Of a stretch of 64,000 nucleotides of DNA, positions 1 through 64,000 are shown piece after piece. The notes beneath the pieces were generated by a model. The model had not been told where the DNA came from. It saw only the letters and a list, made by a program, of their open reading frames with translations, and did no database searches. The translations under genes were made by a program, and so were the position numbers. Position 1 is the first letter of the stretch. The number at the start of each line of letters is the position of its first letter. The stretch is from positions 35,545 to 99,544 of the forward strand of contig CACXMA010000011.1 of NCBI GenBank assembly GCA_902768665.1, read 5' to 3'. The DNA is from an uncultured Bacteroidia bacterium. Lineage in GTDB: Bacteria > Bacteroidota > Bacteroidia > Bacteroidales > UBA932.

Positions 1-159
1 GGCATCCACACGGTCACGCTGGAATCGGCCGTCGACCGCCTGACGCTGACCCATGAAGCCTTCTCCCGCGAGGGCCTCGCCGCCGGTGCCGTCATCGCTG
101 CCCGCATGACCCGGGACGTGTCCGGTGTCCACGAGTTCTCCGAACTCATCCTCGGCTGA
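1..159 (+). CDS. dapB: C-terminal end of a probable 4-hydroxy-tetrahydrodipicolinate reductase (partial)
   Basis: The frame is open from the first base of the window and stops at TGA 157-159, giving the last 52 residues of a protein whose start lies outside. The pattern G-I-H-T-V ... D-R-L-T-L-T-H-E-A-F-S-R ... GAVIAA near the end matches the C-terminus of DapB, which reduces the dihydrodipicolinate precursor with NAD(P)H in lysine and diaminopimelate synthesis. In that family the H-x-A-x-(S/N)-R segment and the following GA-x-x-AA helix are conserved. Only the tail is visible, so the nucleotide-binding domain cannot be checked. The next gene starts two bases after the stop. Confidence 0.6.
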   Translation, partial: GIHTVTLESAVDRLTLTHEAFSREGLAAGAVIAARMTRDVSGVHEFSELILG

Positions 160-161
160 CG

Positions 162-752
162 ATGAGGGCCCACCTGCTCGGAATCATCGCCTCCATGCCC
201 TCCGGGAAGGTGTTTTTCGCTGCGGATATCGCGGCGCAGATGGGCGAGACCGTCAATAACGTCAGCCACGTTCTTTCCGAAATTGCCCGGGAAGGAATGC
301 TCGTTCACCTCACCAGAGGCATTTACTGCAAGCCGCTGAAGACCGCCCAAGGCGTTGTGCTTCCGGTCGACCGCGACCGTGTCATTGCCGCGGTGCTGCG
401 TCATTACGCCGTAGAGGCGGTTCCCAAAGGGCTTTCCGCCGCCTGGGCCCTGGGCCTCCTGGCGGAACGTCCTGAGACGGAGCAGTATGTCGTCGACCAT
501 GGGGAACACCGCTTCGATTTCGGCGACTGGCGCCTTGAATTGCTTCGGGGCCGCATCCGGCCGTTTCTCTACCGGACGCAGCTGGCCGCGCTCCTCGTGA
601 CGGCGCTTCCCTCGCTCGATGCCGACCGTCTGTCGGCGGAACAGGCTGCGCTGCTGAAAAAGCAGATTATCGACTGCCCCGACCGCGAGGCTTTCCGGGA
701 CGATGTCGTCCGGATGCCGCTCTGGATCAAAAAGTATCTCCGCAGGCTCTAG
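162..752 (+). CDS. DUF6088-like protein (AbiEi antitoxin-like winged helix), orphan
   Basis: A 196-residue cytoplasmic protein with no signal peptide. The N-terminal 60 residues read as a winged helix: a G-K-V-F-F-A-A-D-I-A segment, a helix that includes V-S-H-V-L-S-E-I, then E-G-M-L-V-H-L-T-R-G-I-Y, a wing resembling DUF6088 and type IV AbiEi antitoxins (L-x-R-G-x-Y). The remainder matches the DUF6088 layout with an L-S-A-A-W-A-L-G-L segment. AbiEi antitoxins repress their own operon and counter a nucleotidyltransferase toxin, but no toxin gene lies next to it: upstream is the dapB tail and downstream is a convergent gene overlapping by four bases (749-752). An adapted transcriptional regulator is therefore also possible. 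Confidence 0.55.
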   Translation: MRAHLLGIIASMPSGKVFFAADIAAQMGETVNNVSHVLSEIAREGMLVHLTRGIYCKPLKTAQGVVLPVDRDRVIAAVLRHYAVEAVPKGLSAAWALGLLAERPETEQYVVDHGEHRFDFGDWRLELLRGRIRPFLYRTQLAALLVTALPSLDADRLSAEQAALLKKQIIDCPDREAFRDDVVRMPLWIKKYLRRL

Positions 753-3265
753 AACTGGAGCTGCATGCCGAAGGTGACAGCAAACAGGTGCGGCACCTTG
801 ACCTTTTCCCCGTCCACTTCGTGGTAGCGGTGCGTCGTCCGCCAGAAAAAGTCGACGCGGAATACCCTTAAGATATTCGCGATACCCACGCCCATCTCGA
901 TGTAGGGCCGGTTCAGATCGCTCATGCCCTCCGGGAAGAGGAGGGTCGCTTCGCGCATCTTGTCGTTGCCGACGATGCCGTTGTTGTGGTCGGAAATGGT
1001 GCCGTAGGCCATCTTGAAGGTGCCGATCTCCCGCCACTGGAGGCGCTTCAGAAGGGGAATCTTGCCGAGGAAGAAACCGCCGAAATTGTGCTCGTACATC
1101 AGCGTGAGCCAGGTGTCGGAGGCGAACTCATAGTAGTCCATGCAGTTGAAGGCGGATGCGTCGAGGAAGTAGGTGGAGTTGCCTTCGTGGAGCTTCAGCA
1201 TGGGGTAGGGCACGTTGCCGAAAATGTGACCGGCATTGAAATAGAGGCGGCCGAAGCCGACGGGAGGGGCCGGCAGGCGGTAACGGATGCCCATTTCCGT
1301 CCGCAGGAATGTATAGTCGTAGCGGCCGAAGGCTTTTACGGAACCGGTTATGTCAAAACTGATGACCGGGTACTTCGTATGGACATAGTATTTGTCGAAA
1401 ACGCCGCGGGTCGTCGTCTCGTCCCAGGAGAAACGGGCGCTGTAATGGAGCTGGTTCGCGCCGACGGAGGTCACTTCCGTGCCGTCCTGTTTGCGCAGCG
1501 GGACGGCGTCGTTGCTGAAGATGCGGGTGAATTCCAGGCCGAATTTGTTGACGAATCCCGGGTTGAATTCGTGCTCATAGAAGACGGAATAGGCGTTGAC
1601 GTAGCTGCGGCGGTTGTATCCGCTCTTGGAAAAGAGGGAAGTGAGGATGTTCGACTCGGAGAAGGAGTTGCTGCTGCGGCCGAGCTGGACGTAATCCCGC
1701 TTGAGGGTGGCGGTGAGTTTTCGGGTCGGCTGATTGTTGAACATCAGCTCGGCCTTGGCCATGCCCTTGAATCCCTTGTCCTTGGTGCCGTAGGCGAGAT
1801 AGCCTGTCAGGCGCAGCCAGCGGGAGAATTCGGAGGTCGTGCGGAGTCCGAACTGCGGCCGTAACCCTTCCCGGTCATTGAAACTGATGAGCTGCGAATA
1901 GGGGCCGATGCCGATTTTTCCGATGTTGTAGTATCCTTTGACAAAGGTCGTGACGATCGAGACGATGTTGTTGTAGATCGGCACGTGCTGGATCTGCTCG
2001 ACCATGTCGTAGATGCCCTGCTCCCGGCTCGAAAGCTCATAGGGGCGCGCCTCGGCCCAGTATTCGGCGTCCTTGCGGCCGGCGTCCTTCTTGATCATGA
2101 CATTCTCGCCCTCGGCGCGGAGCTCGGCATTCGTCGGGATGGAGAATTCCGGGTTGGAAAAGTGGATGGTGCGGTTCCCGAGGAAGGACATCATCTTGGA
2201 GGAGTCGCGCATCGTCACAGAGAAATCCACGTACAGGCGGTTCTCCTTGTAGAACCAGGCCGTGTCGCCGACGCGCTGGTTCTCGACGTCGATGACAAGG
2301 TCGCGGATCCAGTTGACATTCGAGCCCTTTTTGAGCTTGGCGTGCATCGTCCTGAGGCCGAAATCTTCGGCGTCTATGAACATTTCGCCGTCGAAGGTAG
2401 GGGAGGAGACATTGTTCTTGGGGTGGTAGCGGACCATGTAGGTCTTTCGCCCTTCGATCTCCAGCGAGTCGATGAGATAATAGTTATAATAGGTGCGGCC
2501 GGAAGGCATCAGCGGCGAGGGGATCTCGACATTGAAGGCGTTGATGAAATTGTCGTAGAAGTTGGCCCTGAGGTGGAGGCTGCCGGTGAACTGCGAGACG
2601 GCGTTCTCCTCGTTCAGGCCGGAGATGCGCGTCGCTTCGACGACTTCCTTGTCGAGGGCGGGGGAGTTAGTATGGTACCGCCGCGCCACGGTCTCCGAGA
2701 TCATGACGGGAAGGTAAGGCTGGCCGGAAACGACGGAGGTGTCCATGTAGTCGAAGACGAATCCGAAGTGCCTGCGGAAAGCGCGGCTGCGGATCTGCTC
2801 CTCGGCGTTGGAAAGGTCCAGCTCCATCTTGGTGTAGAGGTCGCACTTGTAGGCTTCCCGTTTCTCGGGGTTGTGCCGGTCGCGATTTTCGTTGATGCCG
2901 CTGAGCAGCCGGCGGATGCGCCGGTCGTCGGGGCGGATGACCACCTCGTCGAGGCGGTTGGCCACGGGATGCAGCACGAAATCGACCTCTGAGAAGGCCC
3001 CGGGCACGATCACGAAGGACTGGCCGTCGTAACCGAGCAGCTGGGCCGTGAGGATGCTGGCCTTGGGGTCGCGGGTCTCCAGCGTGTAATAACCGTCCAG
3101 GTCCGCCGATACGCCGACCGTCGTCCCGTCGAAAAAGACCGAGGCGAAGGGGATGCCCTCACCGGTGTCGCCGTCAACGACGCGGCCCTTGACCTTGGTG
3201 GTCTGGGCTGCGGCAGAAAGGGCCGTCAGCAGGATGACGGCTATGTAGGTCAGCACACGTTTCAC
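749..3265 (-). CDS. DUF5686 / carboxypeptidase-regulatory-like outer membrane protein
   Basis: An 838-residue protein with a signal peptide (residues 1-20, ending A-A-A-Q). A carboxypeptidase-regulatory-like (CarboxypepD_reg) domain follows at about 22-105, with the usual G-R-V-V-D-G-D-T-G-E-G-I-P-F-A-S-V start, and then a DUF5686 body with aromatic-rich strands that ends in phenylalanine, as expected for a beta-barrel. Members are predicted outer-membrane proteins of Bacteroidota with no settled function. The gene runs leftward, converges with the DUF6088 gene and is divergent from the thioredoxin gene. A -7 box lies almost on the start codon. Family assignment is firm; the role is unknown. 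Confidence 0.8.
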   Translation of the reverse strand: MKRVLTYIAVILLTALSAAAQTTKVKGRVVDGDTGEGIPFASVFFDGTTVGVSADLDGYYTLETRDPKASILTAQLLGYDGQSFVIVPGAFSEVDFVLHPVANRLDEVVIRPDDRRIRRLLSGINENRDRHNPEKREAYKCDLYTKMELDLSNAEEQIRSRAFRRHFGFVFDYMDTSVVSGQPYLPVMISETVARRYHTNSPALDKEVVEATRISGLNEENAVSQFTGSLHLRANFYDNFINAFNVEIPSPLMPSGRTYYNYYLIDSLEIEGRKTYMVRYHPKNNVSSPTFDGEMFIDAEDFGLRTMHAKLKKGSNVNWIRDLVIDVENQRVGDTAWFYKENRLYVDFSVTMRDSSKMMSFLGNRTIHFSNPEFSIPTNAELRAEGENVMIKKDAGRKDAEYWAEARPYELSSREQGIYDMVEQIQHVPIYNNIVSIVTTFVKGYYNIGKIGIGPYSQLISFNDREGLRPQFGLRTTSEFSRWLRLTGYLAYGTKDKGFKGMAKAELMFNNQPTRKLTATLKRDYVQLGRSSNSFSESNILTSLFSKSGYNRRSYVNAYSVFYEHEFNPGFVNKFGLEFTRIFSNDAVPLRKQDGTEVTSVGANQLHYSARFSWDETTTRGVFDKYYVHTKYPVISFDITGSVKAFGRYDYTFLRTEMGIRYRLPAPPVGFGRLYFNAGHIFGNVPYPMLKLHEGNSTYFLDASAFNCMDYYEFASDTWLTLMYEHNFGGFFLGKIPLLKRLQWREIGTFKMAYGTISDHNNGIVGNDKMREATLLFPEGMSDLNRPYIEMGVGIANILRVFRVDFFWRTTHRYHEVDGEKVKVPHLFAVTFGMQLQF

Positions 3266-3266
3266 T

Positions 3267-3298
3267 TTTGCAAAGTTAGGGAAAAAAACTTATTTTTG
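3267..3298 (+). promoter_or_regulatory. Promoter of the TlpA-like gene
   Basis: TTTG at 3267-3270 and TATTTTTG at 3291-3298 are separated by 20 bp, the expected -33/-7 arrangement for the primary sigma factor of Bacteroidota. Transcription would start a few bases downstream and leave a leader of roughly 10-15 bases. It overlaps the divergent -7 box of the DUF5686 gene. Confidence 0.6.
3271..3278 (-). promoter_or_regulatory. Possible -7 box for the DUF5686 gene, near-leaderless
   Basis: On the minus strand these bases read TAACTTTG, a match to the Bacteroidota -7 box TAnnTTTG. It ends only six bases upstream of the ATG at 3265, so a transcript from it would have almost no leader. A clear -33 element at 20 bp spacing is not visible, so this is tentative. 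Confidence 0.35.
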
Positions 3299-3317
3299 TC
3301 GCTGATACATAAAGTAA

Positions 3318-3911
3318 ATGACAATGAAAAGATATCTGCTTCTGCTGGCTTTCGCCCTCGTTCCGTTCTTCGCTTTCGGCCAGAATGCCGAAGATGACCC
3401 TGACGTTCTCTATGCAAAGACGCTGCTGCCGGCCGGCCGCCAGGCTCCGGACTTTCTCCTGAAGGACCTAAACGGCAAGCAGTGGAGCCTGACCGATTTC
3501 CGCGGCGACTATGTGATTCTGGCCTTCTGGGCCTCCTGGTGTCCGGATTGCCGCGCCGAGATCCCCGAGCTTCGGCGGATGGCCGAGAAGTATGAGGAGA
3601 AAAATGTCCGCTTCCTCTGCGTTTCCTTTGACCGTTCGCTGGAGAAACTGAAAGAATTCGCCGCTGAGGAGCCACTTGTCGGTGTCCAGCTGTTCGACCC
3701 GGCCGGGAAGAAAGATTCGAAGATCTCCGCTTCCTACGGCGTGCAGTGGATTCCGTCCCTCTTTTTGGTAGCGCCGGACGGCCGCATCCTCAAGGGCACG
3801 GTCGTCGCTTCCCGGATTGAGGAAGCCCTCGACAAGGTCCTGGATTTCGAGTCCAAGGCCCAGCTGAAGAAGCGCCCGAAAGTCGAGCGCGCTGGCCAGG
3901 TGCTGCGCTAG
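3318..3911 (+). CDS. TlpA/ResA-type thioredoxin-fold protein, secreted
   Basis: A 197-residue protein with a signal peptide (M-K-R-Y-L-L-L-L-A-F-A-L ... A-F-G-Q) and an AhpC/TSA-thioredoxin fold. The active site is W-C-P-D-C with the redox cysteines at about residues 75 and 78, followed by the proline-containing G-V-Q-W-I-P-S-L-F segment. This family reduces disulfides in exported proteins or serves in periplasmic redox repair. The C-P-D-C dipeptide differs from the common C-P-P-C or C-G-P-C, which would tune its redox potential. ATG codons at 3318 and 3324 are both possible starts. The winged-helix gene follows after seven bases, so the two may be co-transcribed. Confidence 0.85.
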   Translation: MTMKRYLLLLAFALVPFFAFGQNAEDDPDVLYAKTLLPAGRQAPDFLLKDLNGKQWSLTDFRGDYVILAFWASWCPDCRAEIPELRRMAEKYEEKNVRFLCVSFDRSLEKLKEFAAEEPLVGVQLFDPAGKKDSKISASYGVQWIPSLFLVAPDGRILKGTVVASRIEEALDKVLDFESKAQLKKRPKVERAGQVLR

Positions 3912-3918
3912 TTCCTGC

Positions 3919-4962
3919 ATGAATCCCATTTCCCAACGCCTGCTGAACCAGCAACTGATTTGCCCGCAACTGACTACTCCGCACGAGGTGGTGAGCTGGA
4001 TGGGCGCAGTGCAGGCGCAGGAGTACCGGATGATGCGTTGGGCTGTGGGGATGCGCACCAAACGGCCCTCCGCCAAGGCTTTCGAGAAGGCCTACAATGA
4101 AGGTCAAATCGTCCGGGCACACCTTTTCCGCACCACCTGGCAACTGGTGGCCGGAGAAGACCTGGGGTGGATGCTGGAACTCTGCCGGGACAATGCCCTG
4201 AGGGGAATGGCCGGATGGATGCACGCTAGCGGTGTTGAGATCCCCTTGGCCGAACAGGAATCTATCCAGTTGATATTCAACGATTACCTTTCCAAAAACC
4301 GAATTGCCCTAAAGGCCGATTTCGCCTGCGCCCTCAAGGACAGAGGCATCGCGATGGATGACCACCGGCTCTCTTACCACATCCGCCTGGCCGAGTACAG
4401 CGGGCTTCTGTGTAGCGGAGACCTTTTCCCGATGAAGCACAGCTACGCACTTGCGGCCGACAAACTGCCCAAAACGCCCCGCATTACAAAAGAAGAAGCG
4501 CTGGCCAGGCTCGCAAGGACCTACTTCCGCAGCCACGGCCCCGCTGCCCTGGAGGACTTTGTCTGGTGGAGCGGCCTCAATATCGGTGACTGCAGGAAGG
4601 GAATCAGCGCCATTCAGTGCGAACTCGTCGAGGAGCGTTGGAAAGGGCTCTCTTTCCTCCGCCACCAGGACAGTCGCATCCGCGGACTGCGCAGCGGAAC
4701 GGTAACGCTGCTTCCTTCATATGATGAATACCTGATCGGATACAAAAGCCGGCATCTTGCCGTCCATCCCGACCATATGCACCGCGCACACAGCGGCAAC
4801 GGCATCTTCTGGCCGGTGATTCTCCAGGATGGAGAGGCGGTGGGTAACTGGTCCGCAGCCGCCGGCAAAGTCCGGACCGAAGTCTTCTATCCCGACGCGG
4901 GCCTCAAGCAGGAGGCGCTGGAGGAAGAAATTGACAGGTATCGGAAGTTCCTCAAGAAATAG
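3919..4962 (+). CDS. Winged-helix DNA-binding protein of the HTH_42 / AlkZ-like family
   Basis: A 347-residue soluble protein matching the HTH_42 superfamily (three winged-helix repeats plus a C-terminal barrel-like domain). The family includes AlkZ and YcaQ (AlkX), DNA glycosylases that unhook interstrand crosslinks and alkylated bases. Near residue 35 the sequence V-Q-A-Q-E contains the Q-x-Q motif that in AlkZ carries the catalytic glutamines. Further family features are R-A-H-L-F-R-T-T-W-Q-L near residue 55 and a late L-L-P-S-Y-D-E-Y segment. Many genomes carry homologues of unknown activity, so DNA repair is an inference from the motif. It lies seven bases after the thioredoxin gene. Confidence 0.7.
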   Translation: MNPISQRLLNQQLICPQLTTPHEVVSWMGAVQAQEYRMMRWAVGMRTKRPSAKAFEKAYNEGQIVRAHLFRTTWQLVAGEDLGWMLELCRDNALRGMAGWMHASGVEIPLAEQESIQLIFNDYLSKNRIALKADFACALKDRGIAMDDHRLSYHIRLAEYSGLLCSGDLFPMKHSYALAADKLPKTPRITKEEALARLARTYFRSHGPAALEDFVWWSGLNIGDCRKGISAIQCELVEERWKGLSFLRHQDSRIRGLRSGTVTLLPSYDEYLIGYKSRHLAVHPDHMHRAHSGNGIFWPVILQDGEAVGNWSAAAGKVRTEVFYPDAGLKQEALEEEIDRYRKFLKK

Positions 4963-5007
4963 CGGGGGAGATTAGGGACGGTCGCTGCCTGATTCTGTTT
5001 TTTTATG

Positions 5008-5015
5008 TAAATTTG
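5008..5015 (+). promoter_or_regulatory. -7 box upstream of the ThrE-like gene
   Basis: TAAATTTG matches TAnnTTTG. It overlaps a possible TTG start codon at 5013, which argues that the first translated codon is the ATG at 5040 instead. The -33 element is weak. Confidence 0.5.
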
Positions 5016-5039
5016 CCCAATAAACCACAGAATTCCGCT

Positions 5040-6275
5040 ATGGCAATGGAGACAGATCATGAAAGGGCCCTGCGGCTCGCGGTGGAGGCCGGACATATCC
5101 TGCTGGAAAACGGCGCGGAGATTTCCCGCGTGGAAGAGACCATGCAGCGCATTTCCGCACATTACGGCGTCGAGGACCAGAGCTTCTTCGTCCTGAGCAA
5201 CGGCATCATCGCAACGGGACGTCACTATGCCAGCGCCAAGTTTATTCCGATTCAGGGCACACAACTGTCGAAAGTCGTCGAGATCAATCAGTTGAGCCGC
5301 GATGTTTCGAGCGCCCGCTCCTTCCCGCTGGACGAGCTCGAGCGTCGCCTTGGGATCATCCGCTCCGCACCCGGAAAGCCCTGGTGGGAACTTGTTCTTG
5401 CGGTAGCGCTTGGCGTTTCCGCCTTCTCCATTCTCTTCGGCGGCAGCCTGTTCGATGCGCTCGCAACCTTCTGCTGCGGCTTGCTCCTCGGCGGCTTCAT
5501 GGCCTTCATCGGAGGGAGACTCAGCCACATTTTCAAGAACCTGCTCGGGGGCTTTCTCGGCGGGCTGCTGTGCATCCTGGCCGTTTCCGTGGGGCTCGGC
5601 GACCATCTGCCCAATATGATTATCGGTACGATTATCGCCCTGGTGCCCGGCGTTCCGTTCACCAACGGCATCCGGGACCTCGCCAATGAGGATTACCTCG
5701 CCGGCGCGACCCGGCTTTTGGACGCCTTCCTCGGCTTCCTGTGCATCGCGCTCGGTGTGGTGCTGGCACTGCTGCTGCAAGGATGGGTTACCGGGGCCTT
5801 TCCGGAACTGGGCACGGCAACGGTGGATCCCGTTGCGGCCGCATGGCCCTATCAGCTGCTGGCGGCATTTGTCGGCACGGTGGCCTTTTCGATTCTCTTC
5901 GGTTCTCCCGTGAGGTATTATATTGACTGCGGGATTACCGGCATGCTGGGCTGGGCGATGTATCTGCTGATGATCCGTTATGGGGGATTCTCCGTGGCCG
6001 GCGCGGCCTTTATCGCGGCGCTGCTCGTGGGACTGACCGGCAGTGTGCAGGCAATGACGCGCCGATGCCCCGTGACGCTTTTCCTGATTAGCGGCATCAT
6101 CCCGCTGGTCCCCGGAGGCGGCATTTTCTGGACGGCCTACTATCTTGTTGCGGAACAGCTTTCAATGGCGGCCACGACCGGATTCGTGGCGCTCAAAGTG
6201 ACCATCGCCATCGCCGGCGGCATCATTGTGGCAGCGGCCGTCAGCAAGCGATTCCTTCGTGCCATAAGAAAATAA
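5040..6275 (+). CDS. Threonine/serine exporter family protein (ThrE-like)
   Basis: A 411-residue integral membrane protein. The N-terminal 115 residues form the soluble ThrE domain: A-L-R-L-A-V-E-A-G-H-I-L-L-E-N-G-A-E-I-S-R with the conserved N-G-A-E and R-V-E-E-T, then D-E-L-E-R-R-L. About ten hydrophobic segments follow, including P-G-V-P-F-T-N-G-I-R-D and a second, ThrE_2-like half with L-V-P-G-G-G-I-F-W-T. In Corynebacterium the family exports threonine and serine; in Bacteroidota the substrate is untested. I chose the ATG at 5040 because the upstream TTG lies inside the -7 box. The gene is followed by a hairpin terminator. Confidence 0.85.
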   Translation: MAMETDHERALRLAVEAGHILLENGAEISRVEETMQRISAHYGVEDQSFFVLSNGIIATGRHYASAKFIPIQGTQLSKVVEINQLSRDVSSARSFPLDELERRLGIIRSAPGKPWWELVLAVALGVSAFSILFGGSLFDALATFCCGLLLGGFMAFIGGRLSHIFKNLLGGFLGGLLCILAVSVGLGDHLPNMIIGTIIALVPGVPFTNGIRDLANEDYLAGATRLLDAFLGFLCIALGVVLALLLQGWVTGAFPELGTATVDPVAAAWPYQLLAAFVGTVAFSILFGSPVRYYIDCGITGMLGWAMYLLMIRYGGFSVAGAAFIAALLVGLTGSVQAMTRRCPVTLFLISGIIPLVPGGGIFWTAYYLVAEQLSMAATTGFVALKVTIAIAGGIIVAAAVSKRFLRAIRK

Positions 6276-6278
6276 AAA

Positions 6279-6307
6279 AGAGCCTCCGACATGTGTCAGA
6301 GGCTCTT
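6279..6307. terminator. Intrinsic terminator after the ThrE-like gene
   Basis: AGAGCCTC-CGAC and GTC-A-GAGGCTCT form a stem with a short loop and one mismatch. It is flanked by A-rich sequence on the left and TTTCT on the right, so it may act in both directions: for the ThrE-like gene and for the leftward tRNA-Cys transcript. Confidence 0.7.
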
Positions 6308-6311
6308 TCTG

Positions 6312-6382
6312 AGGTGCCAAGCGGAATCGAACCGCTGTACCAGGTTTTGCAGACCTGTGCCTAACCGCTCGGCCATAGCACC
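6312..6382 (-). tRNA. tRNA-Cys(GCA)
   Basis: Read on the minus strand, the 7-bp acceptor stem pairs GGTGCTA with TGGCACC (one G-T pair) and the discriminator base is T, as in tRNA-Cys. The anticodon stem CAGGT/ACCTG encloses the loop CTGCAAA, giving anticodon GCA. The D arm carries GGTTAGGC and the T loop is GTTCGATTC-like. CCA is not encoded. The length is 71 nt. Confidence 0.95.
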
Positions 6383-6436
6383 ATTGGGACTGCAAATATA
6401 AAGATAATTTCGGAAATAGCGAAATTTTTTAGTGGC

Positions 6437-7285
6437 TTATCCCACGACAAAGTTATCCAGCGGCATTTCTCCTTCGAGGACCTGGATCAGCAGCATCTGC
6501 TCGTTCAGGAAGATAAAGACCGTCTCGTAGAGGGAGTCTTCGTCGGCCTTCATGTAATACCTGCCGCCTTCCTCTGTCTGGCCGTACTGGGTATAGCTGC
6601 GGTCGAGGATATCGTTCAGCCGCTCGAGGAAGACCGGGACGTCTTCGTTCATGGAATCCATCTCCATGGAGAAGAGGATGAGGTTGTCGCCGAAGATAAC
6701 GTCCGAAAGGTCAAAGACTTCCCGGCTGTACTGCGCGATCGTCTCCCGGTCGCTTATGAGCTGGACGTAGAAGCCTTCGGAATCGGCGAAATCGTACAGC
6801 AGACCGGAAAGGGTCGGCTGCTCGCTTACGAACATGTCGATGTCGTAATCCCCATGCAAGACCCAGATATGGACGCCCGGATCGCTCTGGCTCGCGTCGT
6901 AGATGACATATTCATAGACGAGATTGCCCTCGCAGCGGATGAATGTATAGACGGTCTCCGACTCGTAAAACAGGTCGTATTGCGACTGGACCATCGCGGC
7001 AAAGTCCGTGATGAACTGCTCGACCACCTCCTCGGTTTCATTGCCGTTCGGGACGAAATGGACGATTTTATGCGTCCGGGGAAGGGTTGCATCGTCCAAA
7101 AACTCCGGGACATCGTCATGGAAGAGGAAGTACTCGGCTACGCCGTCCCCCTCTGCGATCTCGCAGGTGAAATAATCCGTTGCGCCGTAGTTGACCAGCA
7201 GTTCGGTGACCGATTCGGGCTCCTGTGCCCGGAGGCCGGTGCCAAAGGCGGCAGCCGCCACCAGAAGAGTGAGTAAACGTTTCAT
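6437..7285 (-). CDS. Secreted protein of unknown function
   Basis: A 282-residue protein with a clear signal peptide (M-K-R-L-L-T-L-L-V-A-A-A-A-F-G-T-G-L-R-A, cleavage near residue 20). The mature part is acidic and rich in aromatic residues, with D-D and E-E pairs spread throughout, no transmembrane segment and no cysteine pair that suggests a known fold. I do not recognise a family. It has its own probable -7 box and no close co-directional neighbour, so context gives little help. The composition suggests a soluble periplasmic protein. Confidence 0.7.
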   Translation of the reverse strand: MKRLLTLLVAAAAFGTGLRAQEPESVTELLVNYGATDYFTCEIAEGDGVAEYFLFHDDVPEFLDDATLPRTHKIVHFVPNGNETEEVVEQFITDFAAMVQSQYDLFYESETVYTFIRCEGNLVYEYVIYDASQSDPGVHIWVLHGDYDIDMFVSEQPTLSGLLYDFADSEGFYVQLISDRETIAQYSREVFDLSDVIFGDNLILFSMEMDSMNEDVPVFLERLNDILDRSYTQYGQTEEGGRYYMKADEDSLYETVFIFLNEQMLLIQVLEGEMPLDNFVVG

Positions 7286-7307
7286 TATGATCGCGTTTTT
7301 GTCCTAA

Positions 7308-7315
7308 CAAAGGTA
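7308..7315 (-). promoter_or_regulatory. -7 box for the secreted protein at 6437-7285
   Basis: The minus strand reads TACCTTTG, matching TAnnTTTG, 22 bases from the ATG. No convincing -33 element was seen. Confidence 0.45.
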
Positions 7316-7338
7316 GTAAGAATTCCTTAAAAACATGC

Positions 7339-7346
7339 TATCTTTG
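7339..7346 (+). promoter_or_regulatory. -7 box for the WYL regulator operon
   Basis: TATCTTTG matches TAnnTTTG. It overlaps an upstream ATG at 7335, which is therefore unlikely to be translated; the ATG at 7368 lies about 15 bases past the expected transcription start. Confidence 0.55.
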
Positions 7347-7367
7347 TATCGGAAGAAAAAACCGTCT

Positions 7368-8285
7368 ATGGACCAGCCGAAGATTCAACGCATGTTGCGC
7401 CTGATGGCGCTGCTGAGCAGCCAGGTCGAGTATACCGTCGACGAGCTGGCTGAACGGCTGGAAATGTCCCAGCGGACCATTTACCGCTACATCGACTCCT
7501 TCCGCGAGGCGGGTTTTTCGGTCGAGAAGGTCCGGGATTATGTCTACCGGCTGACAACGGTCCGCGAGGGGGTCGCCGATCTTTCCGACATCGTCTATTT
7601 CTCCCCGGAGGAAGCTTATATCGTCAACCGGCTCATCGACGGTCTGGACGCCGACAATGCCCTTCGCAGCGGCCTGCGACAGAAACTCGCCGCCATCTAT
7701 GACCGCACTTCCATCGCCGAAGTGGGCGGACGGACGAGCAACGCCCGGAAGGTCCAGCTCCTTGTCGACGCCATTCGCGAGAAGAAGGTCGTCCACCTGC
7801 ACGGATACGCCTCATCCCGCGCCGGCAAGACCAAGGACTACCGGGTCGAGCCCTTTTCCTTCGCCGCGAATTATGCCAGTTTCTGGGCCTTTGACCTGGC
7901 CGACGGCGTCAACAAGCGCTTCAAAATTGCGCGCCTCGAGGAGGTCGAAGTAACGGTCCACCCCTGGACCATGGCCTACGCCCACCACGAGACGCCGATG
8001 GACGCCTTCCGCATCCACGGAGACACGGCTTACCGGGTCGTTCTCCGCATGAACAACATCGCGAAAAACCTCATGGTGGAAGAATATCCGCTGACGGAAG
8101 CCGATATCCGCGAGGATGCGGAGCGGCCCGGCGAGCAGGGCTGGATCTACGACGGCACCGTCCGCGGCATGGAGGGCATCGGGCGCTTTGTCCTTGGCCT
8201 GGAGGCAAATATCGACGTGCTGGAAGGCGCGGAGCTCAAGGCCTACCTCCGCCAGCATGCGGAGAATCTGTTGGAGAAAGTATAA
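7368..8285 (+). CDS. WYL-domain transcriptional regulator (HTH_11 type)
   Basis: A 305-residue regulator. Residues 1-65 hold an HTH_11 helix-turn-helix (V-D-E-L-A-E-R-L-E-M-S-Q-R-T-I-Y-R-Y-I) and the rest is a WYL module with Y-R-V-E-P-F-S-F and F-K-I-A-R-L-E segments. WYL proteins sense ligands, often nucleic acids or nucleotides, and regulate DNA repair, defence or metabolism. The start at 7368 was chosen because the longer form begins inside the -7 box. A phosphatase and a kinase-fold gene follow without a gap, so the three form an operon that the regulator may control. Confidence 0.8.
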   Translation: MDQPKIQRMLRLMALLSSQVEYTVDELAERLEMSQRTIYRYIDSFREAGFSVEKVRDYVYRLTTVREGVADLSDIVYFSPEEAYIVNRLIDGLDADNALRSGLRQKLAAIYDRTSIAEVGGRTSNARKVQLLVDAIREKKVVHLHGYASSRAGKTKDYRVEPFSFAANYASFWAFDLADGVNKRFKIARLEEVEVTVHPWTMAYAHHETPMDAFRIHGDTAYRVVLRMNNIAKNLMVEEYPLTEADIREDAERPGEQGWIYDGTVRGMEGIGRFVLGLEANIDVLEGAELKAYLRQHAENLLEKV

Positions 8286-8306
8286 TTGTGCCGATTCATT
8301 AAAGAT

Positions 8307-9143
8307 ATGCATTTCGCAAGCTCAGAAATAAAAGACCGCGTCCTTTCCTTCGAGGGCATCGAGAATGCTCGGCAGCTGGGCGGAATCGCGGTGCAGGACG
8401 GCCGGACGGTCCGTCACGGCTGTCTGATCCGCTCCGGCAACCTGTCCAAGGCCAGTGACGGGGATGTCAAGCTGCTGAAAGAGGTATTTTGCCTGACGGA
8501 TGTCTTCGACTTCCGCTTCGGGAGGGAAGCGGCGGCGGAGCCGGACCGGGCAATCGACGGGGTGCAGAACACGCCGCTGCCGACGCTCCCGCAGGCGTTC
8601 ATCGACGGTTTCTCCTCGGGGCGCGCCGATACGGAGCAGGTGAAATCGGCCGATTTCACGGAGGCGCTTGCTCGCTATGCCTTCATGCCGCAGGCGCAGG
8701 AACTGGCCCGCCGGCTCTATCCCGCCATTGTCATGGATCCGGACTCGCAGCGCCGTTACGGTGCCTTTCTCAAAGGCGTGCTGGCCGCGGAAGGGGGAGC
8801 GCTCTGGCATTGCTCGCAGGGGAAAGACCGCGCCGGATGGGGGACCGCCTTCCTCCTGGCGGCGCTCGGGGCCGACCGGAAGACCATCGTGGAAGACTTT
8901 GCTTATTCCAACATTCCCTTTGCACCGGCCGTGGAAGCGCTCTGCTCCCGCGTTGCGGCGATGGGAGGCGGCGAGGCGGAGCAGACCTTTATCCGCTCCA
9001 TGGTCGGCGTGAGCGTGGAGAATTTCGAGACCGCGCTGGATCTGATCGACGCCCGCTTCGGCTCGATGAACGCCTACCTGAGCGGCCCGCTCGGCCTGCG
9101 TCAGGAAGATATAGAATCACTGAAAAACAAATACTTACAATGA
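8307..9143 (+). CDS. Tyrosine-protein phosphatase family protein
   Basis: A 278-residue protein of the Y_phosphatase3 type. The signature H-C-S-Q-G-K-D-R-A-G contains the HCX5R loop with the nucleophilic cysteine near residue 169 and the phosphate-binding arginine six residues later. Upstream N-A-R-Q-L-G-G and R-S-G-N-L-S-K are typical of this branch, in which a family-specific K-D-R loop is associated with dual protein and phosphoinositide activity. There is no signal peptide, so it is cytoplasmic. The upstream gene stops at 8285; TTG 8286 or ATG 8307 may start it, and I chose the ATG. It overlaps the next gene by ATGA. Confidence 0.8.
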   Translation: MHFASSEIKDRVLSFEGIENARQLGGIAVQDGRTVRHGCLIRSGNLSKASDGDVKLLKEVFCLTDVFDFRFGREAAAEPDRAIDGVQNTPLPTLPQAFIDGFSSGRADTEQVKSADFTEALARYAFMPQAQELARRLYPAIVMDPDSQRRYGAFLKGVLAAEGGALWHCSQGKDRAGWGTAFLLAALGADRKTIVEDFAYSNIPFAPAVEALCSRVAAMGGGEAEQTFIRSMVGVSVENFETALDLIDARFGSMNAYLSGPLGLRQEDIESLKNKYLQ

Positions 9144-9985
9144 GCTCATACGAACAAATCAATCTGGATGAGTATATCCACAGCGGCGAGGGCGGCCAGG
9201 GACAGGCCTACACCCATAAGAGCGAAAAGCGCCTGGCCAAGCTGTTCAATGCCGGTTTCGACGCCGAGCTCGCCGTCAGGGAGTTCGAGATGGCGAAGAC
9301 AGCCTATGAGAGCGGTGTTCCGACGCCGCGCCCCTTCCGGCTTATCACCGACGGCGAAAGGGTAGGCACCGAATACGAGCTCATTGAGAAGAAGCGCTCC
9401 TTCTGCCGCATCATTTCCCAGGAGCCCGAAAGGACGCAGGAGATTGCGCTACGCTTTGCCAAGGCCTGCAAGGCTCTCCACGCCATGCCGGCCGACACAA
9501 GCCGCATCCCGTCGATGAAACAGCGCATGCTCGACTTCTACCATCGCGACGGCGTGGTGCCTGCCTATATGAAGGACAAGGCCCTGCCGCTGCTCGAGCA
9601 GATCCCTGATACACCCATGCTGCTGCACGGCGACATGCACATCGGGAACATCATCACCGACGGAGAGCGGGACCTCTGGATCGACATCGGTCAGTTTGCT
9701 TACGGCGCTCCGGAGTGGGACCTGAGCATGTGCTGGCGGGTGTCGCAGATTATGGATCCGAAGCGGACCGACGAGCTGTTCCACCTCACGCCGGAGCAGA
9801 ATCAGCGGCAGTGGGGCATCTTCGCCTGCGCTTATCACGGCGTCAGGCCGGAGGACCTCGGGCGGTTCATAAAGGGGTATGTGCCCTACGCCGCCATCAA
9901 GATTCCTTACATGTATTACATAACCTTCCACGAGCCGATGACCGAGGAAATGGTGCACCGGCTCGCGGACAGTATGCTGGGATAG
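9140..9985 (+). CDS. TIGR02172-like phosphotransferase (APH/choline-kinase fold)
   Basis: A 281-residue protein kinase-like phosphotransferase. The Brenner motif H-G-D-M-H-I-G-N is near residues 163-170 (catalytic D165, metal-binding N170) and the metal-binding D of W-I-D-I-G follows at about residue 180. The N-terminus has S-G-E-G-G-Q-G-Q-A-Y, a nucleotide loop, and K-L-F-N, matching the Fibrobacter-type TIGR02172 family. The substrate is unknown; relatives phosphorylate aminoglycosides, choline or amino sugars. The start overlaps the phosphatase stop (ATGA), indicating translational coupling. A kinase-fold and a phosphatase gene under one WYL regulator suggest an antagonistic pair, which is inference. 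Confidence 0.75.
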   Translation: MSSYEQINLDEYIHSGEGGQGQAYTHKSEKRLAKLFNAGFDAELAVREFEMAKTAYESGVPTPRPFRLITDGERVGTEYELIEKKRSFCRIISQEPERTQEIALRFAKACKALHAMPADTSRIPSMKQRMLDFYHRDGVVPAYMKDKALPLLEQIPDTPMLLHGDMHIGNIITDGERDLWIDIGQFAYGAPEWDLSMCWRVSQIMDPKRTDELFHLTPEQNQRQWGIFACAYHGVRPEDLGRFIKGYVPYAAIKIPYMYYITFHEPMTEEMVHRLADSMLG

Positions 9986-9997
9986 TACCCGGTAGGA

Positions 9998-11374
9998 TTA
10001 CCCGAGGCGTTTGAGCTTGACGGTGAAGTGACGCATCAGCGGGGCCTCCCACTCGATGGCGACACCGCGCGTTACGCTTTCGCGGCGGTCATAGACGTTC
10101 TTCATGGCCGCGGCGATGACATCCATGTGGTTGTCGGTGTAGACGCGGCGGGGGATGCACAGGCGGACGAGGTCGAGGCCGCCGAAGCGGTTCTCGCGCG
10201 TCACCGGGTCGCGGTCGGCGAGCATGTAGCCGATTTCGCAGGCGCGGATGCCGGCCTCGAGATAGAGCTCGCAGGTCAGCGTCTGGGCAGGGAATTCTTC
10301 CTTCGGAATGCGGTCCAGGACGCGGTCTGCGTCGACAAAGATGGCATGTCCGCCGGCGGGGCGCTGGTAGGGGATGCCGTATTCGTCGAGCTTTTTGGCG
10401 AGATAGGCTACCTGATGGATGCGCGTGTGGAGCATGTCGAACTCGGTGTTCTCGTCGAGACCGACGGCAAGCGCCTCCATGTCGCGGCCGTTCATGCCGC
10501 CGTAGGTGACGTATCCTTCGAAGGGGATGCAGAAGAGCTTTGCGCCTTCGTACCACTCCTGGCGCTTCATGCCGATGAAACCGCCCATGTTGACGATGCC
10601 GTCCTTCTTGGCGGACATGGTCATGGCGTCGGCGTCGGCATACATCTCGGCGGCGATTTCCTTGATGGATTTATCGGCGTACCCGGCCTCGCGCGTCTTG
10701 ATGAAGTAGGCGTTCTCGGCGAAACGGGCGGAGTCCATGACGACAGGGACACCGTATTTGTGGCACAGGGCGCAGGTCGCCTTGATATTTTCCATGGAGA
10801 CGGGCTGCCCGCCGACGGTATTGTTCGTAACGGTGAGGACCATGAACGGGACGTTCCCGGAATTCTCCTTCAGTACCTTCTCGAGTTTCTCGAGGTTGAC
10901 ATTGCCCTTAAACGGGACCTCGAGCTGGGTGTCCTTGGCTTCGTCGGTCGTGACGTCGATGGCCTTGGCCTTGCGGGCTTCGATATGGCCCTTGGTCGTA
11001 TCGAAATGGGCATTGCCGGGGATGACGTTGCCTTCCTTTACGAGATAGGAGAAAAGAACGTTTTCGGCGGCTCTGCCCTGGTGCGTCGGGATGACGTAGG
11101 GCATGCCGAAAAGGCGCTGGATCGTAGCTTCCAGCTTGTAGAACGAGCGGGCGCCGGCATAGCTCTCGTCGCCCATCATGAGGGCGGACCACTGGCGGTC
11201 GGACATGGCGCCCGTGCCGGAATCGGTCAGCAGGTCGATATAGACCTGCTCGGCCTTCAGCTGAAATACATTGTAATGTGCTTCCCGGAGCCACTGCTCG
11301 CGCTCCTCGCGGGTGCTGCGGCGGATCGGCTCGACCATTTTGATCTTCCAGGATTCAGCGAAAGGAAGTTCCAT
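9998..11374 (-). CDS. tnaA: Tryptophanase
   Basis: A 458-residue PLP enzyme that splits tryptophan into indole, pyruvate and ammonia. Family features are visible in order: M-V-E-P-I-R near the start, T-D-S-G-T-G-A-M-S near residue 50, the PLP-contacting T-H-Q-G-R-A-A-E, V-T-N-N-T-V-G-G-Q-P-V-S, V-M-D-S-A-R-F-A-E-N, and the PLP lysine in M-S-A-K-K-D. Close to the usual length (about 460-470). It lies 36 bases downstream of the DUF1846 gene on the same strand with no promoter box between, so the two are probably co-transcribed. No TnaC-like leader is seen. Confidence 0.95.
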   Translation of the reverse strand: MELPFAESWKIKMVEPIRRSTREEREQWLREAHYNVFQLKAEQVYIDLLTDSGTGAMSDRQWSALMMGDESYAGARSFYKLEATIQRLFGMPYVIPTHQGRAAENVLFSYLVKEGNVIPGNAHFDTTKGHIEARKAKAIDVTTDEAKDTQLEVPFKGNVNLEKLEKVLKENSGNVPFMVLTVTNNTVGGQPVSMENIKATCALCHKYGVPVVMDSARFAENAYFIKTREAGYADKSIKEIAAEMYADADAMTMSAKKDGIVNMGGFIGMKRQEWYEGAKLFCIPFEGYVTYGGMNGRDMEALAVGLDENTEFDMLHTRIHQVAYLAKKLDEYGIPYQRPAGGHAIFVDADRVLDRIPKEEFPAQTLTCELYLEAGIRACEIGYMLADRDPVTRENRFGGLDLVRLCIPRRVYTDNHMDVIAAAMKNVYDRRESVTRGVAIEWEAPLMRHFTVKLKRLG

Positions 11375-11380
11375 AGGTTT

Positions 11381-11413
11381 GGTTATTAGGGTTATTAGAT
11401 TATGGGGTTATTA
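11381..11413. repeat. Three copies of GGTTATTA between the DUF1846 gene and tnaA
   Basis: GGTTATTA occurs at 11381, 11390 and 11406 in the gap between the two leftward genes; the last copy includes the DUF1846 stop codon. Such short direct repeats could be a binding site or replication slippage; no function is claimed. Confidence 0.5.
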
Positions 11414-12886
11414 CATTTTGGGCTTGATCTTCTTGACCGGGTCGCAGGTGAGGCCGATGCCGAGCTTGTTGAAGGTCTTGCGGTCGACCTCGCTGAGCAT
11501 GACGGTGGAGTGGACCTGGGCTCCTGCGAGGGCCGGCAGCTGCGCGAGGGCCTGCTGGCAGGTTTCGTCCATCAGGCTCATCATCGACAGGGCGACCAGC
11601 ACTTCGTCGGTGTGCAGGCGCGGATTGTGGCCGTGGAGATAGGTCACCTTCGTTTTCTGGATCGGCCCGATCATCGTCTGCGGGATGAGCTTGATGTTGT
11701 GGGCGATGCCGGCGAGGTGCTTGATGGCGTTGAGCAGAAGGGCGGAGCTGGGACCGAGAAGGGGAGAGGTCTCGCCGGTGAGGATGGTGCCGTCTTCGAG
11801 CTCGATGGCCGCAGCGGCAAGGCCGGATTTGTCGGTGCGTTCCTTGGCGGCCACGGTGCATTTGCGGTCGGCGGTGGTGATCTTCGCGCGCTTCATCAGA
11901 AGCGAGATTTTATTGACCTCGTTCTCCGTGCAGCGGCCTTCGGCGAACTTGCAGAGGGAGGTGTAGTAGCGGCGGATGATTTCCTGGCGGGACGCCTCGC
12001 GGCAGACCTCGTCGTCGCAGATGCAGTAGCCGATCATATTGACGCCCATGTCGGTCGGGCTCTTGTAGGGGCTCTGGCCGTAGATGTCCTCGAAAAGGGC
12101 GTTCATCACGGGGAAGATCTCCACGTCTCGGTTGTAGTTGACGGCGGTTTCGCCGTATGCGTCCATGTGGAACGGGTCGATCATATTGACATCATCGAGG
12201 TCGGCGGTGGCGGCCTCATAGGCGATGTTGACCGGGTGCGACAGGGAGAGGTTCCAGACCGGGAAGGTCTCGAACTTGGCGTAGCCGGCCTTGACGCCGC
12301 GGCGGTTCTCCTGGTAGAGCTGGCTCAGGCAGACGGCCATCTTGCCGCTGCCGGGACCGGGCGCCGTTACGACGACAAGGGACTTTGTCGTCTCGACGTA
12401 GTCATTGCGGCCGAAGCCCTCCTCGGAGTCGATCAGGGCGACGTTGTTGGGGTATCCTTCAATGGTATAATGGTAGTAGACCCGGATGCCCATGTTCTCA
12501 AGGCGCTTGCGGTAGGCCTCGGCGCTTCCCTGGCCGTTGAAGTGAGTGATTACCACGCTGTTGACGCTCAGGCTGCGGGAGAGGAACTCGTCGCGCAGGC
12601 GCAGCACGTCCATGTCGTAGGTGATGCCGAGGTCGTTGCGGATCTTGTTCTTCTCGATATCGACGGCGCTGATGACGATGATGATCTCAAGGTCGTCCTT
12701 GAGCTGCATGAGCATCTGCAGCTTGCTGTCCGGCTGGAATCCCGGCAGGACGCGCGCGGCGTGGAAATCGTCGAAGAGTTTGCCGCCAAACTCCATGTAA
12801 AGCTTGTCGCCGAAGGCGGCGATGCGCTGTTTGATGTGCTCCGATTGGATGGAAAGATACTTTTCTTTGTCGAACCCGTATTTCAT
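11411..12886 (-). CDS. DUF1846 domain-containing protein
   Basis: A 491-residue cytoplasmic protein matching DUF1846 over its full length, with the starting G-F-D-x-E-K-Y pattern and a nucleotide-loop-like A-P-G-P-G-S-G-K-M-A-V-C-L-S-Q near residue 180. Structures of the family show a large alpha/beta protein whose enzymatic role is not established. It is the first gene of a leftward pair with tnaA and has a strong promoter. Conservation across Firmicutes and Bacteroidota gut bacteria suggests a metabolic role, but nothing here identifies the substrate. Confidence 0.85.
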   Translation of the reverse strand: MKYGFDKEKYLSIQSEHIKQRIAAFGDKLYMEFGGKLFDDFHAARVLPGFQPDSKLQMLMQLKDDLEIIIVISAVDIEKNKIRNDLGITYDMDVLRLRDEFLSRSLSVNSVVITHFNGQGSAEAYRKRLENMGIRVYYHYTIEGYPNNVALIDSEEGFGRNDYVETTKSLVVVTAPGPGSGKMAVCLSQLYQENRRGVKAGYAKFETFPVWNLSLSHPVNIAYEAATADLDDVNMIDPFHMDAYGETAVNYNRDVEIFPVMNALFEDIYGQSPYKSPTDMGVNMIGYCICDDEVCREASRQEIIRRYYTSLCKFAEGRCTENEVNKISLLMKRAKITTADRKCTVAAKERTDKSGLAAAAIELEDGTILTGETSPLLGPSSALLLNAIKHLAGIAHNIKLIPQTMIGPIQKTKVTYLHGHNPRLHTDEVLVALSMMSLMDETCQQALAQLPALAGAQVHSTVMLSEVDRKTFNKLGIGLTCDPVKKIKPKM

Positions 12887-12917
12887 TGGAATTGAATTTT
12901 CTCACAAATACGGGATA

Positions 12918-12949
12918 CAAAAATAGCACTTTTCACGGAGTTGTGCAAA
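12918..12949 (-). promoter_or_regulatory. Promoter of the DUF1846-tnaA unit
   Basis: On the minus strand TTTG (12949-12946) is followed after 20 bp by TATTTTTG (12925-12918), an excellent Bacteroidota -33/-7 pair. The start codon lies 31 bases beyond the -7 box. Confidence 0.7.
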
Positions 12950-12960
12950 AATTTTTGCGT

Positions 12961-13278
12961 CTATGCGACGGCCGCGAGCAGATGCTCGTGGTAATGCTCG
13001 AGGAAGCGGCAGCTGAGCATGTCCGGGGCGTAGATGATGGCGCTGGAACGGCCGTCAAGGAGCTCGGCGACGCTGTCCTGCTGCTCCTGCGTCTCGGCGG
13101 CGTAGAACCAGTTGTTGCGGATCCATACACCCAGGCCGAAGTGCTCTTCCTCGGCGAATTCCTCGCCCGTCTTGGCGATGGCGTCCATCTTTTCCTCCCG
13201 GGAAAGCATGTTGTCCAGGATTTCGTAGGCCTCAAAGGTCGTGGTGGGGATGCTGTTCGTATTCATGGTATCTTGCAT
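12961..13278 (-). CDS. Small DUF6794-like protein
   Basis: A 105-residue protein without signal peptide. The core E-E-H-F-G-L-G-V-W-I-R-N-N-W resembles DUF6794, a small family with an H-F-G-L-G-x-x-I-R-N-x-W signature. The first half holds a helix-rich segment ending in E-E-F-A-E-E, and the last 30 residues may form a second short domain (L-L-D-G-R-S-S-A-I-I-Y-A-P-D). Function is unknown. The start at 13278 was chosen because the longer form would begin with the TTG of the -7 box. It stands alone between the DUF1846 promoter and the GH3 gene. Confidence 0.6.
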   Translation of the reverse strand: MQDTMNTNSIPTTTFEAYEILDNMLSREEKMDAIAKTGEEFAEEEHFGLGVWIRNNWFYAAETQEQQDSVAELLDGRSSAIIYAPDMLSCRFLEHYHEHLLAAVA

Positions 13279-13296
13279 GTTGTTTGATTTCTGATG

Positions 13297-13304
13297 CAAA
13301 GATA
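13297..13304 (-). promoter_or_regulatory. -7 box for the small DUF6794-like gene
   Basis: The minus strand reads TATCTTTG, matching TAnnTTTG, 18 bases upstream of the ATG at 13278. The -33 side is unclear. Confidence 0.45.
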
Positions 13305-13352
13305 CGGCTCCCCATCGTCAACTTTTGACAATGAAAAATAATTTCACCTTTT

Positions 13353-15452
13353 TTATTGATATTCGTACGCAAGCACGCGAAGCGCATCTGAACTGCCGCC
13401 GTAGAGGAGTTCCCAGCGACCGTGCTTCGGGACCATGTCACCTTCCGCCTCGGACCAGGCGAGGAAGGTCTCGTCGGTCAAGGGGATTGCAGCTTCGACC
13501 GTTTCGCCAGCCGGGACGGTGACGCGGCAGAAGCCCCGCAGCGTCTTCAGCGGGCCGTCGGTGTCCTCCGGATCGCGGACATAGAGCTGGACGACTTCCG
13601 TGCCGTCGACGGCGCTCTCATTGGTGACCGGAACAATCAGACGGCCGCTCTCAACCCGCGCCTCGCCATAGGTAAACCGGCTGTAACTCAGGCCGAAACC
13701 GAAGGGGAAGAGGGGAGAGCCGCGGAAGTAGCGGTAGGTGCGGCCTTCCATGGCATAATCCTCATAATCCGGAATGTCGGCCGTGTGGCGGTAGAAGGTC
13801 ACGGGGAGCTTTCCGGAAGGATTGACGTCCCCGAAGAGTACGTCGGCGATGGCATGGCCGCCTTCCTCACCGGGGTACCAGGCCTGCAGGATGGCCTCGC
13901 AGGTAAGAGTCTCCGTCTCCAGCCCCATCGCGGAACCAGAGAAATTGACGAGGATCACGCGTTTTCCGGCTGCCTGGAGACGGCGGATCAGGCTGCGCTG
14001 CACGGCGGGAAATTCGATGTCCGTGCGGTCACCGCCGCGGAAGCCGGGCAGGTCGACGGGCATTTCCTCGCCTTCGATCCTCGGGGAGATGCCGCCCGCA
14101 AAAACGACGATGTCGTTGCCGCGAAGGCGCCAAAGGAGGTCATTTTCAAGGCTGTCGACCAGTCCGCAGCCGCGGATGAGAGTAAGGTCCGGAATCCGCT
14201 CCCGCAGCGCGTCTGCCAGCGTAACGGTCTTCTCAGGGATAGGGTTGTAATTGCCCCACTGCATTTCCCGGTCGTCCGCGTTCGGACCGATCAGGGCGAC
14301 GCGGGTCCCGTCCGAGAGCGGCAGGATGCCGTTATTGTGCAGGAGGACAAGGCTTTCTTCGGCCATCTTGCGGGAGAGCGCCAGGTGCTCGGGGCCTTCC
14401 ACGATCTCGTCCGGAAGGGCGTCCCAGTCGCCGCCGTTGCCGTCCAGCTCCCCGAGACGGATCCGCTCGGCAAGAAGACGGATCAGGGCCTTGTCAACGT
14501 CGGCCTCGTCGAGGAGCCCCGCCGCAACGGCCTCGGGGATATGGGCGTAGGTCTCGCCGCAGTTGAGCTCTGTGCCGGTATGGACAGCCGCTGCGGCGGC
14601 GTGCGCGGCATCGGGCAGGACCTTGTGGGTGTTCCAGATGTCCTTGATGGCCCAGCAGTCAGAAACGACGATGCCCTCAAAGCCCCATTCGCCGCGGAGA
14701 ACCGTGTTGATCAGGTAGTCGTTCATGCCGCAGGGCTCGCCGCGGAAGCGGTTGTAGGCGATCATCACTTCCTTGACGCCGGCCTTTGTGACGAGGTCCT
14801 TGAAGGCGGGAAGATAGGTCTCCCGGAGGTCCCGTTCGGAGACCTGCGCATCGAAGGTATGGCGGTTCCATTCGGGGCCCGAGTGGACGGCAAAGTGCTT
14901 GGCGCAGGCGTGCGCCTTGAGAATTTCGGCGTCCTGGGGGCCCTGCAGGCCGCGTACCACGGCCATGCCCATCTGCCCGGTCAGGTAGGGATCCTCTCCA
15001 TAGGTTTCCATGCCCCGGCCCCAGCGCGGATCGCGGAAGATGTTGATGTTCGGCGTCCAGAAGGTCACTCCCTGGTACCAGCCGACATGGCCGGATTCGC
15101 GGGCCTGGCGGTTCTTGACGCGGCCTTCGTCGGAAACGGCGTCAAACACCTGGCCGACCAGCGGCACGTCGAAGGAGGCGGCCATCGCGACGGGCATCGG
15201 GAACACGGTCGCGACACCGTTGCGCGCTACGCCGTGCAGCGCCTCGTTCCACCAGTTGTAGGCGGGAATGCCGAGCTCCTCGACGGGCGCCGAGGGATGC
15301 ATCATCAGCCCGGCCTTCTGCCCGAGGGTCAGCTGCGCAACCAGCTGAGCGGCGCGCTGCTCGGGAGATGGGGCGGCTTTCTCATTGTTTCTGCAGGCGG
15401 AAAGAAGGGAAAGGCCAAGGGCGAGGAGGATAGGGAGTGCTTTCTTCTTCAT
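13353..15452 (-). CDS. GH3 family glycosidase, lipoprotein (beta-xylosidase or beta-glucosidase type)
   Basis: A 699-residue protein with a lipoprotein signal (L-L-S-A-C, lipidated Cys near residue 20). The GH3 N-domain has Y-N-W-W-N-E-A-L-H-G-V-A, P-R-W-G-R-G-M-E-T-Y-G-E-D-P and K-H-F-A-V-H; the nucleophile is D265 in V-S-D-C-W. A C-terminal sandwich and an Fn3-like domain follow. Y-N-W-W-N-E-A-L-H-G-V is common in Bacteroidota enzymes annotated as xylan beta-xylosidases, but beta-glucosidase activity is also found. It lies 12 bases after the GH36 gene in a leftward operon divergent from the AraC regulator, so it most likely removes terminal sugars from the hemicellulose oligosaccharides of this locus. 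Confidence 0.85.
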   Translation of the reverse strand: MKKKALPILLALGLSLLSACRNNEKAAPSPEQRAAQLVAQLTLGQKAGLMMHPSAPVEELGIPAYNWWNEALHGVARNGVATVFPMPVAMAASFDVPLVGQVFDAVSDEGRVKNRQARESGHVGWYQGVTFWTPNINIFRDPRWGRGMETYGEDPYLTGQMGMAVVRGLQGPQDAEILKAHACAKHFAVHSGPEWNRHTFDAQVSERDLRETYLPAFKDLVTKAGVKEVMIAYNRFRGEPCGMNDYLINTVLRGEWGFEGIVVSDCWAIKDIWNTHKVLPDAAHAAAAAVHTGTELNCGETYAHIPEAVAAGLLDEADVDKALIRLLAERIRLGELDGNGGDWDALPDEIVEGPEHLALSRKMAEESLVLLHNNGILPLSDGTRVALIGPNADDREMQWGNYNPIPEKTVTLADALRERIPDLTLIRGCGLVDSLENDLLWRLRGNDIVVFAGGISPRIEGEEMPVDLPGFRGGDRTDIEFPAVQRSLIRRLQAAGKRVILVNFSGSAMGLETETLTCEAILQAWYPGEEGGHAIADVLFGDVNPSGKLPVTFYRHTADIPDYEDYAMEGRTYRYFRGSPLFPFGFGLSYSRFTYGEARVESGRLIVPVTNESAVDGTEVVQLYVRDPEDTDGPLKTLRGFCRVTVPAGETVEAAIPLTDETFLAWSEAEGDMVPKHGRWELLYGGSSDALRVLAYEYQ

Positions 15453-15464
15453 GGGAAAATCGGA

Positions 15465-17723
15465 TTATTCAGCCTCCAGCACGAAGACGGCGGAGCTGTA
15501 AAGGGAGGGAAGAATCGGGTTGAACGCGCCGGAAGCGAGGAAGGAGCCGGACCAGGAGCGGCCGTTGCCCCACCAGCAGGATGCGGTGACGGGAGCGCCG
15601 TCGGGACGGTCCGCATCGCCGAGATTCTGCTCGACGACGCGATACTTGCGGTCCGGATCGAGCCCCTGCAGACGGAACGGTACGCCGTCGCAGGCAAGCT
15701 GGCGGAAGCGGAGGCAGTAGGTATAGACGACGGCCCGGGACTTGTCTTCGGACACATACATCATTCCATAGAAATCATTGCCGTACGGCGTTCCAAGCCG
15801 GTAAAGGTCGCCGTTAAAGACAACATCCCGGAACTCCTTGTAGGAGGCGACGCAGCGGTTGACGTAGGCGAGCTCCTCGGAGGAGAGATAGCGCGGCTGG
15901 AGTTCCAGACCAAGCCGGCCCTGCGCTGCGACGTCGAAGCGGAACTTGAGCGGCGTGACATTGCGGCTCTGGTGGTTCGGGACGGTGCTGACATGGGCGG
16001 CCATGACGCAGGCCGGGTAGAAGAGGGAAGTGCCGTATTGCATGAAGACGCGCTCGAAGCCGTCGGTGTCGTCGGAGGTCCATACCTCATTGAAATACTT
16101 CAGCGAACCGTAGTCGACGCGGCCGCCGCCGGAGGAGCAGCACTGCACGAGGACGGAAGGGTACTTCGCCCGGATCCGCTCCATGACCTTGTAGAAGCCC
16201 TGCACATATTCAATATAGAAACGGTCCTGCTCGGCGCCGAGATAGGGGCTGCCGAAGGATTCGATGGGGCGGTTGCAGTCCCACTTGATGTAGTCGATCG
16301 CGGGGGAGAGCTGCATGACGGAGTCGAAGACGCCGAAGACGAAGTCCTGGACGGCGGGATTCGACAGGTCGAGGACCCACTGCGTGCGCTCGGTATAGAT
16401 CTCGCGGCCGGGGCTCTGGACGACCCATTCGGGATGCTTTTCGGCGAGTTCCGACTTGGGGTTCACCATCTCTGGCTCGATCCAGATACCGAATTTGAGG
16501 CCCTTGGAGTGGGCATACTGCGCAATGTGATCAATGCCCTCAGGGAGCTTGGCGGCATTGACCTGCCAGTCGCCGAGGGCGGCATTGTCGCTGTTTCGCG
16601 GGTACTTGTTGCCGAACCAGCCGTCGTCGAGCACGAACATTTCAAGGCCCATGGACGCGGCATCGTCAATCATGCGGAGCAGGGTCTCGGTCGTGAAGGT
16701 GAAGTAGGCGCCTTCCCAGCTGTTCAGGAGGATGGGGTTGACCTCCCCGCCGCCATAAACGCCGTAGCGCCGCGCCCAGCGGTGGAGGTTGCGGGATGCC
16801 TGTCCGGCGCCCTTGTCGGAATAGGTCCAGATCATGTCCGGGGTCCGGAAGGAAGCGTCGGCTTTCAGCGGATACTCCGATGCGAACGGAGAAATGCCGC
16901 CGAGCACGGTCAGGCGGTTTTCCGCGTCGCGCTCGAAACTCAGGCGCCAGTTGCCGCTCCAGGCGAGCGCTCCGGCAATGACTTCGCCTTCCGTCTCACT
17001 GAGCTCGGAGGTCCCGAGGGAAAGGAGGAACGCGGGATTGCCGAGCTGGGTGTTCTGCACGCCGCGGCGGTCCTCAAGGACCTTGAGATGGTGGGTCAGG
17101 AGCTCGGACTCGACCTGCATCTCCTGCGCCCAGGAACCGTTTACATGGGTGAGCAGGTAACGGTCGCTGGTAAAGGTCATGGCGCCGGAAGCATAGGAAA
17201 GGAGCGTGACGGGCTTGTCGCCGGCATTGTAAATCCGGGTGTGGGTAAGAATGACATCCTCCTCGGGATAGGCCTCATAGACAAGATCGACGCGAAGTTT
17301 CGTGACATAGTCCAGAAGGCGTACGGTCGTGGTCTTGACCCCGGCCGCCTCGGTCGTTTCGTGACCAATATAATGGAGCTCGGTATTGTGCATTCCGTCG
17401 GCATAGCGCAGGTGAAGGGCCGGTTCCCCAAGGAAACGGCCGCCCGTAGCAGGATAGGCGGGGGCGCCGTTGCCATAGCGTCCGGCATAGGAAGGAATCG
17501 CCGCGAACTCTGTTTCGTTTACTTTCGTTCCGAAATGCAATTGAAACACGGAGCCATTCTCCCGGACCGAAAGAATCAGCGAACTGGATGTCGTCTCGAC
17601 AGCAATGATGCGAGGCTCGACAGCCGGCGGAATCAGCGTTCCATGAACGAATTTCTTCGATTTCTGTGCTGAAGCGGTCAGCGCAAGCAGAACGGTCAGA
17701 AAAAGTAGAAGCAGTCTTTTCAT
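15465..17723 (-). CDS. GH36 alpha-galactosidase, secreted
   Basis: A 752-residue enzyme with signal peptide (M-K-R-L-L-L-L-F-L-T-V-L-L-A-L-T-A-S-A). The GH36 barrel is clear: F-V-L-D-D-G-W-F-G-N, then Y-I-K-W-D-C-N-R with nucleophile D near residue 482, S-S-G-G-G-R-V-D-Y-G, and W-T-S-D-D-T-D with the acid/base aspartate. It removes alpha-1,6-galactose from galactomannan or galactosyl oligosaccharides. The frame remains open far upstream across the AraC gene on the other strand, but the signal peptide fixes the start at 17723. It is first in a leftward operon with GH3, sharing a divergent control region with the AraC gene. Confidence 0.9.
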   Translation of the reverse strand: MKRLLLLFLTVLLALTASAQKSKKFVHGTLIPPAVEPRIIAVETTSSSLILSVRENGSVFQLHFGTKVNETEFAAIPSYAGRYGNGAPAYPATGGRFLGEPALHLRYADGMHNTELHYIGHETTEAAGVKTTTVRLLDYVTKLRVDLVYEAYPEEDVILTHTRIYNAGDKPVTLLSYASGAMTFTSDRYLLTHVNGSWAQEMQVESELLTHHLKVLEDRRGVQNTQLGNPAFLLSLGTSELSETEGEVIAGALAWSGNWRLSFERDAENRLTVLGGISPFASEYPLKADASFRTPDMIWTYSDKGAGQASRNLHRWARRYGVYGGGEVNPILLNSWEGAYFTFTTETLLRMIDDAASMGLEMFVLDDGWFGNKYPRNSDNAALGDWQVNAAKLPEGIDHIAQYAHSKGLKFGIWIEPEMVNPKSELAEKHPEWVVQSPGREIYTERTQWVLDLSNPAVQDFVFGVFDSVMQLSPAIDYIKWDCNRPIESFGSPYLGAEQDRFYIEYVQGFYKVMERIRAKYPSVLVQCCSSGGGRVDYGSLKYFNEVWTSDDTDGFERVFMQYGTSLFYPACVMAAHVSTVPNHQSRNVTPLKFRFDVAAQGRLGLELQPRYLSSEELAYVNRCVASYKEFRDVVFNGDLYRLGTPYGNDFYGMMYVSEDKSRAVVYTYCLRFRQLACDGVPFRLQGLDPDRKYRVVEQNLGDADRPDGAPVTASCWWGNGRSWSGSFLASGAFNPILPSLYSSAVFVLEAE

Positions 17724-17837
17724 ATACGTATGTGGTCTTTTGTCTGCAAGATAATGAAATCCGTCGAAAAGGCAAAACGGGAGCAAAATTCTACTAAAAT
17801 TAATAAAAATTGTATAATTATGCTTATCTTTGCCCCT
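17724..17837. promoter_or_regulatory. Divergent control region between the GH36 operon and the AraC gene
   Basis: About 114 bp separate the two starts. On the minus strand TTTG and, 19 bp further, TATCTTGC (one base short of consensus) could serve the GH36-GH3 operon. On the plus strand the AraC gene has its own -7 box. An AraC dimer site is expected here by analogy, but I could not identify the direct repeat. Confidence 0.45.
17825..17832 (+). promoter_or_regulatory. -7 box of the AraC regulator gene
   Basis: TATCTTTG matches TAnnTTTG and ends five bases before the ATG at 17838. Transcription would begin at or next to the start codon, implying a leaderless or near-leaderless mRNA. Confidence 0.5.
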
Positions 17838-18719
17838 ATGAGAAAGTATCTGAGGGAAATAACGCGGCTTTCGCCGAAGGACTGCCTCTATATCGTGGAG
17901 AGGCACAAGAGCGAATTCAACTATCCCATCCACAGCCACGACGACTTCGAACTGAACTTCATCCAGAACGGAAAGGGAGTGCGGCGCATTGTCGGAGACA
18001 GTGTGGAAGTGATTGGAGACTACGAACTTACCATGGTCGTCGGAGCAGGTCTCGTCCACGCCTGGGAGCAGGGCAGCTGCACGGAGCCCGACGTGCGGGA
18101 GATCACCATCCAGTTCTCGCAGGATCTGTTTCTCGGCAATATCCTGGACCGCCACCAGTTCGACTCCATCCGGACGATGTTCGAGCGGGCGACGCAGGGG
18201 GTGACCTTCTCCCTTCAGGCCATCATGCGCGTCTACTCGATTCTCGATTCGCTGGCGACAATGAACGATCCTTTCGAGCAGTTCCTGAGTTTCATGAAGA
18301 TGCTCTACATCCTTTCCGGCGATACCGGGGCGCGCACGCTCTCGTCCTCTTCCTTTGCCGAGGCGGAATACACCGGCACCGACAGCCGGCGCATCCGAAA
18401 GGTGCGGGAGCACATCGACAAGCATTATGCCGAGGACCTTCGCCTGGACGACGTCGCAGCCATTGCAGGCATGTCGCCGTCGGCTTTCAGCCGCTTTTTC
18501 AAGCAGCACACGGACCGCAATTTCGTTGACTATCTGATCGATACGCGCCTTGGCAACGCCGCACGCATGCTGGTGGACACGACGACCGGCATTTCCGAGA
18601 TCTGCTACGCCTGCGGATTCAACAATCTGTCTAACTTCAACCGCACCTTCAAGGCGCGCCGGGGTTATACCCCGAGGGACTTCCGAGCTGTGTTCAAACG
18701 GAACCGGATTGTCGTATAG
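17838..18719 (+). CDS. AraC family transcriptional regulator of the hemicellulose locus
   Basis: A 293-residue regulator. The first 150 residues are a cupin-like sensing domain (H-S-H-D-D-F-E-L-N-F-I near residue 30), and the last 100 are a two-part AraC HTH: L-D-D-V-A-A-I-A-G-M-S-P-S-A-F-S-R-F-F-K, then I-S-E-I-C-Y-A-C-G-F-N-N-L-S-N-F-N-R and the closing G-Y-T-P-R-D-F-R. It is one-component and has no membrane segment, unlike the hybrid two-component regulators common in Bacteroides polysaccharide loci. It sits between the leftward GH36-GH3 pair and the rightward operon, so it probably answers to a hemicellulose sugar or oligosaccharide and controls both. A longer reading frame starts upstream, but it crosses the -7 box. 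Confidence 0.9.
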   Translation: MRKYLREITRLSPKDCLYIVERHKSEFNYPIHSHDDFELNFIQNGKGVRRIVGDSVEVIGDYELTMVVGAGLVHAWEQGSCTEPDVREITIQFSQDLFLGNILDRHQFDSIRTMFERATQGVTFSLQAIMRVYSILDSLATMNDPFEQFLSFMKMLYILSGDTGARTLSSSSFAEAEYTGTDSRRIRKVREHIDKHYAEDLRLDDVAAIAGMSPSAFSRFFKQHTDRNFVDYLIDTRLGNAARMLVDTTTGISEICYACGFNNLSNFNRTFKARRGYTPRDFRAVFKRNRIVV

Positions 18720-18774
18720 CAAAAAAGTATCATTATTCGATAATTATTTGTTAGACGACGCCGCGAAAATGATT

Positions 18775-18782
18775 TAACTTTG
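18775..18782 (+). promoter_or_regulatory. -7 box at the head of the large hemicellulose operon
   Basis: TAACTTTG matches TAnnTTTG and precedes the first gene by 44 bases. A TTTG at 18747-18750 is 24 bp upstream, longer than the usual 19-21, which would suit an activator-dependent promoter. Confidence 0.5.
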
Positions 18783-18804
18783 CACATCCCCTCACCGGGA
18801 TGTG
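18783..18804 (+). other. 5'-end stem-loop of the hemicellulose operon leader
   Basis: CACATCCC and GGGATGTG form a perfect 8-bp stem with the loop CTCACC, starting at the base after the -7 box. The expected transcription start falls within the left arm, so it could be a 5' stabilising hairpin or, as DNA, an inverted-repeat binding site. Confidence 0.5.
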
Positions 18805-18826
18805 TATTTTTTATGTTGGCCACATA

Positions 18827-20137
18827 ATGAATCTGACACGAAACCTGCTGCTTCTGGGCACGATCTGCGTCCTCGCAGCTTCTTCATGTTCAAAGAAGGC
18901 GGATAGTCCGGCTTCTCCCTTTGTGACTGTCCAGGACGGTCATTTTGTCCGTAACGGACAGCCCTACAAATACATCGGCACCAATTTCTGGTATGGCCCC
19001 ATCCTCGCTTCCGAGGGCAGGGGAGGCGACTACGACCGCCTTTGCCGGGAACTGGATACGCTGAAGGCGCTCGGGCTTACCAACCTTCGCGTCCTTGCCG
19101 GCGCCGACGGTGCCGACGGCGTGTTCTCCCGCGTGGAACCGACGCTGCAGACCGCTCCGGGCGTATACAATGATACCCTGCTGGTCGGTCTCGACCGCTT
19201 CCTCGTGGAGCTCGGCAAGCGCGACATGCAGGCGGTCCTGTATGTCAACAACTCCTGGGAATGGTCCGGCGGATACGGTCAGTACCTCGAGTGGGCGACA
19301 GGGGAGAAAGCCCTGATTCCGCTGGTTGACGGCTATTGGCCCTTCATGCAGCAGATGCGAAAGTTCCAGCATTCCGATGCTGCGCAGCAGCTGTATTTCA
19401 ATCATTTACGGACCCTCGTCGGCAGGACGAATTCCCTCACCGGAAAGCCCTACTGCGAGGATCCCGCCATTTTTGCCTGGCAGATAGGCAACGAGCCCCG
19501 CTGCTTCTCCGGCGGCGGCGACCTCGATGCCCAGTCCCAGCAGAGCATCCGCGAGGGATTCCTCGCCTGGATGACCGAGGCGGCCGGGATCATCAGGGAG
19601 ATCGACCCGAACCACCTCATCAGCACCGGCAACGAAGGTCTGATGGGCTGCGAACAGGATACGCTCCTGCTTCGCCAGGTCAACGAAATCCCCGGCATCG
19701 ACTACATGACGATCCATATCTGGCCCTACAACTGGAGCTGGGCCGCCGCGGATTCCCTGGTCGAAGACCTCCCCGTGGCCATTGAGAACACAAGCGCCTA
19801 TCTCCGGCTGCATCGAAGGCTCGCGGACGAGCTCGGGATGCCCGTTGTCGCGGAGGAATTCGGTTTCCCGCGTGACGGCTTCTCTCCGGATATGAGCGCG
19901 ACGACAAAGGCCCGCGATTCCTATTATAATTATATATTCTCCACGGTCGGAACGATTCTCGACGGAGCGAACTTCTGGGGCTGGAGCGGCCTGGCCGTGC
20001 CGAACCACGTGCAGTGGGAGAGCGGCGACCCCTACACCGGCGACCCGGCGCAGGAGGCCCAGGGGCTCAACGGCGTTTACGTCTCGGACAGCACGATGGC
20101 AATCATCAAACAATCTATAACTAATCTTTATTATTAA
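18827..20137 (+). CDS. GH5 endo-beta-mannanase (GH5_7-like), lipoprotein
   Basis: A 436-residue enzyme with a lipoprotein signal (A-A-S-S-C near residue 22). The barrel begins F-V-R-N-G-Q-P-Y-K-Y-I-G-T-N-F-W-Y-G, typical of GH5 subfamily 7 mannanases. The acid/base is E223 in Q-I-G-N-E-P-R and the nucleophile is E344 in A-E-E-F-G-F; the W-E-W-S-G-G-Y segment is also characteristic. It cuts beta-1,4-mannan internally, probably on the cell surface. It is the first gene of the operon, ahead of susC by 19 bases, an unusual position because susCD usually leads. The ATG at 18827 matches the signal peptide. Confidence 0.85.
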   Translation: MNLTRNLLLLGTICVLAASSCSKKADSPASPFVTVQDGHFVRNGQPYKYIGTNFWYGPILASEGRGGDYDRLCRELDTLKALGLTNLRVLAGADGADGVFSRVEPTLQTAPGVYNDTLLVGLDRFLVELGKRDMQAVLYVNNSWEWSGGYGQYLEWATGEKALIPLVDGYWPFMQQMRKFQHSDAAQQLYFNHLRTLVGRTNSLTGKPYCEDPAIFAWQIGNEPRCFSGGGDLDAQSQQSIREGFLAWMTEAAGIIREIDPNHLISTGNEGLMGCEQDTLLLRQVNEIPGIDYMTIHIWPYNWSWAAADSLVEDLPVAIENTSAYLRLHRRLADELGMPVVAEEFGFPRDGFSPDMSATTKARDSYYNYIFSTVGTILDGANFWGWSGLAVPNHVQWESGDPYTGDPAQEAQGLNGVYVSDSTMAIIKQSITNLYY

Positions 20138-20156
20138 CCCATTAAACAACAGTAGC

Positions 20157-23100
20157 ATGAAACAAAAACTTGTGAGCTTCATGCTGGCTATTCTCGCCAC
20201 GACGGCCCTGTTCGCACAGAACAAGACCGTTACCGGTCGGGTCGTAGATCAGAACGGTGAGGGCGTGATTTCCGCCAGTGTCATGGAGAAGGGTACCGCC
20301 AACGGTACTGTCACAGACCTTGATGGCAACTACTCGATTTCCGTCCGCCCCGGCGCGACGCTCGAGTTCTCGTCCATCGGTTATGCCACGCAGGAAGTCG
20401 TTGTCGGCGCCCAGAGCGTCATCAACGTCACCCTGAATGAGGATACCACGTTCCTCGACGAAGTGGTCGTCGTGGGATACGGTACCATGAAAAAGAGCGA
20501 CCTTGCCGGTGCTTCCGTCTCCATGAAGGAAGACGCCATCAAGGGCTCCATCATCACGAACATCGACCAGTCCCTCCAGGGCCGTGCAGCCGGTGTTACC
20601 GCCGTGCAGACCTCCGGTGCGCCGGGTTCTTCGTCCTCGATTCGCGTCCGCGGTCAGGCGACGATCAACGCCAACGCCGAGCCGCTGTACGTCATTGACG
20701 GTGTCATCATGCAGGGCGGCGGTTCCTCCGGTGCCGACTTCGGTCTCGGTGACGCCCTCGGCAACGGTGCCGTCTCGACGGTTTCCCCGCTCTCCACGAT
20801 CAACCCTTCGGATATCGTGAGCATGGAAATCCTCAAGGATGCCTCCGCAACCGCCATCTACGGCGCCCAGGGTGCCAACGGTGTCGTCCTCATCACCACC
20901 AAGCGCGGTAAGGCCGGCGACGCCAAGTTCACCTATGACGGTATGGTCGCCCTCCAGCGCCAGACCAAGCGGATCGACCTTCTGAACCTCCGCGAATTCG
21001 CCGAGTACTACAACGAGCTTGCCTCCGTCGGCATGGTTTCCGAGAACGAGTACTACAGCGATCCGTCCCTGCTCGGCAAGGGTACCAACTGGCAGGACGC
21101 CATCTTCCGTACGGCGCTCCAGCACCAGCACCAGATCAGCGCCCAGGGCGGTACCGACAAGGTCCAGTACTATGTATCCGGTTCCTGGATGGACCAGGAA
21201 GGTACCATCATCGGCTCCGAATTCAAGCGTTTCTCCGTGCGCGCCAACCTCGACGCCCAGCTGAAGAAGTGGTGGAAGATCGGCCTCAGCGTGGCTTACT
21301 CCTCCACGGACGAAAACATGAAGCTCGCCGACTCCGACGAGGGTATCATCGGTTACTCCCTGACCTCCCTCCCGAGCGCTCCTATCTATGACCAGGACGG
21401 CAACTACTACAACCTCTCGATGAAGAATTACTCCATCATCAACCCTGTCGCCATGGCCATGCTCGAGGAGATCCTCCTCAAGCGCGAGAAGCTCAACGGT
21501 AACATCTTCTCCGATATCACCTTCCTCCCGGGCCTCACCTGGCACGCCGAGCTCGACTATGATGTCTCCTACTCCAAGGCCAACACGTTCAACCCGTCCG
21601 TCAGCCTCGGTTCCTACCAGAGAGCGGCCAACGAGACCCGTTCCCAGAAGAACAACTCGCTCTACTGGGCAGTCAAGAACTACCTGACCTGGAACAAGAG
21701 CATCGGCAAGCACAGCTTCACCGCGATGGCCGGCCAGGAAGCCTGGGAGAGCAGCTGGGACTACATGTCCGTCTACAACACGGCCCTTCCGTCCAACGAC
21801 GTCGTCAACCCTTACCTCGGTACCGGTACCCCGACGATCGGCTACGGCTTCGGTTCCTCCGCCATGGCTTCCTTCTTTACCCGTGAGACCTACAACTACG
21901 ACAACCGCTACATCGGTACCTACACCTTCCGTTATGACGGTTCCTCCAACTTCGGTCCCGAGAAGCGCTGGGCCCCGTTCCACTCCTTCGCCCTCGCGTG
22001 GAGATTCACCAACGAGCCTTTCTACCCGGCCGGTCTCAAGAACGTCCTGAACGACGGTAAACTCCGCTTCGGCTGGGGCCAGACCGGTAACTCCGGCATC
22101 GGTTCCTACAAGTGGGGCGCCTCGATGACCAAGGTCGCCACCGGCCTCGGCACCGGCTACCGCCAGTCCAACCTCCCGAACCCGAACATCATGTGGGAGA
22201 AGCAGGAACAGATCAACGTCGGTCTCGACCTCAATTTCTTCAACAACCGCCTGAACCTCATCGCCGAGTGGTACAAGAAGACCTCCAACGACATGCTCAT
22301 GCCGCTGCAGCTCCCGTCCTACATGGGTACGCAGGGTAACGGTTCCTCCGCACTGGCCGCGCCTTGGGGCAACTACGGCAAGATCGAGAATACCGGTTTC
22401 GAGTTCACGCTGAACGCCCACCCGGTGGAGACCAAGAACTTCCACTGGATGACCGAAGGCCAGATCTCCTTCAACAAGAACAAGCTGAAAGCCCTTGCCG
22501 GCACGGCTTCCGCCGCCATCGTCGGCTACGGCCAGTGGAACGACATCGTGTCCGTCTCCAACATCGGCGAGTCCCTCTACAGCTTCTACGGTTATGTGAC
22601 CGACGGTATCTACCAGAGCATCGAAGAGGTCATGGCCGGTCCTGTCATGGAATCCATGAAGAACACGACCGTCGACGCCGAGGGCATCGCCCATCCGTCC
22701 CAGAACCCCGCCGACTACAACCAGTACAACACGACCTGGGTCGGCGACATCCGTTACAAGGATCTCAACGGCGACGGCATGATTACCGAGGCCGACCGCA
22801 CCAACATCGGTTCCCCGATGCCGAAATTCACCTTCGGCTGGACGAACACCTTTACCTATAAGAACTGGGACCTGAGCGTCTTTATCAACGGTTCCTACGG
22901 CAACAAGGTGCTCAACTACCTCAATATGCGTATCGGCAACATGAAGTCCGCCTGGGCCAACCAGCCGACCAGCGTGCTCGACCGCTCCCGCCTCGTCGCC
23001 ATCGACAGCGAGAAGACGTACGACGGCACGAACGGCGTCTGGAACTGGTTCGAGGATCCGACCAACGTCGCCATCGAGAACAGCGGTTCCAAGATTCCGC

Positions 23101-23405
23101 GCGCCACGACCGGTGACCCGAACGACAACGACCGCCTCAGCGACCGTTACATCGAAGACGGCTCCTATCTCCGCGTCAAGAACATCACCCTCGGTTACAC
23201 CTTCCCGAAGCAGCTCCTCCAGAAGGTCCGTATCGAGAATCTCCGCGTGCAGGTCAATATCCAGAACCTGCTGACCTTCACCAAGTACACGGGCTACGAC
23301 CCGGAAATCGGTGCAAGTACCGCTTCCGTCAACGTCATGGGCCTGGATAACGGCCGTTATCCGTCCCCGACCGTCTATTCTCTCGGTGTCAACGTCACAT
23401 TCTAA
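20157..23405 (+). CDS. susC: SusC/RagA family TonB-linked outer membrane transporter
   Basis: A 1082-residue porin. After a signal peptide (about residues 1-21) comes the CarboxypepD_reg-like domain (V-T-G-R-V-V-D-Q-N-G-E-G-V), the V-V-V-G-Y-G-T junction, the plug (Q-S-L-Q-G-R-A-A-G-V, S-I-R-V-R-G, Y-V-I-D-G) and the barrel, closing with V-Y-S-L-G-V-N-V-T-F. It takes up oligosaccharides across the outer membrane with energy from TonB. With SusD it forms a lidded transporter. Codon use in this gene is visibly restricted (GGT/GGC, CCG, CGC, GTC), consistent with high expression. It is the only susC in the window, so oligosaccharides from both mannan and xyloglucan-type enzymes would depend on it. 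Confidence 0.95.
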   Translation: MKQKLVSFMLAILATTALFAQNKTVTGRVVDQNGEGVISASVMEKGTANGTVTDLDGNYSISVRPGATLEFSSIGYATQEVVVGAQSVINVTLNEDTTFLDEVVVVGYGTMKKSDLAGASVSMKEDAIKGSIITNIDQSLQGRAAGVTAVQTSGAPGSSSSIRVRGQATINANAEPLYVIDGVIMQGGGSSGADFGLGDALGNGAVSTVSPLSTINPSDIVSMEILKDASATAIYGAQGANGVVLITTKRGKAGDAKFTYDGMVALQRQTKRIDLLNLREFAEYYNELASVGMVSENEYYSDPSLLGKGTNWQDAIFRTALQHQHQISAQGGTDKVQYYVSGSWMDQEGTIIGSEFKRFSVRANLDAQLKKWWKIGLSVAYSSTDENMKLADSDEGIIGYSLTSLPSAPIYDQDGNYYNLSMKNYSIINPVAMAMLEEILLKREKLNGNIFSDITFLPGLTWHAELDYDVSYSKANTFNPSVSLGSYQRAANETRSQKNNSLYWAVKNYLTWNKSIGKHSFTAMAGQEAWESSWDYMSVYNTALPSNDVVNPYLGTGTPTIGYGFGSSAMASFFTRETYNYDNRYIGTYTFRYDGSSNFGPEKRWAPFHSFALAWRFTNEPFYPAGLKNVLNDGKLRFGWGQTGNSGIGSYKWGASMTKVATGLGTGYRQSNLPNPNIMWEKQEQINVGLDLNFFNNRLNLIAEWYKKTSNDMLMPLQLPSYMGTQGNGSSALAAPWGNYGKIENTGFEFTLNAHPVETKNFHWMTEGQISFNKNKLKALAGTASAAIVGYGQWNDIVSVSNIGESLYSFYGYVTDGIYQSIEEVMAGPVMESMKNTTVDAEGIAHPSQNPADYNQYNTTWVGDIRYKDLNGDGMITEADRTNIGSPMPKFTFGWTNTFTYKNWDLSVFINGSYGNKVLNYLNMRIGNMKSAWANQPTSVLDRSRLVAIDSEKTYDGTNGVWNWFEDPTNVAIENSGSKIPRATTGDPNDNDRLSDRYIEDGSYLRVKNITLGYTFPKQLLQKVRIENLRVQVNIQNLLTFTKYTGYDPEIGASTASVNVMGLDNGRYPSPTVYSLGVNVTF

Positions 23406-23423
23406 TCAAGGGAGGATACGAAC

Positions 23424-25172
23424 ATGAAAAATACCTTTAAATATATTGCTCTTTCCGTCGCCGTTCTGATCGGCGCCGCTTCCTGCGAGAAGTTCCTGGA
23501 CCGTCCTTCCGAGGACTCCTACAACTCCTCCAACTTCTACCAGGACGAACAGCAGTGCATCCAGGGTGTCAACTACCTTTACAACTCTCCCTGGTATGAC
23601 GTGATCCGCGGCTTCTACCGTGTAGGCGAGTGCTTCTCCGGCAACTACTACATGGGTTCCAGCCCGTACCTCCAGTTCACCGTGAACGGTTCCGACAAGG
23701 AACTCCGCGACATGTCCAGCTCCCTGTGGGCTGTCAACGCCAACGCCATCACGGTCTACAACCGCCTCAAACAGACTTCCGGCATCGACAAGGACGTCCT
23801 GGAGATGTGCGAGGGCGAGGCCCTTGTCTGGAAGGCCTTCGCTTATTTCTTCCTCGTCCGCAGCTTCGGTGACGTTCCGATCGTCCACGACATGTCCGCC
23901 ATGCTCGCCTCGAACGACTACAACACCGTTTACAAGGCTCCGAAGGCCCAGGTCTACGAGTACATCGTGATGCTCCTGGACAAGGCCAAGGAACTCCTTC
24001 CGAAGAAAGTCGCCAACAAGGACGGCCGCATCGACTACTACAGCGCCGAAGCCCTCCAGGCGAAAGTCTACCTCCAGAAGGCCGGCGTCAGCGGTCAGCT
24101 GAACCAGGAAGACCTCGACAAGGCGGCCGAGCTGGCCAAGGATGTGATCGAGAATTCCGGCCGCGAGCTCCTCGAGGTCTACTCCGACAACTTCCGCATG
24201 CAGAACAACAAGAACCTCGAAGCCCTCATCTCCTGGCACTGGGATGCTTCCGCGCAGCCTTGGACTGCACAGAACTCCTTCCAGAGCGACCTCGGCATGA
24301 ACGGTTTCGACGAGTTCGGTGATGTCTGGGGACAGTGGAACGGTCCTTCCATCGCCCTCGCCGACCAGTTCGGCGTCAGCGCCACGCAGGATCCCGCTAC
24401 CCGCAGCGACGTCGACACCCGCCGCAAGGCTACGATGATGCTCGCCGGCGATACCTACGACTATTTCTGGACGACGAACGGCGGTTTCGACTACCTCCGC
24501 TTCTTCTATGACGACAATTACGGCCCGTCCGGCACCACCAATGCCTCCGACAAGAGCATGAACAGCCCGACCGGCGCCGCCTGCGTCAAGTTCCTCTATG
24601 GTGACGGCAACGACCACATGGCCGCCCTCGGCGTTTCCGCCGGCCGTATGGCTTACGGTCTGTCGACCCATATCCTCCGTCTTGCCGACGTGTATCTGAT
24701 CTACTGCGAGGCCAAACTTCACGGTCCGGGTTCCACCACGACGGATGCCGATGCCTGCCGTTACTACAACGCCATCCGCAACCGCGCCATCCCCGGTGCC
24801 GTCAGCGCCAAGACCTCCATCACCTTCGAGGAAGTCTTCAAAGAGCGCAACCTCGAGCTTGCCATGGAAGGCGACCGCTGGTATGACTACGTCCGCGTAG
24901 GTTACTACAATCCGGACTTCGCCGTCGCCGACATCCAGGCCCAGCGCCGCAACGCCTGGCTTGGCTCGCTCAACGACGTCTACAAGGCCTACTACGAGAA
25001 CGGTGTCTGGGACGCTTCCGCGATTACCTACAACACGGATGAATTCACCCCGACCGCCGATGCCATCAAGGCGAAACTCGCCGCCCTGCCTTTCCCGTCC
25101 GAGGACGTGGTCTACAACCCGAACCTCGAGGCCGATCCGCAGGAGTTCGATCTTTCCACTATCAAGTTCTAA
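23424..25172 (+). CDS. susD: SusD/RagB family nutrient-binding lipoprotein
   Basis: A 582-residue surface lipoprotein with signal and lipobox G-A-A-S-C (Cys about residue 21), followed by E-K-F-L-D-R-P-S, the common start of mature SusD proteins. Helical TPR-like segments in the first half and the C-terminal pattern C-R-Y-Y-N-A-I-R-N-R-A with F-K-E-R-N-L-E-L-A-M-E-G-D-R-W-Y-D are diagnostic. It binds glycan and acts as the hinged lid of SusC. It lies 18 bases after susC. The closing residues D-P-Q-E-F-D-L-S-T-I are usual for the family. Confidence 0.95.
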   Translation: MKNTFKYIALSVAVLIGAASCEKFLDRPSEDSYNSSNFYQDEQQCIQGVNYLYNSPWYDVIRGFYRVGECFSGNYYMGSSPYLQFTVNGSDKELRDMSSSLWAVNANAITVYNRLKQTSGIDKDVLEMCEGEALVWKAFAYFFLVRSFGDVPIVHDMSAMLASNDYNTVYKAPKAQVYEYIVMLLDKAKELLPKKVANKDGRIDYYSAEALQAKVYLQKAGVSGQLNQEDLDKAAELAKDVIENSGRELLEVYSDNFRMQNNKNLEALISWHWDASAQPWTAQNSFQSDLGMNGFDEFGDVWGQWNGPSIALADQFGVSATQDPATRSDVDTRRKATMMLAGDTYDYFWTTNGGFDYLRFFYDDNYGPSGTTNASDKSMNSPTGAACVKFLYGDGNDHMAALGVSAGRMAYGLSTHILRLADVYLIYCEAKLHGPGSTTTDADACRYYNAIRNRAIPGAVSAKTSITFEEVFKERNLELAMEGDRWYDYVRVGYYNPDFAVADIQAQRRNAWLGSLNDVYKAYYENGVWDASAITYNTDEFTPTADAIKAKLAALPFPSEDVVYNPNLEADPQEFDLSTIKF

Positions 25173-25190
25173 TCCTTAGCACACACTCAG

Positions 25191-26510
25191 ATGAAAAGTA
25201 TCATTACCAAAACCGGTCTCTACGCCGCGGCCCTCATGACCCTGGCCCTCGGTTTCACCGCGTGTGAGGATGAACCCGACCGCTTCGAGCTTGCCGACGG
25301 CACGCCGACCGTATACTATGTCCGCCCGATCAACGTCGAAGCGGCCGACTCCCTGCTGACCAGCGCCTATATGGGCAACAGCATCTGCATCGTCGGTGAC
25401 AATCTCCGCAGCGTCTACAAGCTGTTCTTCAACGACCAGCAGGCCGTGCTGAACAACAGCTACATGACGGATCACACCATCCTCGTCGATGTCCCGAACG
25501 AGATTCCGAACGAGGTTTCCAACCTGATGTACCTCATCACCAAAGACCGCGACACCGTGAAGTTCGACTTCAACGTCCTCGTTCCGGCTCCGACCATCTC
25601 CTCGATGTCCTGCGAATATGCCGCTGTCGGCAGCGTTGCAACGCTCTACGGCGACTACTTCGTGGATGACCCGAACGTTCCGCTCAAGGTCTTTGTGGGT
25701 GACACCGAGGCCCAGATCAAGAACATCACCAAGGGTGCCATCGACTTCGTCGTCCCCGACGAGAAGGATGTACCCGTCAAGGTGACCAACATCTACGGTG
25801 AGGCCACTTCCGTGTTCCACTACAAGGATGCCCGGGGCATGCTCTTCAACTTCGACACCGACCCGCACCCGGCCAACCACGGCTGGCACGCCCAGGTCAT
25901 CGAAACCGACGAGACCGCCATTGACGGAAAGTTCCTGCGCTTTGGTGCTGCTGACGTGACGATGAGCGAGGACGGCGGCTGGGACGACGGCCACTTCTCC
26001 TTCGAATACTGGCCCGGTGACTGGGACGACCCGGTGACCTATGCCGACAGCCCCCGTCTGACTGATTTCGCCGACTTCTCCGACTGGCAGAACATGTCGC
26101 TCAAGTTCGAGCTCTACATCCCTTCATCCAACCCCTGGATGGCCGGTTCCATGCAGCTGATCGTGGGCGGTGTCGAGAAGATTTCCGGCGGCGCTGCCGG
26201 TGCGACCGACATCTACGGCAAGACCCTCGCCGGTGCGAATAACACCTTCTTCAACGGCAACGACCTCCCGCGTGGTCTCTACACGCCCTGGGCCGCGACC
26301 GGTTCCTTCGACACGGGTGACCAGTGGATTACGGTTACCGTTCCTTACAGCAACTTCATCTACGGCTCTGACGGTACCATCTCCGGCGGAAGCCTGTCCG
26401 CTGAGGACTTCACCTCCCTGACGATCTTCGTCTGGAGCGGCGGCAACAAGGGTACCGAATGCAAGCCGATCATGAAGATTGACAACATCCGTGCTGTCCC
26501 TAACAAATAA
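25191..26510 (+). CDS. Surface glycan-binding lipoprotein with IPT domains (SGBP-like)
   Basis: A 439-residue lipoprotein (lipobox G-F-T-A-C, Cys about 25). The first part contains IPT/TIG-like repeats (G-N-S-I-C-I-V-G-D-N-L and G-S-V-A-T-L-Y-G-D-Y-F), and the C-terminal 230 residues form a carbohydrate-binding region with many tryptophans (W-P-G-D-W-D-D, S-D-W-Q-N-M-S), resembling the SGBP_B xylan/xyloglucan-binding-type proteins. It would present glycan to SusCD at the surface. It sits 18 bases after susD in the position usual for SusE/F-like proteins. Confidence 0.8.
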   Translation: MKSIITKTGLYAAALMTLALGFTACEDEPDRFELADGTPTVYYVRPINVEAADSLLTSAYMGNSICIVGDNLRSVYKLFFNDQQAVLNNSYMTDHTILVDVPNEIPNEVSNLMYLITKDRDTVKFDFNVLVPAPTISSMSCEYAAVGSVATLYGDYFVDDPNVPLKVFVGDTEAQIKNITKGAIDFVVPDEKDVPVKVTNIYGEATSVFHYKDARGMLFNFDTDPHPANHGWHAQVIETDETAIDGKFLRFGAADVTMSEDGGWDDGHFSFEYWPGDWDDPVTYADSPRLTDFADFSDWQNMSLKFELYIPSSNPWMAGSMQLIVGGVEKISGGAAGATDIYGKTLAGANNTFFNGNDLPRGLYTPWAATGSFDTGDQWITVTVPYSNFIYGSDGTISGGSLSAEDFTSLTIFVWSGGNKGTECKPIMKIDNIRAVPNK

Positions 26511-26523
26511 TTGAATCACGAAA

Positions 26524-28893
26524 ATGAAAAAGATATTCCAATTTGCAGCCATTCTGGGCGCTTTTGCGCTGCTTGCCTCTTCCTGCAACAAGGACGAGCT
26601 GAGCACCGAGCAGTTTGAAGGCGACGCCGTCGTCCTTCAGGCTTACGGCCCGCAGCCCGTGGTGCGCGGGGGACAGCTCCGCTTCGTCGGTTCGAATCTG
26701 GACAAGGTCGTCTCCGTGACGATTCCGGACAACAACGTGATCACCGACATCGAAGTGGTCGCCTCCGGCAAGCACTCCGAGATCCGCGTCACGGTCCCGA
26801 AAGAGACCGCCGCTCCCGGCTATCCCGTGCTGACCCTTGCCGACGGCACGACCCTCACCGGCAAGACCCTCCTCAGCTATTCCGAGCCGATCACCATCGA
26901 GTCCTTCAGCCCGGCCGAGATTCTCCCCGGCGAGACCCTCACCATCAAGGGCGACTATCTCAACCTCATCCACGAGGTCGTGTTCACCGACAAGGTGAAG
27001 GTTTCCGAGGAGGCTTTCACGGCCCACAGCCGCTATGAGATCAAGGTCGTTGTTCCCGAGACCGCTCAGACCGGCAAGTTCGCCATCGGTACCGTCGACG
27101 AAATCGCCGCTGGTGACGATGACGCCCTGCTGAAAACCCTCAATCTCATCCAGTCCGAAACCGAACTCGTTGTCAAGACCGCCGAAGGTAAACTCGCCGC
27201 TACGACCGTCAAGGCCGGCGAGACGGTTACCATCAACGGTACGAACCTCAATCTGACCAAGGGCATCGAGCTCGAAGGCGCTTCCGTCGCTGACTTCGTT
27301 GCCACCGCGACGAAGATTACCTTCACGCTCCCTGCCGCGGCCAAGGACGGCGACGTCATCATGGTCATGGCCTCCGGTGTGGAAGTATCCGCCGGTGCGC
27401 TGACGACCCTGGTTCCGACCGTCACGGCTGTCGCTCCCGCGCCCGTCAAGAACGGTGCCGAGCTGACCATCTCCGGTTCGGATCTCGACCTCGTAACAGG
27501 TGTCGACTTCCCGAATGCCGGCGGTGCGGAGTTCGCTTTCGCTGGCGGAAAGATTACGCTGGCCGTCCCTGAGAAGGCCCAGGAAGGCGACATCACCCTC
27601 AGCCTCGCCAACGGCAAGACCGTCGCCGCCGCCTTCACGCTCGTGAAGCCCACGGTGACCGGTTTCAGCGCCAACCCGGCTTCCGCCGGTTCTGACATTA
27701 CCGTCAGCGGTACCGACCTCGACCTCGTCGCGGCCGTAACCTTCGGCGGCGGCCTCAAAGTCGATGTCACGGCCTCCGAGGATGCCATCACCGTCGCCGT
27801 TCCGACGGCGGCCGAGACCGGTGTCTTCGTGCTGAACCTCAAGAACGGTTCCGACGTCGAGACGATCGAACTCGCCATCGACAAGCCTGCAGGTGCCTAT
27901 ATCCCTGTCTTCCCTGAAGACATGTACGCTCCCGGTTCCATGTTCATCGTGGATATCGAGAACGGCGAGCACCTCACCGGCGTTCAGGTTGACGGTGCCG
28001 ATGTCAATTACATCCTCAGCGGCAGCACGCTCTACCTGCAGATTCCCGACACGGCCCGTCGCGGCAGCGAGCTCACCCTCGTTTCCGACAACGGCAGCGT
28101 CACCTACACGATGAACATCGATCCGGGTGACATCATCGAGACCGTCCTGTTCCAGGGCCCCGTCGACAACGGCAACTGGCAGAACTGGGAGGTTCCCGCC
28201 GACACCTACACCAAGGTCGAACTCAAGGCCGGACAGACCATCCGCTACTATGTGACCCTCAAGGACAGCTGGTGGCAGATGCAGTTCTTCGATGGCCACT
28301 GGGGCCAGATGGACGTCGGTTTCGGTAACGGCTACAACGTCAACGCCGGCATCTATGATGCTTCCGAAGGCTTCATCGCCGTGACCCTGACGGACGAGCT
28401 GATCACCCTGCTGACCACCTACACCGACTGGGGCTACTCCGGTATCCTCCAGTGGGAGAACCTCGCCCTCGAAAAGATTACCTACTATGAGGACAATTCC
28501 GACGGTACGGAAATCTGGAGCGGTCCGGTGGAAATCACCTGGGGCGACGGCGGCCGCGTGGCCCTGCCGACAGCTGCCTTCCAGGTCGCCAAGGCCGGTC
28601 AGAAACTCCGCCTGTTCTATACCCAGAAGCAGGATGTGTGGGCCCAGGCCCAGGTCAATGACGCCAACTGGACGACCATCGACCTTTCCGCCGACGGCCT
28701 CGCGAACCCGATCGTTCCGACGGACATCTACGGCTGGTTCTCCGACGGCATCCTCGACCGCTGCACGGAGATCACCCTTACCCAGGATCTGCTGGACCAC
28801 CTGACCACCGCTACCACCGAGTACGAAGGGGTCGTCTGTTCCATCATCATCCAGGGAAGCGACCTGATCTTCAACAAGGTTACCATCAAGTAA
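26524..28893 (+). CDS. Large multi-IPT surface glycan-binding lipoprotein
   Basis: A 789-residue lipoprotein (A-S-S-C, Cys about 21). At least five IPT/TIG-like modules can be seen in the first 450 residues, marked by recurring strands such as L-T-I-K-G-D-Y-L-N-L, V-T-I-N-G-T-N-L-N-L, L-T-I-S-G-S-D-L-D-L and I-T-V-S-G-T-D-L-D-L. The last 260 residues hold two related modules starting near T-V-L-F-Q-G-P-V and E-I-W-S-G-P-V, each rich in Trp and likely to bind glycan. No catalytic motif is visible. It may be a long stalk with two binding heads, an inference from the repeats. A strong hairpin follows the gene. Confidence 0.75.
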   Translation: MKKIFQFAAILGAFALLASSCNKDELSTEQFEGDAVVLQAYGPQPVVRGGQLRFVGSNLDKVVSVTIPDNNVITDIEVVASGKHSEIRVTVPKETAAPGYPVLTLADGTTLTGKTLLSYSEPITIESFSPAEILPGETLTIKGDYLNLIHEVVFTDKVKVSEEAFTAHSRYEIKVVVPETAQTGKFAIGTVDEIAAGDDDALLKTLNLIQSETELVVKTAEGKLAATTVKAGETVTINGTNLNLTKGIELEGASVADFVATATKITFTLPAAAKDGDVIMVMASGVEVSAGALTTLVPTVTAVAPAPVKNGAELTISGSDLDLVTGVDFPNAGGAEFAFAGGKITLAVPEKAQEGDITLSLANGKTVAAAFTLVKPTVTGFSANPASAGSDITVSGTDLDLVAAVTFGGGLKVDVTASEDAITVAVPTAAETGVFVLNLKNGSDVETIELAIDKPAGAYIPVFPEDMYAPGSMFIVDIENGEHLTGVQVDGADVNYILSGSTLYLQIPDTARRGSELTLVSDNGSVTYTMNIDPGDIIETVLFQGPVDNGNWQNWEVPADTYTKVELKAGQTIRYYVTLKDSWWQMQFFDGHWGQMDVGFGNGYNVNAGIYDASEGFIAVTLTDELITLLTTYTDWGYSGILQWENLALEKITYYEDNSDGTEIWSGPVEITWGDGGRVALPTAAFQVAKAGQKLRLFYTQKQDVWAQAQVNDANWTTIDLSADGLANPIVPTDIYGWFSDGILDRCTEITLTQDLLDHLTTATTEYEGVVCSIIIQGSDLIFNKVTIK

Positions 28894-28906
28894 ACCTACT
28901 ATCAAT

Positions 28907-28932
28907 CCGGAGGGGCCTGACCGCCCCTCCGG
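28907..28932 (+). other. Intercistronic hairpin between binding and enzyme genes
   Basis: CCGGAGGGGC and GCCCCTCCGG pair perfectly over 10 bp with a six-base loop and no T-tract. It lies in the 48-bp gap between the second binding protein and the first GH26. It could protect the upstream susCD mRNA from 3' decay or lower read-through into the enzyme genes. Confidence 0.65.
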
Positions 28933-28941
28933 GTTCCAGCT

Positions 28942-30336
28942 ATGAAAAAATTATTTGCATTTTTAGCCTTTGCGGCCTGTCTGGTCGCCTGTTCCAAGGA
29001 CGAGTCAGATCCGGAATTCGACCCGCCGAAGCCGCCTGCGGCCATCAGCCTCAGCGCAAACTCCTTCACAGTCCCTTATCAGGGCGAAACCCTGACGCTG
29101 ACCGTTACCGCGCCGCAGCGGCCGTCCCTGTCCGGCCAGCCGGATTGGATCAGCGTCTCGGAAAGCGGCGTCTACAAGGACTATGAGCTCCGCTTCGACC
29201 TGAAGGTCGCCGCGAATACTTCCGCCGAAGAGAGAAGCGTCACGCTGACGGTCCACTCCGGGAGCCTTTCCCAGACGCTGTCCATCCGGCAGTCCGCTCT
29301 CGAGCAGCCTCATCTGAATATCGATCCCGGTCTGACCGCGAAAACCTCCTCTGCCGCTGCCGTAAAGGTCTACGATTTCCTCCGGGAGAATGCCGGTCTC
29401 AAGATGCTCAGCGGCGTCCAGTCCGGCGGCACGGCCAACAACAACGAGCGCATCAACCAGATCTACGGCATGACCGGGAAGCATCCGGCCCTCGCCGGCT
29501 ATGACTACATCTTCCTGCAGTATTCGCCGACGCCGGACAGCTGGAGCTGGAAAGTCAATTACGAGGATATTTCCGCCGCGAAGGAGCAGTGGGCTAATAA
29601 TGGCCTAGTTTCCTTCATGTGGCACTGGAACGTCCCTACGTCCGAGGAAGCCTGGAACAACGGCAAGAACGGCAATTTTGAGGGTTACAACTTCTACTGC
29701 AAGGACACCGCCTTCAGCATTGAGCGCGCGCTGACCGAGGGAACATGGGAGCATGATTTCATCCTCCAGGACATCGAAAAGGTCGCCGGCTATCTCAAAC
29801 TGCTGCAGGCGGAAGGAATTCCCGTGCTGTGGCGTCCGCTTCATGAGGCCGCCGGCAACTACACGCTTTACGGCAGTAACGGCGCCTGGTTCTGGTGGGG
29901 CCGTGGCGGCGCTGAGCCCTGCAAGGCGCTGTGGAAGCTGCTTCGCGACAAGCTGGAAGGGGAGTACGGTCTCGACAACCTGATCTGGGTGTGGACGCTC
30001 GATGCGACCGTCGGCGCCGAGGCGGATTATGCGAAATGGTACCCCGGGAACGACCTCGTGGACATCGTCGGCGTGGACATCTATGCGGAGGATACGGAAG
30101 CCAAGGCGCGTCAGTACCAGGCCGCCGTGGCGCTCTCCGGCGGCAGGAAACTCGTCACCGTCAGCGAGTGCGGCAATATTCCTGATCCCGAGAAATGCAT
30201 TGTGGCCGGACAGACCTGGAGCTGGTTCCTGACCTGGGACCTCGAATCCTATAAACTCAATACGGAATCATATTGGAAAACCCTGATGGCCTCGCCGATG
30301 GTCCTGACCCGCGAACAGATGCCGTCTTTTAAATAA
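28942..30336 (+). CDS. BACON-GH26 endo-beta-mannanase, lipoprotein
   Basis: A 464-residue lipoprotein (C-L-V-A-C, Cys about 17). Residues 30-115 form a BACON domain (F-T-V-P-Y-Q-G-E-T-L-T-L-T-V, P-D-W-I-S-V). The GH26 barrel follows, with acid/base E302 in R-P-L-H-E and nucleophile E409 in V-S-E-C-G; M-L-S-G-V-Q and S-F-M-W-H-W are also typical. GH26 enzymes cut beta-1,4-mannan. The BACON domain is thought to act as a spacer or surface tether. This is the first of three consecutive genes with a BACON domain, and the 30-kDa catalytic parts differ between them. Confidence 0.85.
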   Translation: MKKLFAFLAFAACLVACSKDESDPEFDPPKPPAAISLSANSFTVPYQGETLTLTVTAPQRPSLSGQPDWISVSESGVYKDYELRFDLKVAANTSAEERSVTLTVHSGSLSQTLSIRQSALEQPHLNIDPGLTAKTSSAAAVKVYDFLRENAGLKMLSGVQSGGTANNNERINQIYGMTGKHPALAGYDYIFLQYSPTPDSWSWKVNYEDISAAKEQWANNGLVSFMWHWNVPTSEEAWNNGKNGNFEGYNFYCKDTAFSIERALTEGTWEHDFILQDIEKVAGYLKLLQAEGIPVLWRPLHEAAGNYTLYGSNGAWFWWGRGGAEPCKALWKLLRDKLEGEYGLDNLIWVWTLDATVGAEADYAKWYPGNDLVDIVGVDIYAEDTEAKARQYQAAVALSGGRKLVTVSECGNIPDPEKCIVAGQTWSWFLTWDLESYKLNTESYWKTLMASPMVLTREQMPSFK

Positions 30337-30345
30337 TATATGTAT

Positions 30346-31878
30346 ATGAAACGATCTCACCGCTGGATCATCCTTTCCTGGGCCCTTGTTTCCTCGCTTT
30401 GCTGCTGCGGCAAGAGCGATGACGGGGGAGAAGAGAAGAATACAACCCCTGCCGCTCCGACGGCCATTACCCTGACGCCCGCATCCCTGGACGCAGCGGC
30501 CGAGGGAGGCGCACTGACCGTTACGATCAAGGCTCCGGCACGTCCGAAAATCAGCAATCTGCCCTCCTGGATCACCGTTACCGACGGCACCTTCAAAGAT
30601 TTCCAGATTACGATGACGCTCAATATCGTCCGGAACGACGCCTATGAAACCCGCTCCGCGGATCTGACCGTGACGGCCTCCGGCGCCGCCGACGTCACGC
30701 TGCGGGTCACACAGGCCGCGAGAGAAGCCATCACAGACCCCTCTCTTCCCGACAATGCCGCCGTCCGGCGCCAGCTGGAGCTCGGTATCGGATGGAACAT
30801 GGGCAACCAGCTGGATGCCTTTGCGAACAACGTCGCCAACGAAACCTGCTGGGGAAACAAAGCCGCCACGCAGGCGACCTTCGACGGCGTGAAAGCGGCC
30901 GGCTTCATGAGCGTCCGCATCCCCGTGACGTGGATGGGGCACATCGGAGAAGCGCCGGACTACCTGATCGAAGAAGCCTGGATGGAGAGAGTCGCCGAAG
31001 TGGTCGGTTATGCCAAAACGGCCGGACTCAACGTCATCCTGAACACGCACCACGACGAGGACCACAACGAAGGCCACTGGCAGAATCTCAAGGGTGCCGT
31101 GGACAATGAGGATACCAACACCCAGGTCAAGCAGGAGATTGCGGCCGTATGGACGCAGATCGCCAACCGGTTCAAGGACGAAGGCGACTACCTCATGCTC
31201 GAGTCCTTCAACGAGCTGATTTACGGCGGAGACTGGTCCATCAACGGCAATGCGGAGAAAAAGTGCGGCGTCATCAACGAGTGGAACCAGGTCTTCGTGG
31301 ATGCCGTGCGTGCAACGGGCGGCAACAACGCGACGCGCTGGCTGGGCGTGCCCGGCTATGCCGCGAATCCCGGCTACCTGAAATACCTCACCGTGCCGAA
31401 CGATCCGGCCGGAAAGATCATGGTCGCTTTCCACTGCTACGATCCCTACGACTACACCATTGGCGACAAGCAGCTGGCCAACTGGGGCCACAGCGGCAAC
31501 GCCTACCCCCGCGGCGAAGAGGAAATCAAGGAACTGTTCAACGGCCTTTACAAGACCTACGTCGCGAACAGTATTCCCATCTATATGGGAGAATTCGGCT
31601 GCTCGTTCCGCTCCAAGAGCGATACGACCCGCTGGAACTTCTTCCTCTATTACCTGGAGTATGTGACCAAGGCCGCCCGCGTGTTCGGCATTCCCGCCTT
31701 CCTCTGGGACAACGGCGCGGAAGGCTCCGGCAAGGAAAGGCACGGCTACATCAACCATGGTACCGGCGCCTATATGGGCAGCAGCAAGGAAGCGGTCGAG
31801 GTCATCGTGAAGGCCTGGACTTCCACCGACGCCTCCTATACTCTCCAGTCCGTTTACGACAGCGCTCCGAGTCTCTGA
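30346..31878 (+). CDS. BACON-GH5 endo-glucanase/xyloglucanase-like enzyme, lipoprotein
   Basis: A 510-residue protein with a lipoprotein signal (S-L-C-C-C near residue 21). A BACON domain spans about 30-115 (L-P-S-W-I-T-V-T-D-G-T-F-K-D). The GH5 domain begins G-I-G-W-N-M-G-N-Q-L-D-A and E-T-C-W-G-N, features of subfamily 4, with acid/base E290 in S-F-N-E and nucleophile E416 in M-G-E-F-G. Subfamily 4 contains xyloglucan-specific endoglucanases such as the BACON-GH5 enzyme of the Bacteroides ovatus xyloglucan locus, but also cellulases and mixed-linkage glucanases. Starts at 30340 and 30346 are both possible. Confidence 0.8.
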   Translation: MKRSHRWIILSWALVSSLCCCGKSDDGGEEKNTTPAAPTAITLTPASLDAAAEGGALTVTIKAPARPKISNLPSWITVTDGTFKDFQITMTLNIVRNDAYETRSADLTVTASGAADVTLRVTQAAREAITDPSLPDNAAVRRQLELGIGWNMGNQLDAFANNVANETCWGNKAATQATFDGVKAAGFMSVRIPVTWMGHIGEAPDYLIEEAWMERVAEVVGYAKTAGLNVILNTHHDEDHNEGHWQNLKGAVDNEDTNTQVKQEIAAVWTQIANRFKDEGDYLMLESFNELIYGGDWSINGNAEKKCGVINEWNQVFVDAVRATGGNNATRWLGVPGYAANPGYLKYLTVPNDPAGKIMVAFHCYDPYDYTIGDKQLANWGHSGNAYPRGEEEIKELFNGLYKTYVANSIPIYMGEFGCSFRSKSDTTRWNFFLYYLEYVTKAARVFGIPAFLWDNGAEGSGKERHGYINHGTGAYMGSSKEAVEVIVKAWTSTDASYTLQSVYDSAPSL

Positions 31879-31887
31879 TAGGTCAAG

Positions 31888-33387
31888 ATGCGGCGCCTGC
31901 TCCCATATCTTCTGCCCCTGCTTCTGATGGCGGCCTGTTCCAAGGACACGCCCTCGGAGGTGGATCCCGTATCGCCCGTCCCGACGGCCATCGGTCTGAG
32001 TGACGACGCGTTCACGCTGCCGCAAAGCGGGGGAGAACTGAGCCTGACGGTCACGGCTCCGGCACGGCCGAAGCTGACGGACCTGCCGGATTGGGTACGG
32101 CTGACGGACGGAACATTCAAGGATTACCGCATCACGCTTAGCCTGAAGGTCGCAGCCAATGCGTCCGACGAGGCCCGGGAAGCGCTCGTCCTTGTAACGG
32201 CCGCCGGAGTGCCGTCCGTTTCCTTTTCCATCCGTCAGGAGGGGCCGGTCGTGCCCGAGCCCGGGAAGGACCCTTCCGGCTGGGAAAACGCCGCGGCAGC
32301 AGCCCGCAGCATGGGAACTGGCTGGAATCTCGGCAATACGCTGGAATCCCACAGCGGCGACGTCAACCACATGTGGATCGAGGCCTGGTCCGACCGGAGT
32401 CCTTCCGTCTATGAAAAGGCCTGGGGACAGCCCGTCACCACGCGCGCGCTTTTCCATATGTTCAAGGAAGCCGGCTTCCATGCCATCCGCATTCCGGTTA
32501 CCTGGTATCCCCACATGGGTACCATGACGCTCCGGGACACCGAACACTGGGATCTTCTCTCCGGCTGGGACGGCTACGCAATCGATCCCGTCTGGATGGC
32601 CCGTGTCAGGGAAGTCGTTGATTATGTCATCGATGAGGGGATGTACTGCATCCTGAACGTCCACCATGACACGGGAGACGCTTCCACGACCTGGCTCAAG
32701 GCTGACAGGCAGTACTACGAGACCTATAAGGAGCGGTACTGCGCCCTCTGGACACAGATTGCCACCGAGTTCCGCGACTACGACCACAAGCTGCTTTTCG
32801 AGTCCTTCAACGAGATGCTGGACGGGAAAAACACCTGGAATTATTCGACATCCGAGGCGCACGGCATCATCAATCAGTATAACGCCGATTTTGTCCGGAC
32901 AGTCCGGGCGACGGGCGGCAACAACGCCCACCGGAACCTGATTCTCAACACCTACGCCGCGAGCCCGCTGCCGCAGGTACTCCAGGATTTCGTGCTGCCG
33001 GAGGACTCTGCCGTGGATCATCTTCTCGCGGAGGTCCACAGCTATGCACCCTATCAGTTCGCCTTCGACGTCCAGTCGGGAGCAAAGACCGAATTCGACG
33101 ACTGGTGCGCTGCGGAAGTGCGGCGCCAGATCCAGTATATCTATGACGGCCTGATCAGCCGCGGCATTCCCTGTATAATCGGCGAATACGGCTGCACCTC
33201 AGCCCGTTCCGAGGCGGAAATCGCCAAGCAGTGCGCCTGTTATATCGAGGCGGCCGCCCGATACGGCATTCCCTGTTTCTGCTGGATGCTGCTCAGCGAC
33301 GGAGAAGACCGCGCCGTTCCGACCTGGACCATGCCAGCCCTCAAAGACGCCATCCTCAAAGCTTATCTGGAAAACCGAAAACCTTAA
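31888..33387 (+). CDS. Second BACON-GH5 endo-glucanase-like enzyme, lipoprotein
   Basis: A 499-residue lipoprotein (M-A-A-C, Cys about 17). The BACON domain (about 30-115) is closely related to that of the previous gene: both contain T-D-G-T-F-K-D-(Y/F) after the L-P-x-W strand. The GH5 domain starts G-T-G-W-N-L-G-N-T-L-E, with acid/base E309 in S-F-N-E and nucleophile E433 in G-E-Y-G. Subfamily 4 membership is likely. The catalytic part differs enough from its neighbour to suggest distinct specificity after an old duplication. It follows after nine bases and is followed by GH26 after three. Confidence 0.8.
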   Translation: MRRLLPYLLPLLLMAACSKDTPSEVDPVSPVPTAIGLSDDAFTLPQSGGELSLTVTAPARPKLTDLPDWVRLTDGTFKDYRITLSLKVAANASDEAREALVLVTAAGVPSVSFSIRQEGPVVPEPGKDPSGWENAAAAARSMGTGWNLGNTLESHSGDVNHMWIEAWSDRSPSVYEKAWGQPVTTRALFHMFKEAGFHAIRIPVTWYPHMGTMTLRDTEHWDLLSGWDGYAIDPVWMARVREVVDYVIDEGMYCILNVHHDTGDASTTWLKADRQYYETYKERYCALWTQIATEFRDYDHKLLFESFNEMLDGKNTWNYSTSEAHGIINQYNADFVRTVRATGGNNAHRNLILNTYAASPLPQVLQDFVLPEDSAVDHLLAEVHSYAPYQFAFDVQSGAKTEFDDWCAAEVRRQIQYIYDGLISRGIPCIIGEYGCTSARSEAEIAKQCACYIEAAARYGIPCFCWMLLSDGEDRAVPTWTMPALKDAILKAYLENRKP

Positions 33388-33390
33388 GCC

Positions 33391-34503
33391 ATGAAACACA
33401 GCATCCTGATTCTTTCGACGATTCTTTTCCTCACCGCCTGCGGCAATGCCAACAAGGGGCGCAGCGTTACGCCCCCTGCGGAAACGCCCCGCGACGAGCT
33501 CGTCCAGCGCCTTTTCTCCTTCGTGGAGAGCGGTCAGATCGCCTACGGCCACCAGGACGACCTTGTCTACGGTCACAGCTGGGTGGTGACGGACGTGGAG
33601 AACGATCCGCTCGGGCGCTCGGATGTCAAGGCTGTCAGCGGCGCCTATCCGATGGTCGTCGGCTTCGAAATCGGCGGCATCGAGCTGGGATGGGACAAGA
33701 GCATCGACAAGGTGCCTTTTGACCTGATGCGAAGGGCCGCACTGACCCATATCGAACGCGGCGGCATCGTCACCTTCTCCTGGCATCCGCACAATCCTTT
33801 CACCGGCGGCAACGCCTGGGACGTCTCCTCAAAGGAGGCTGTCGCATCGGTCCTCGACGGGGGAGAGAAGCACGAGGCTTTCCTCGACTGGCTTCGAAAT
33901 GCGGCGGATTTCTTCGAATCCCTCGGGGAAGTCGCCGTCATCTTCCGGCCCTGGCATGAGAACATCGGCAGCTGGTTCTGGTGGGGAGGGGATCTCTGCA
34001 CGGCGGAGCAGTACAAGGCGCTCTACCGTCTGACCTGGGAGTACTTCACCAAGGAGCGCGGCCTGACGAACATCCTGTGGTGCTACTCGCCGAACGGGCC
34101 GATCACGCCCCAGGATTACATGTCGCGCTATCCCGGCGACGACTGCATCGACCTGCTCGGAACCGACATCTATGAATACCCGGGAGACGCTTCCCTGGAA
34201 GATGCACGCGTCCGGTATGGCGAGCAGGTCAGGGAAATGCTGACCGTGCTGACCGCCATCGCGGAGGATCACAGCAAGCTCGTCTGCTTCAGCGAAACGG
34301 GCCTGGAAGGCATTCCGGACATGGAGTGGTGGACAAAGACGCTCCTTCCCGCCATCGAGGATTTCCCGATTACCTATGTACTGACCTGGCGCAACGCCCA
34401 CGACATGCCGGGCCATTTCTACGCCCCGTGGGATGGCTTTGCCGGCGCCGAGGATTTCCGCGCCTTCGCCGAGAATGAAAAAACGGTCTTTCTAAACCAA
34501 TAA
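33391..34503 (+). CDS. GH26 beta-mannanase without BACON domain, lipoprotein
   Basis: A 370-residue enzyme with a lipoprotein signal (F-L-T-A-C, Cys about 16) and only the catalytic barrel after a short linker. G-Q-I-A-Y-G-H-Q-D-D and S-W-H-P-H-N-P are GH26 features; the acid/base is E190 in R-P-W-H-E-N and the nucleophile E302 in S-E-T-G. The compact single-domain form resembles enzymes that release mannobiose in Bacteroidota mannan loci, placing it at the step that feeds the epimerase and GH130. The exact product pattern is inferred from context. It ends three bases before the GH130 gene. Confidence 0.85.
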   Translation: MKHSILILSTILFLTACGNANKGRSVTPPAETPRDELVQRLFSFVESGQIAYGHQDDLVYGHSWVVTDVENDPLGRSDVKAVSGAYPMVVGFEIGGIELGWDKSIDKVPFDLMRRAALTHIERGGIVTFSWHPHNPFTGGNAWDVSSKEAVASVLDGGEKHEAFLDWLRNAADFFESLGEVAVIFRPWHENIGSWFWWGGDLCTAEQYKALYRLTWEYFTKERGLTNILWCYSPNGPITPQDYMSRYPGDDCIDLLGTDIYEYPGDASLEDARVRYGEQVREMLTVLTAIAEDHSKLVCFSETGLEGIPDMEWWTKTLLPAIEDFPITYVLTWRNAHDMPGHFYAPWDGFAGAEDFRAFAENEKTVFLNQ

Positions 34504-34506
34504 GAG

Positions 34507-35658
34507 ATGACATTCGAAGAGAGAAAAGAGTGGCTGGTCGAAAACCATCGCCGGCTGCTGGAAAAAGAAAACCGCCCCATTGAGGGGAACGGTATTTACG
34601 AGCGTTATGAAAATCCGGTCCTGACGGCGGAGCATGCCCCGCTCAACTGGCGCTACGACTTCGACCCGCAGCGTAACCCCTTCCTGATGGAGCGCATCGG
34701 CGTGCACGCCGTACTGAATGCCGGCGCCATCAAATGGCAGGGCCGCTATGTGCTGGTCGCGCGCGTCGAGGGGAACGACCGCAAGAGCTTTTTCGCCGTA
34801 GCGGAAAGCCCGAACGGCGTTGACAACTTCCGTTTCTGGGACCGCCCGATTACCCTGCCCGAATACGGAGAGCCCGCGACGAACGTCTATGACATGCGCC
34901 TGACCGCCCACGAGGACGGCTGGATCTACGGCATCTTCTGCGTGGAGCGCAAGGACCACAGCGCGGAAGGGGACCTCTCCGCCGCGACGGCCACCGCCGG
35001 CATCGCCCGTACGAAAGACCTTGTCAACTGGGAACGTCTTCCGGATCTCGAAACCAGGAGCCAGCAGCGCAATGTCGTCCTCCATCCGGAGTTCGTTGGC
35101 GGGAAATATGCCCTCTACACGCGTCCGCAGGACGGATTTATTGACACGGGCAGCGGCGGCGGCATCGGCTGGGCGCTCGTGGACAGCATGGAGCACGCGG
35201 TCGTCAAGGAGGAAAAGATCATCAACCGCCGCTTCTACCATACCATCAAGGAAGTGAAGAACGGGGAGGGCCCGCACCCGATCAAGACTCCGAAGGGCTG
35301 GCTGCACCTCGCCCACGGCGTCCGCGGCTGCGCGAGCGGCCTGCGCTATGTCCTGTATATGTATATGACCGCGCTCGACGATCCGACCCGCGTCATTGCC
35401 GAACCCGGCGGCTTCTTCATGGCCCCGGAAGGCTGGGAATATGTCGGCGACGTGATGAACGTCGTGTTCGCCAACGGCTGGATCGCCGACGGGGACGGAC
35501 GGGTATTCATCTATTACGCCTCCTCCGACACGCGGCTGCACGTCGCTACCTCCACCGTCGACAGACTTGTCGACTACTGCATGAACACGCCGGCTGACGG
35601 TCTTCGCACCGGCCTTTCCGTAGAAACCATCAACCATCTGATCGACAAGAACCTATGA
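34507..35658 (+). CDS. GH130 beta-mannosyl-glucose phosphorylase
   Basis: A 383-residue cytoplasmic enzyme (no signal peptide) that matches GH130 subfamily 1 throughout: [44 protein letters not shown] and [10 protein letters not shown]. Subfamily 1 members phosphorolyse 4-O-beta-mannosyl-glucose to mannose 1-phosphate and glucose. In mannan pathways the substrate comes from mannobiose by 2-epimerisation, and the AGE-family epimerase at the end of this operon supplies that step. No sugar symporter is encoded nearby, so inner-membrane uptake must lie elsewhere. Confidence 0.9.
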
Positions 35659-37163
35659 GATTCCTCGATAAGCTCGGAATGACAAACAGCAAGTTCGGGA
35701 TGACGCTGCTGGCGCTGATGCTGAGCGGCGCTTCCCTGATGGCACAGCCGCTGCGGCTGGCTCATCTTTTCTCCGACCATGCCGTGCTGCAGCGCGACAG
35801 CGACGTGGCGGTCTGGGGCTGGGGGAAGCCCGGCGCCAGGGTTTCCGTCCGCGGAAGCTGGGCGCTGAAAGGCGTACAGACGACCGTCGGAAACGACGGC
35901 AGCTGGCGCGTAAGCCTCTCCACCCGTCCCGGCACCGTCTCGCAGATTATCGGCGAGAACGGAACCGGCCCCTATGACCTGCATGTCAGCAGCGCCGGCG
36001 AGAGCCTCGTCGTCAAGGATGTACGCCTCGGAGAGGTGTGGATCTGCAGCGGCCAGTCCAATATGGAAATGCCCATCCGCGGATTCGGTTTCCAGGGCGT
36101 GGACGGAGCGATGGACGCCATCCTTTCCGCCGGGGAGACGGCTTCCGACGTGCGTCTTTTCGATATCAAGACAGAGAAGAAGACATCTCCCGTCGAGGAT
36201 GTCGATGCCGTCTGGGAACTGACCACGCCGGGGGTCGCCGCCAAGGCCTCGGCTGTCGGCTATTATTTCGCCAAACGCCTCAGCAAGAGCCTCGGCTGCC
36301 CGGTCGGCATCATCGTCAACGCCTGGGGCGGCAGCCGGATCGAGCCGTGGATGACCCGCGAGATGATCGACGGTGCCGGCCTGACGCAGAAGGAGCTCGA
36401 CGACCTCTATGCCGTCGAGGAGCAGCCGGACCGCTGGCCGGAGACGCCCGAGCTGATCTGGAACGGCCGCGTGGCCCCGATCGTGGGCTATGGGGCAAGG
36501 GGTATTCTCTGGTACCAGGGCTGCTCCAATATGGGCCAGCCCACGTGCTACGACAAGCTCCAAAGCGCGATGGTCCTGGCCTGGCGGAAAGCCTGGGGGA
36601 TGGAACTCCCGTTCATCTATACGCTGCTCGCGCCCTATGAGCACGGCGATCCCGACGGCCGCTGGCGTCCCTTCTTCGTCGAGGACCAGATGAAGACGGC
36701 GGATGCGATTCCGCTGGCCTGGTATGTCTCGACCGAGACCCTCGGCAACAAAGTGACCGTCCATCCGTCGCAGAAACGGGAGGTGGCCGACCAGATGTGT
36801 CTGCGCGCCCTCCAGAATATCTACGGCGTCGCCCTCGGCATCGACATCGACAGCCCGCGCCTCGAGAGTGTAGAATTCCAGGAGGACGGCAGCGCGAAAC
36901 TCCGGCTGACCCATGTCTGGTCCGACCTCGGAAGCATCTCTTCCCGAGTCATTGTCGGTTTCGAGCTGGCCGGTGAGGACCGGGTCTTCCACCTCGCCGA
37001 GGCGGAGGTCGACTGGGACGGGAATACGCTTATCGTCAGATGTGCCGACGTGCCGCATCCCGTGGCCGTTCGCTACGCGTGGCGCAACTGGATGGGCGCG
37101 AACCTCCAGAAAACGAGCGGCATCCCTGTGCCGCCTTTCCGCTCGGACGACTGGGCATATTAG
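35655..37163 (+). CDS. Sialate-O-acetylesterase-like SGNH esterase (acetyl-hemicellulose esterase)
   Basis: A protein of up to 502 residues. G-Q-S-N-M-E-M-P near residue 135 is the SGNH block I with the catalytic serine; W-Y-Q-G-C-S-N and V-N-A-W-G-G-S also fit the sialate O-acetylesterase family. In a mannan and xyloglucan locus it probably removes acetyl groups from mannose or galactose residues. The hydrophobic signal is [14 protein letters not shown]; possible starts are 35655, 35679 and 35700. The first two lie in a dispersed repeat that forms the N-terminal [10 protein letters not shown]. The gene overlaps the GH130 stop codon (ATGA). Confidence 0.8.
35658..35683 (-). repeat. Dispersed palindromic element at the start of the acetylesterase gene
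   Basis: On the minus strand it reads GTCATTCCGAGC, four variable bases, then CGAGGAATCT. It closely matches the copy at 58291-58317. It begins in the last base of the GH130 stop codon and supplies the first codons of the acetylesterase. Confidence 0.75.
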
Positions 37164-37188
37164 ATTCACGGACGAGCCGTGGAATGAC
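37162..37188 (-). repeat. Dispersed palindromic element between the acetylesterase and GH43 genes
   Basis: On the minus strand it reads GTCATTCCACGG, CTCGT, then CCGTGAATCT, with the same outer ends as the other elements but a different inner palindrome. It begins within the TAG stop of the acetylesterase and ends six bases before the GH43 start. Confidence 0.7.
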
Positions 37189-37194
37189 GAAAGC

Positions 37195-38727
37195 ATGAAG
37201 ACAGTTACTACATTGACGGCCCTGCTTCTGGCAGGATGGATGGCCATCGCGCAGGGATACCGGACGCAGCTGCACAACCCGATCATCCCGGGTTTCAACC
37301 CGGACCCTTCCTGTGTGGCGGTCGGGGAGGATTATTACATCGTCAACTCCAGCTTCCACTATTTCCCGGGCGTGCCGGTTTACCATAGCCGCGACCTCCA
37401 GAACTGGGAGCAGATCGGAAATGTCCTGGACCGTCCCTCCCAGCTGCCGCTTCAGGGGGCGAACGCCTCGCTGGGCATCTATGCGCCGACGATCCGCTAC
37501 AACGACGGGACCTTCTACATGATCACGACCAACGTCAGCGGCGGCGGCAATTTCATGGTCACGGCGAGTTCTCCGGCCGGTCCCTGGAGCGAACCCGTCT
37601 GGCTCGAACAGCAGGGGATTGACCCTTCCCTGTACTTCGAGGACGGCAAATGCTATATGGTCTCGAACCCCGATGCGACCATCACCCTTTGCGAGATCGA
37701 TCCCGCCACAGGAAAGACGCTGAGCCCCGGAAAGGCCCTTTGGAAGGGCACCGGCGGCCGTTTCCCGGAAAGCCCCCATATCTACCGGCATGACGGCTGG
37801 TACTACCTGCTGCTCTCCGAGGGAGGCACTGAACTGGCCCACCGCATCACCGTCGCCCGCAGCCGGAACATCTACGGCCCCTATGAATCCAATCCCGCCA
37901 ATCCGATCTTCACGCATTGCTCGCTGGCCGGTCAGGACAGCAACATCCAGGGAACGGGCCACGGAGACCTTTTCCAGGCCGCCGACGGCAGCTGGTGGAT
38001 CGTCATGCTGGCCTATCGCCGCTACGGCGGGGATTTCCACCACCTCGGCAGGGAGACCTTCCTTGCGCCGGTGAGTTGGGCAGGCGGCTGGCCCGTCATC
38101 AACGACGGAAAGCCGCTCGCCGAGTGCATGGACGTGACGCTGCCGGCTCCCGCTGCAACGCCGGTTCCGCAGCGGCTCCATTACCGTTTCGACGGACAGC
38201 CAGGACCGGAGTGGATGCATATCCACCACCCTGTAGACAGGAATTATCAATTCGGAAAGGACGGCATCCTGACCCTGACCGGTACGGGAAAAGGCTTCTT
38301 CTGGGACAGCCAGAGCCCGACGGCGCTGCTTCGCCGCCAGCAGAGCGCAACCTGCTCCTTTGGTTCAAAAGTGACGCTCCGGGGCGATGCAGAGGCCGGT
38401 ATCGTGATCTACCAGACCCATATCGGCTTTGCGGAATTCTTCCTTCGCAAGGCCCGCAAGGGGTACGAAGCGGTCGTCCGCTTCCAGGTGCGCAGCATCA
38501 GCCATGAAGAGGCTGTCGTGCCCGTTTCCGGGCCTTCTGCGGCCCTTTCCATCCGCGGATGCGGAGACCATTATGTATTTATCCTGAACGGAAAGGAAGT
38601 CGCGTCCATGGACAGCGCCCTGCTGAGCACGGAGGTCGTCGGCGGCTTTACCGGCGTCACCGTGGGCCCGTTCTGCATCAAGGGGAAAGCCGAATTTGAC
38701 GAATTTGACTATGAGCAAGAGAATTAG
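37195..38727 (+). CDS. GH43 glycosidase (beta-xylosidase or alpha-arabinofuranosidase type), secreted
   Basis: A 510-residue enzyme with a signal peptide (T-A-L-L-L-A-G-W-M-A-I-A-Q). The five-bladed propeller starts with N-P-I-I-P-G-F-N-P-D-P-S-C (catalytic-base D), continues with G-I-Y-A-P-T-I-R and has E in R-F-P-E-S-P-H-I-Y as candidate general acid. The last 190 residues are a beta-sandwich typical of larger GH43 enzymes. Activity is beta-xylosidase or alpha-arabinofuranosidase; GH43s are also present in known xyloglucan loci. The ATG at 37195 matches the signal peptide; a longer frame upstream overlaps the esterase. It overlaps the GH31 gene by 17 bases. Confidence 0.85.
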   Translation: MKTVTTLTALLLAGWMAIAQGYRTQLHNPIIPGFNPDPSCVAVGEDYYIVNSSFHYFPGVPVYHSRDLQNWEQIGNVLDRPSQLPLQGANASLGIYAPTIRYNDGTFYMITTNVSGGGNFMVTASSPAGPWSEPVWLEQQGIDPSLYFEDGKCYMVSNPDATITLCEIDPATGKTLSPGKALWKGTGGRFPESPHIYRHDGWYYLLLSEGGTELAHRITVARSRNIYGPYESNPANPIFTHCSLAGQDSNIQGTGHGDLFQAADGSWWIVMLAYRRYGGDFHHLGRETFLAPVSWAGGWPVINDGKPLAECMDVTLPAPAATPVPQRLHYRFDGQPGPEWMHIHHPVDRNYQFGKDGILTLTGTGKGFFWDSQSPTALLRRQQSATCSFGSKVTLRGDAEAGIVIYQTHIGFAEFFLRKARKGYEAVVRFQVRSISHEEAVVPVSGPSAALSIRGCGDHYVFILNGKEVASMDSALLSTEVVGGFTGVTVGPFCIKGKAEFDEFDYEQEN

Positions 38728-41491
38728 TATCCTTCTCGTCGCGGTGATGGCCATCGCCTGCGGCAAAAAAGAAGCGCCGGTGAGCGGCGAAATCGTTACC
38801 TGCGACAACGGGCAGAGCATCCGGGTCCAGGTCCTGTCGCCGGAGCTGATCCGCATCAGCGCGGTCGAAGGCAACGGATTCATTGACCGCGAAAGCCTTG
38901 TGGTACTGCCGCAGGAGCCGTTTTCGGACTATTCGGTCGAAAGGACCGACAGCAGCCTGATCGTGGCGACTTCCGCCGCCAGGGTCCGGATCGACACCCG
39001 CAATGCCGTCATCGATTTCTTCCATGCCGACGGCACGCCCTGGCTCTCAGGCGGGAAGGCGGAGCTGACGCCGACAGTCTTCGACGGAAAGGATGCCTAC
39101 CGGACCATCGTGCGCTTCGACCCGGCCTACGACGAGACTTTCTATGGTCTCGGACAGCACCAGACGGGCGAATTCAACCACCGCGGCACCAACGAGGAGC
39201 TCTACCAGTACAACACCAAGATCAGCAATCCGACGGTCCTGTCTTCCGCCGGCTACGGCCTCTATTTCGACGCCTATTCCTACAGCCGCTGGGGCAATCC
39301 CGATGGATTCCGGCAACTCGGCGAAATCTTCCGGCTTTACGACAAGGAGGGCCGGGAAGGCGCGCTGACAGGCACATACACGGCAGCGGACGGCCAGGTG
39401 CTCGTCCGCCGCGAGGACAGCCTTTACTTCGAGAACGAACGGGCCATCCGGAACCTTCCCGCCATCCCGCTGAGCGGAGCGAAAGTCGTGTATGAAGGCT
39501 CTCTTGAACCCCGCGAGAGCGGCGAGCACTACTTCACGCAGTATTATGCCGGTTTCCAGCGCACCCTCATCGACGGCGAGGAGGTCATGTCCGAGCGCTG
39601 GCGCCCGGCGTGGAATCCGAACAGCTACCGCTATTCGATGAGCCTGTTCGAGGGCGTCCGTTATCCGGTCCGCATCGAGTGGGATCCCGACGGTGACGTT
39701 TCCTACATGGGTCTTCGCTGCGCTCCGGTGCAGGACGAGGAGACCCAGGCGCAGCTGTGTTTCAGCTCCGAGTTCGAGCCGATGCTCGATTTCTATTTCA
39801 TCGCCGGCGGCAGTTATGACGGCAGTATCCGCGGCTACCGGCAGCTGACCGGCGCCGCGCCGCTGATCCCGAAATGGGCCCTGGGTTTCTGGCAGAGCCG
39901 CGAGCGTTATTCCACGCAGGAGGAGCTCGTCAGCACGCTGGCTGAGCTGCGCCGCCGCCACATTCCGGTGGACAATATCGTCCAGGACTGGCAGTACTGG
40001 GAGCCGGACCAGTGGGGGAGCCATGCCTTCGATGCATCGCGCTATCCTGACCCGGAAAAGATGCTGGACGATGTCCACGCGATGCACGGCCGCTTCATGA
40101 TCAGTGTCTGGCCGAAGTTCTACACCAATACCGAGCACTACCGCGAGCTGAAGGAAGCCGGCTATGCCTATACCCACGCCGAGGATTCCTGCCTCGTAGA
40201 CTGGCTGGGCCATCCGGAGAGTTTCTACGACGCCTATGCCGAGGGCGGCCGGAAGATGTTCTGGCGGCAGATGGACGAAAGCCTCTACTCGAAATACGGC
40301 CGCAAGATCGACGCCTGGTGGATGGACGCCAGCGAGCCGAACCTTCGCGACTGCCTGCCGCTGGACTACCAGAAATGGCTGACCACGCCGACGGCGCTTG
40401 GCTCCTCGACGGAATACCTCAATGCATACGCCCTCGTCAACGCCAAGGCCATCTATGAAGGCCAGCGCTCCGTCGATCCGGACAAGCGCGTCTTCCTGCT
40501 GACCCGCAACGGGTTTGCCGGCCTGCAGCGCTATTCGACGGCTTCCTGGAGCGGCGACATCGGCACGTCCTGGACGGACATGCGGATGCAGATCGTGGCC
40601 GGTCTCGGCTACAGCATGAGCGGTCTGCCGTGGTGGGGCATGGATATCGGCGGCTTCTCGGTGATGAGCAAATTCTACGATGCGGAAAACAAGGCCGAAT
40701 GGCAGGAACTGCAGACGCGCTGGCACCAGTTCGGCGCCTTCGTGCCGCTGTTCCGCGCCCATGGCCAGTGGCCGCAGCGGGAACTCTGGAACATCGCCGA
40801 CGAAGGGACGCCCGCCTATGAGAGCATCCTCTACTATATGCGCCTTCGCTATCGGCTGATGCCGTATATCTACAGTGTGGCGGCGGATGTCGCGTTCGGC
40901 GGCGGAACCATGATGCGGGGGCTTCCGATGGACTTCCCGGACGATTTCGTCTGCAACTTCGTCTCCGACCAGTGGATGTTCGGTCCCGCCCTGATGCCTT
41001 GCCCCGTGACGGAGTACAAGGCCCGCAGCCGCGACGTTTATTTCCCGGGCGACGGCATCTGGTATGATTTCTATACGGGGAAGGCCGTTCCCGCCGGCTC
41101 CGACGAGGCGGAAGGATTCCTGACCGTTTCCGCCCCTTTCGAGCGCATTCCGCTCTATGTCCGCGGCGGCAGCATCATCCCGGTTGGGCCCGCCCAGGAA
41201 TGGACCGACGAGAAACCCGCCGACGACCTGCTGATTCTGGTCTATGCCGGCTCCGACGCCGATTTCACGCTCTACGAGGACGACGGCGTCAGCTACGGAC
41301 ACGAACGGGGAGAATGCTCCCGCATCCGTTTCCACTGGGACCAGGATGCCTATAAACTGCACGTCAGCGAGCCGGAAGGCAGCTATCCGGGCATGCCGGA
41401 GCACCGCCGCTTCCGCGTCCGCATCATTGACCCCGACCATCCCTTCGCATTCGATCCCGACTGCGAGGGTGACTATGTGATCGATTATTAA
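38711..41491 (+). CDS. GH31 alpha-xylosidase-like enzyme with PA14 insert, lipoprotein
   Basis: A 926-residue lipoprotein (A-I-A-C-G-K-K, Cys about 17). The N-terminal sandwich carries Y-G-L-G-Q-H-Q-T-G; a PA14-like insertion (about residues 230-370, with H-Y-F-T-Q-Y-Y-A-G-F and G-V-R-Y-P-V-R-I-E-W) precedes the barrel. The nucleophile is D539 in W-M-D-A-S-E-P and the acid/base lies near S-G-D-I-G-T-S-W. The PA14 layout resembles the alpha-xylosidase of the B. ovatus xyloglucan locus, which removes xylose from the non-reducing end of xyloglucan oligosaccharides. It supports xyloglucan as a target. Confidence 0.85.
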   Translation: MSKRISILLVAVMAIACGKKEAPVSGEIVTCDNGQSIRVQVLSPELIRISAVEGNGFIDRESLVVLPQEPFSDYSVERTDSSLIVATSAARVRIDTRNAVIDFFHADGTPWLSGGKAELTPTVFDGKDAYRTIVRFDPAYDETFYGLGQHQTGEFNHRGTNEELYQYNTKISNPTVLSSAGYGLYFDAYSYSRWGNPDGFRQLGEIFRLYDKEGREGALTGTYTAADGQVLVRREDSLYFENERAIRNLPAIPLSGAKVVYEGSLEPRESGEHYFTQYYAGFQRTLIDGEEVMSERWRPAWNPNSYRYSMSLFEGVRYPVRIEWDPDGDVSYMGLRCAPVQDEETQAQLCFSSEFEPMLDFYFIAGGSYDGSIRGYRQLTGAAPLIPKWALGFWQSRERYSTQEELVSTLAELRRRHIPVDNIVQDWQYWEPDQWGSHAFDASRYPDPEKMLDDVHAMHGRFMISVWPKFYTNTEHYRELKEAGYAYTHAEDSCLVDWLGHPESFYDAYAEGGRKMFWRQMDESLYSKYGRKIDAWWMDASEPNLRDCLPLDYQKWLTTPTALGSSTEYLNAYALVNAKAIYEGQRSVDPDKRVFLLTRNGFAGLQRYSTASWSGDIGTSWTDMRMQIVAGLGYSMSGLPWWGMDIGGFSVMSKFYDAENKAEWQELQTRWHQFGAFVPLFRAHGQWPQRELWNIADEGTPAYESILYYMRLRYRLMPYIYSVAADVAFGGGTMMRGLPMDFPDDFVCNFVSDQWMFGPALMPCPVTEYKARSRDVYFPGDGIWYDFYTGKAVPAGSDEAEGFLTVSAPFERIPLYVRGGSIIPVGPAQEWTDEKPADDLLILVYAGSDADFTLYEDDGVSYGHERGECSRIRFHWDQDAYKLHVSEPEGSYPGMPEHRRFRVRIIDPDHPFAFDPDCEGDYVIDY

Positions 41492-41506
41492 TCAATACTT
41501 CTTTAT

Positions 41507-43837
41507 ATGCGTTTCATTTTCAAAGTGTCCAGTATGATTCTCGGTGCTGCGGCGATTGCCTCCTGCGGCAACAGTGAAAAACAGGCCGGTACCCCTGCCA
41601 TCCCGCGGGATGAGGCCGTCGAGGCAAAAGTGGAGGAGGTCCTCTCCGGCATGAGCCTCAAGGAAAAGGCCGGCCAGCTGGTCCAGCTCAACATCTCCGT
41701 TCTCGAAGACGGGACCCACGAAGCCATCGATCCGGCGAAGCTCGACTACATCATCGGCGAGCAGAAGGTCGGTTCCATCCTCAATGTGATGCACGACCGC
41801 GCGCATTCCCGCGAGGAGACGGCCGCGATGATCCGCCAGATTCAGGAGAAGTCCATGGAAACGATCGGCATCCCGTGTATTTACGGCCTTGACATGATCC
41901 ACGGCGCGACCTACCTCACGGACGGTTCCTTCTTCCCGCAGGAGATCAATATCGCCGCGACGTTCAACCGCGAATATGCCCGCATGATGGGCGAGGCGAT
42001 GGCCTATGAAACCCGCGCCGCCCAGTGCCCGTGGGTGTTCTCACCGGTGATGGATCTCGGCCGCGACTCGCGCTGGCCGCGCCACTGGGAGAGCTACGGC
42101 GAGGATCCCTATCTCCAGGCAGAGCTCGCCCGCGTCGAGACCCTCGCCATCCAGGGAGAGGACCCGAACCATATCGATGACGAGCACTGCGCCGTTTCCC
42201 TCAAGCATTACATGGGCTACGGTGTCCCTGTCAGCGGCAAGGACCGCACCCCGGCCATCATCGCCGAAAACGACCTGCGTGAGAAATTCTTCCGCCCGTT
42301 CCTCGACTGCTTCCGTGCCGGCGCCCTGACCGCCATGGTCAATTCCGCCTCCATCAACGGCGTTCCGACCCATGCCAACAAGACCCTTCTCACGGGATGG
42401 GTCAAGGAGGATCTCGGCTGGGACGGCCTTTTCGTGACCGACTGGGCCGACATCGACAATTTCTTCGTCCGCGACCATGTCGCCGCCGATAAGAAGGAGG
42501 CCGTCGCCCTCGGTATCAATGCCGGCATCGACATGATCATGGACCCGTACGATCCCTCCTGCGTGGACGTCATCGTGGAATGCGTGAACGACGGCCTCAT
42601 CAGCGCCGAGCGCCTGGATGACGCCGTCCGCCGCGTTCTCCGCCTGAAGGTCCGGCTGGGCCTGTTCGACAGCCCGGTCGTGGAGAAAGACTATGCCGAT
42701 TTCGCTTCTGAGCGCTTTGCCAACGACTCCTATGCCGCCGCCGTCGAATCGGAAGTCCTGCTGAAGAACGAGGGCAATATCCTGCCGCTGAAGGGCACGG
42801 AGCGCATCTTTGTCTGCGGCCCGAACGCCAACTCCCTCCGCGCCCTGAACGGCGGCTGGAGCTACCGCTGGCAGGGTGCCGCCGACGAGTTTGCCCCTCA
42901 GTACAACACCATCCTGGAGGCCCTGAAGGAGCGTTTCCGCAGCGTCTCCTATGAGCCCGGCGTGGTCTATGAGGAGGGGGACTGGCAGAAGGACAACGGT
43001 GCCGGCATCCCGCGTGCCGTCGCCGCCGCCCGCGCTGCGGATGTCATCATCGCCTGCGTCGGTGAGAATTCCTACTGCGAGACCCCCGGAAACATCGACG
43101 ATCTCGCGCTTTCCGCCAACCAGCGGAATCTTGTCAAGGAACTCGCCAAGACGGGTAAGCCGATCATCCTCGTGCTGAACGAAGGCCGTCCGCGCCTCAT
43201 CGGTGACATCGAGCCGCTGGCCAAGGCCGTTATCGATATCATGCTCCCGTCCAACTACGGCGGAGACGCCCTTGCGGCGCTTCTGCTGGGCTACGAGAAC
43301 TTCTCCGGCCGTCTGCCCTTTACCTATTCCAAGCACGCCCACGCCCTGCATACCTATGATTACAAGGTATCCGAGCACCGCGAGACCATGGAAGGCTCCT
43401 ACAACTACGACGCCGTCATGGATGTCCAGTGGCCCTTCGGCCATGGCCTGAGCTATACGCAGTTCGCCTACAGCGACCTCCTGCTCGAGAGCGCGGCCGA
43501 CTTCAAGGCGGATGACGTGCTGAAACTCTCCGTGAAGGTGACCAATACCGGCGAGCGTGCCGGCAAGGAGGCCGTGCTGCTGTTCAGCTCCGACCTTGTC
43601 GCCAGCATCATTCCGGACGTCAAGCGTCTTCGCGGCTTCGAGAAGATTGAGCTGGAACCCGGCGCCTCCCAGGTAGTCCGCTTCGAGATCCCGGCCGAGG
43701 AACTGGCCTTTGTCGGTGCCGACGGCAAGTGGCGCCTCGAAAAGGGCGAATTCCGCCTCGCCGTGGGCGGCCTGAGCACAATGGTTAACTGCACCGAGAC
43801 CAAAGTCTGGGACGAGCCGAACATTCCGCTGCGATGA
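41507..43837 (+). CDS. GH3 beta-glucosidase, lipoprotein
   Basis: A 776-residue lipoprotein (A-I-A-S-C, Cys about 20). GH3 features: G-Q-L-V-Q-L-N, Y-G-L-D-M-I-H-G-A-T-Y, D-S-R-W-P-R-H-W-E-S-Y-G-E-D-P, K-H-Y-M-G-Y and nucleophile D312 in V-T-D-W-A. A C-terminal sandwich with acid/base region and an Fn3-like domain follow. The G-x-D-x-I-H-G pattern is common in beta-glucosidases that release glucose from glucan, xyloglucan or glucomannan oligosaccharides. It is distinct from the leftward GH3 at 13353-15452. Its stop overlaps the epimerase start (ATGA). Confidence 0.85.
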   Translation: MRFIFKVSSMILGAAAIASCGNSEKQAGTPAIPRDEAVEAKVEEVLSGMSLKEKAGQLVQLNISVLEDGTHEAIDPAKLDYIIGEQKVGSILNVMHDRAHSREETAAMIRQIQEKSMETIGIPCIYGLDMIHGATYLTDGSFFPQEINIAATFNREYARMMGEAMAYETRAAQCPWVFSPVMDLGRDSRWPRHWESYGEDPYLQAELARVETLAIQGEDPNHIDDEHCAVSLKHYMGYGVPVSGKDRTPAIIAENDLREKFFRPFLDCFRAGALTAMVNSASINGVPTHANKTLLTGWVKEDLGWDGLFVTDWADIDNFFVRDHVAADKKEAVALGINAGIDMIMDPYDPSCVDVIVECVNDGLISAERLDDAVRRVLRLKVRLGLFDSPVVEKDYADFASERFANDSYAAAVESEVLLKNEGNILPLKGTERIFVCGPNANSLRALNGGWSYRWQGAADEFAPQYNTILEALKERFRSVSYEPGVVYEEGDWQKDNGAGIPRAVAAARAADVIIACVGENSYCETPGNIDDLALSANQRNLVKELAKTGKPIILVLNEGRPRLIGDIEPLAKAVIDIMLPSNYGGDALAALLLGYENFSGRLPFTYSKHAHALHTYDYKVSEHRETMEGSYNYDAVMDVQWPFGHGLSYTQFAYSDLLLESAADFKADDVLKLSVKVTNTGERAGKEAVLLFSSDLVASIIPDVKRLRGFEKIELEPGASQVVRFEIPAEELAFVGADGKWRLEKGEFRLAVGGLSTMVNCTETKVWDEPNIPLR

Positions 43838-45012
43838 AACCCAACCGTACCGATATCCTGCTGGCGGAGGTTCGTTCCTGTCTGGAACAGAACATCCTGC
43901 CTTATTGGCTCACCCTGGCGGACCCGAAAGGGGGCTTCCAGGGTGAAGTGCTCGCCGACGGGACCGTCCTTCCGGATGCGCCCCGCGGTGCGATCCTGAA
44001 CGCCCGTATCATCTGGGCTTTTTCCGCGGCCTACGCCGCGCTCCACAAGTCGGAGTACCTCGTCGCTGCGATGCATGCCAAGGATTGGTTTATCAAGCAC
44101 TTCTGCGACCATAAGCACGGCGGCGTCTACTGGAGCGTCGGCCCCGACGGGAGCCGTCTCGACGACAAGGCCCAGCTCTATGCCCAGGGCTTTGCCATCT
44201 ACGGTCTGAGTGAGTTCTACAAGGTCACCCGCGACGACCAGGCCCTGAAGGCCGCCGTGAACATTTTCCGCATCGTGGAGAAGTACTTCCACGACGCTGA
44301 AAACGGCGGTTATATCGAGGCGCTGTCGCGCGATTTTTCGCCGCTGGAGGACATGTCCCTCAGCGCCCACGACATCAATGCCGACAAGACGATGAATTCG
44401 CACCTGCACATCCTCGAGGCGTATGCGAACCTGTACAAGGTCTGGCCCGTCCCCGAGCTGCGCGAACGGATCTGCGAGCTGCTGGACATTGTCGGAACGA
44501 AAGTAATGGGGCCTGACGGGCACCTGCAGCTGTATTTCCGGCGCGACTGGAGCGTGATTCCCGGGGCCGTTTCGTATGGTCACGACATCGAGACGTCCTG
44601 GCTGGCGCTGGAGTGCGCCATGGCGATCGGCGATATCGATGCCGTGACGCGCGTGCGTCCCTGGGCCCGCAGGATGGGGGAGGCCGGCAATGAAGGCCTG
44701 CTTCCCGATGGTTCGATGCGCTATGAGAAACTATTGGACGGGACCTTCGACGATTCCCGCCAGTGGTGGGTCGAGGCCGAGGCGGTCGTGGGCAATTTCT
44801 GGCTCTGGAAGTACCACGGCGACGCGGCGGCGGCAGACAGGGCCTTCACGCTCTGGGACTGGATCCGGGACCATCTTCTCCGCGCCGACGGCGAGTGGCA
44901 GTGGGCCATCCTCCCCGACGGCAGGCCCGACCCGTCCCAGCCCAAGGCCGGTTTCTGGAAATGCCCCTACCACAACACACGCATGTGCCTGGAAATCCTG
45001 AAGCTGCTTTAG
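43834..45012 (+). CDS. AGE-family 2-epimerase (mannobiose/cellobiose epimerase type)
   Basis: A 392-residue cytoplasmic (alpha/alpha)6-barrel protein of the N-acylglucosamine 2-epimerase superfamily. Visible landmarks include G-G-V-Y-W-S-V, A-Q-L-Y-A-Q-G-F-A-I-Y, H-L-H-I-L-E-A-Y and Y-G-H-D-I-E-T-S-W-L, with histidines in the positions used by cellobiose 2-epimerases. In mannan loci the enzyme turns beta-1,4-mannobiose into mannosyl-glucose, the substrate of GH130 subfamily 1. It is the last gene of the operon, coupled to GH3 and followed by a terminator. The presence of GH130 favours mannobiose over cellobiose. Confidence 0.9.
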   Translation: MKPNRTDILLAEVRSCLEQNILPYWLTLADPKGGFQGEVLADGTVLPDAPRGAILNARIIWAFSAAYAALHKSEYLVAAMHAKDWFIKHFCDHKHGGVYWSVGPDGSRLDDKAQLYAQGFAIYGLSEFYKVTRDDQALKAAVNIFRIVEKYFHDAENGGYIEALSRDFSPLEDMSLSAHDINADKTMNSHLHILEAYANLYKVWPVPELRERICELLDIVGTKVMGPDGHLQLYFRRDWSVIPGAVSYGHDIETSWLALECAMAIGDIDAVTRVRPWARRMGEAGNEGLLPDGSMRYEKLLDGTFDDSRQWWVEAEAVVGNFWLWKYHGDAAAADRAFTLWDWIRDHLLRADGEWQWAILPDGRPDPSQPKAGFWKCPYHNTRMCLEILKLL

Positions 45013-45018
45013 CCTCAC

Positions 45019-45051
45019 GTCACCCCACGGCTTGTCCGTGGGGTCTTTTTA
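45019..45051 (+). terminator. Terminator of the hemicellulose operon, built from a dispersed element
   Basis: CCCCACGG, CTTGT, CCGTGGGG form a strong 8-bp stem followed by TCTTTTTA. The whole unit, GTCA to GTCT, is closely similar to the palindromic repeat at 37162-37188, so a repeat copy seems to serve as the terminator. Confidence 0.75.
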
Positions 45052-45075
45052 TGTCCTCCGGTGCTTCGGAGGGCA
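45052..45075. repeat. Repeat copy with a CCTCCG/CGGAGG hairpin
   Basis: CCTCCG and CGGAGG form a 6-bp stem around GTGCTT. The same 24-bp unit, with a few changes, occurs inverted at 49824-49847, and in both places it adjoins a TCCGTGG half-element. Confidence 0.65.
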
Positions 45076-45131
45076 TTGTGATGCAAGGTTTGCGAAAAAT
45101 GGGTTTTTGATGGCTGGAAAACGAAATAGAA

Positions 45132-45162
45132 TTGTGAAAAATCGTTATTAGTTGTATATTTG
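45132..45162 (+). promoter_or_regulatory. Promoter of the serpin-GH2 unit
   Basis: TTG at 45132-45134 and TATATTTG at 45155-45162 with 20 bp between them match the Bacteroidota promoter. The leader is about 15 bases. Confidence 0.65.
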
Positions 45163-45183
45163 AATAATTAATAAACAGTGCAT

Positions 45184-46500
45184 ATGAAACGCTATATTCT
45201 ATTGCTGCTGACCGGACTGGCCGTGACGCTGTCCTGCAACGACAAGGTGGGGACGGAAGAGGGTGACGGAGCCGAGGTGAAAGATCCGATTACGATGGAG
45301 TTCCCGACGCCGACGACACGGCTGTGGTCGGTGGAGCTGACGGATCAGCAGAAGGGCTTTGTCCGGGCCGGGAATGATATGGCCTTCCGGCTGATGGGAC
45401 AGATGTACGAAGGGAAGAGCATAATTCTGTCGCCGCTGAGTCTGGAAATGGCGCTGGCGATGTGTGCCAACGGCGCTTCGGGCGAGACGCTCGCCGAGAT
45501 GGTGGAGTTCCTCGGATTCGGCGACGATGTCGATGCGCTCAACGCCTTCTGCAAGACGCTGCTCGAGCAGCTGCCGGCGGTGGATCTGGATGTCAAGCTG
45601 AAGCTGACGGACGCGCTGCTGGTGCGGGAGGATATGAAACTCCTGCCATCCTATCGGCAGACCGTTGAGAATCATTATTATGCCGCGGTGGAGAACTGCT
45701 CTTTCGCGGATCCGGCCGCTGTCGCCGCGCGGGTCAACGAATGGGCCTCGCGGAGCACGGACGGATTTATCAAGGATGTCCTGAGCGCCCGTGACATCAC
45801 GCCCCAGACGGTGGCCCTGATCATGAACGCGCTCTATTTCAAGGCCAGCTGGGCGGAGAATACGGAGTTCGGTCCGCAGTTTTCTGACGCAGGGGCTGAG
45901 GATTCCCGTTTCACGCTCGCCAACGGGCAGGAAAAGCAGCTGCCGACGATGGTGGATGTGGATTGGTTCCGCTATATCGACGAGGACGAGTATTTCGGTG
46001 TCCAGATTCCCTATAACGATGGAAAGTTCTGCATGTACCTGCTGATGCCGGTCGAAAAGGATGTCGAGTGGATGCTTGACGAGCTTGAAAAAACATCCTG
46101 GAGCGGCATGCAGGCCAAGTTCCGGGGCGATGCGGAGGTTTATCTCTGGATGCCGAAATTCCAGGTCGAGGACCGCTACGAGCTGAACGACGCACTCAAG
46201 GCGCTTGGGCTCGAGAAGGCCTTCCAAGCGGGCGAGGCGCAGTTTGACCGGATGTTCGACGTCAATCAGGACCTGATGGACTTCTATATCGGAAAGGTCA
46301 TCCAGAAAGCCCGCATCTCCGTCGACGAGTGGGGGACCGAGGCCGCTGCCGTCACGGTTGTCGGCATGGAGGCGACCTCTCCCGGGCCCGGTGAAGAGCC
46401 GAAGCGGGTCTATCTCCATTTTGCCCGTCCTTTTGTATTCCTGATCGCTGAACGCACTTCCGGCACGATTCTCTTCGAAGGAGTCTATACCGGTGAATAA
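45184..46500 (+). CDS. Serpin family protease inhibitor, lipoprotein
   Basis: A 438-residue serpin with a lipoprotein signal (V-T-L-S-C-N-D, Cys about 18). Serpin features: N-x-x-S-P-L-S-type segment (I-I-L-S-P-L-S), N-A-L-Y-F-K-A-S-W, and a reactive loop hinge W-G-T-E-A-A-A-V-T, whose small residues indicate an inhibitory serpin; R-P-F-V-F-L-I closes the loop. Counting from the hinge puts P1 near A-T-S, so an elastase-like target is possible, but the loop is longer than in human serpins and this is uncertain. It lies between the hemicellulose operon and GH2 under its own promoter. A GTG at 45178 could also start it. Confidence 0.9.
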   Translation: MKRYILLLLTGLAVTLSCNDKVGTEEGDGAEVKDPITMEFPTPTTRLWSVELTDQQKGFVRAGNDMAFRLMGQMYEGKSIILSPLSLEMALAMCANGASGETLAEMVEFLGFGDDVDALNAFCKTLLEQLPAVDLDVKLKLTDALLVREDMKLLPSYRQTVENHYYAAVENCSFADPAAVAARVNEWASRSTDGFIKDVLSARDITPQTVALIMNALYFKASWAENTEFGPQFSDAGAEDSRFTLANGQEKQLPTMVDVDWFRYIDEDEYFGVQIPYNDGKFCMYLLMPVEKDVEWMLDELEKTSWSGMQAKFRGDAEVYLWMPKFQVEDRYELNDALKALGLEKAFQAGEAQFDRMFDVNQDLMDFYIGKVIQKARISVDEWGTEAAAVTVVGMEATSPGPGEEPKRVYLHFARPFVFLIAERTSGTILFEGVYTGE

Positions 46501-46518
46501 CTGCATCATTTGCCAGCC

Positions 46519-48915
46519 ATGAAACGTCTTTCGTCCCGACCGGCCATCCTCCTTCTGGTCGCCCTGCTGTTTTGTACCCTGTCCGCGCCGGCGCAGAAGG
46601 TCACCCGGCTTGCTGAAGGATGGCGGTTTTCACTGGGAAATGCGTCCGATCCGGCAAAGGATTTCGGGCGTGGGACGGAGTACTTCAACTATCTGACCAA
46701 AGCCGCTTCGATCCACAATGAGGGGCCGTACGTGCTGCGCTTCGATGACAGCGCGTGGACCCCGGTCCGCGTGCCGCACGACTGGGCGGCGGCGCTTCCG
46801 TATGATTCGCTCGCAAGCCACTCGCATGGCTATAAGACCGTCGGATGGAAGTATCCCGGGACTAGCGTGGGGTGGTACCGGCTGCGGCTTCCGGGTAGCG
46901 GTTTTCAGGAAGGCCGCCATTATGAACTCCGTTTCGACGGTATTTTCCGCGACGCCGAGGTCTGGTTCAACGGAGTGTGGCTCGGGCGCGAACCGAGCGG
47001 CTATGCCGTGCAGGTGTTCGATATTACGCCGTACCTCGATTTCGGCGGCGAGAATCTCCTTTGCGTGCGGGCGGATGCGACCTTCGAGGAAGGGTGGTTC
47101 TATGAGGGTGCCGGCATCTACCGGCCTGTCTGGCTGCTCGAAAAGGGACCTGTCCATGTGACCGAGGGCGGTGTCCGGACGAGCTGGGAGCCGGACGATC
47201 TGACCGTCGCGGTGGAAGTGCGGAATACCGGTGCCGCCGCAAGCACCGATGTCCGGCTGCGGCTGCTGGATGCGGAAGGAAAAGAAGTATCGGCCGGGAC
47301 GATTCCATGCCGGCTGCGGGCAGGGGAGACGGTGACGGTGTATGGTACCCTTCGGCTGGAGGGCCCCCGGCGCTGGGATATCGCCGATCCCTATCTGTAT
47401 ACGCTGGAGACGCACATCGGCGCGGGTGTTTACCGCACGACCGTCGGCATTCGCGAGATTGCCTTCAATGCGACGGACGGCTTCCTGCTGAACGGCCGGA
47501 AGGTCACGCTTAGGGGTGTCAACCTCCACCAGGACCATGCCGGTGTCGGCTCGGCCATGCCTGCCGGCCTGATCGAATGGCGCCTTCGCGAGCTGATGAA
47601 ATACGGCGTCAATGCCATCCGCTGCAGCCACAATCCCGCGAGCCCGCAGCTGCTGGAGATCTGCGACCGCCTCGGCGTCCTGGTCATCGACGAGAACCGC
47701 CTCATGGGCATGAGTGATTATCACAAAAGCCAGCTGGAGAACATGGTGCGCTTCGGCGCGCAGCATCCCAGCGTCATCCTCTGGAGCGTCGGCAACGAGG
47801 AATGGGGGCTTGAGAACGATCCCCGCGGCGTCGGCATTGTCCGTCAGATGCAGGATTATGTCCATCTGCTGGATCCGACCCGCCAGACCATGGCCGCCAA
47901 TGCCGGGGGAGCGACACTTGTAGCGGGACTTGATGTGAAGGGATATAATTACATCATCCAGAATGATGTGGAGAACCGGCACCGGGAGCATCCTGACTGG
48001 ATCGTCGTCGGCTCGGAGGAGACCACCGGCTGCGGTACCCGCGGCGTCTATGTCCCCGAGCCGGGGAGGATGGTATCGCTCAGCCGCACGGAGGAGCCGG
48101 AGAATGTCATCGAACGCGGCTGGAAGTATTATGCCGACAATCCCTGGACGGCCGGCGTCTTTTTCTGGACCGGCCTGGACTACCGCGGCGAGCCCAATCC
48201 GCTGAAATACCCCGCCGTCGGCTCGGAATTCGGCCTGCTGGATTATTGCGGCTTCCCCAAGGACGAGGCCTTCTACCTCAAGGCCTGGTGGACGGATGAG
48301 CCTGTGCTGCACGTGTTTCCGCACTGGAATCCGTCGGTCGTTCCGGGCGCGTCCACTGTCATTTCGAGCACTCCCGATGTCATTTCGAGCGAAGTCGAGA
48401 AATCTATCGACGTCTGGGTCTACGCCAATTGCGACGAAGTGGAACTGCGCCTGAACGGCCGCTCCCTCGGGCGCAAAGCCATGCCCCGCAACGGCCATCT
48501 CGTCTGGGAGGATGTCCGCTATGCTCCCGGCAAACTGGTCGCAACCGGTTTCGTGGCAGGCCGCCGCATCTCCCGCGAAGTGCTGGAAACCACCGGTCCG
48601 GCCGTAACTGCGGCCTTGTCGGCGGATGTGATTCCTTCCGACGACGGCGAGTCGCTCGCGGTCATTACCATCCGCCTCGTGGACGCCCGCGGCCGCTTCG
48701 TCCCCGATGCCCGTAACGCGCTGCGCTTCAACTGGTCCGGCCCCGGCCGTATCCTCGGCGGCGGCAACGGCGACCCCGCCTGGCTCGGCATCGATGTCGC
48801 CTCCGACCCTGCCGCTTTCCAGCTCCCCGCCTTCAATGGCCTAGCCCAGCTTCTCATCGAAATCCCGGCCTCAGCAACCTTCGACCTCGCCGCCTTATCC
48901 GTCACGCTGGACTGA
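46519..48915 (+). CDS. GH2 beta-galactosidase-like enzyme, secreted
   Basis: A 798-residue enzyme with signal peptide (S-S-R-P-A-I-L-L-L-V-A-L-L-F, cleavage about residue 26). GH2 domains are in order: sugar-binding sandwich (V-P-H-D-W), Ig-like, and barrel with G-V-N-L-H-Q-D-H. The acid/base is in V-G-N-E-E-W (E427/E428) and the nucleophile is probably E500 or E501 in G-S-E-E-T-T-G. A GH2 galactosidase removes galactose from xyloglucan side chains in the B. ovatus locus. In the C-terminal linker, residues 614-629 include V-I-S-S and V-I-S-S-E-V-E-K-S, which are translations of the dispersed repeat. It follows the serpin by 18 bases. Confidence 0.8.
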   Translation: MKRLSSRPAILLLVALLFCTLSAPAQKVTRLAEGWRFSLGNASDPAKDFGRGTEYFNYLTKAASIHNEGPYVLRFDDSAWTPVRVPHDWAAALPYDSLASHSHGYKTVGWKYPGTSVGWYRLRLPGSGFQEGRHYELRFDGIFRDAEVWFNGVWLGREPSGYAVQVFDITPYLDFGGENLLCVRADATFEEGWFYEGAGIYRPVWLLEKGPVHVTEGGVRTSWEPDDLTVAVEVRNTGAAASTDVRLRLLDAEGKEVSAGTIPCRLRAGETVTVYGTLRLEGPRRWDIADPYLYTLETHIGAGVYRTTVGIREIAFNATDGFLLNGRKVTLRGVNLHQDHAGVGSAMPAGLIEWRLRELMKYGVNAIRCSHNPASPQLLEICDRLGVLVIDENRLMGMSDYHKSQLENMVRFGAQHPSVILWSVGNEEWGLENDPRGVGIVRQMQDYVHLLDPTRQTMAANAGGATLVAGLDVKGYNYIIQNDVENRHREHPDWIVVGSEETTGCGTRGVYVPEPGRMVSLSRTEEPENVIERGWKYYADNPWTAGVFFWTGLDYRGEPNPLKYPAVGSEFGLLDYCGFPKDEAFYLKAWWTDEPVLHVFPHWNPSVVPGASTVISSTPDVISSEVEKSIDVWVYANCDEVELRLNGRSLGRKAMPRNGHLVWEDVRYAPGKLVATGFVAGRRISREVLETTGPAVTAALSADVIPSDDGESLAVITIRLVDARGRFVPDARNALRFNWSGPGRILGGGNGDPAWLGIDVASDPAAFQLPAFNGLAQLLIEIPASATFDLAALSVTLD
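48358..48405 (+). repeat. Dispersed element inserted in-frame in the GH2 gene
   Basis: A half copy, GTCATTTCGAGC (48358-48369), is followed by a full 27-bp copy at 48379-48405 that encodes V-I-S-S-E-V-E-K-S. The full copy is identical to the intergenic copy at 49003-49029. Both lie in frame with the gene. Confidence 0.85.
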
Positions 48916-48956
48916 CCCGCCCCAGCGCGCGGCGATCTTTCGTCATGCCCTTGATT

Positions 48957-48983
48957 GTCAATTCGAGCGCAGTCGAGAAATCT
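48957..48983 (+). repeat. Dispersed palindromic element, intergenic
   Basis: A 27-bp copy starting GTCAATTCGAGC and ending CGAGAAATCT, with two base differences from the copy in the GH2 gene. Confidence 0.85.
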
Positions 48984-49002
48984 TCTTCACCATATCCCTT
49001 CT

Positions 49003-49029
49003 GTCATTTCGAGCGAAGTCGAGAAATCT
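49003..49029 (+). repeat. Dispersed palindromic element, intergenic
   Basis: A 27-bp copy starting GTCATTTCGAGC and ending CGAGAAATCT, identical to the coding copy at 48379-48405 about 600 bp upstream. Confidence 0.85.
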
Positions 49030-49324
49030 TCTACGCCCGCACCTTCCAGGCGGCGGGCAGCAACCTCCTCTCACTCAAATACTTACATGTTTTTAACTGG
49101 AAGGTCCCCCAAAAAAGCAGGCCACCTTCCAGACCCTTGTTTGCAAATATCAGATAATCAGTTACTTATAAAACATCGGCTGGAAGGTGGCATGTGTCGT
49201 CCGGATCAACGTTGTAAACACTTTTTTATCCGGCCAGTAAGAGGTACACTATCCAGCAAGACAAGGGGTCAGCACTCGAGTTAATGTAACCCGCTGATAA
49301 TCAATATGGCCTTTTGACGTTAGT

Positions 49325-49357
49325 GTTAACCCCTGCTTTTTTATGATGGGGGTTAAC
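49325..49357. repeat. GTTAACCCC inverted repeat
   Basis: GTTAACCCC (49325-49333) and GGGGTTAAC (49349-49357) are a perfect 9-bp inverted repeat with a 15-base loop rich in T; a third copy of GTTAACCCC lies at 49409-49417. It may form a hairpin or a protein site. Confidence 0.6.
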
Positions 49358-49426
49358 AATTCGTCGGAATTAAACGCCTGATTCTCAGCTATTACCGATT
49401 AGCCGATTGTTAACCCCACGGGAATC

Positions 49427-49455
49427 AGATTCCACGGACGGAGCCGTGGAATGAC
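49427..49455 (-). repeat. Dispersed palindromic element, long inner palindrome
   Basis: On the plus strand AGATTCCACGG, ACGGAG, CCGTGGAATGAC. It matches the element at 37162-37188 with complete symmetry of its TTCCACGG arms. Confidence 0.8.
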
Positions 49456-49823
49456 GGTTCAATTGCCGCAGGGGCGTAGGAGGAAGGGTAGCCTCCCTCC
49501 TCTGTATAAGGGAGGGAAGGCACGTTTTCCCGGGCATTTCGTAGCCACCCTCCCCCCACAGCAGGAGGGAAGCCACGTCGGCGATGAAGGTGGGGCTGAC
49601 CTAAGGGGCGTGGGAAGCGCGTTGCTGCTGCGGTGCGGGCTCGTGTGCGGGAACGGAAATGTGCGAGGGCCCCGTGCAGGGGGCGGTGACGCGTAGCGGC
49701 ATGACGAGCATTGTCCGACGACGTTAGGCCCGCATAGCGGGACTAAAAGGAGAAGTTGGCTCGTCAAGCCCCCGATGCCGCTCCGTTTCCGCACTTTCGA
49801 GCCTGCACTGCAGCAGCAACAGC

Positions 49824-49860
49824 TGTCTTCCGCAGCACCGGAGGACAGATTCCACGGACA
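49824..49860 (-). repeat. Mixed repeat block similar to 45033-45075
   Basis: A 24-bp unit (TGTCTTCCGCAGCACCGG and so on) inverted relative to 45052-45075, followed by the half element AGATTCCACGGACA. The order of the two units matches that after the hemicellulose operon. Confidence 0.65.
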
Positions 49861-50006
49861 ACCTGCTGAAATGCTTACAATTTAGCAGGAATTAGCACGA
49901 AAACGCTTTCAATATTAAAGAATTTAAAGAAATAATAAATGCTTATTAAAGAATTGCACATATCAAATATATTTTGTAATATTGTAGTCGCAACAGATAT
50001 GTGCCT

Positions 50007-51173
50007 ATGAGCGAAATCGGAAATATCAACGGCAAGGCCCCCGAAGGCCTCGTTCTTGTAGTCAATACCGGCTCCATCACCACCAAATTCGCTGTCTACA
50101 AAGACGGCAATGTACTCCTTGAGCAGAAACTCGAGCACAGCGTCGAGGCCCTCTCCGTCTACAACGATGTCATGGAACAGGACGGGATGCGCACAAAAGC
50201 CATCCTGGACGCCCTTGCGGAAAAAGGCATCCGTCTGGAGGACATCGATATCGTCATGTGCCGCGGCGGCCTCTTTACGCCCTGCATCACGGGTGTCTAT
50301 AATGTCAATGCTGACATGCGCGAAGTGCTTTCTACGAGCCGCGACGGCAACCATGCCTGCAACCTGAGCGCCCTGATCGGCGACAACATCGCCCAAAAGA
50401 TCAACCAGCTCCGGGACAGCGAAGGCATCCAGCCCCGTTTCGGCAAGTGCGTAGCCTATGTCGCCGACCCGCCGATGGCCGACGAAATGCTCCCCGAGTG
50501 CCATGTGGGCGGCATCCCGGAATTCAAACGCACGACGCTCTTCCACGCCCTGAACACCCGCGCCATCATGCGCCGCTATCTCAGGGAGCACAACCGCAAG
50601 GCTTCCGAGACGACCGCCATCATCTGCCACATGGGCGGAGGCGTGACGATCTCCACCCACCACGACGGCAAGGTCATTGACACGTCCCACGGCCTTGGCG
50701 GAGACGGCCCGATCACCCCGGAACGCGCCGGCTGCTGCCCGCCTTACCCGCTGATCGACATGTGCTTCAGCGGCAAGTACACCAAGCAGGAAATCAAGCG
50801 CAAGCTCATCGGCAAGGGCGGCGCCGTGGCCTATTTCGGCACGAACGACATGCGCGTCATCGTGGACCGCGCCAAGGCGGGCGATCCCGAGTACGTCCTT
50901 TTCATGAAGGCCTTCGTCCTGAACATCGCCAAATACATCGTCGCACAGGGCGCCCTGGTCGAGGGCAAGGTCGACGTCATCATCCTCACAGGCGGGGTCG
51001 CCTACAGCAAGGACATCACCGACGCCATCACGAAGAAAGTCCAGTGGCTCGCTCCCGTCGCCGTCTATCCCGGCGAGAACGAGCTCGGCTCCCTCGCGGA
51101 GAACGGCTACATCATCCTCGCCGGCGCGACGAAGATCCACACCTACAACAAAGACCGCATCATCGAAGACTAA
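50007..51173 (+). CDS. buk: Butyrate kinase / branched-chain carboxylic acid kinase
   Basis: A 388-residue cytoplasmic ASKHA kinase. V-V-N-T-G-S-I-T-T-K-F-A-V-Y is the phosphate 1 motif, C-R-G-G-L-F-T-P and C-H-M-G-G-G-V-T-I are the later butyrate kinase motifs, and L-T-G-G-V-A-Y-S closes the nucleotide site. It interconverts butyryl- or isobutyryl-phosphate and the free acid with ATP. The following genes make acyl-CoA from branched-chain amino acids, so isobutyrate or isovalerate is the likely substrate. No phosphotransbutyrylase is encoded in the window. The ATG at 50007 is preferred over a GTG at 50001. Confidence 0.9.
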   Translation: MSEIGNINGKAPEGLVLVVNTGSITTKFAVYKDGNVLLEQKLEHSVEALSVYNDVMEQDGMRTKAILDALAEKGIRLEDIDIVMCRGGLFTPCITGVYNVNADMREVLSTSRDGNHACNLSALIGDNIAQKINQLRDSEGIQPRFGKCVAYVADPPMADEMLPECHVGGIPEFKRTTLFHALNTRAIMRRYLREHNRKASETTAIICHMGGGVTISTHHDGKVIDTSHGLGGDGPITPERAGCCPPYPLIDMCFSGKYTKQEIKRKLIGKGGAVAYFGTNDMRVIVDRAKAGDPEYVLFMKAFVLNIAKYIVAQGALVEGKVDVIILTGGVAYSKDITDAITKKVQWLAPVAVYPGENELGSLAENGYIILAGATKIHTYNKDRIIED

Positions 51174-51195
51174 CCTTATACATAATTATACAAAC

Positions 51196-52245
51196 ATGGC
51201 TGAAATCGATTACTCCAAACGATCTTTCAACTACTATCCGACCGATAGCATCGTCTATACCACCTGCATCGACGGCAGATGGAGCAAGCCGGTAACCACC
51301 AACAACTTCCACTTCGACCTCCACTGCTTCGCCGGCGTCTTCCACTATGCGCCCGAATGCTTCGAAGGCCTCAAGGCCTACCGCGGTGCCGACGGCCGTG
51401 TCCGCATGTTCCGCCCCGACGAGAATGCCAAGCGCATGGCCTCCAGCGCCCAGTACCTCGACATGCCTTATCCGAACATGGAGATGTTCCTCGACCTGTG
51501 CGTCCGCTGCGTCCAGGCCAACTGGGACTATATCCCGCCCTATGAGACCGGTGCGTCGCTCTACCTTCGCCCGGTGCTCTTCGGCATCAACCCCCAGCTC
51601 GGCATCAAGAGCGCGAACGACGTCATGTTCGCCGTCATGTGCTCCGCCGTCGGCACCTATTCCGGTGCGAAGAGCCTCGTCCCGGGAACGGCCGTGATGT
51701 CCCGCAACTACGACCGCGCGGCGACCTACGGCTCCGGCGGATACAAGCTCGGCGCCAACTACGCCCAGTCCCTGCACGCCTACAACCTGGCCCACAAGAT
51801 GGGCTACCGCGAGCTCCTCTTCCTGGATAGCGCCACGCATACCCATATCGAAGAATTCGGTTCCTCGAACTTCTTCGGCATCAAGCACGGCTGCTACGTG
51901 ACCCCGAATTCCCCGAGCGTGCTCCCGTCCATCACCAACAAGTCCCTCCGCAAGCTGGCCGAGGAGATGGGCCTCAAGGTCGAGCGCCGCACGATCTTCG
52001 TCGACGAGCTCGAGACCTTCGAGGAGGTCAACTCCTGCGGCACCGCCGTGGTCATCACCCCGATCTGCCGGATCGACGACAAGGTCACCCTCGAGAGCGG
52101 CACCATCACCCGTGAATACAAGTACCGCGACAAGTGCGGCGAGATCAGCGAAAAGCTCTACAACCGCATGGTCGGCATCCAGAAGGGCCTGGAAGAGGAC
52201 ACCTACGGCTGGTGCATGTTCGTCAACGACCCGAAGGAGGCATAA
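51196..52245 (+). CDS. ilvE: Branched-chain amino acid aminotransferase
   Basis: A 349-residue fold-type IV PLP enzyme. Landmarks are C-F-E-G-L-K-A-Y-R, R-P-V-L-F-G, the PLP lysine in G-G-Y-K-L-G-A-N-Y-A, E-E-F-G-S-S-N-F-F and a late S-C-G-T-A-V-V-I-T-P. It exchanges the amino group between leucine, isoleucine or valine and 2-oxoglutarate. Its place between butyrate kinase and the ferredoxin oxidoreductase links it to use or synthesis of branched-chain acids rather than to a classical ilv operon. It is 22 bases downstream of buk and overlaps the next start (TAATG). Confidence 0.95.
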   Translation: MAEIDYSKRSFNYYPTDSIVYTTCIDGRWSKPVTTNNFHFDLHCFAGVFHYAPECFEGLKAYRGADGRVRMFRPDENAKRMASSAQYLDMPYPNMEMFLDLCVRCVQANWDYIPPYETGASLYLRPVLFGINPQLGIKSANDVMFAVMCSAVGTYSGAKSLVPGTAVMSRNYDRAATYGSGGYKLGANYAQSLHAYNLAHKMGYRELLFLDSATHTHIEEFGSSNFFGIKHGCYVTPNSPSVLPSITNKSLRKLAEEMGLKVERRTIFVDELETFEEVNSCGTAVVITPICRIDDKVTLESGTITREYKYRDKCGEISEKLYNRMVGIQKGLEEDTYGWCMFVNDPKEA

Positions 52246-52514
52246 TGGTCGACAGGATCCGGGAACTGCTCGAAGGCAACCTTGCGGACGAGGCCATCGC
52301 GGAACTGGAAAACTACCGCCGCGGCGGGGGAGCGATGGATGACACGCTCTTCTACCTCCTTGGCAACGCCTGGCGCAAGAAGGGCAACTGGCAGATGGCC
52401 ATGAACAATTACCACGAAGCCGTCGCCATCAACCCCGAAAGCCCGGCCCGGCACGCCCTCGACATTGCGAACGAGATCCTCGACTTCTACAACAAGGATA
52501 TGTACAACCAATAA
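52245..52514 (+). CDS. Small TPR-like protein
   Basis: An 89-residue soluble protein with two TPR-like helical pairs: L-L-E-G-N-L-A-D-E-A-I-A-E-L-E and L-G-N-A-W-R-K-K-G-N-W-Q-M-A-M-N-N-Y-H-E-A ending A-I-N-P-E-S-P-A. It overlaps the ilvE stop by one base and lies 11 bases before the ferredoxin gene, so it is tightly embedded in the operon. It may help assemble or anchor the oxidoreductase complex; this rests on position only. A longer frame upstream overlaps ilvE and is not used. Confidence 0.7.
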   Translation: MVDRIRELLEGNLADEAIAELENYRRGGGAMDDTLFYLLGNAWRKKGNWQMAMNNYHEAVAINPESPARHALDIANEILDFYNKDMYNQ

Positions 52515-52525
52515 CCCACTCTCAT

Positions 52526-52756
52526 ATGGCTAAACTCAAAGGAGCGACAGTGGTCGACGTCGAACGCTGCAAGGGCTGCGGCCTTTGCGTGGTCGCGTGC
52601 CCGCTGCACGTGCTGGCCCTCACGACAAAAAGCGTGAACCAGAAGGGCTACAACTATGCTGAGACCGTCCTGGAAGACACCTGCACGGGATGTTCATCCT
52701 GCGCCATCGTCTGCCCGGACGGATGTATCACCGTTTATCGTAAAAAGGAGGAGTAG
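52526..52756 (+). CDS. 4Fe-4S ferredoxin, delta subunit of 2-oxoacid:ferredoxin oxidoreductase
   Basis: A 76-residue protein with two cluster motifs, C-K-G-C-G-L-C-V-V-A-C-P and C-T-G-C-S-S-C-A-I-V-C-P, binding two [4Fe-4S] clusters. Its position just before the alpha subunit marks it as the electron-carrying delta subunit (VorD/KorD type) of the complex encoded downstream. The start is 11 bases past the TPR gene, and the alpha gene follows after three bases. Confidence 0.9.
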   Translation: MAKLKGATVVDVERCKGCGLCVVACPLHVLALTTKSVNQKGYNYAETVLEDTCTGCSSCAIVCPDGCITVYRKKEE

Positions 52757-52759
52757 ACC

Positions 52760-53842
52760 ATGGCAGAAAAAGAAGTAACCCTCATGAAAGGCAATGAAGC
52801 CATCGCCCATGCCGCCATCCGCTGCGGCTGCGACGGCTATTTCGGCTACCCGATCACGCCCCAGAGCGAAGTGCTCGAGACGCTCGCCGCCGAAAAACCC
52901 TGGGAGACCACCGGCATGGTCGTCCTCCAGGCCGAGTCCGAGGTCGCCTCGATCAACATGGTCTACGGCGGCGCCGCCACCGGCAAGAAGGTCATGACCT
53001 CCTCTTCCAGCCCGGGCATCTCCCTCATGCAGGAAGGCATCTCCTACATGGCGGGCGCGGAGCTCCCGGCCCTGATCGTGAACGTGTCCCGCGGCGGCCC
53101 CGGTCTCGGTACCATCCAGCCGTCCCAGGCCGACTACTTCCAGACCGTCAAGGGCGGCGGCCACGGCGACTACCGCCTGATCACCCTCGCGCCGGCCTCC
53201 GTGCAGGAAATGGCCGACTTCGTGGACCTCGCCTTCGAGCTCGCGTTCAAGTACCGCAACCCGGCTATGATCCTTTCCGACGGTGCCATCGGCCAGATGA
53301 TGGAGAAGGTCGTCCTGCCTCCGTTCAAGCCGCGCCGCACCACCGAGGAGATCGCCAGGGAATGCCCCTGGGCAACCACTGGCCGCATCGGCATGCGCAA
53401 GCCCAACATCATCACCTCCCTGGAGCTCCGCTCTGAAGAAATGGAGCAGATCAACCTCCGTATCCAGGCCAAATACCGCAAGATCGAGGAGACGGAAGTC
53501 CGCTACGAGGAGTATAAGACCGAGGACGCCGAGTACCTGATCGTCGCCTTCGGCAGCGCCGCCCGCATCGCCAAGAAGGTCATCGCCATCGCCCGCGAAC
53601 AGGGCATCAAGGTCGGCCTTCTCCGTCCGATCACCCTCTGGCCGTTCCCGACAAAGCGCATCGCCGAGCTCGGCAAGCAGGTCAAGGGCATCCTCTCGCT
53701 CGAGATCAACGCCGGCCAGATGATCGAGGACATCCGCCTCGCCGTCGAATGCAAGGTCCCGGTCGAGTATTACGGCCGCCTCGGCGGCATCATCCCCGAG
53801 CCCGAGGAAGTCGTCGCCAAGATTAAAACCATGATCCGCTAA
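52760..53842 (+). CDS. 2-oxoacid:ferredoxin oxidoreductase alpha subunit (VorB/KorA type)
   Basis: A 360-residue subunit with G-N-E-A-I-A-H-A-A-I-R-C-G and the substrate-facing G-Y-P-I-T-P-Q-S-E-V, typical of KorA/VorB. It forms the core with the TPP-binding beta subunit and oxidises branched-chain 2-oxoacids or 2-oxoglutarate to acyl-CoA, CO2 and reduced ferredoxin. The ilvE and buk neighbours favour 3-methyl-2-oxobutanoate (VOR) over 2-oxoglutarate. Codon use is strongly biased to C-ending codons, as in the rest of this operon. Confidence 0.85.
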   Translation: MAEKEVTLMKGNEAIAHAAIRCGCDGYFGYPITPQSEVLETLAAEKPWETTGMVVLQAESEVASINMVYGGAATGKKVMTSSSSPGISLMQEGISYMAGAELPALIVNVSRGGPGLGTIQPSQADYFQTVKGGGHGDYRLITLAPASVQEMADFVDLAFELAFKYRNPAMILSDGAIGQMMEKVVLPPFKPRRTTEEIARECPWATTGRIGMRKPNIITSLELRSEEMEQINLRIQAKYRKIEETEVRYEEYKTEDAEYLIVAFGSAARIAKKVIAIAREQGIKVGLLRPITLWPFPTKRIAELGKQVKGILSLEINAGQMIEDIRLAVECKVPVEYYGRLGGIIPEPEEVVAKIKTMIR

Positions 53843-53855
53843 AACAGAGTGCCTT

Positions 53856-54623
53856 ATGACAAGAGAAGAAATCATCCGTCCGGAGAATCTGGTCTACAAG
53901 AAACCCGAACTCCTCAATGATGTCCCGATGCACTACTGCCCGGGCTGCAGCCACGGTGTGGTCCACAAGCTCGTAGCGGAAGTGGTCGCCGAAATGGGCA
54001 TGCAGGAAAAGACCATCGCCATCTCACCCGTGGGATGCGCCGTCTTCGCCTACAAATATATCGATGTCGACTGGCAGGAAGCCGCCCACGGCCGTGCACC
54101 GGCACTGGCCTCCGCCGTCAAGCGCCTCTGGCCGGACCGGCTCGTCTTTACCTACCAGGGTGACGGCGACCTCGCCTGCATCGGCACGGCCGAGACCATC
54201 CACGCCCTGAACCGCGGCGAGAACATCACCATCATCTTCATCAACAACGCCATTTACGGCATGACCGGCGGCCAGATGGCCCCGACCACGCTCCTCGGCA
54301 TGAAGACGGTGACCTGCCCCTACGGCCGCGATCCGAAGCTCCACGGCTACCCGCTGAAGATGGCGGACATCGCCGCGCAGCTCGAGGGAACGTGCTATGT
54401 CACGCGCCAGAGCGTCGAATCCGTCGCCTCCATCCTCAAGGCGAAGAAAGCCCTCCGCAAAGCCTTCGAATATTCGATGCAGGGCAAGGGCTCGAACCTC
54501 GTGGAAATCGTCTCCACCTGCAACACCAACTGGCGCATGTCCCCGGACAAGGCCAACCAGTGGATGAAAGAGAACATGGTCCCGTTCTACCCGCTCGGCG
54601 ACCTCAAGGACAACGGTAAATAA
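53856..54623 (+). CDS. 2-oxoacid:ferredoxin oxidoreductase beta subunit, TPP-binding (VorA/KorB type)
   Basis: A 255-residue subunit. M-H-Y-C-P-G-C-S-H-G-V near residue 28 supplies cluster or TPP-site cysteines, and Q-G-D-G-D-L-A-C-I-G ... N-N-A-I-Y-G-M-T-G-G-Q is the TPP-Mg motif (G-D-G-x24-30-N-N). S-P-V-G-C-A-V-F supports the KorB/VorA group. It binds thiamine diphosphate and forms the active site with the alpha subunit. The gene starts 13 bases after alpha and ends two bases before gamma. Confidence 0.9.
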   Translation: MTREEIIRPENLVYKKPELLNDVPMHYCPGCSHGVVHKLVAEVVAEMGMQEKTIAISPVGCAVFAYKYIDVDWQEAAHGRAPALASAVKRLWPDRLVFTYQGDGDLACIGTAETIHALNRGENITIIFINNAIYGMTGGQMAPTTLLGMKTVTCPYGRDPKLHGYPLKMADIAAQLEGTCYVTRQSVESVASILKAKKALRKAFEYSMQGKGSNLVEIVSTCNTNWRMSPDKANQWMKENMVPFYPLGDLKDNGK

Positions 54624-54625
54624 GA

Positions 54626-55174
54626 ATGGCTATGACACACGAAATCATCATATCCGGCTTCGGAGGACAGGGTGTCCTCTCGATGGGAAAGATCCTGGCC
54701 TACAGCGGCCTGATGGAAGATAAGGAAGTGACCTGGATGCCGGCGTACGGCCCCGAGCAGCGCGGCGGTACGGCCAACGTGACCGTCATCGTCAGCGACG
54801 AGCCCGTCTCCTCGCCGATCCTCTCCTCTTACGATACCGCCATCGTCCTGAACCAGCCCTCGCTGGAGAAGTTCGAGTCCAAGGTCAAGCCCGGCGGCAC
54901 GCTCATCTATGACGGCTACGGCATCAATGTCCCGCCGACCAGAAAGGACATCCACGTCTACCGCATCGACGCCATGGACAAGGCTGCGGAAATGAACATG
55001 ATCAAGGTCTTCAACATGGTCGTCCTCGGCGGCCTGCTGAAGGTCCACCCGATCGTCAGCATCGAAAGCGTCCTGAAGGCCCTCCGCAAGACCCTTCCGG
55101 AGCGGCACCACCACCTCATCCCGATGAATGAGGAGGCCATCCGCCTTGGCATGGATATCATCAAAGAACAATAA
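54626..55174 (+). CDS. 2-oxoacid:ferredoxin oxidoreductase gamma subunit (VorC/KorC type)
   Basis: A 182-residue subunit starting I-I-S-G-F-G-G-Q-G-V-L-S-M-G, with Y-G-P-E-Q-R-G-G-T-A-N-V, the canonical gamma signature. It completes the alpha-beta-gamma-delta complex. It is the last gene of the operon; a strong hairpin terminator follows within 30 bases. A second ATG six bases downstream is an alternative start. Confidence 0.9.
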   Translation: MAMTHEIIISGFGGQGVLSMGKILAYSGLMEDKEVTWMPAYGPEQRGGTANVTVIVSDEPVSSPILSSYDTAIVLNQPSLEKFESKVKPGGTLIYDGYGINVPPTRKDIHVYRIDAMDKAAEMNMIKVFNMVVLGGLLKVHPIVSIESVLKALRKTLPERHHHLIPMNEEAIRLGMDIIKEQ

Positions 55175-55178
55175 GCAT

Positions 55179-55209
55179 TTTGCTTTTTTGTCATTATTTT
55201 ATAACTTTG
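55179..55209 (+). promoter_or_regulatory. Promoter of the small beta-barrel gene, overlapping a terminator
   Basis: TTTG at 55179-55182 and TAACTTTG at 55202-55209 with 19 bp between. The -7 box is part of the left arm of the terminator hairpin that ends the preceding operon. Confidence 0.6.
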
Positions 55210-55241
55210 TCTTTGATAAACGCAAGGACAAAGTTTTTTTA
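55203..55241 (+). terminator. Terminator of the branched-chain acid operon
   Basis: AACTTTGTCTTTG pairs with CAAGGACAAAGTT over 13 bp (one G-T pair) around the loop ATAAACG, followed by a run of T. The left arm overlaps the -7 box of the next gene. Confidence 0.75.
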
Positions 55242-55255
55242 TTCAATATTTTATT

Positions 55256-55888
55256 ATGAAAAAGATTTATTCTATCGTTCTCGGCGCAGCCCTGATGCTC
55301 ATTGGCAGCCAGGCTTACGCCCAGCTCGCCGTCGGCGCGGGTTATCTCAGCAGCACGTTCAAAGGCGAAGCAACCGTTATGGGTGTTACGGCTACTGGCA
55401 CCGACAACCTCGACGGATTCTATGCCGGTGCGACGTATGGCCTTGATCTCAGTTCCATCACGGACGGGCTCGGCCTCGAGCCGGGTGTTTTTGCCCAGTT
55501 CGGTTTCGGCAAAGATGACAACGACGCCAAGCAGACAATGATTGCCCTCCAGGTTCCGGTCAACTTCAAGTATACTTATGAGCTCGACGGCGACCTGAAC
55601 ATCTTTGGCCTCCTGGGCCCTGCCTTCCAGTTCGGTCTCAGCAACAAGGTCAAAACCGAAGCCGGCGGTGTTACCCATACCGCGAATCTGTATGATTCCG
55701 ATTATGATGGTCAGCTCGGTCGTTTCAACGTGCTGGTCGGCATCGGTGCCGGTATCGAATTCGGCGGCAAATTCCAGATCCGCGTCGGCTACGACTTTGG
55801 TCTGTTGAATCTCTACAAGGGCGATATCAATGATGCCAAATACACGAACCCTGGCCAGTTCAAATTCGGCGTCGCTTACGTTCTCTAA
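55256..55888 (+). CDS. Outer membrane beta-barrel (PorT-like) protein
   Basis: A 210-residue protein with a signal peptide (I-V-L-G-A-A-L-M-L-I-G-S-Q-A-Y-A). The mature protein has alternating strands such as G-F-Y-A-G-A-T-Y-G-L-D-L, F-A-Q-F-G-F-G and I-R-V-G-Y-D-F-G-L-L-N-L, and ends F-K-F-G-V-A-Y-V-L, typical of a small 8-stranded OM barrel. The function is unknown. It has its own promoter and is followed by a terminator, so it is monocistronic. The AT-richer leader suggests high expression. Confidence 0.8.
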   Translation: MKKIYSIVLGAALMLIGSQAYAQLAVGAGYLSSTFKGEATVMGVTATGTDNLDGFYAGATYGLDLSSITDGLGLEPGVFAQFGFGKDDNDAKQTMIALQVPVNFKYTYELDGDLNIFGLLGPAFQFGLSNKVKTEAGGVTHTANLYDSDYDGQLGRFNVLVGIGAGIEFGGKFQIRVGYDFGLLNLYKGDINDAKYTNPGQFKFGVAYVL

Positions 55889-55908
55889 TCCAAGCGATTT
55901 TTCTTATA

Positions 55909-55940
55909 GGGCCTTCACCTCCTTCGGTGGAGGCCTTTTT
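55909..55940 (+). terminator. Terminator after the small beta-barrel gene
   Basis: GGCCTTCACC and GGTGGAGGCC pair over 10 bp (one G-T pair) around the loop TCCTTC, followed by TTTTTCTTT. Confidence 0.8.
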
Positions 55941-55944
55941 CTTT

Positions 55945-56640
55945 ATGGAAAAGATGAAAAAGATCGTACTTCTTGCACTAACTCTCATCGCGGCTTCCTG
56001 CGCCGGATCTCAGCTCAAGGAAGCCGTGGAGGAGCCCCTTCGCACCGGTGACCTCATCTTTGTCGGCATTCCCGCCGATTACCATTCGGACGGCATGGCC
56101 GATGCCATCGTCGACGCGACCGGAAACGATGGAGACAGCATCCGGCTCATCCATGTCGCCATCGCCGAGATCGACACGCTCGGGCAGCCCTGGGTCATCG
56201 ACGCGACGCTCGCATACGGCGTGGACCGCCATCCGCTGGACACTCTTTTCTCCCAGTTCCGCCTTGAAGGCGAGCGCCAGGCAACCTTCATCCTCAAGCG
56301 GCTCGACCGCCCGCAGGACGAGCTGGAGGCCTTTGTCGAAAAGGCCAAATCCTTCTGCGGCGAGGCCTATGACCAGTCCTTCCGGCCCGACAACGGCCGC
56401 CACTACTGCACCGAGCTCGTGCGCGACAGCTATCGTCCCGCGGACGGCAGCTACCTGTTCAGCGAGTACCCGATGAACTGGAAAGACGCCGACGGTGAAT
56501 TTCCTGCCTACTGGGTCTGGCTGTTCGATATGCTCGGCGAGCCTATCCCGCAGGACGAGCCGGGAACAAACCCGCAGCAGATGTCCGCGGAGCCGATTCT
56601 CCGGGACGCCGGTTTTTTGGTCCCGGTGATGCAAGATTAG
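55945..56640 (+). CDS. YiiX/YebB-type NlpC/P60-like cysteine hydrolase, lipoprotein
   Basis: A 231-residue protein with a lipoprotein signal (I-A-A-S-C-A-G). The permuted papain-like fold is indicated by T-G-D-L-I-F, L-I-H-V-A-I-A-E (catalytic His) and H-Y-C-T-E-L-V (catalytic Cys), the YiiX pattern. Relatives are predicted amidases or peptidases acting on cell-wall peptides or lipids. The ATG at 55945 or 55954 is the likely start, because the frame upstream runs into the terminator. It is an isolated gene with the NigD-like gene 43 bases downstream. Confidence 0.8.
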   Translation: MEKMKKIVLLALTLIAASCAGSQLKEAVEEPLRTGDLIFVGIPADYHSDGMADAIVDATGNDGDSIRLIHVAIAEIDTLGQPWVIDATLAYGVDRHPLDTLFSQFRLEGERQATFILKRLDRPQDELEAFVEKAKSFCGEAYDQSFRPDNGRHYCTELVRDSYRPADGSYLFSEYPMNWKDADGEFPAYWVWLFDMLGEPIPQDEPGTNPQQMSAEPILRDAGFLVPVMQD

Positions 56641-56683
56641 CGCCAATCCCGGATTTATACCTCCGGTATTAAGTAGAAACAAC

Positions 56684-57412
56684 GTGAATAAACCATCCTT
56701 TATCCTTCTCACGGCTCTCCTGCTGGCCTTTGTCGCCTGCTCCAAAGACGATGCAGGCTATAGGGACAACGAATGGGGTTACCTCCCGACCGAAGATGGC
56801 GACAATGAGGTCAGCGAACCGGCACAAGTCCAGTTCTCAGCCATCGCGACGCTTTTCCGGACGGAGTCTGGGCAGTATTATCTCCAGGTCGATGCCAATA
56901 CACGCGTTTATCCGGCGAATTTTGAAGACCTCTGCCACACCGAGCCCGAGTGCCCCTGCCGCATCGTCGGCGACCTGACTGTCTTTGACCGGCAGATTCG
57001 GGATCTCGGCTACTATGGCGTGCTGGATTGGTTCGAATTCCTGGAGAAAGGGCCGGTCCTTGGCGAGAGGGGTGAGGGAAAAGACGGCGTCGACGTGCTT
57101 GCAGACTGGATGACTTCGCTCGAGGACGGTTTCCTCACGCTGCATTTCCAGACCTGGTGGGGCTATGAAACCCGCCGCCACGAGCTCCGGCTCGTAACCG
57201 GGACGAACCCGGACGATCCGTACGAGCTCCTGCTGGTGCACAACGCCAACGGCGATCCGAAATCCATGCAGGCGGACGCACTGGTTTACTTTGACCTGCA
57301 AGGCGCGCTTCCTAAACCGGAAGACCCCGACAATACGACAGTGACCCTCAAATGGACGAATGACGCAGGGCAGATTCAATCCCGCAGCTTCCCCTACGCA
57401 GGGAGGCCTTGA
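56684..57412 (+). CDS. NigD-like lipoprotein
   Basis: A 242-residue lipoprotein (L-A-F-V-A-C-S-K, Cys about 19). The C-terminal half with F-L-T-L-H-F-Q-T-W-W-G, H-E-L-R-L-V-T-G, D-P-Y-E-L-L-L-V-H-N-A-N-G-D and V-T-L-K-W is the NigD-like beta-sandwich. The family is widespread in Bacteroidales and has no known biochemical role. It starts with GTG and its end overlaps the sigma factor gene by 53 bases, which suggests coupled expression with the sigma/anti-sigma pair. Confidence 0.8.
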   Translation: MNKPSFILLTALLLAFVACSKDDAGYRDNEWGYLPTEDGDNEVSEPAQVQFSAIATLFRTESGQYYLQVDANTRVYPANFEDLCHTEPECPCRIVGDLTVFDRQIRDLGYYGVLDWFEFLEKGPVLGERGEGKDGVDVLADWMTSLEDGFLTLHFQTWWGYETRRHELRLVTGTNPDDPYELLLVHNANGDPKSMQADALVYFDLQGALPKPEDPDNTTVTLKWTNDAGQIQSRSFPYAGRP

Positions 57413-57956
57413 CGAGCGGCAGCTGCTGGAGAAGGTCCGCAGCGGGGATGCCTCAGGGCAGCGCCTCTTCTATGAGCGCTACGTGGGGTATCTCACGGCT
57501 GTATGCGCCCGTTACATTGTCGACCGCGAGGCTGTCAAGGATATCCTGCAGGACAGTTTCGTGCGCATATTCGGAAAGATAGGGGAGTTCGAGTACCGGG
57601 GAGAGGGGAGCGTCCGGGCATGGGTGACACGTATTGTCGTCAATGGCAGCCTCAAGGCACTCCGCGGGGCGGGAAAGCTGAAATACGTCGACGACCTTCC
57701 CGACAGCCGGGAAGACGAGGAAGAAATCTCCTCGCTGCCGAAAATCCCGCCTTCTGTGCTGCAGGAGATGATCCGGGCGCTGCCGGACGGATACCGCGCG
57801 GTATTCAATCTCTACGTCTTCGAGAAGAAGTCCCACAAGGAGATCGCCGCCCTGCTCGGCATCAAGGAGGACTCCTCCGCTTCACAGTTTTTCCGTGCGC
57901 GCAGCACGCTTGCCAAAAAGATCAAAGCTTATTTAAAGGAACACGACTATGAGTAA
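57360..57956 (+). CDS. ECF-type RNA polymerase sigma factor
   Basis: A 198-residue sigma-70 family factor. Region 2 spans about residues 35-95 (L-F-Y-E-R-Y, I-L-Q-D-S-F-V-R-I-F) and region 4 about 130-190 (L-P-D-G-Y-R-A-V-F-N-L-Y, H-K-E-I-A-A-L-L-G-I, S-Q-F-F-R-A-R). The first 15 residues precede the usual start and overlap the NigD-like gene, so a start near 57408 is possible. Its last bases overlap the next gene (ATGAGTAA), which encodes its probable membrane partner. The regulon is unknown. Confidence 0.9.
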   Translation: MTQGRFNPAASPTQGGLDERQLLEKVRSGDASGQRLFYERYVGYLTAVCARYIVDREAVKDILQDSFVRIFGKIGEFEYRGEGSVRAWVTRIVVNGSLKALRGAGKLKYVDDLPDSREDEEEISSLPKIPPSVLQEMIRALPDGYRAVFNLYVFEKKSHKEIAALLGIKEDSSASQFFRARSTLAKKIKAYLKEHDYE

Positions 57957-59250
57957 AAAAGACTGGACTGACCAGCTTCCGGAGCTCTTCGAGGGCTATG
58001 CGGAGGCTGAACCCGAGGGACTGTGGGAGGCAGTTCAGGGGGCCATGGCGCCAAAACGCAGGAAAGCCGCCGCAGCGTGGTGGTGGTACGGGGCAGCCGC
58101 CCTTGCCGCCGCGGCCTGCGTCGCCGTCGGCGTGTTCCTTTTCCGCAGCGACCCGGCCGCCTTCAAGGCGGACGTCCCTAACGACAACCTTGCCGTCCTC
58201 CCGACGGACGTCCCCCCTGTCATAACAGAGGAAACTCCCGAAGTCATTTCTGACAATACCCCCTCTGTCAGTCCGAGCGATCCCTCTTCTGTCATTCCGA
58301 GCGCCAGCGAGGAATCTACCCATGCCGATGCCCGATCGGAGTCGGGCATGACGGTAGAAAAGGAGGAGGCTGTCGAAGAGGCGGTGGGAGAGGAACAGAA
58401 AGAGGAGAAGGCAGAGGCGGTAGGAAAGGAGCTGAAAGAGGAAAAGGCAGAGACGGTCGGATCGGGGCAGAAAGAAGAGAAGGCAGAGACGGCTGAAAAG
58501 GCCGAAACGGACTTCTGGGATGAGCCGGACAGTGACACCAAGAAACCGCGCAAGCCGGTGGAAATCAAAGTCCGCGCGGGTCTGAGCTCAGGACAGTATC
58601 TGGCTCAGGACGTGACCCGGACGACGACCGGCTATGGCCTGCCGGTTTCCTATCCGGGAATGCCGATGAGCAAGGCGGCTCAGTCGAATTCGGGGCTCAG
58701 CCCCATGATGCTCAGCCGCAACAAGCCGAGCATCACGGATGCACAGCACCACCGCAGCTCTCGCTTCGGCATTACTATCGGCGCCTCTTTCGGCAGACAC
58801 TGGGGAATGGAGAGCGGCATCTACCTGACGACCCTTCGATCGACCTATGCCAGCGAAAGCGGCGCGGCGCGCTCCACGACCGAAAGGGAAATGCGCTATA
58901 TCGGTTTCCCGCTGCACCTGCAGTATCGGATCTGGTGGTATGGAAAATTCAGCGTCTACGGCGTTGCCGGCCCGATGTTCGAGACAGCCTACCGGACCCG
59001 GACGACGACGGTGCAAACGCTTGGCGGCCATCAGGAGCACAAAACCGACAGGACTCGTATCAGCGACAACCGCTGGTCGGTCCAGGCGGGCGCCGGAGCG
59101 CAGCTGGAGTTCCTGCCGGGTGCCAGCCTCTTCCTGCAGCCGTCCCTGAGCTGGCACATTCCGAACGGAAACGGATTGGAAAACGCCTACTCCGAACATC
59201 CGTTCTCACCGGAATTTTTCTTCGGCGTGCGCTTTACGTTCGACCGGTAG
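57949..59250 (+). CDS. Anti-sigma-like membrane protein fused to an outer membrane beta-barrel
   Basis: A 433-residue protein in three parts. Residues 1-42 are cytoplasmic (W-T-D-Q-L-P-E-L-F-E-G-Y), followed by one transmembrane segment (about 43-65, G-A-A-A-L-A-A-A-A-C-V-A). Residues 75-205 are a charged linker with repeated E-K-A-E-(A/T)-V units and a translated dispersed repeat. Residues 210-433 form a PorT-like barrel (V-R-A-G-L-S-S-G, R-F-G-I-T-I-G-A-S-F-G, ending F-F-G-V-R-F-T-F-D-R). The layout would link the inner membrane and sigma factor to the outer membrane in one chain. Such fusions occur in Bacteroidales; the mechanism is unknown. Overlap with the sigma gene supports pairing. 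Confidence 0.75.
   Translation: MSKKDWTDQLPELFEGYAEAEPEGLWEAVQGAMAPKRRKAAAAWWWYGAAALAAAACVAVGVFLFRSDPAAFKADVPNDNLAVLPTDVPPVITEETPEVISDNTPSVSPSDPSSVIPSASEESTHADARSESGMTVEKEEAVEEAVGEEQKEEKAEAVGKELKEEKAETVGSGQKEEKAETAEKAETDFWDEPDSDTKKPRKPVEIKVRAGLSSGQYLAQDVTRTTTGYGLPVSYPGMPMSKAAQSNSGLSPMMLSRNKPSITDAQHHRSSRFGITIGASFGRHWGMESGIYLTTLRSTYASESGAARSTTEREMRYIGFPLHLQYRIWWYGKFSVYGVAGPMFETAYRTRTTTVQTLGGHQEHKTDRTRISDNRWSVQAGAGAQLEFLPGASLFLQPSLSWHIPNGNGLENAYSEHPFSPEFFFGVRFTFDR
58291..58317 (+). repeat. Dispersed element inserted in-frame in the anti-sigma-like gene
   Basis: A 27-bp copy, GTCATTCCGAGC to CGAGGAATCT, in frame and encoding V-I-P-S-A-S-E-E-S. A related partial copy, GTCAGTCCGAGCGA, lies at 58267-58280. 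Confidence 0.8.
58327..58352. repeat. Palindromic element ATGCCCGA/TCGGGCAT, coding
   Basis: ATGCCCGA and TCGGGCAT are 8-bp arms around TCGGAG, in frame in the anti-sigma-like gene ten bases after the previous element. The copy ends in GAC like the other elements and encodes part of the linker. Confidence 0.65.
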
Positions 59251-59665
59251 CGCTTTTACCTGCAGGTCCTCCAGGCAGAGTTTCGGGACGTAGTGGTTGC
59301 CGTCATTTGCGGCTCCTGTCCGGGGTGGGGGAGATGCTCCTCGGGGAGGGCGGCGCCGAGCCTGACAAGCGGGTGGATCCGCTGCGCCTGCTCCGAGGGG
59401 ACCGGACGGAAGCGGAGCGTCTGGGCGTTCATTCCGGAAGGAAGCAGCGGCACGACGGAAAGAATCTCCATTAGTTTTGGCTGGCGTATCATCCGGTAGT
59501 TGGCGCAAATCGCGGAGAAATAATACGGATTGTTTACAAAGCCGTTTCGATTGTTATAAATCTCTCCGTTCGTACCCTGAAAAATTCATCCTGTCCCATT
59601 GCAGATGTATTTTTTGAAAAAATCCTTTTCATTTTTAATAAAAATGTATAAATTTGTTGAGTTGA
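59251..59665. other. Stretch without a convincing gene
   Basis: About 415 bp between the beta-barrel fusion gene and the decayed surface-protein remnant. A minus-strand frame is open over about 110 codons (59256-59590) but lacks a proper start and does not resemble a family I recognise; it may be gene debris. The right end is AT-rich and contains a -7 box. Confidence 0.5.
59649..59656 (+). promoter_or_regulatory. -7 box before the decayed surface-protein remnant
   Basis: TAAATTTG matches TAnnTTTG in AT-rich DNA. It precedes an ATG at 59686 that is in the wrong frame for the remnant, suggesting a promoter that outlived its gene. Confidence 0.4.
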
Positions 59666-60121
59666 GGTGTTAATACTTTAACTATATGCGGCTTACCGCC
59701 CATAGCCTTAGCCCACCGCCCGTATTTCACCAGCGGCGGCAAGGGTGTCGGCAACGGTCCGCGCAGCTACGCCATCCCGGTGCGCTGCATCAAGGACGGC
59801 TGGGTCCCCGTCGAGATTATCGATGTCGCCTCCGTGGCGCTCGACCAGACCGAATTCACCCTGACTGTAGGGGAGAGCGCGCAGCTGACGGCGACCGTGC
59901 TTCCTGAAAACGCCTCGGATCCCACGGTCAGCTGGTCCAGCTCCGACCCGGCCGTCGCGACGGTCACGGACGGCCTGGTGACGGCCCTCGGGAAGGGAAC
60001 TGCCGTCATTACGGCGACTGCAGGCGGACAGTCGGCGACCTGCACCGTGACCGTCCTGCCCGAGGGCAATTCCATGGGCGGAGGCGATCCCGAAGATTTC
60101 GACCCTGAAGACTGGAATTAA
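59666..60121 (+). pseudogene. Remnant of a surface protein with FISUMP-like tail and BIG2 domain
   Basis: The frame, open from a TGA at 59663 to TAA at 60119-60121, encodes R-P-Y-F-T-S-G-G-K-G-V and P-R-S-Y-A-I-P-V-R-C-I-K-D, which resembles the end of a Fibrobacter-type paralogous (FISUMP-like) domain. A BIG2-type Ig domain follows (V-A-L-D-Q-T-E-F-T-L-T-V-G ... V-S-W-S-S-S-D-P-A-V-A-T-V), then an acidic tail. There is no signal peptide or first part. An ATG at 59686 downstream of a promoter is in another frame, so the 5' part seems deleted and frameshifted. Translation from ATG 59780 (113 residues) cannot be excluded. Confidence 0.6.
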
Positions 60122-60133
60122 TATACTTTGACC

Positions 60134-61114
60134 ATGAAAAAGTTATTCCTCTTTACCTTACTGCTGCTCTTTCTGGCGGCCTGCCGGCAGGGCCAGCAGA
60201 CCGGCGAGGCCTCTTCCTACGTCAACCGTGCGGAAGCCATCGTCGCGCAGATCCATGATCCGGCGTCCCCCTATGTCGTGGTGGCCTGCCACCGGGGCGA
60301 CTGGCGCAATTATCCGGAGAATTCCATCCCCGCCATCGAAAGCGTCATCCGGATGAACGCCGATATCGTGGAAATCGACATCCACATGACGAAGGATTCC
60401 GTCCTGGTGCTCTGTCACGACACCGACGTCCTGCGGACGACCAATTTCTCCAAGGTGTTCCGCGGCGAGGAGGGCAAGAGCGCCAAGATCAAGGACCTGA
60501 CCCTTGCTGAGATCAAGCGGTTGAGCCTCAAGCGCGCCCACGGGGTGGAAATCGACACGCTCCGCATGCCGACCCTCGAGGAGGCGCTGCTCTGCACCAA
60601 GGACCGCATCTGCGTCAACATCGACAAGGGCTACGACTACTACGACGCCGTCAACCTGCTGACCGAACGCCTCGGCGTTACGGACCAGGTCCTCATCAAG
60701 GGCAAGAAGTCCATCGAGGTGGTGGCAGAGCACGAGGCGCCCTATACCCACAATGTCATGTATATGCCGATCGTCGATATCCAGAAGGAAAAGGGGAAGG
60801 CCCTTTTCGAATCCTACATGGAGCAGGGGGTCGTGCCGCTGGCCTACGAGGTCTGCTGGCAGGACAATGAGGGCGGCGACTTCCCGGAGGCTGCCCGCCG
60901 TATCATCGCCCAGGGCTCGAAGGTCTGGGTGAATACCATCTGGGCCTCCCTCTGCGGCGGTTTCGGCAATGATGACGACGCCGCGTTCGAATGCGAGGAC
61001 CCGGGTGAGGTCTATCAGCAGTACATGGATGCCGGCGTGTCGATGATCCAGACCGACCGTCCCGAACTGCTTATCGGCTGGCTTGAAAAGACCGGCCACC
61101 ATACATTAAAATAG
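60134..61114 (+). CDS. Glycerophosphodiester phosphodiesterase, lipoprotein
   Basis: A 326-residue lipoprotein (L-F-L-A-A-C, Cys about 17). The GDPD barrel has the expected order: A-C-H-R-G-D-W-R-N-Y-P-E-N-S (catalytic His and the E-N pair), V-E-I-D-I-H-M-T-K-D and L-C-H-D-T-D. It hydrolyses glycerophosphodiesters to glycerol 3-phosphate and an alcohol in the periplasm. The MFS transporter gene 11 bases downstream probably imports the product. A TTG six bases upstream is an alternative start, but the ATG is preferred. Confidence 0.9.
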   Translation: MKKLFLFTLLLLFLAACRQGQQTGEASSYVNRAEAIVAQIHDPASPYVVVACHRGDWRNYPENSIPAIESVIRMNADIVEIDIHMTKDSVLVLCHDTDVLRTTNFSKVFRGEEGKSAKIKDLTLAEIKRLSLKRAHGVEIDTLRMPTLEEALLCTKDRICVNIDKGYDYYDAVNLLTERLGVTDQVLIKGKKSIEVVAEHEAPYTHNVMYMPIVDIQKEKGKALFESYMEQGVVPLAYEVCWQDNEGGDFPEAARRIIAQGSKVWVNTIWASLCGGFGNDDDAAFECEDPGEVYQQYMDAGVSMIQTDRPELLIGWLEKTGHHTLK

Positions 61115-61125
61115 GAGATCATTCC

Positions 61126-62448
61126 ATGGTAGATCAGAAAACGCTCAAAACCTATAAGAACTACCGGATACAGACCTTCGTGGCTGCAACCCTCGGGTAT
61201 GCCCTGTACTATGTCTGCCGCCTGTCGATGGGCGTGATGAAGCAGCCGCTCATCGATGCGGGCCTGCTGACGGCCTCCCAGCTCGGTATCATCGGCGCCT
61301 GCCTGTATTGGACCTATGCCGTCGGAAAGCTGGTCAACGGCTTCCTGGCAGACAGCGCCAACATCAAGCGCTTCATGGCGACGGGCATCGTCATTTCCGT
61401 CGGCATGAACTTCATCATGGGGCTGCTGGGTGTGGCGGCGCTCGGTGGAACGATCGCGAACTCGCTTCTGTTCCTGTCCTTCTGCGTCTTCTGGGCCTGC
61501 AACGGCTGGGCGCAGTCGATGGGTGCCCCGGCCTCGATCGTGGGCCTTTCCCGCTGGTTCCCGCGGAAGATATACGGGACCTATTACGGCATTTTCAGCG
61601 CTTCGCACAACATCGGCGAAGGCCTTTCCTTTGTTTTCGTAGGCTCGATCGTCGCGGCTTTCGGCTGGAAGTGGGGCTTTTTCGGCGCTGCCATCGCCGG
61701 CATCGTCGGCCTGGTCCTGGTGCTGCTGCTTTTCCACAATTCTCCGGAGACAGACGGCCTGCCTTCGCTCGAGGAGCTTTCCGGTGAGGAGAGTCCGGCC
61801 ACTGCGAAAAAGCCCGGCCGGGCCGAAACCCGCCAGCTGCAGAAGAGCGTCATCAAGAATCCCGGCGTCTGGATCCTGGCCGCCGCGAGCGCCTTCATGT
61901 ACATGAGCCGGTATGCCATCAACGAGTGGGGGACCATCTTCCTGCAGGAAGCCAAGGGGTATTCCCTCGGCGAGGCTGCGGCCATCATCGGCATCAACCC
62001 CATCTTCGGCATCATCGGAACGGTCGTTTCCGGCTGGCTGTCCGACGTCCTGTTCAAGGGTGACCGCCGCTACCCGGCCTTTGTCGCCGGCGTGCTGGAG
62101 GCCGTCGCGCTGGCCCTGTTCCTCTATGGCGGTCCGGCCCGCTGGGTCAACTACACGGCCATGGTGCTCTTCGGCATCTCCATCGGTGTGCTGATCGCCT
62201 TCCTCGGCGGCCTGATGGCCATCGACCTGGTGCCGCGGAAAGCGGCCGGCGCCGCGCTCGGCATCGTCGGCATCGCCTCCTATGCCGCGACCGGCCTGAT
62301 GACCATCGTCACCGGTCTGCTGATGGACGGCGGAAAGGACGCGGGAAGCCACGATTTCACCTATGTGAGCATCTTCTGGCTGGGTGCCGCGGTCATTTCC
62401 TTCCTGCTGCCGATCCTGAACTGGAAGCGGAAACCGCAGGCGCTTTGA
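61126..62448 (+). CDS. OPA-family MFS transporter (GlpT-like glycerol 3-phosphate transporter)
   Basis: A 440-residue membrane protein with about 12 hydrophobic segments. The N-terminus K-N-Y-R-I-Q-T-F-V-A-A-T-L-G-Y-A-L-Y-Y-V-C-R and R-W-F-P-R-K-I-Y-G-T-Y-Y-G fit organophosphate:phosphate antiporters (GlpT/UhpT). With the upstream glycerophosphodiesterase it forms a compact unit: periplasmic cleavage of glycerophosphodiesters, then uptake of glycerol 3-phosphate. Substrate choice between glycerol 3-phosphate and a sugar phosphate is based on that neighbour. Confidence 0.85.
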   Translation: MVDQKTLKTYKNYRIQTFVAATLGYALYYVCRLSMGVMKQPLIDAGLLTASQLGIIGACLYWTYAVGKLVNGFLADSANIKRFMATGIVISVGMNFIMGLLGVAALGGTIANSLLFLSFCVFWACNGWAQSMGAPASIVGLSRWFPRKIYGTYYGIFSASHNIGEGLSFVFVGSIVAAFGWKWGFFGAAIAGIVGLVLVLLLFHNSPETDGLPSLEELSGEESPATAKKPGRAETRQLQKSVIKNPGVWILAAASAFMYMSRYAINEWGTIFLQEAKGYSLGEAAAIIGINPIFGIIGTVVSGWLSDVLFKGDRRYPAFVAGVLEAVALALFLYGGPARWVNYTAMVLFGISIGVLIAFLGGLMAIDLVPRKAAGAALGIVGIASYAATGLMTIVTGLLMDGGKDAGSHDFTYVSIFWLGAAVISFLLPILNWKRKPQAL

Positions 62449-62550
62449 TGCGGGTTGAAATAATTGTTACATTCTCCAAATTATTTTATTACCTTTATCG
62501 CTTGAAAGTATGGCATGTAACATTTTACTAACATTTAATACTGTATTATC

Positions 62551-63234
62551 ATGAAGAAAATCATTCTTTTCCTCGTTTGCGCTCCGCTGATCGTCGGTTG
62601 CGGTGCATGGTCCAACCTCACCAACGGTGCCCTGATCGGCTCCGGCGCAGGTGCCGCTCTCGGTGCCGGTATCGGCTACCTGATCGGTAAGGACGGCAAG
62701 AGCGCTGCCATCGGTGCCGCCATCGGTACGGCTGCCGGCGCAGGTACGGGTGCCGTCATCGGCAAGAAGATGGACAAGAAGGCCGCCGAGCTCGCCGCGC
62801 TGAAGAACGCCGAGATCGAGACCGTCGAGGACGTCAACGGCTTCAAGGGCATCAAGGTGACCTTCAACGGCGGTATCCTCTTCGATACCAACAAGGCTGT
62901 GCTTTCCGCTTCCGCGAAGAGCGAGCTCCAGGAGTTCGCCAACAAGATGGCCGACATGGAGGAAACCAACATCACCATCTACGGTCACACGGACAACACC
63001 GGTACCTATGAGGTGAACCAGAAGGTCTCCAACAACCGTGCTGACGCTGTCGAGAAGTACCTCAAGCAGTGCGGTATCTCCACGAGCCGTATGACCGCCC
63101 AGGGTCTTGCCTACGACTTCCCGGTCGCTGACAACGAGACCGCCGAAGGCCGCGCCCAGAACCGCCGCGTCGAGATCTACATCACCGCCAACGAGGACAT
63201 GATCGAGGCCGCCAACAACGGCACCCTCGAATAA
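62551..63234 (+). CDS. OmpA family lipoprotein with glycine zipper
   Basis: A 227-residue lipoprotein (L-I-V-G-C, Cys about 17). Residues 27-75 form glycine-zipper repeats (G-A-L-I-G-S-G-A-G-A-A-L-G-A-G-I-G), and the C-terminal 120 residues are an OmpA-like peptidoglycan-binding domain (L-F-D-T-N-K-A-V-L, Y-G-H-T-D-N-T-G, N-R-A-D-A-V, G-R-A-Q-N-R-R-V-E). It would anchor the outer membrane to the cell wall. A weak -7 match, TACCTTTA at 62490-62497, is the best promoter seen upstream. Confidence 0.9.
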   Translation: MKKIILFLVCAPLIVGCGAWSNLTNGALIGSGAGAALGAGIGYLIGKDGKSAAIGAAIGTAAGAGTGAVIGKKMDKKAAELAALKNAEIETVEDVNGFKGIKVTFNGGILFDTNKAVLSASAKSELQEFANKMADMEETNITIYGHTDNTGTYEVNQKVSNNRADAVEKYLKQCGISTSRMTAQGLAYDFPVADNETAEGRAQNRRVEIYITANEDMIEAANNGTLE

Positions 63235-63276
63235 GAGATTTATCCTCTGAGAGAAAAGGAAAGCTGCGGTCTCTGA

Positions 63277-64000
63277 TGTGACCCCCAAAAGTTGGACGGT
63301 TTAACATTAGTTACGAGGCCTTAGATTGGAAGAGAGCTCGGTATTGCACCGGGCTCTTTCCTTTTAGCCTCAGCTCTGGGTAATGTGCCTGTCTTCCAGC
63401 GCTTTCTGATATCTTTTATGCTGATAATGCCAGCCTTGATCAGAGTGAAAAATTAGATTTCCTTGTATATTCCGTTTTTTGAAGGCCCTATCCAGCATCG
63501 TCATAACCATCTTCAAATCCGGGCTGGTGGAGATTGCGTAGGAGACAACTTCGCCATTGAACATGTCAAGGATCGGTGACAAGTAGATCTTCCTGTCTTT
63601 TATCTTCACCTGAGTGACATCAGTCGTCCATTTCTGATTCGGTGCCGTAGCTTTGAAGTCTCTATCAAGCACGTTAGGCGCAATCTTTCCCAGTTCTCCC
63701 TTGTAAGACCGATAGCGCTGCTTCTTCCGTTTGGCTTTCAAGGACATCTGCCCCATCAACTTCTGCACGGTTTTGTGATTGATCTCCAGGCCTTCATTGC
63801 GTAGCTGCGCTGTAATGCGCCGGTATCCATATCGGCCATGATGCTTGTCATATATCGCACGTATACGCTTCCTGACGGCTTCATAACCATCGGGTTGACC
63901 AAGTCGCTTGGTGTGATAATAGAACGTTGAACGAGCCATCCCCTTGAGCTCCAGAAGGAGGTCAAGGTCGTGTTCCGGCCTTAGTCCTTCGATGGCTTCC
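63277..64000 (-). mobile_element. IS3-family element, defective, running out of the window
   Basis: The left end TGTGACCCCCAAAAGTTGG at 63277 resembles IS3-family terminal repeats, which start with TG and carry an AAAAGTTGGAC core. Inside, on the minus strand, lies a damaged OrfB. The rest of the element is beyond the window. The element lies downstream of the OmpA gene and disrupts none of the genes seen. Confidence 0.8.
63311..64000 (-). pseudogene. IS3-family transposase OrfB with internal deletion
   Basis: The frame, open from the window edge, encodes the HTH_21 region (K-R-I-R-A-I-Y-D-K-H-H-G-R-Y-G-Y-R-R-I) and an rve integrase core with two catalytic aspartates (T-T-D-V-T-Q and F-H-S-D-Q-G). 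It stops at TGA right after H-I-T-Q-S (63370). In the next frame the true tail, L-K-G-K-S-P-V-Q-Y-R-A-L-F-Q-S-K, runs to a stop at 63311. The segment between, which holds the third catalytic residue (Glu), is missing, so the protein is inactive as encoded. The N-terminus is outside the window. Confidence 0.85.

Follow-up and report, generated by a model that had tools for sequence, protein, structure and literature searches.

The window analyzed here, a 64,000-nucleotide stretch of DNA from an uncultured Bacteroidales bacterium, carries genes for the digestion of mannan and of xyloglucan in a single locus (positions 13353–48915) with one SusC/SusD pair. Matches to Pfam and NCBIfam models and to solved structures identify one AraC regulator, the SusC/SusD pair, two further surface binding proteins, and 13 carbohydrate-active enzymes plus a 2-epimerase, so that every component listed in a preliminary description of this DNA (the regulator, SusC/SusD, two binding proteins, and at least 12 enzymes) was recovered in place. 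The upstream flank is occupied by DUF6794 and DUF1846 genes and the downstream flank by acetokinase-like, aminotransferase, and 2-oxoacid oxidoreductase genes; since the genes on both flanks are of other kinds, the locus boundaries look right. The minus strand encodes a GH3 lipoprotein (13353..15452; Pfam GH3 N, C, and Fn3 domains) and the predicted GH36 alpha-galactosidase (15465..17723; Melibiase, E 1.8e-118), for which the mechanical open reading frame 15465–18722 is too long: the likely start is 17723, and the remainder runs antisense to the AraC gene (plus strand, open reading frame from 17730, likely start 17838, end 18719; HTH_18, E 3e-22). All other features are on the plus strand.

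The main operon begins downstream of the octamer TAACTTTG (18775..18782), which we take to be a Bacteroidetes-type -7 element. The run from the GH5_7 gene to the epimerase gene has intergenic gaps of at most 48 bp and is probably transcribed as one unit; the xyloglucan genes are nested within this compact 26-kb run, between the GH130 and epimerase genes. The next -7-type element on either strand lies at 45155, and a terminator-like hairpin with a T tract (45022..45044), located right behind the epimerase gene, is the strongest of its kind on the plus strand in 25100–45060. The interior of the run holds sigma-70-like and weaker terminator-like matches at a level about equal to or somewhat above that of shuffled sequences, the absence of inner -7 elements amounts to only a few fewer than expected by chance, and all ten merged-layout relatives in which the span between GH5_7 and either the epimerase or GH31 (14–28 kb) was scanned have 1–5 such inner elements. 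The AraC gene, the putative dedicated regulator, adjoins the operon, and a GTATCATT..GATAATTA motif stands directly upstream of the 18775 element. This candidate operator, a pattern picked after viewing the sequences, recurs in 22 of 34 AraC gaps versus 3.8 in mononucleotide shuffles (13 of 18 composite loci, 9 of 15 others, and 0 of 1 gap before SusC).

Downstream of the hairpin, the serpin and GH2 genes look like a separate unit, headed by another -7-type element, TATATTTG (45155..45162). The GH2 enzyme is a predicted GalA-like beta-galactosidase (46510..48915; NF041462, 809 bits, below the cut-off of 900). The serpin gene (45184..46500; PF00079, E 7.2e-82), which the preliminary description had not mentioned, encodes a protein with a lipoprotein-type N-terminus and an inhibitory-type hinge, GTEAAAVTVV, that aligns with conserpin. 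We rejected it as a core part of the locus, given its own promoter-like element behind the terminator-like hairpin; it had no match among the tabulated stretches of relatives, and the few neighbors of related serpins that were checked (4 of 9 loci by script) are mostly of other kinds or unknown. A second serpin in the genome abuts a GH43/glucuronyl-esterase gene. As a guess, the serpin may shield surface enzymes.

Judged from sequence and predicted fold, the mannan side of the locus is real. The combination by which heteromannan loci are recognized (GH26 mannanase, 2-epimerase, and GH130_1) is complete, and all components of the mannan set named in the preliminary description (two GH26 enzymes, a GH5_7-like enzyme, GH36, acetylesterase, epimerase, and GH130_1) are in the sequence. 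The putative mannanase is a BACON-GH26 protein of lipoprotein type (28942..30336; PF02156, E 5.9e-54), and the second GH26 (33391..34503; PF02156, E 4.7e-33) is probably a periplasmic manno-oligosaccharide hydrolase. No signal peptide was seen in the predicted GH130_1 mannosylglucose phosphorylase (34507..35658; 671 bits to 3was) or in the AGE-family mannobiose/cellobiose 2-epimerase (43834..45012; PF07221; NF041848, 281 bits, below the cut-off of 800). The GH5_7 lipoprotein (18827..20137) has no Pfam match above the cut-off; its AlphaFold model (pTM 0.87; best PDB matches 7odj and 1uuq) folds like the Cellvibrio mixtus exo-mannosidase 7odj (40% identity, TM-scores 0.87/0.93), and the enzyme is probably exo-acting. 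The SASA acetylesterase (35655..37163; PF03629) resembles family CE20, its best match being the founding member 7kmm (E 2.5e-60, in two stretches); it has 502 residues versus 636 in 7kmm, and therefore the X448 insert appears to be absent. The first of two BACON-GH5_4 proteins, GH5_4a (30340..31878), is about equally close to 6wqy and AC2aCel5A and also occurs in relatives' loci without the xyloglucan module; it appears to belong to the mannan core and to be close to a linear-glucan cellulase. On whether it could be a narrow-cleft cellulase, the alignment points both ways: the 6-residue insert of AC2aCel5A is missing, but another AC2aCel5A segment, absent in XG5, is shared. AC2aCel5A, which with 6wqy is closest to GH5_4a among solved structures, comes from the AC2a cellulose locus of an uncultured rumen Bacteroidetes. 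Unlike the present locus, that one is linked to linear beta-glucans and to cello-oligosaccharides in the accessible parts of its reports, where the enzyme is described as preferring linear glucans (PMC4488959, PMC13188876).

The xyloglucan side is also real by its nearest relatives, and the likeness to the Bacteroides ovatus xyloglucan locus (BoXyGUL) proposed in the preliminary description is borne out: the nearest solved structures of the predicted GH43 alpha-L-arabinofuranosidase (37195..38727; 5jow, 541 bits; the mechanical open reading frame is again too long, and 37195 is the likely start), GH31 alpha-xylosidase (38711..41491; 5jou, 1025 bits), and GH3 beta-glucosidase (41507..43837; 5jp0, 947 bits) are BoGH43A, BoGH31A, and BoGH3B, respectively. 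With the GH2 gene, the BoXyGUL-type enzyme set is thus present. The two loci have in common the SGBP-B family, GH5_4 with BACON, GH31 with PA14, GH43, and GH3; BoXyGUL also has SusCD, GH2, and BACON, and is not known to have a mannan pathway. Here, in contrast, a mannan operon encloses the xyloglucan genes, and the importer belongs to a lineage known from mannan loci. The PA14 domain attributed to GH31 is not reported by Pfam, but the alignment with BoGH31A runs unbroken (residues 40–925) through the PA14 segment, placed at residues 214–362 of BoGH31 in the part of the source available (PMC4967831). The xyloglucan-like set as originally drawn holds for GH31, GH43, and GH3 but not for both GH5_4 enzymes. 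Only GH5_4b (31888..33387), the second BACON-GH5_4 protein, resembles PbGH5A, a mixed-linkage glucanase/xyloglucanase, and it appears to be the sole clear candidate for the surface endo-xyloglucanase in the locus, GH5_4a being nearer in sequence to a linear-glucan enzyme. GH5_4b is not the best GH5_4 match in any other merged locus tabulated; in two genomes (G269 and G293), a similar enzyme lies 36–38 kb away on the same contig.

Adjacent SusC (20157..23405; TIGR04056, 930 bits) and SusD (23424..25172; PF07980 and PF14322) homologs mark the locus as a Sus-like PUL. The following gene encodes SGBP-B (25191..26510), which contains the XBD domain (PF18329, E 1.2e-41) and finds its nearest solved relative, by sequence match, in PbSGBP-B (6d2y, E 3.8e-132). 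This protein presumably belongs to the mannan PUL of S. bryantii B14, characterized in a thesis cited in the accessible part of PMC11784079; because SGBP-B is nearest to PbSGBP-B and a mannan PUL is known in that strain, the surface machinery may be mannan-specific. A tandem IPT/TIG protein (26524..28893; TIG) is probably a further surface binding protein; 6e57 and 5e7g, two SGBP-B structures from B. ovatus, rank among the best matches of its predicted model, with low TM-scores. Relatives of the same SusC, SusD, and SGBP-B lineage are also encoded in loci that lack the xyloglucan module, a distribution suggesting that a mannan-type importer has perhaps been reused for both glycans; for the same reason, the earlier statement that the transporter must accept both kinds of oligosaccharide was too strong.

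The expectation that mannan and xyloglucan systems usually form separate loci with their own SusCD agrees with B. ovatus. In Segatella copri, a glucomannan PUL adjoins the core xyloglucan PUL, each having its own SusCD, with GH31 and GH2 encoded elsewhere, in a co-regulated cluster for which the accessible text lists no SusCD (PMC12704710). In the accessible parts of their reports, PREV32 (PMC6784887) and S. copri PUL 7 (PMC12704710) share with our locus SusCD, GH26 enzymes, GH130, and mannobiose 2-epimerase, and the GH5 enzymes of PREV32 and the GH5_7 of S. copri PUL 8, next to PUL 7, are further likenesses. Unlike our locus, both have CE7, PREV32 also has a GPH transporter, and no GH31/GH43/GH3 cassette is named for either. 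We found no inner-membrane disaccharide transporter of the PREV32 type among the genes of 13353–48915; an MFS gene lies outside the locus at 61126–62448. The PUL 'unk_1' of Xylanibacter ruminicola KHP1 is strongly induced by gluco- and galactomannan and is distinct from the usual mannan loci according to its authors; the portion of that report available to us does not describe a nested two-glycan operon (PMC11107044). As far as the accessible open-access literature goes, we found no description of a PUL in which a mannan operon encloses a xyloglucan cassette.

Comparison of gene order in related genomes, which the preliminary description had proposed as a check, identified the merged layout, defined as GH130 on the same strand as GH31 and upstream of it by less than 7 kb, in 49 distinct loci. 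The 147 stretches searched comprised the window, 31 SGBP-B loci, and 35 + 80 GH31 loci; three duplicate contigs were removed from an initial 52, and the 49 are not a prevalence figure because the stretches were picked for holding SGBP-B or GH31. Many of these relatives come from ruminants. The composite loci contain GH3 (44), a downstream epimerase (36), the esterase (35), GH2 (24), and GH43 (5). In a FastTree phylogeny of 81 GH31 proteins (80 GTDB contigs and the window), all 32 with GH130 within 7 kb fall into one clade of 35, the others being two stand-alone genes and one unknown; the merger therefore seems to be old and to have been kept. In another locus (L203), 9.2 kb separate GH130 from a GH31 that does not belong to this clade. 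A xylulokinase-type gene has joined the cassette in 13 of the 49 loci, as expected if xylose is released; 12 of the 13 have xylose isomerase and a sugar transporter beside it, the 13th being at a contig end, and the genome under study encodes xylose isomerase elsewhere (82%). The esterase differs as well: among 40 stretches with a GH5_7 gene, CE7 stands beside it in 0 of 24 composite loci and 13 of 16 others, whereas an esterase of CE20 type (>50% identity) does so in 19 and 0, respectively. One of these 16 others (G242) is a composite locus split over two contigs. As strong evidence of remodeling, the esterase swap was rejected: by the SusC tree, likewise built with FastTree, about two of four independent pairs differ, all in the same direction, and such pairs are too few (about four) for significance.

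We consider it probable that the locus is one AraC-controlled operon for acetylated (beta-)galactoglucomannan and xyloglucan of the same wall, with one SusC importing both. In its support, and in line with the preliminary reading of a composite heteromannan and xyloglucan locus behind one SusCD, the 88%-complete genome yielded no second mannan-xyloglucan-type locus and only one full alpha-xylosidase-type GH31. No GH5_4-like match was found in 14 stretches of the same genome, both other GH5 places included, and no GH9 in the 88%-complete genome. In a rather unlikely alternative, the importer would serve mannan only, with GH31, GH43, and GH3 as co-regulated periplasmic helpers and xyloglucan oligosaccharides entering via another SusCD. 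The occurrence of the SusCD and SGBP-B lineage in loci without GH31, the proximity of SGBP-B to PbSGBP-B, and the S. copri GH31/GH2 cluster, as far as its accessible description goes, fit this alternative, as do several relatives whose operon encodes the merged enzymes but no SusCD of mannan type, and stand-alone GH31 stretches without a SusC match (G245, G248, G292, G285, G079, G263, G266, and G014). In two of these genomes, G245 and G248, which are unmerged sisters, a full-type GH31 is encoded on a different contig, and the importer might therefore handle xyloglucan as well. Of the 12 SusD-like matches in the genome under study, three outside the locus have a distantly related GH31-family gene less than 10 kb away (at most 29% identical to, or without a match to, the GH31 of the locus); however, stretches covering 10 of the 11 other SusD matches contain no close GH31 and no GH5_4, and the operon itself holds a GH5_4 nearest to a glucanase/xyloglucanase.

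That every enzyme serves beta-galactoglucomannan alone is very improbable, since a BoGH31A-type alpha-xylosidase and a BoGH43A-type arabinofuranosidase would find no substrate in this glycan, and the cassettes of related genomes include xylose genes. We give least credence of all to chance neighborhood, i.e., two functionally unconnected gene sets brought together by a rearrangement or in assembly: although 27 of the 52 genomes that have both GH31 and GH130 (the genome under study counted among the 52) do not have them within 12 kb of each other, some of these, such as G206, look like contig breaks, and the gene order is the same in 49 separate loci of different assemblies, within one GH31 clade and with overlapping or near-abutting genes. 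The 25 genomes with both genes within 12 kb include the window and two (G275 and G286) with a different gene order, and 12 of 73 genomes were dropped from this count for GH31 matches that were mainly C-terminal and either of lower identity or in pieces.

Under the two-glycan reading, the surface lipoproteins SusD, SGBP-B, the IPT protein, BACON-GH26, and the two BACON-GH5_4 proteins would bind and cut the polymers, and one SusC would import oligosaccharides of both. In the periplasm, GH36, GH26, and the putative exo-mannosidase GH5_7 would trim mannan fragments, and GH43, GH31, and GH3 would dismantle those of xyloglucan; the beta-galactosidase GH2, the CE20-like esterase, and GH3 could serve both glycans, because both can bear beta-1,2-galactose tips, acetyl groups, and backbone glucose. 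In the cytoplasm, the epimerase and GH130 would turn mannobiose or mannosylglucose into mannose 1-phosphate. At the origin of the system, the xyloglucan cassette around GH31 and GH3 was probably inserted into a mannan operon, with GH130 on one side and the epimerase on the other, and has been retained ever since. More tentatively, and with some doubt, the single AraC sensor might respond to a fragment of one glycan only, most likely a mannan-derived disaccharide, and induce the enzymes and a promiscuous SusCD for both.

The softwood-type walls suggested earlier as the target were ranked below eudicot primary walls, which are a better fit because of the arabinofuranosidase, beta-galactosidase, and acetylesterase in the locus. 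Beta-galactoglucomannan and xyloglucan are related in eudicot primary walls, a pairing described recently, and the locus is its plausible bacterial counterpart. The usual working rule assigns one SusCD system to each glycan. A recurrent two-hemicellulose operon would allow a direct test of whether two backbones can share one importer and whether the cell uses a signal from one glycan to anticipate another, with 49 natural variants and unmerged relatives as controls; it also warns that PUL annotation cannot always assign one substrate per locus. If the more tentative single-sensor reading is true, the bacterial operon would mirror the pairing of beta-galactoglucomannan and xyloglucan in the primary walls of eudicots.

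The locus at window positions 13353-48915, flanked on both sides by genes of other kinds in a 2.03 Mb, 88%-complete genome of 26 contigs, encodes 13 carbohydrate-active enzymes and a 2-epimerase. GH36 and GH3 genes occupy the divergent side. Next comes the gene for an AraC regulator, after which the plus strand carries GH5_7, SusC, SusD, the surface glycan-binding protein SGBP-B, a tandem IPT/TIG protein, BACON-GH26, two BACON-GH5_4 enzymes, GH26, GH130, a SASA-type esterase, GH43, GH31, GH3 and the 2-epimerase, and last a serpin and GH2. The xyloglucan genes sit between the GH130 and epimerase genes, which represent two linked steps of mannan catabolism. A small DUF6794 ORF (12961-13299, minus strand) lies just beyond the locus edge.

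Enzyme activities are putatively assigned by homology. The first BACON-GH5_4 enzyme (GH5_4a, 30340-31878) is closest to 6wqy and AC2aCel5A, the latter with only trace xyloglucan activity; the second (GH5_4b, 31888-33387) is closest to P. bryantii PbGH5A, which the title of one reference describes as a mixed-linkage glucanase/xyloglucanase. The founding CE20 enzyme, the closest solved relative of the esterase, deacetylated xyloglucan oligosaccharides and is also active on many O-acetylated sugars, so the esterase may serve either glycan. Among solved structures, the mannosylglucose phosphorylase 3was (671 bits) comes closest to GH130. The closest solved structures to GH31, GH43 and GH3 (41507) are the α-xylosidase BoGH31A (1025 bits), BoGH43A (541 bits) and BoGH3B (947 bits), respectively, which PMC4967831 places in the B. 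ovatus xyloglucan locus. GH5_7 is probably exo-acting, because its predicted model (pTM 0.87) matches the Cellvibrio mixtus exo-mannosidase; exo action is likewise postulated for the Segatella copri GH5_7 in PMC12704710.

The best evidence for one transcription unit is the short intergenic gaps from GH5_7 to the epimerase (-17 to 48 bp). The element TANNTTTG, presumably the Bacteroidetes -7 element, occurs 19 times in the window and never between 18783 and 45154, with flanking copies at 18775 and 45155, the latter preceded by a 9-pair hairpin with a T tract at 45022. Since about four elements are expected by chance in that interval on both strands, this zero count is only suggestive of one transcript. 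Internal sigma-70-like and weaker terminator-like matches count against a single transcript (5 and 22 in 25100-45060 versus shuffled means of 4.9 and 14.8; 8 and 12 in 13200-25100 versus 3.3 and 9.1), as do the 1-5 TANNTTTG elements inside each of the 10 composite relatives measured over 14-28 kb. Another terminator-like hairpin with a T tract (18781-18806) shares bases with the main operon's -7 element; it may terminate transcription of the AraC gene or play a role in the leader. The serpin and GH2 genes look like a second unit. This serpin (45184-46500) is lipoprotein-type with a predicted inhibitory-type hinge; a second one on contig 6 of the same genome (99071-100396, 48% identity) abuts a GH43/glucuronyl-esterase gene, and 155 of 299 family genomes have serpin homologues.

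Among these 299 genomes, the window's own included, SGBP-B homologues were identified in 52, full-type GH31 in 61, GH130 in 70, and both enzymes in 52; nine genomes have GH31 without GH130. Where both occur, they lie within 12 kb in 25 genomes, farther apart on one contig in two and on separate contigs in 25. The tabulated loci of relatives, many with record titles naming ruminant samples, share a mannan core (AraC, GH5_7, SusC, SusD, SGBP-B, IPT, GH26, often GH5_4a, GH26 and GH130), with the xyloglucan cassette present or absent. Distinct composite loci, in which GH130 precedes GH31 by under 7 kb in the same orientation, number 49 among 147 stretches selected for SGBP-B or GH31, a count that is thus not a prevalence. 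They further contain GH3 (44), epimerase (36), esterase (35), GH2 (24), xylulokinase (13) and GH43 (5); in the 13 loci lacking the epimerase, the stretch stops at most 9.0 kb past GH31, about at or before its expected start. Seven stretches (L126, L127, L129, L132, L134, L135 and L141) hold merged enzyme operons led by AraC, with no mannan-type SusCD seen inside; most have a different SusC match (30-40%) upstream on the opposite strand. In G034, GH5_7 and GH26 apparently form one long ORF (L127:15507-17756, minus strand), as in six other composite loci judged by ORF length; 11 unmerged mannan loci likewise have a long GH5_7 ORF, with CE7 beside or in it.

Between its GH2 and GH3 genes, the G034 cassette also encodes a sugar transporter, an FGGY kinase and a xylose-isomerase-like protein. 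Counting G034, 12 of the 49 composite loci carry homologues of all three in this way, and in L182, at the end of a contig, only the kinase is present. The trio also occurs in G241 (no GH130 found) and G206 (GH130 on another contig), and in three unmerged cases, G288, L206 and L207, it adjoins GH31. This recurrence supports the release and use of xylose. The trio is absent from the window, and a xylose isomerase homologue (82%) is encoded on contig 7 of its genome.

In the FastTree GH31 phylogeny (81 rows: the window plus 80 GTDB contigs), all 32 rows scored as merged fall in one starred clade of 35, the others being two alone and one unknown, and the merged label requires 4 changes versus a shuffled mean of 25.5; L203, with GH130 9.2 kb away, falls outside. 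The simplest reading is one main merger with some losses. The SusC tree comprises 31 rows; 14 of these, including G275 and G286, were scored as merged, and the label again requires 4 changes (shuffled mean 10.5). The importer lineage extends beyond merged loci, because merged rows spread over more than one group and that of the window includes the unmerged sisters G248 and G245, both with full-type GH31 on another contig. In a 30-row alignment spanning merged and unmerged loci, SGBP-B residues W232, W264, W274, W316, W367 and W379 are invariant.

The mannan and xyloglucan halves are each well known. A glucomannan PUL adjoins the core xyloglucan PUL in S. copri with separate SusCDs (PMC12704710), and responses to mannans and xyloglucan overlap in Xylanibacter ruminicola (PMC11107044); our searches of one open-access literature library turned up no mannan operon with a single SusCD that encloses such a cassette. 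What we observe directly is the gene content and order; we infer the inducer and the import of both glycans by one importer. An importer serving mannan only, with the xyloglucan enzymes as helpers, is the strongest rival and rather unlikely, with distant GH31-family genes near three of the genome's other SusD genes in its favor. We consider it reasonably probable that the locus is a two-hemicellulose operon, in which one importer would take in fragments of both glycans, and GH2, the esterase and GH3 would be common to both. β-Galactoglucomannan, with its alternating Glc-Man backbone and β-Gal-α-Gal branches, is a structural and functional relative of xyloglucan, according to PMC9614514 and PMC9900609, and this kinship would give a natural reason for the pairing and for the common use of these three enzymes.
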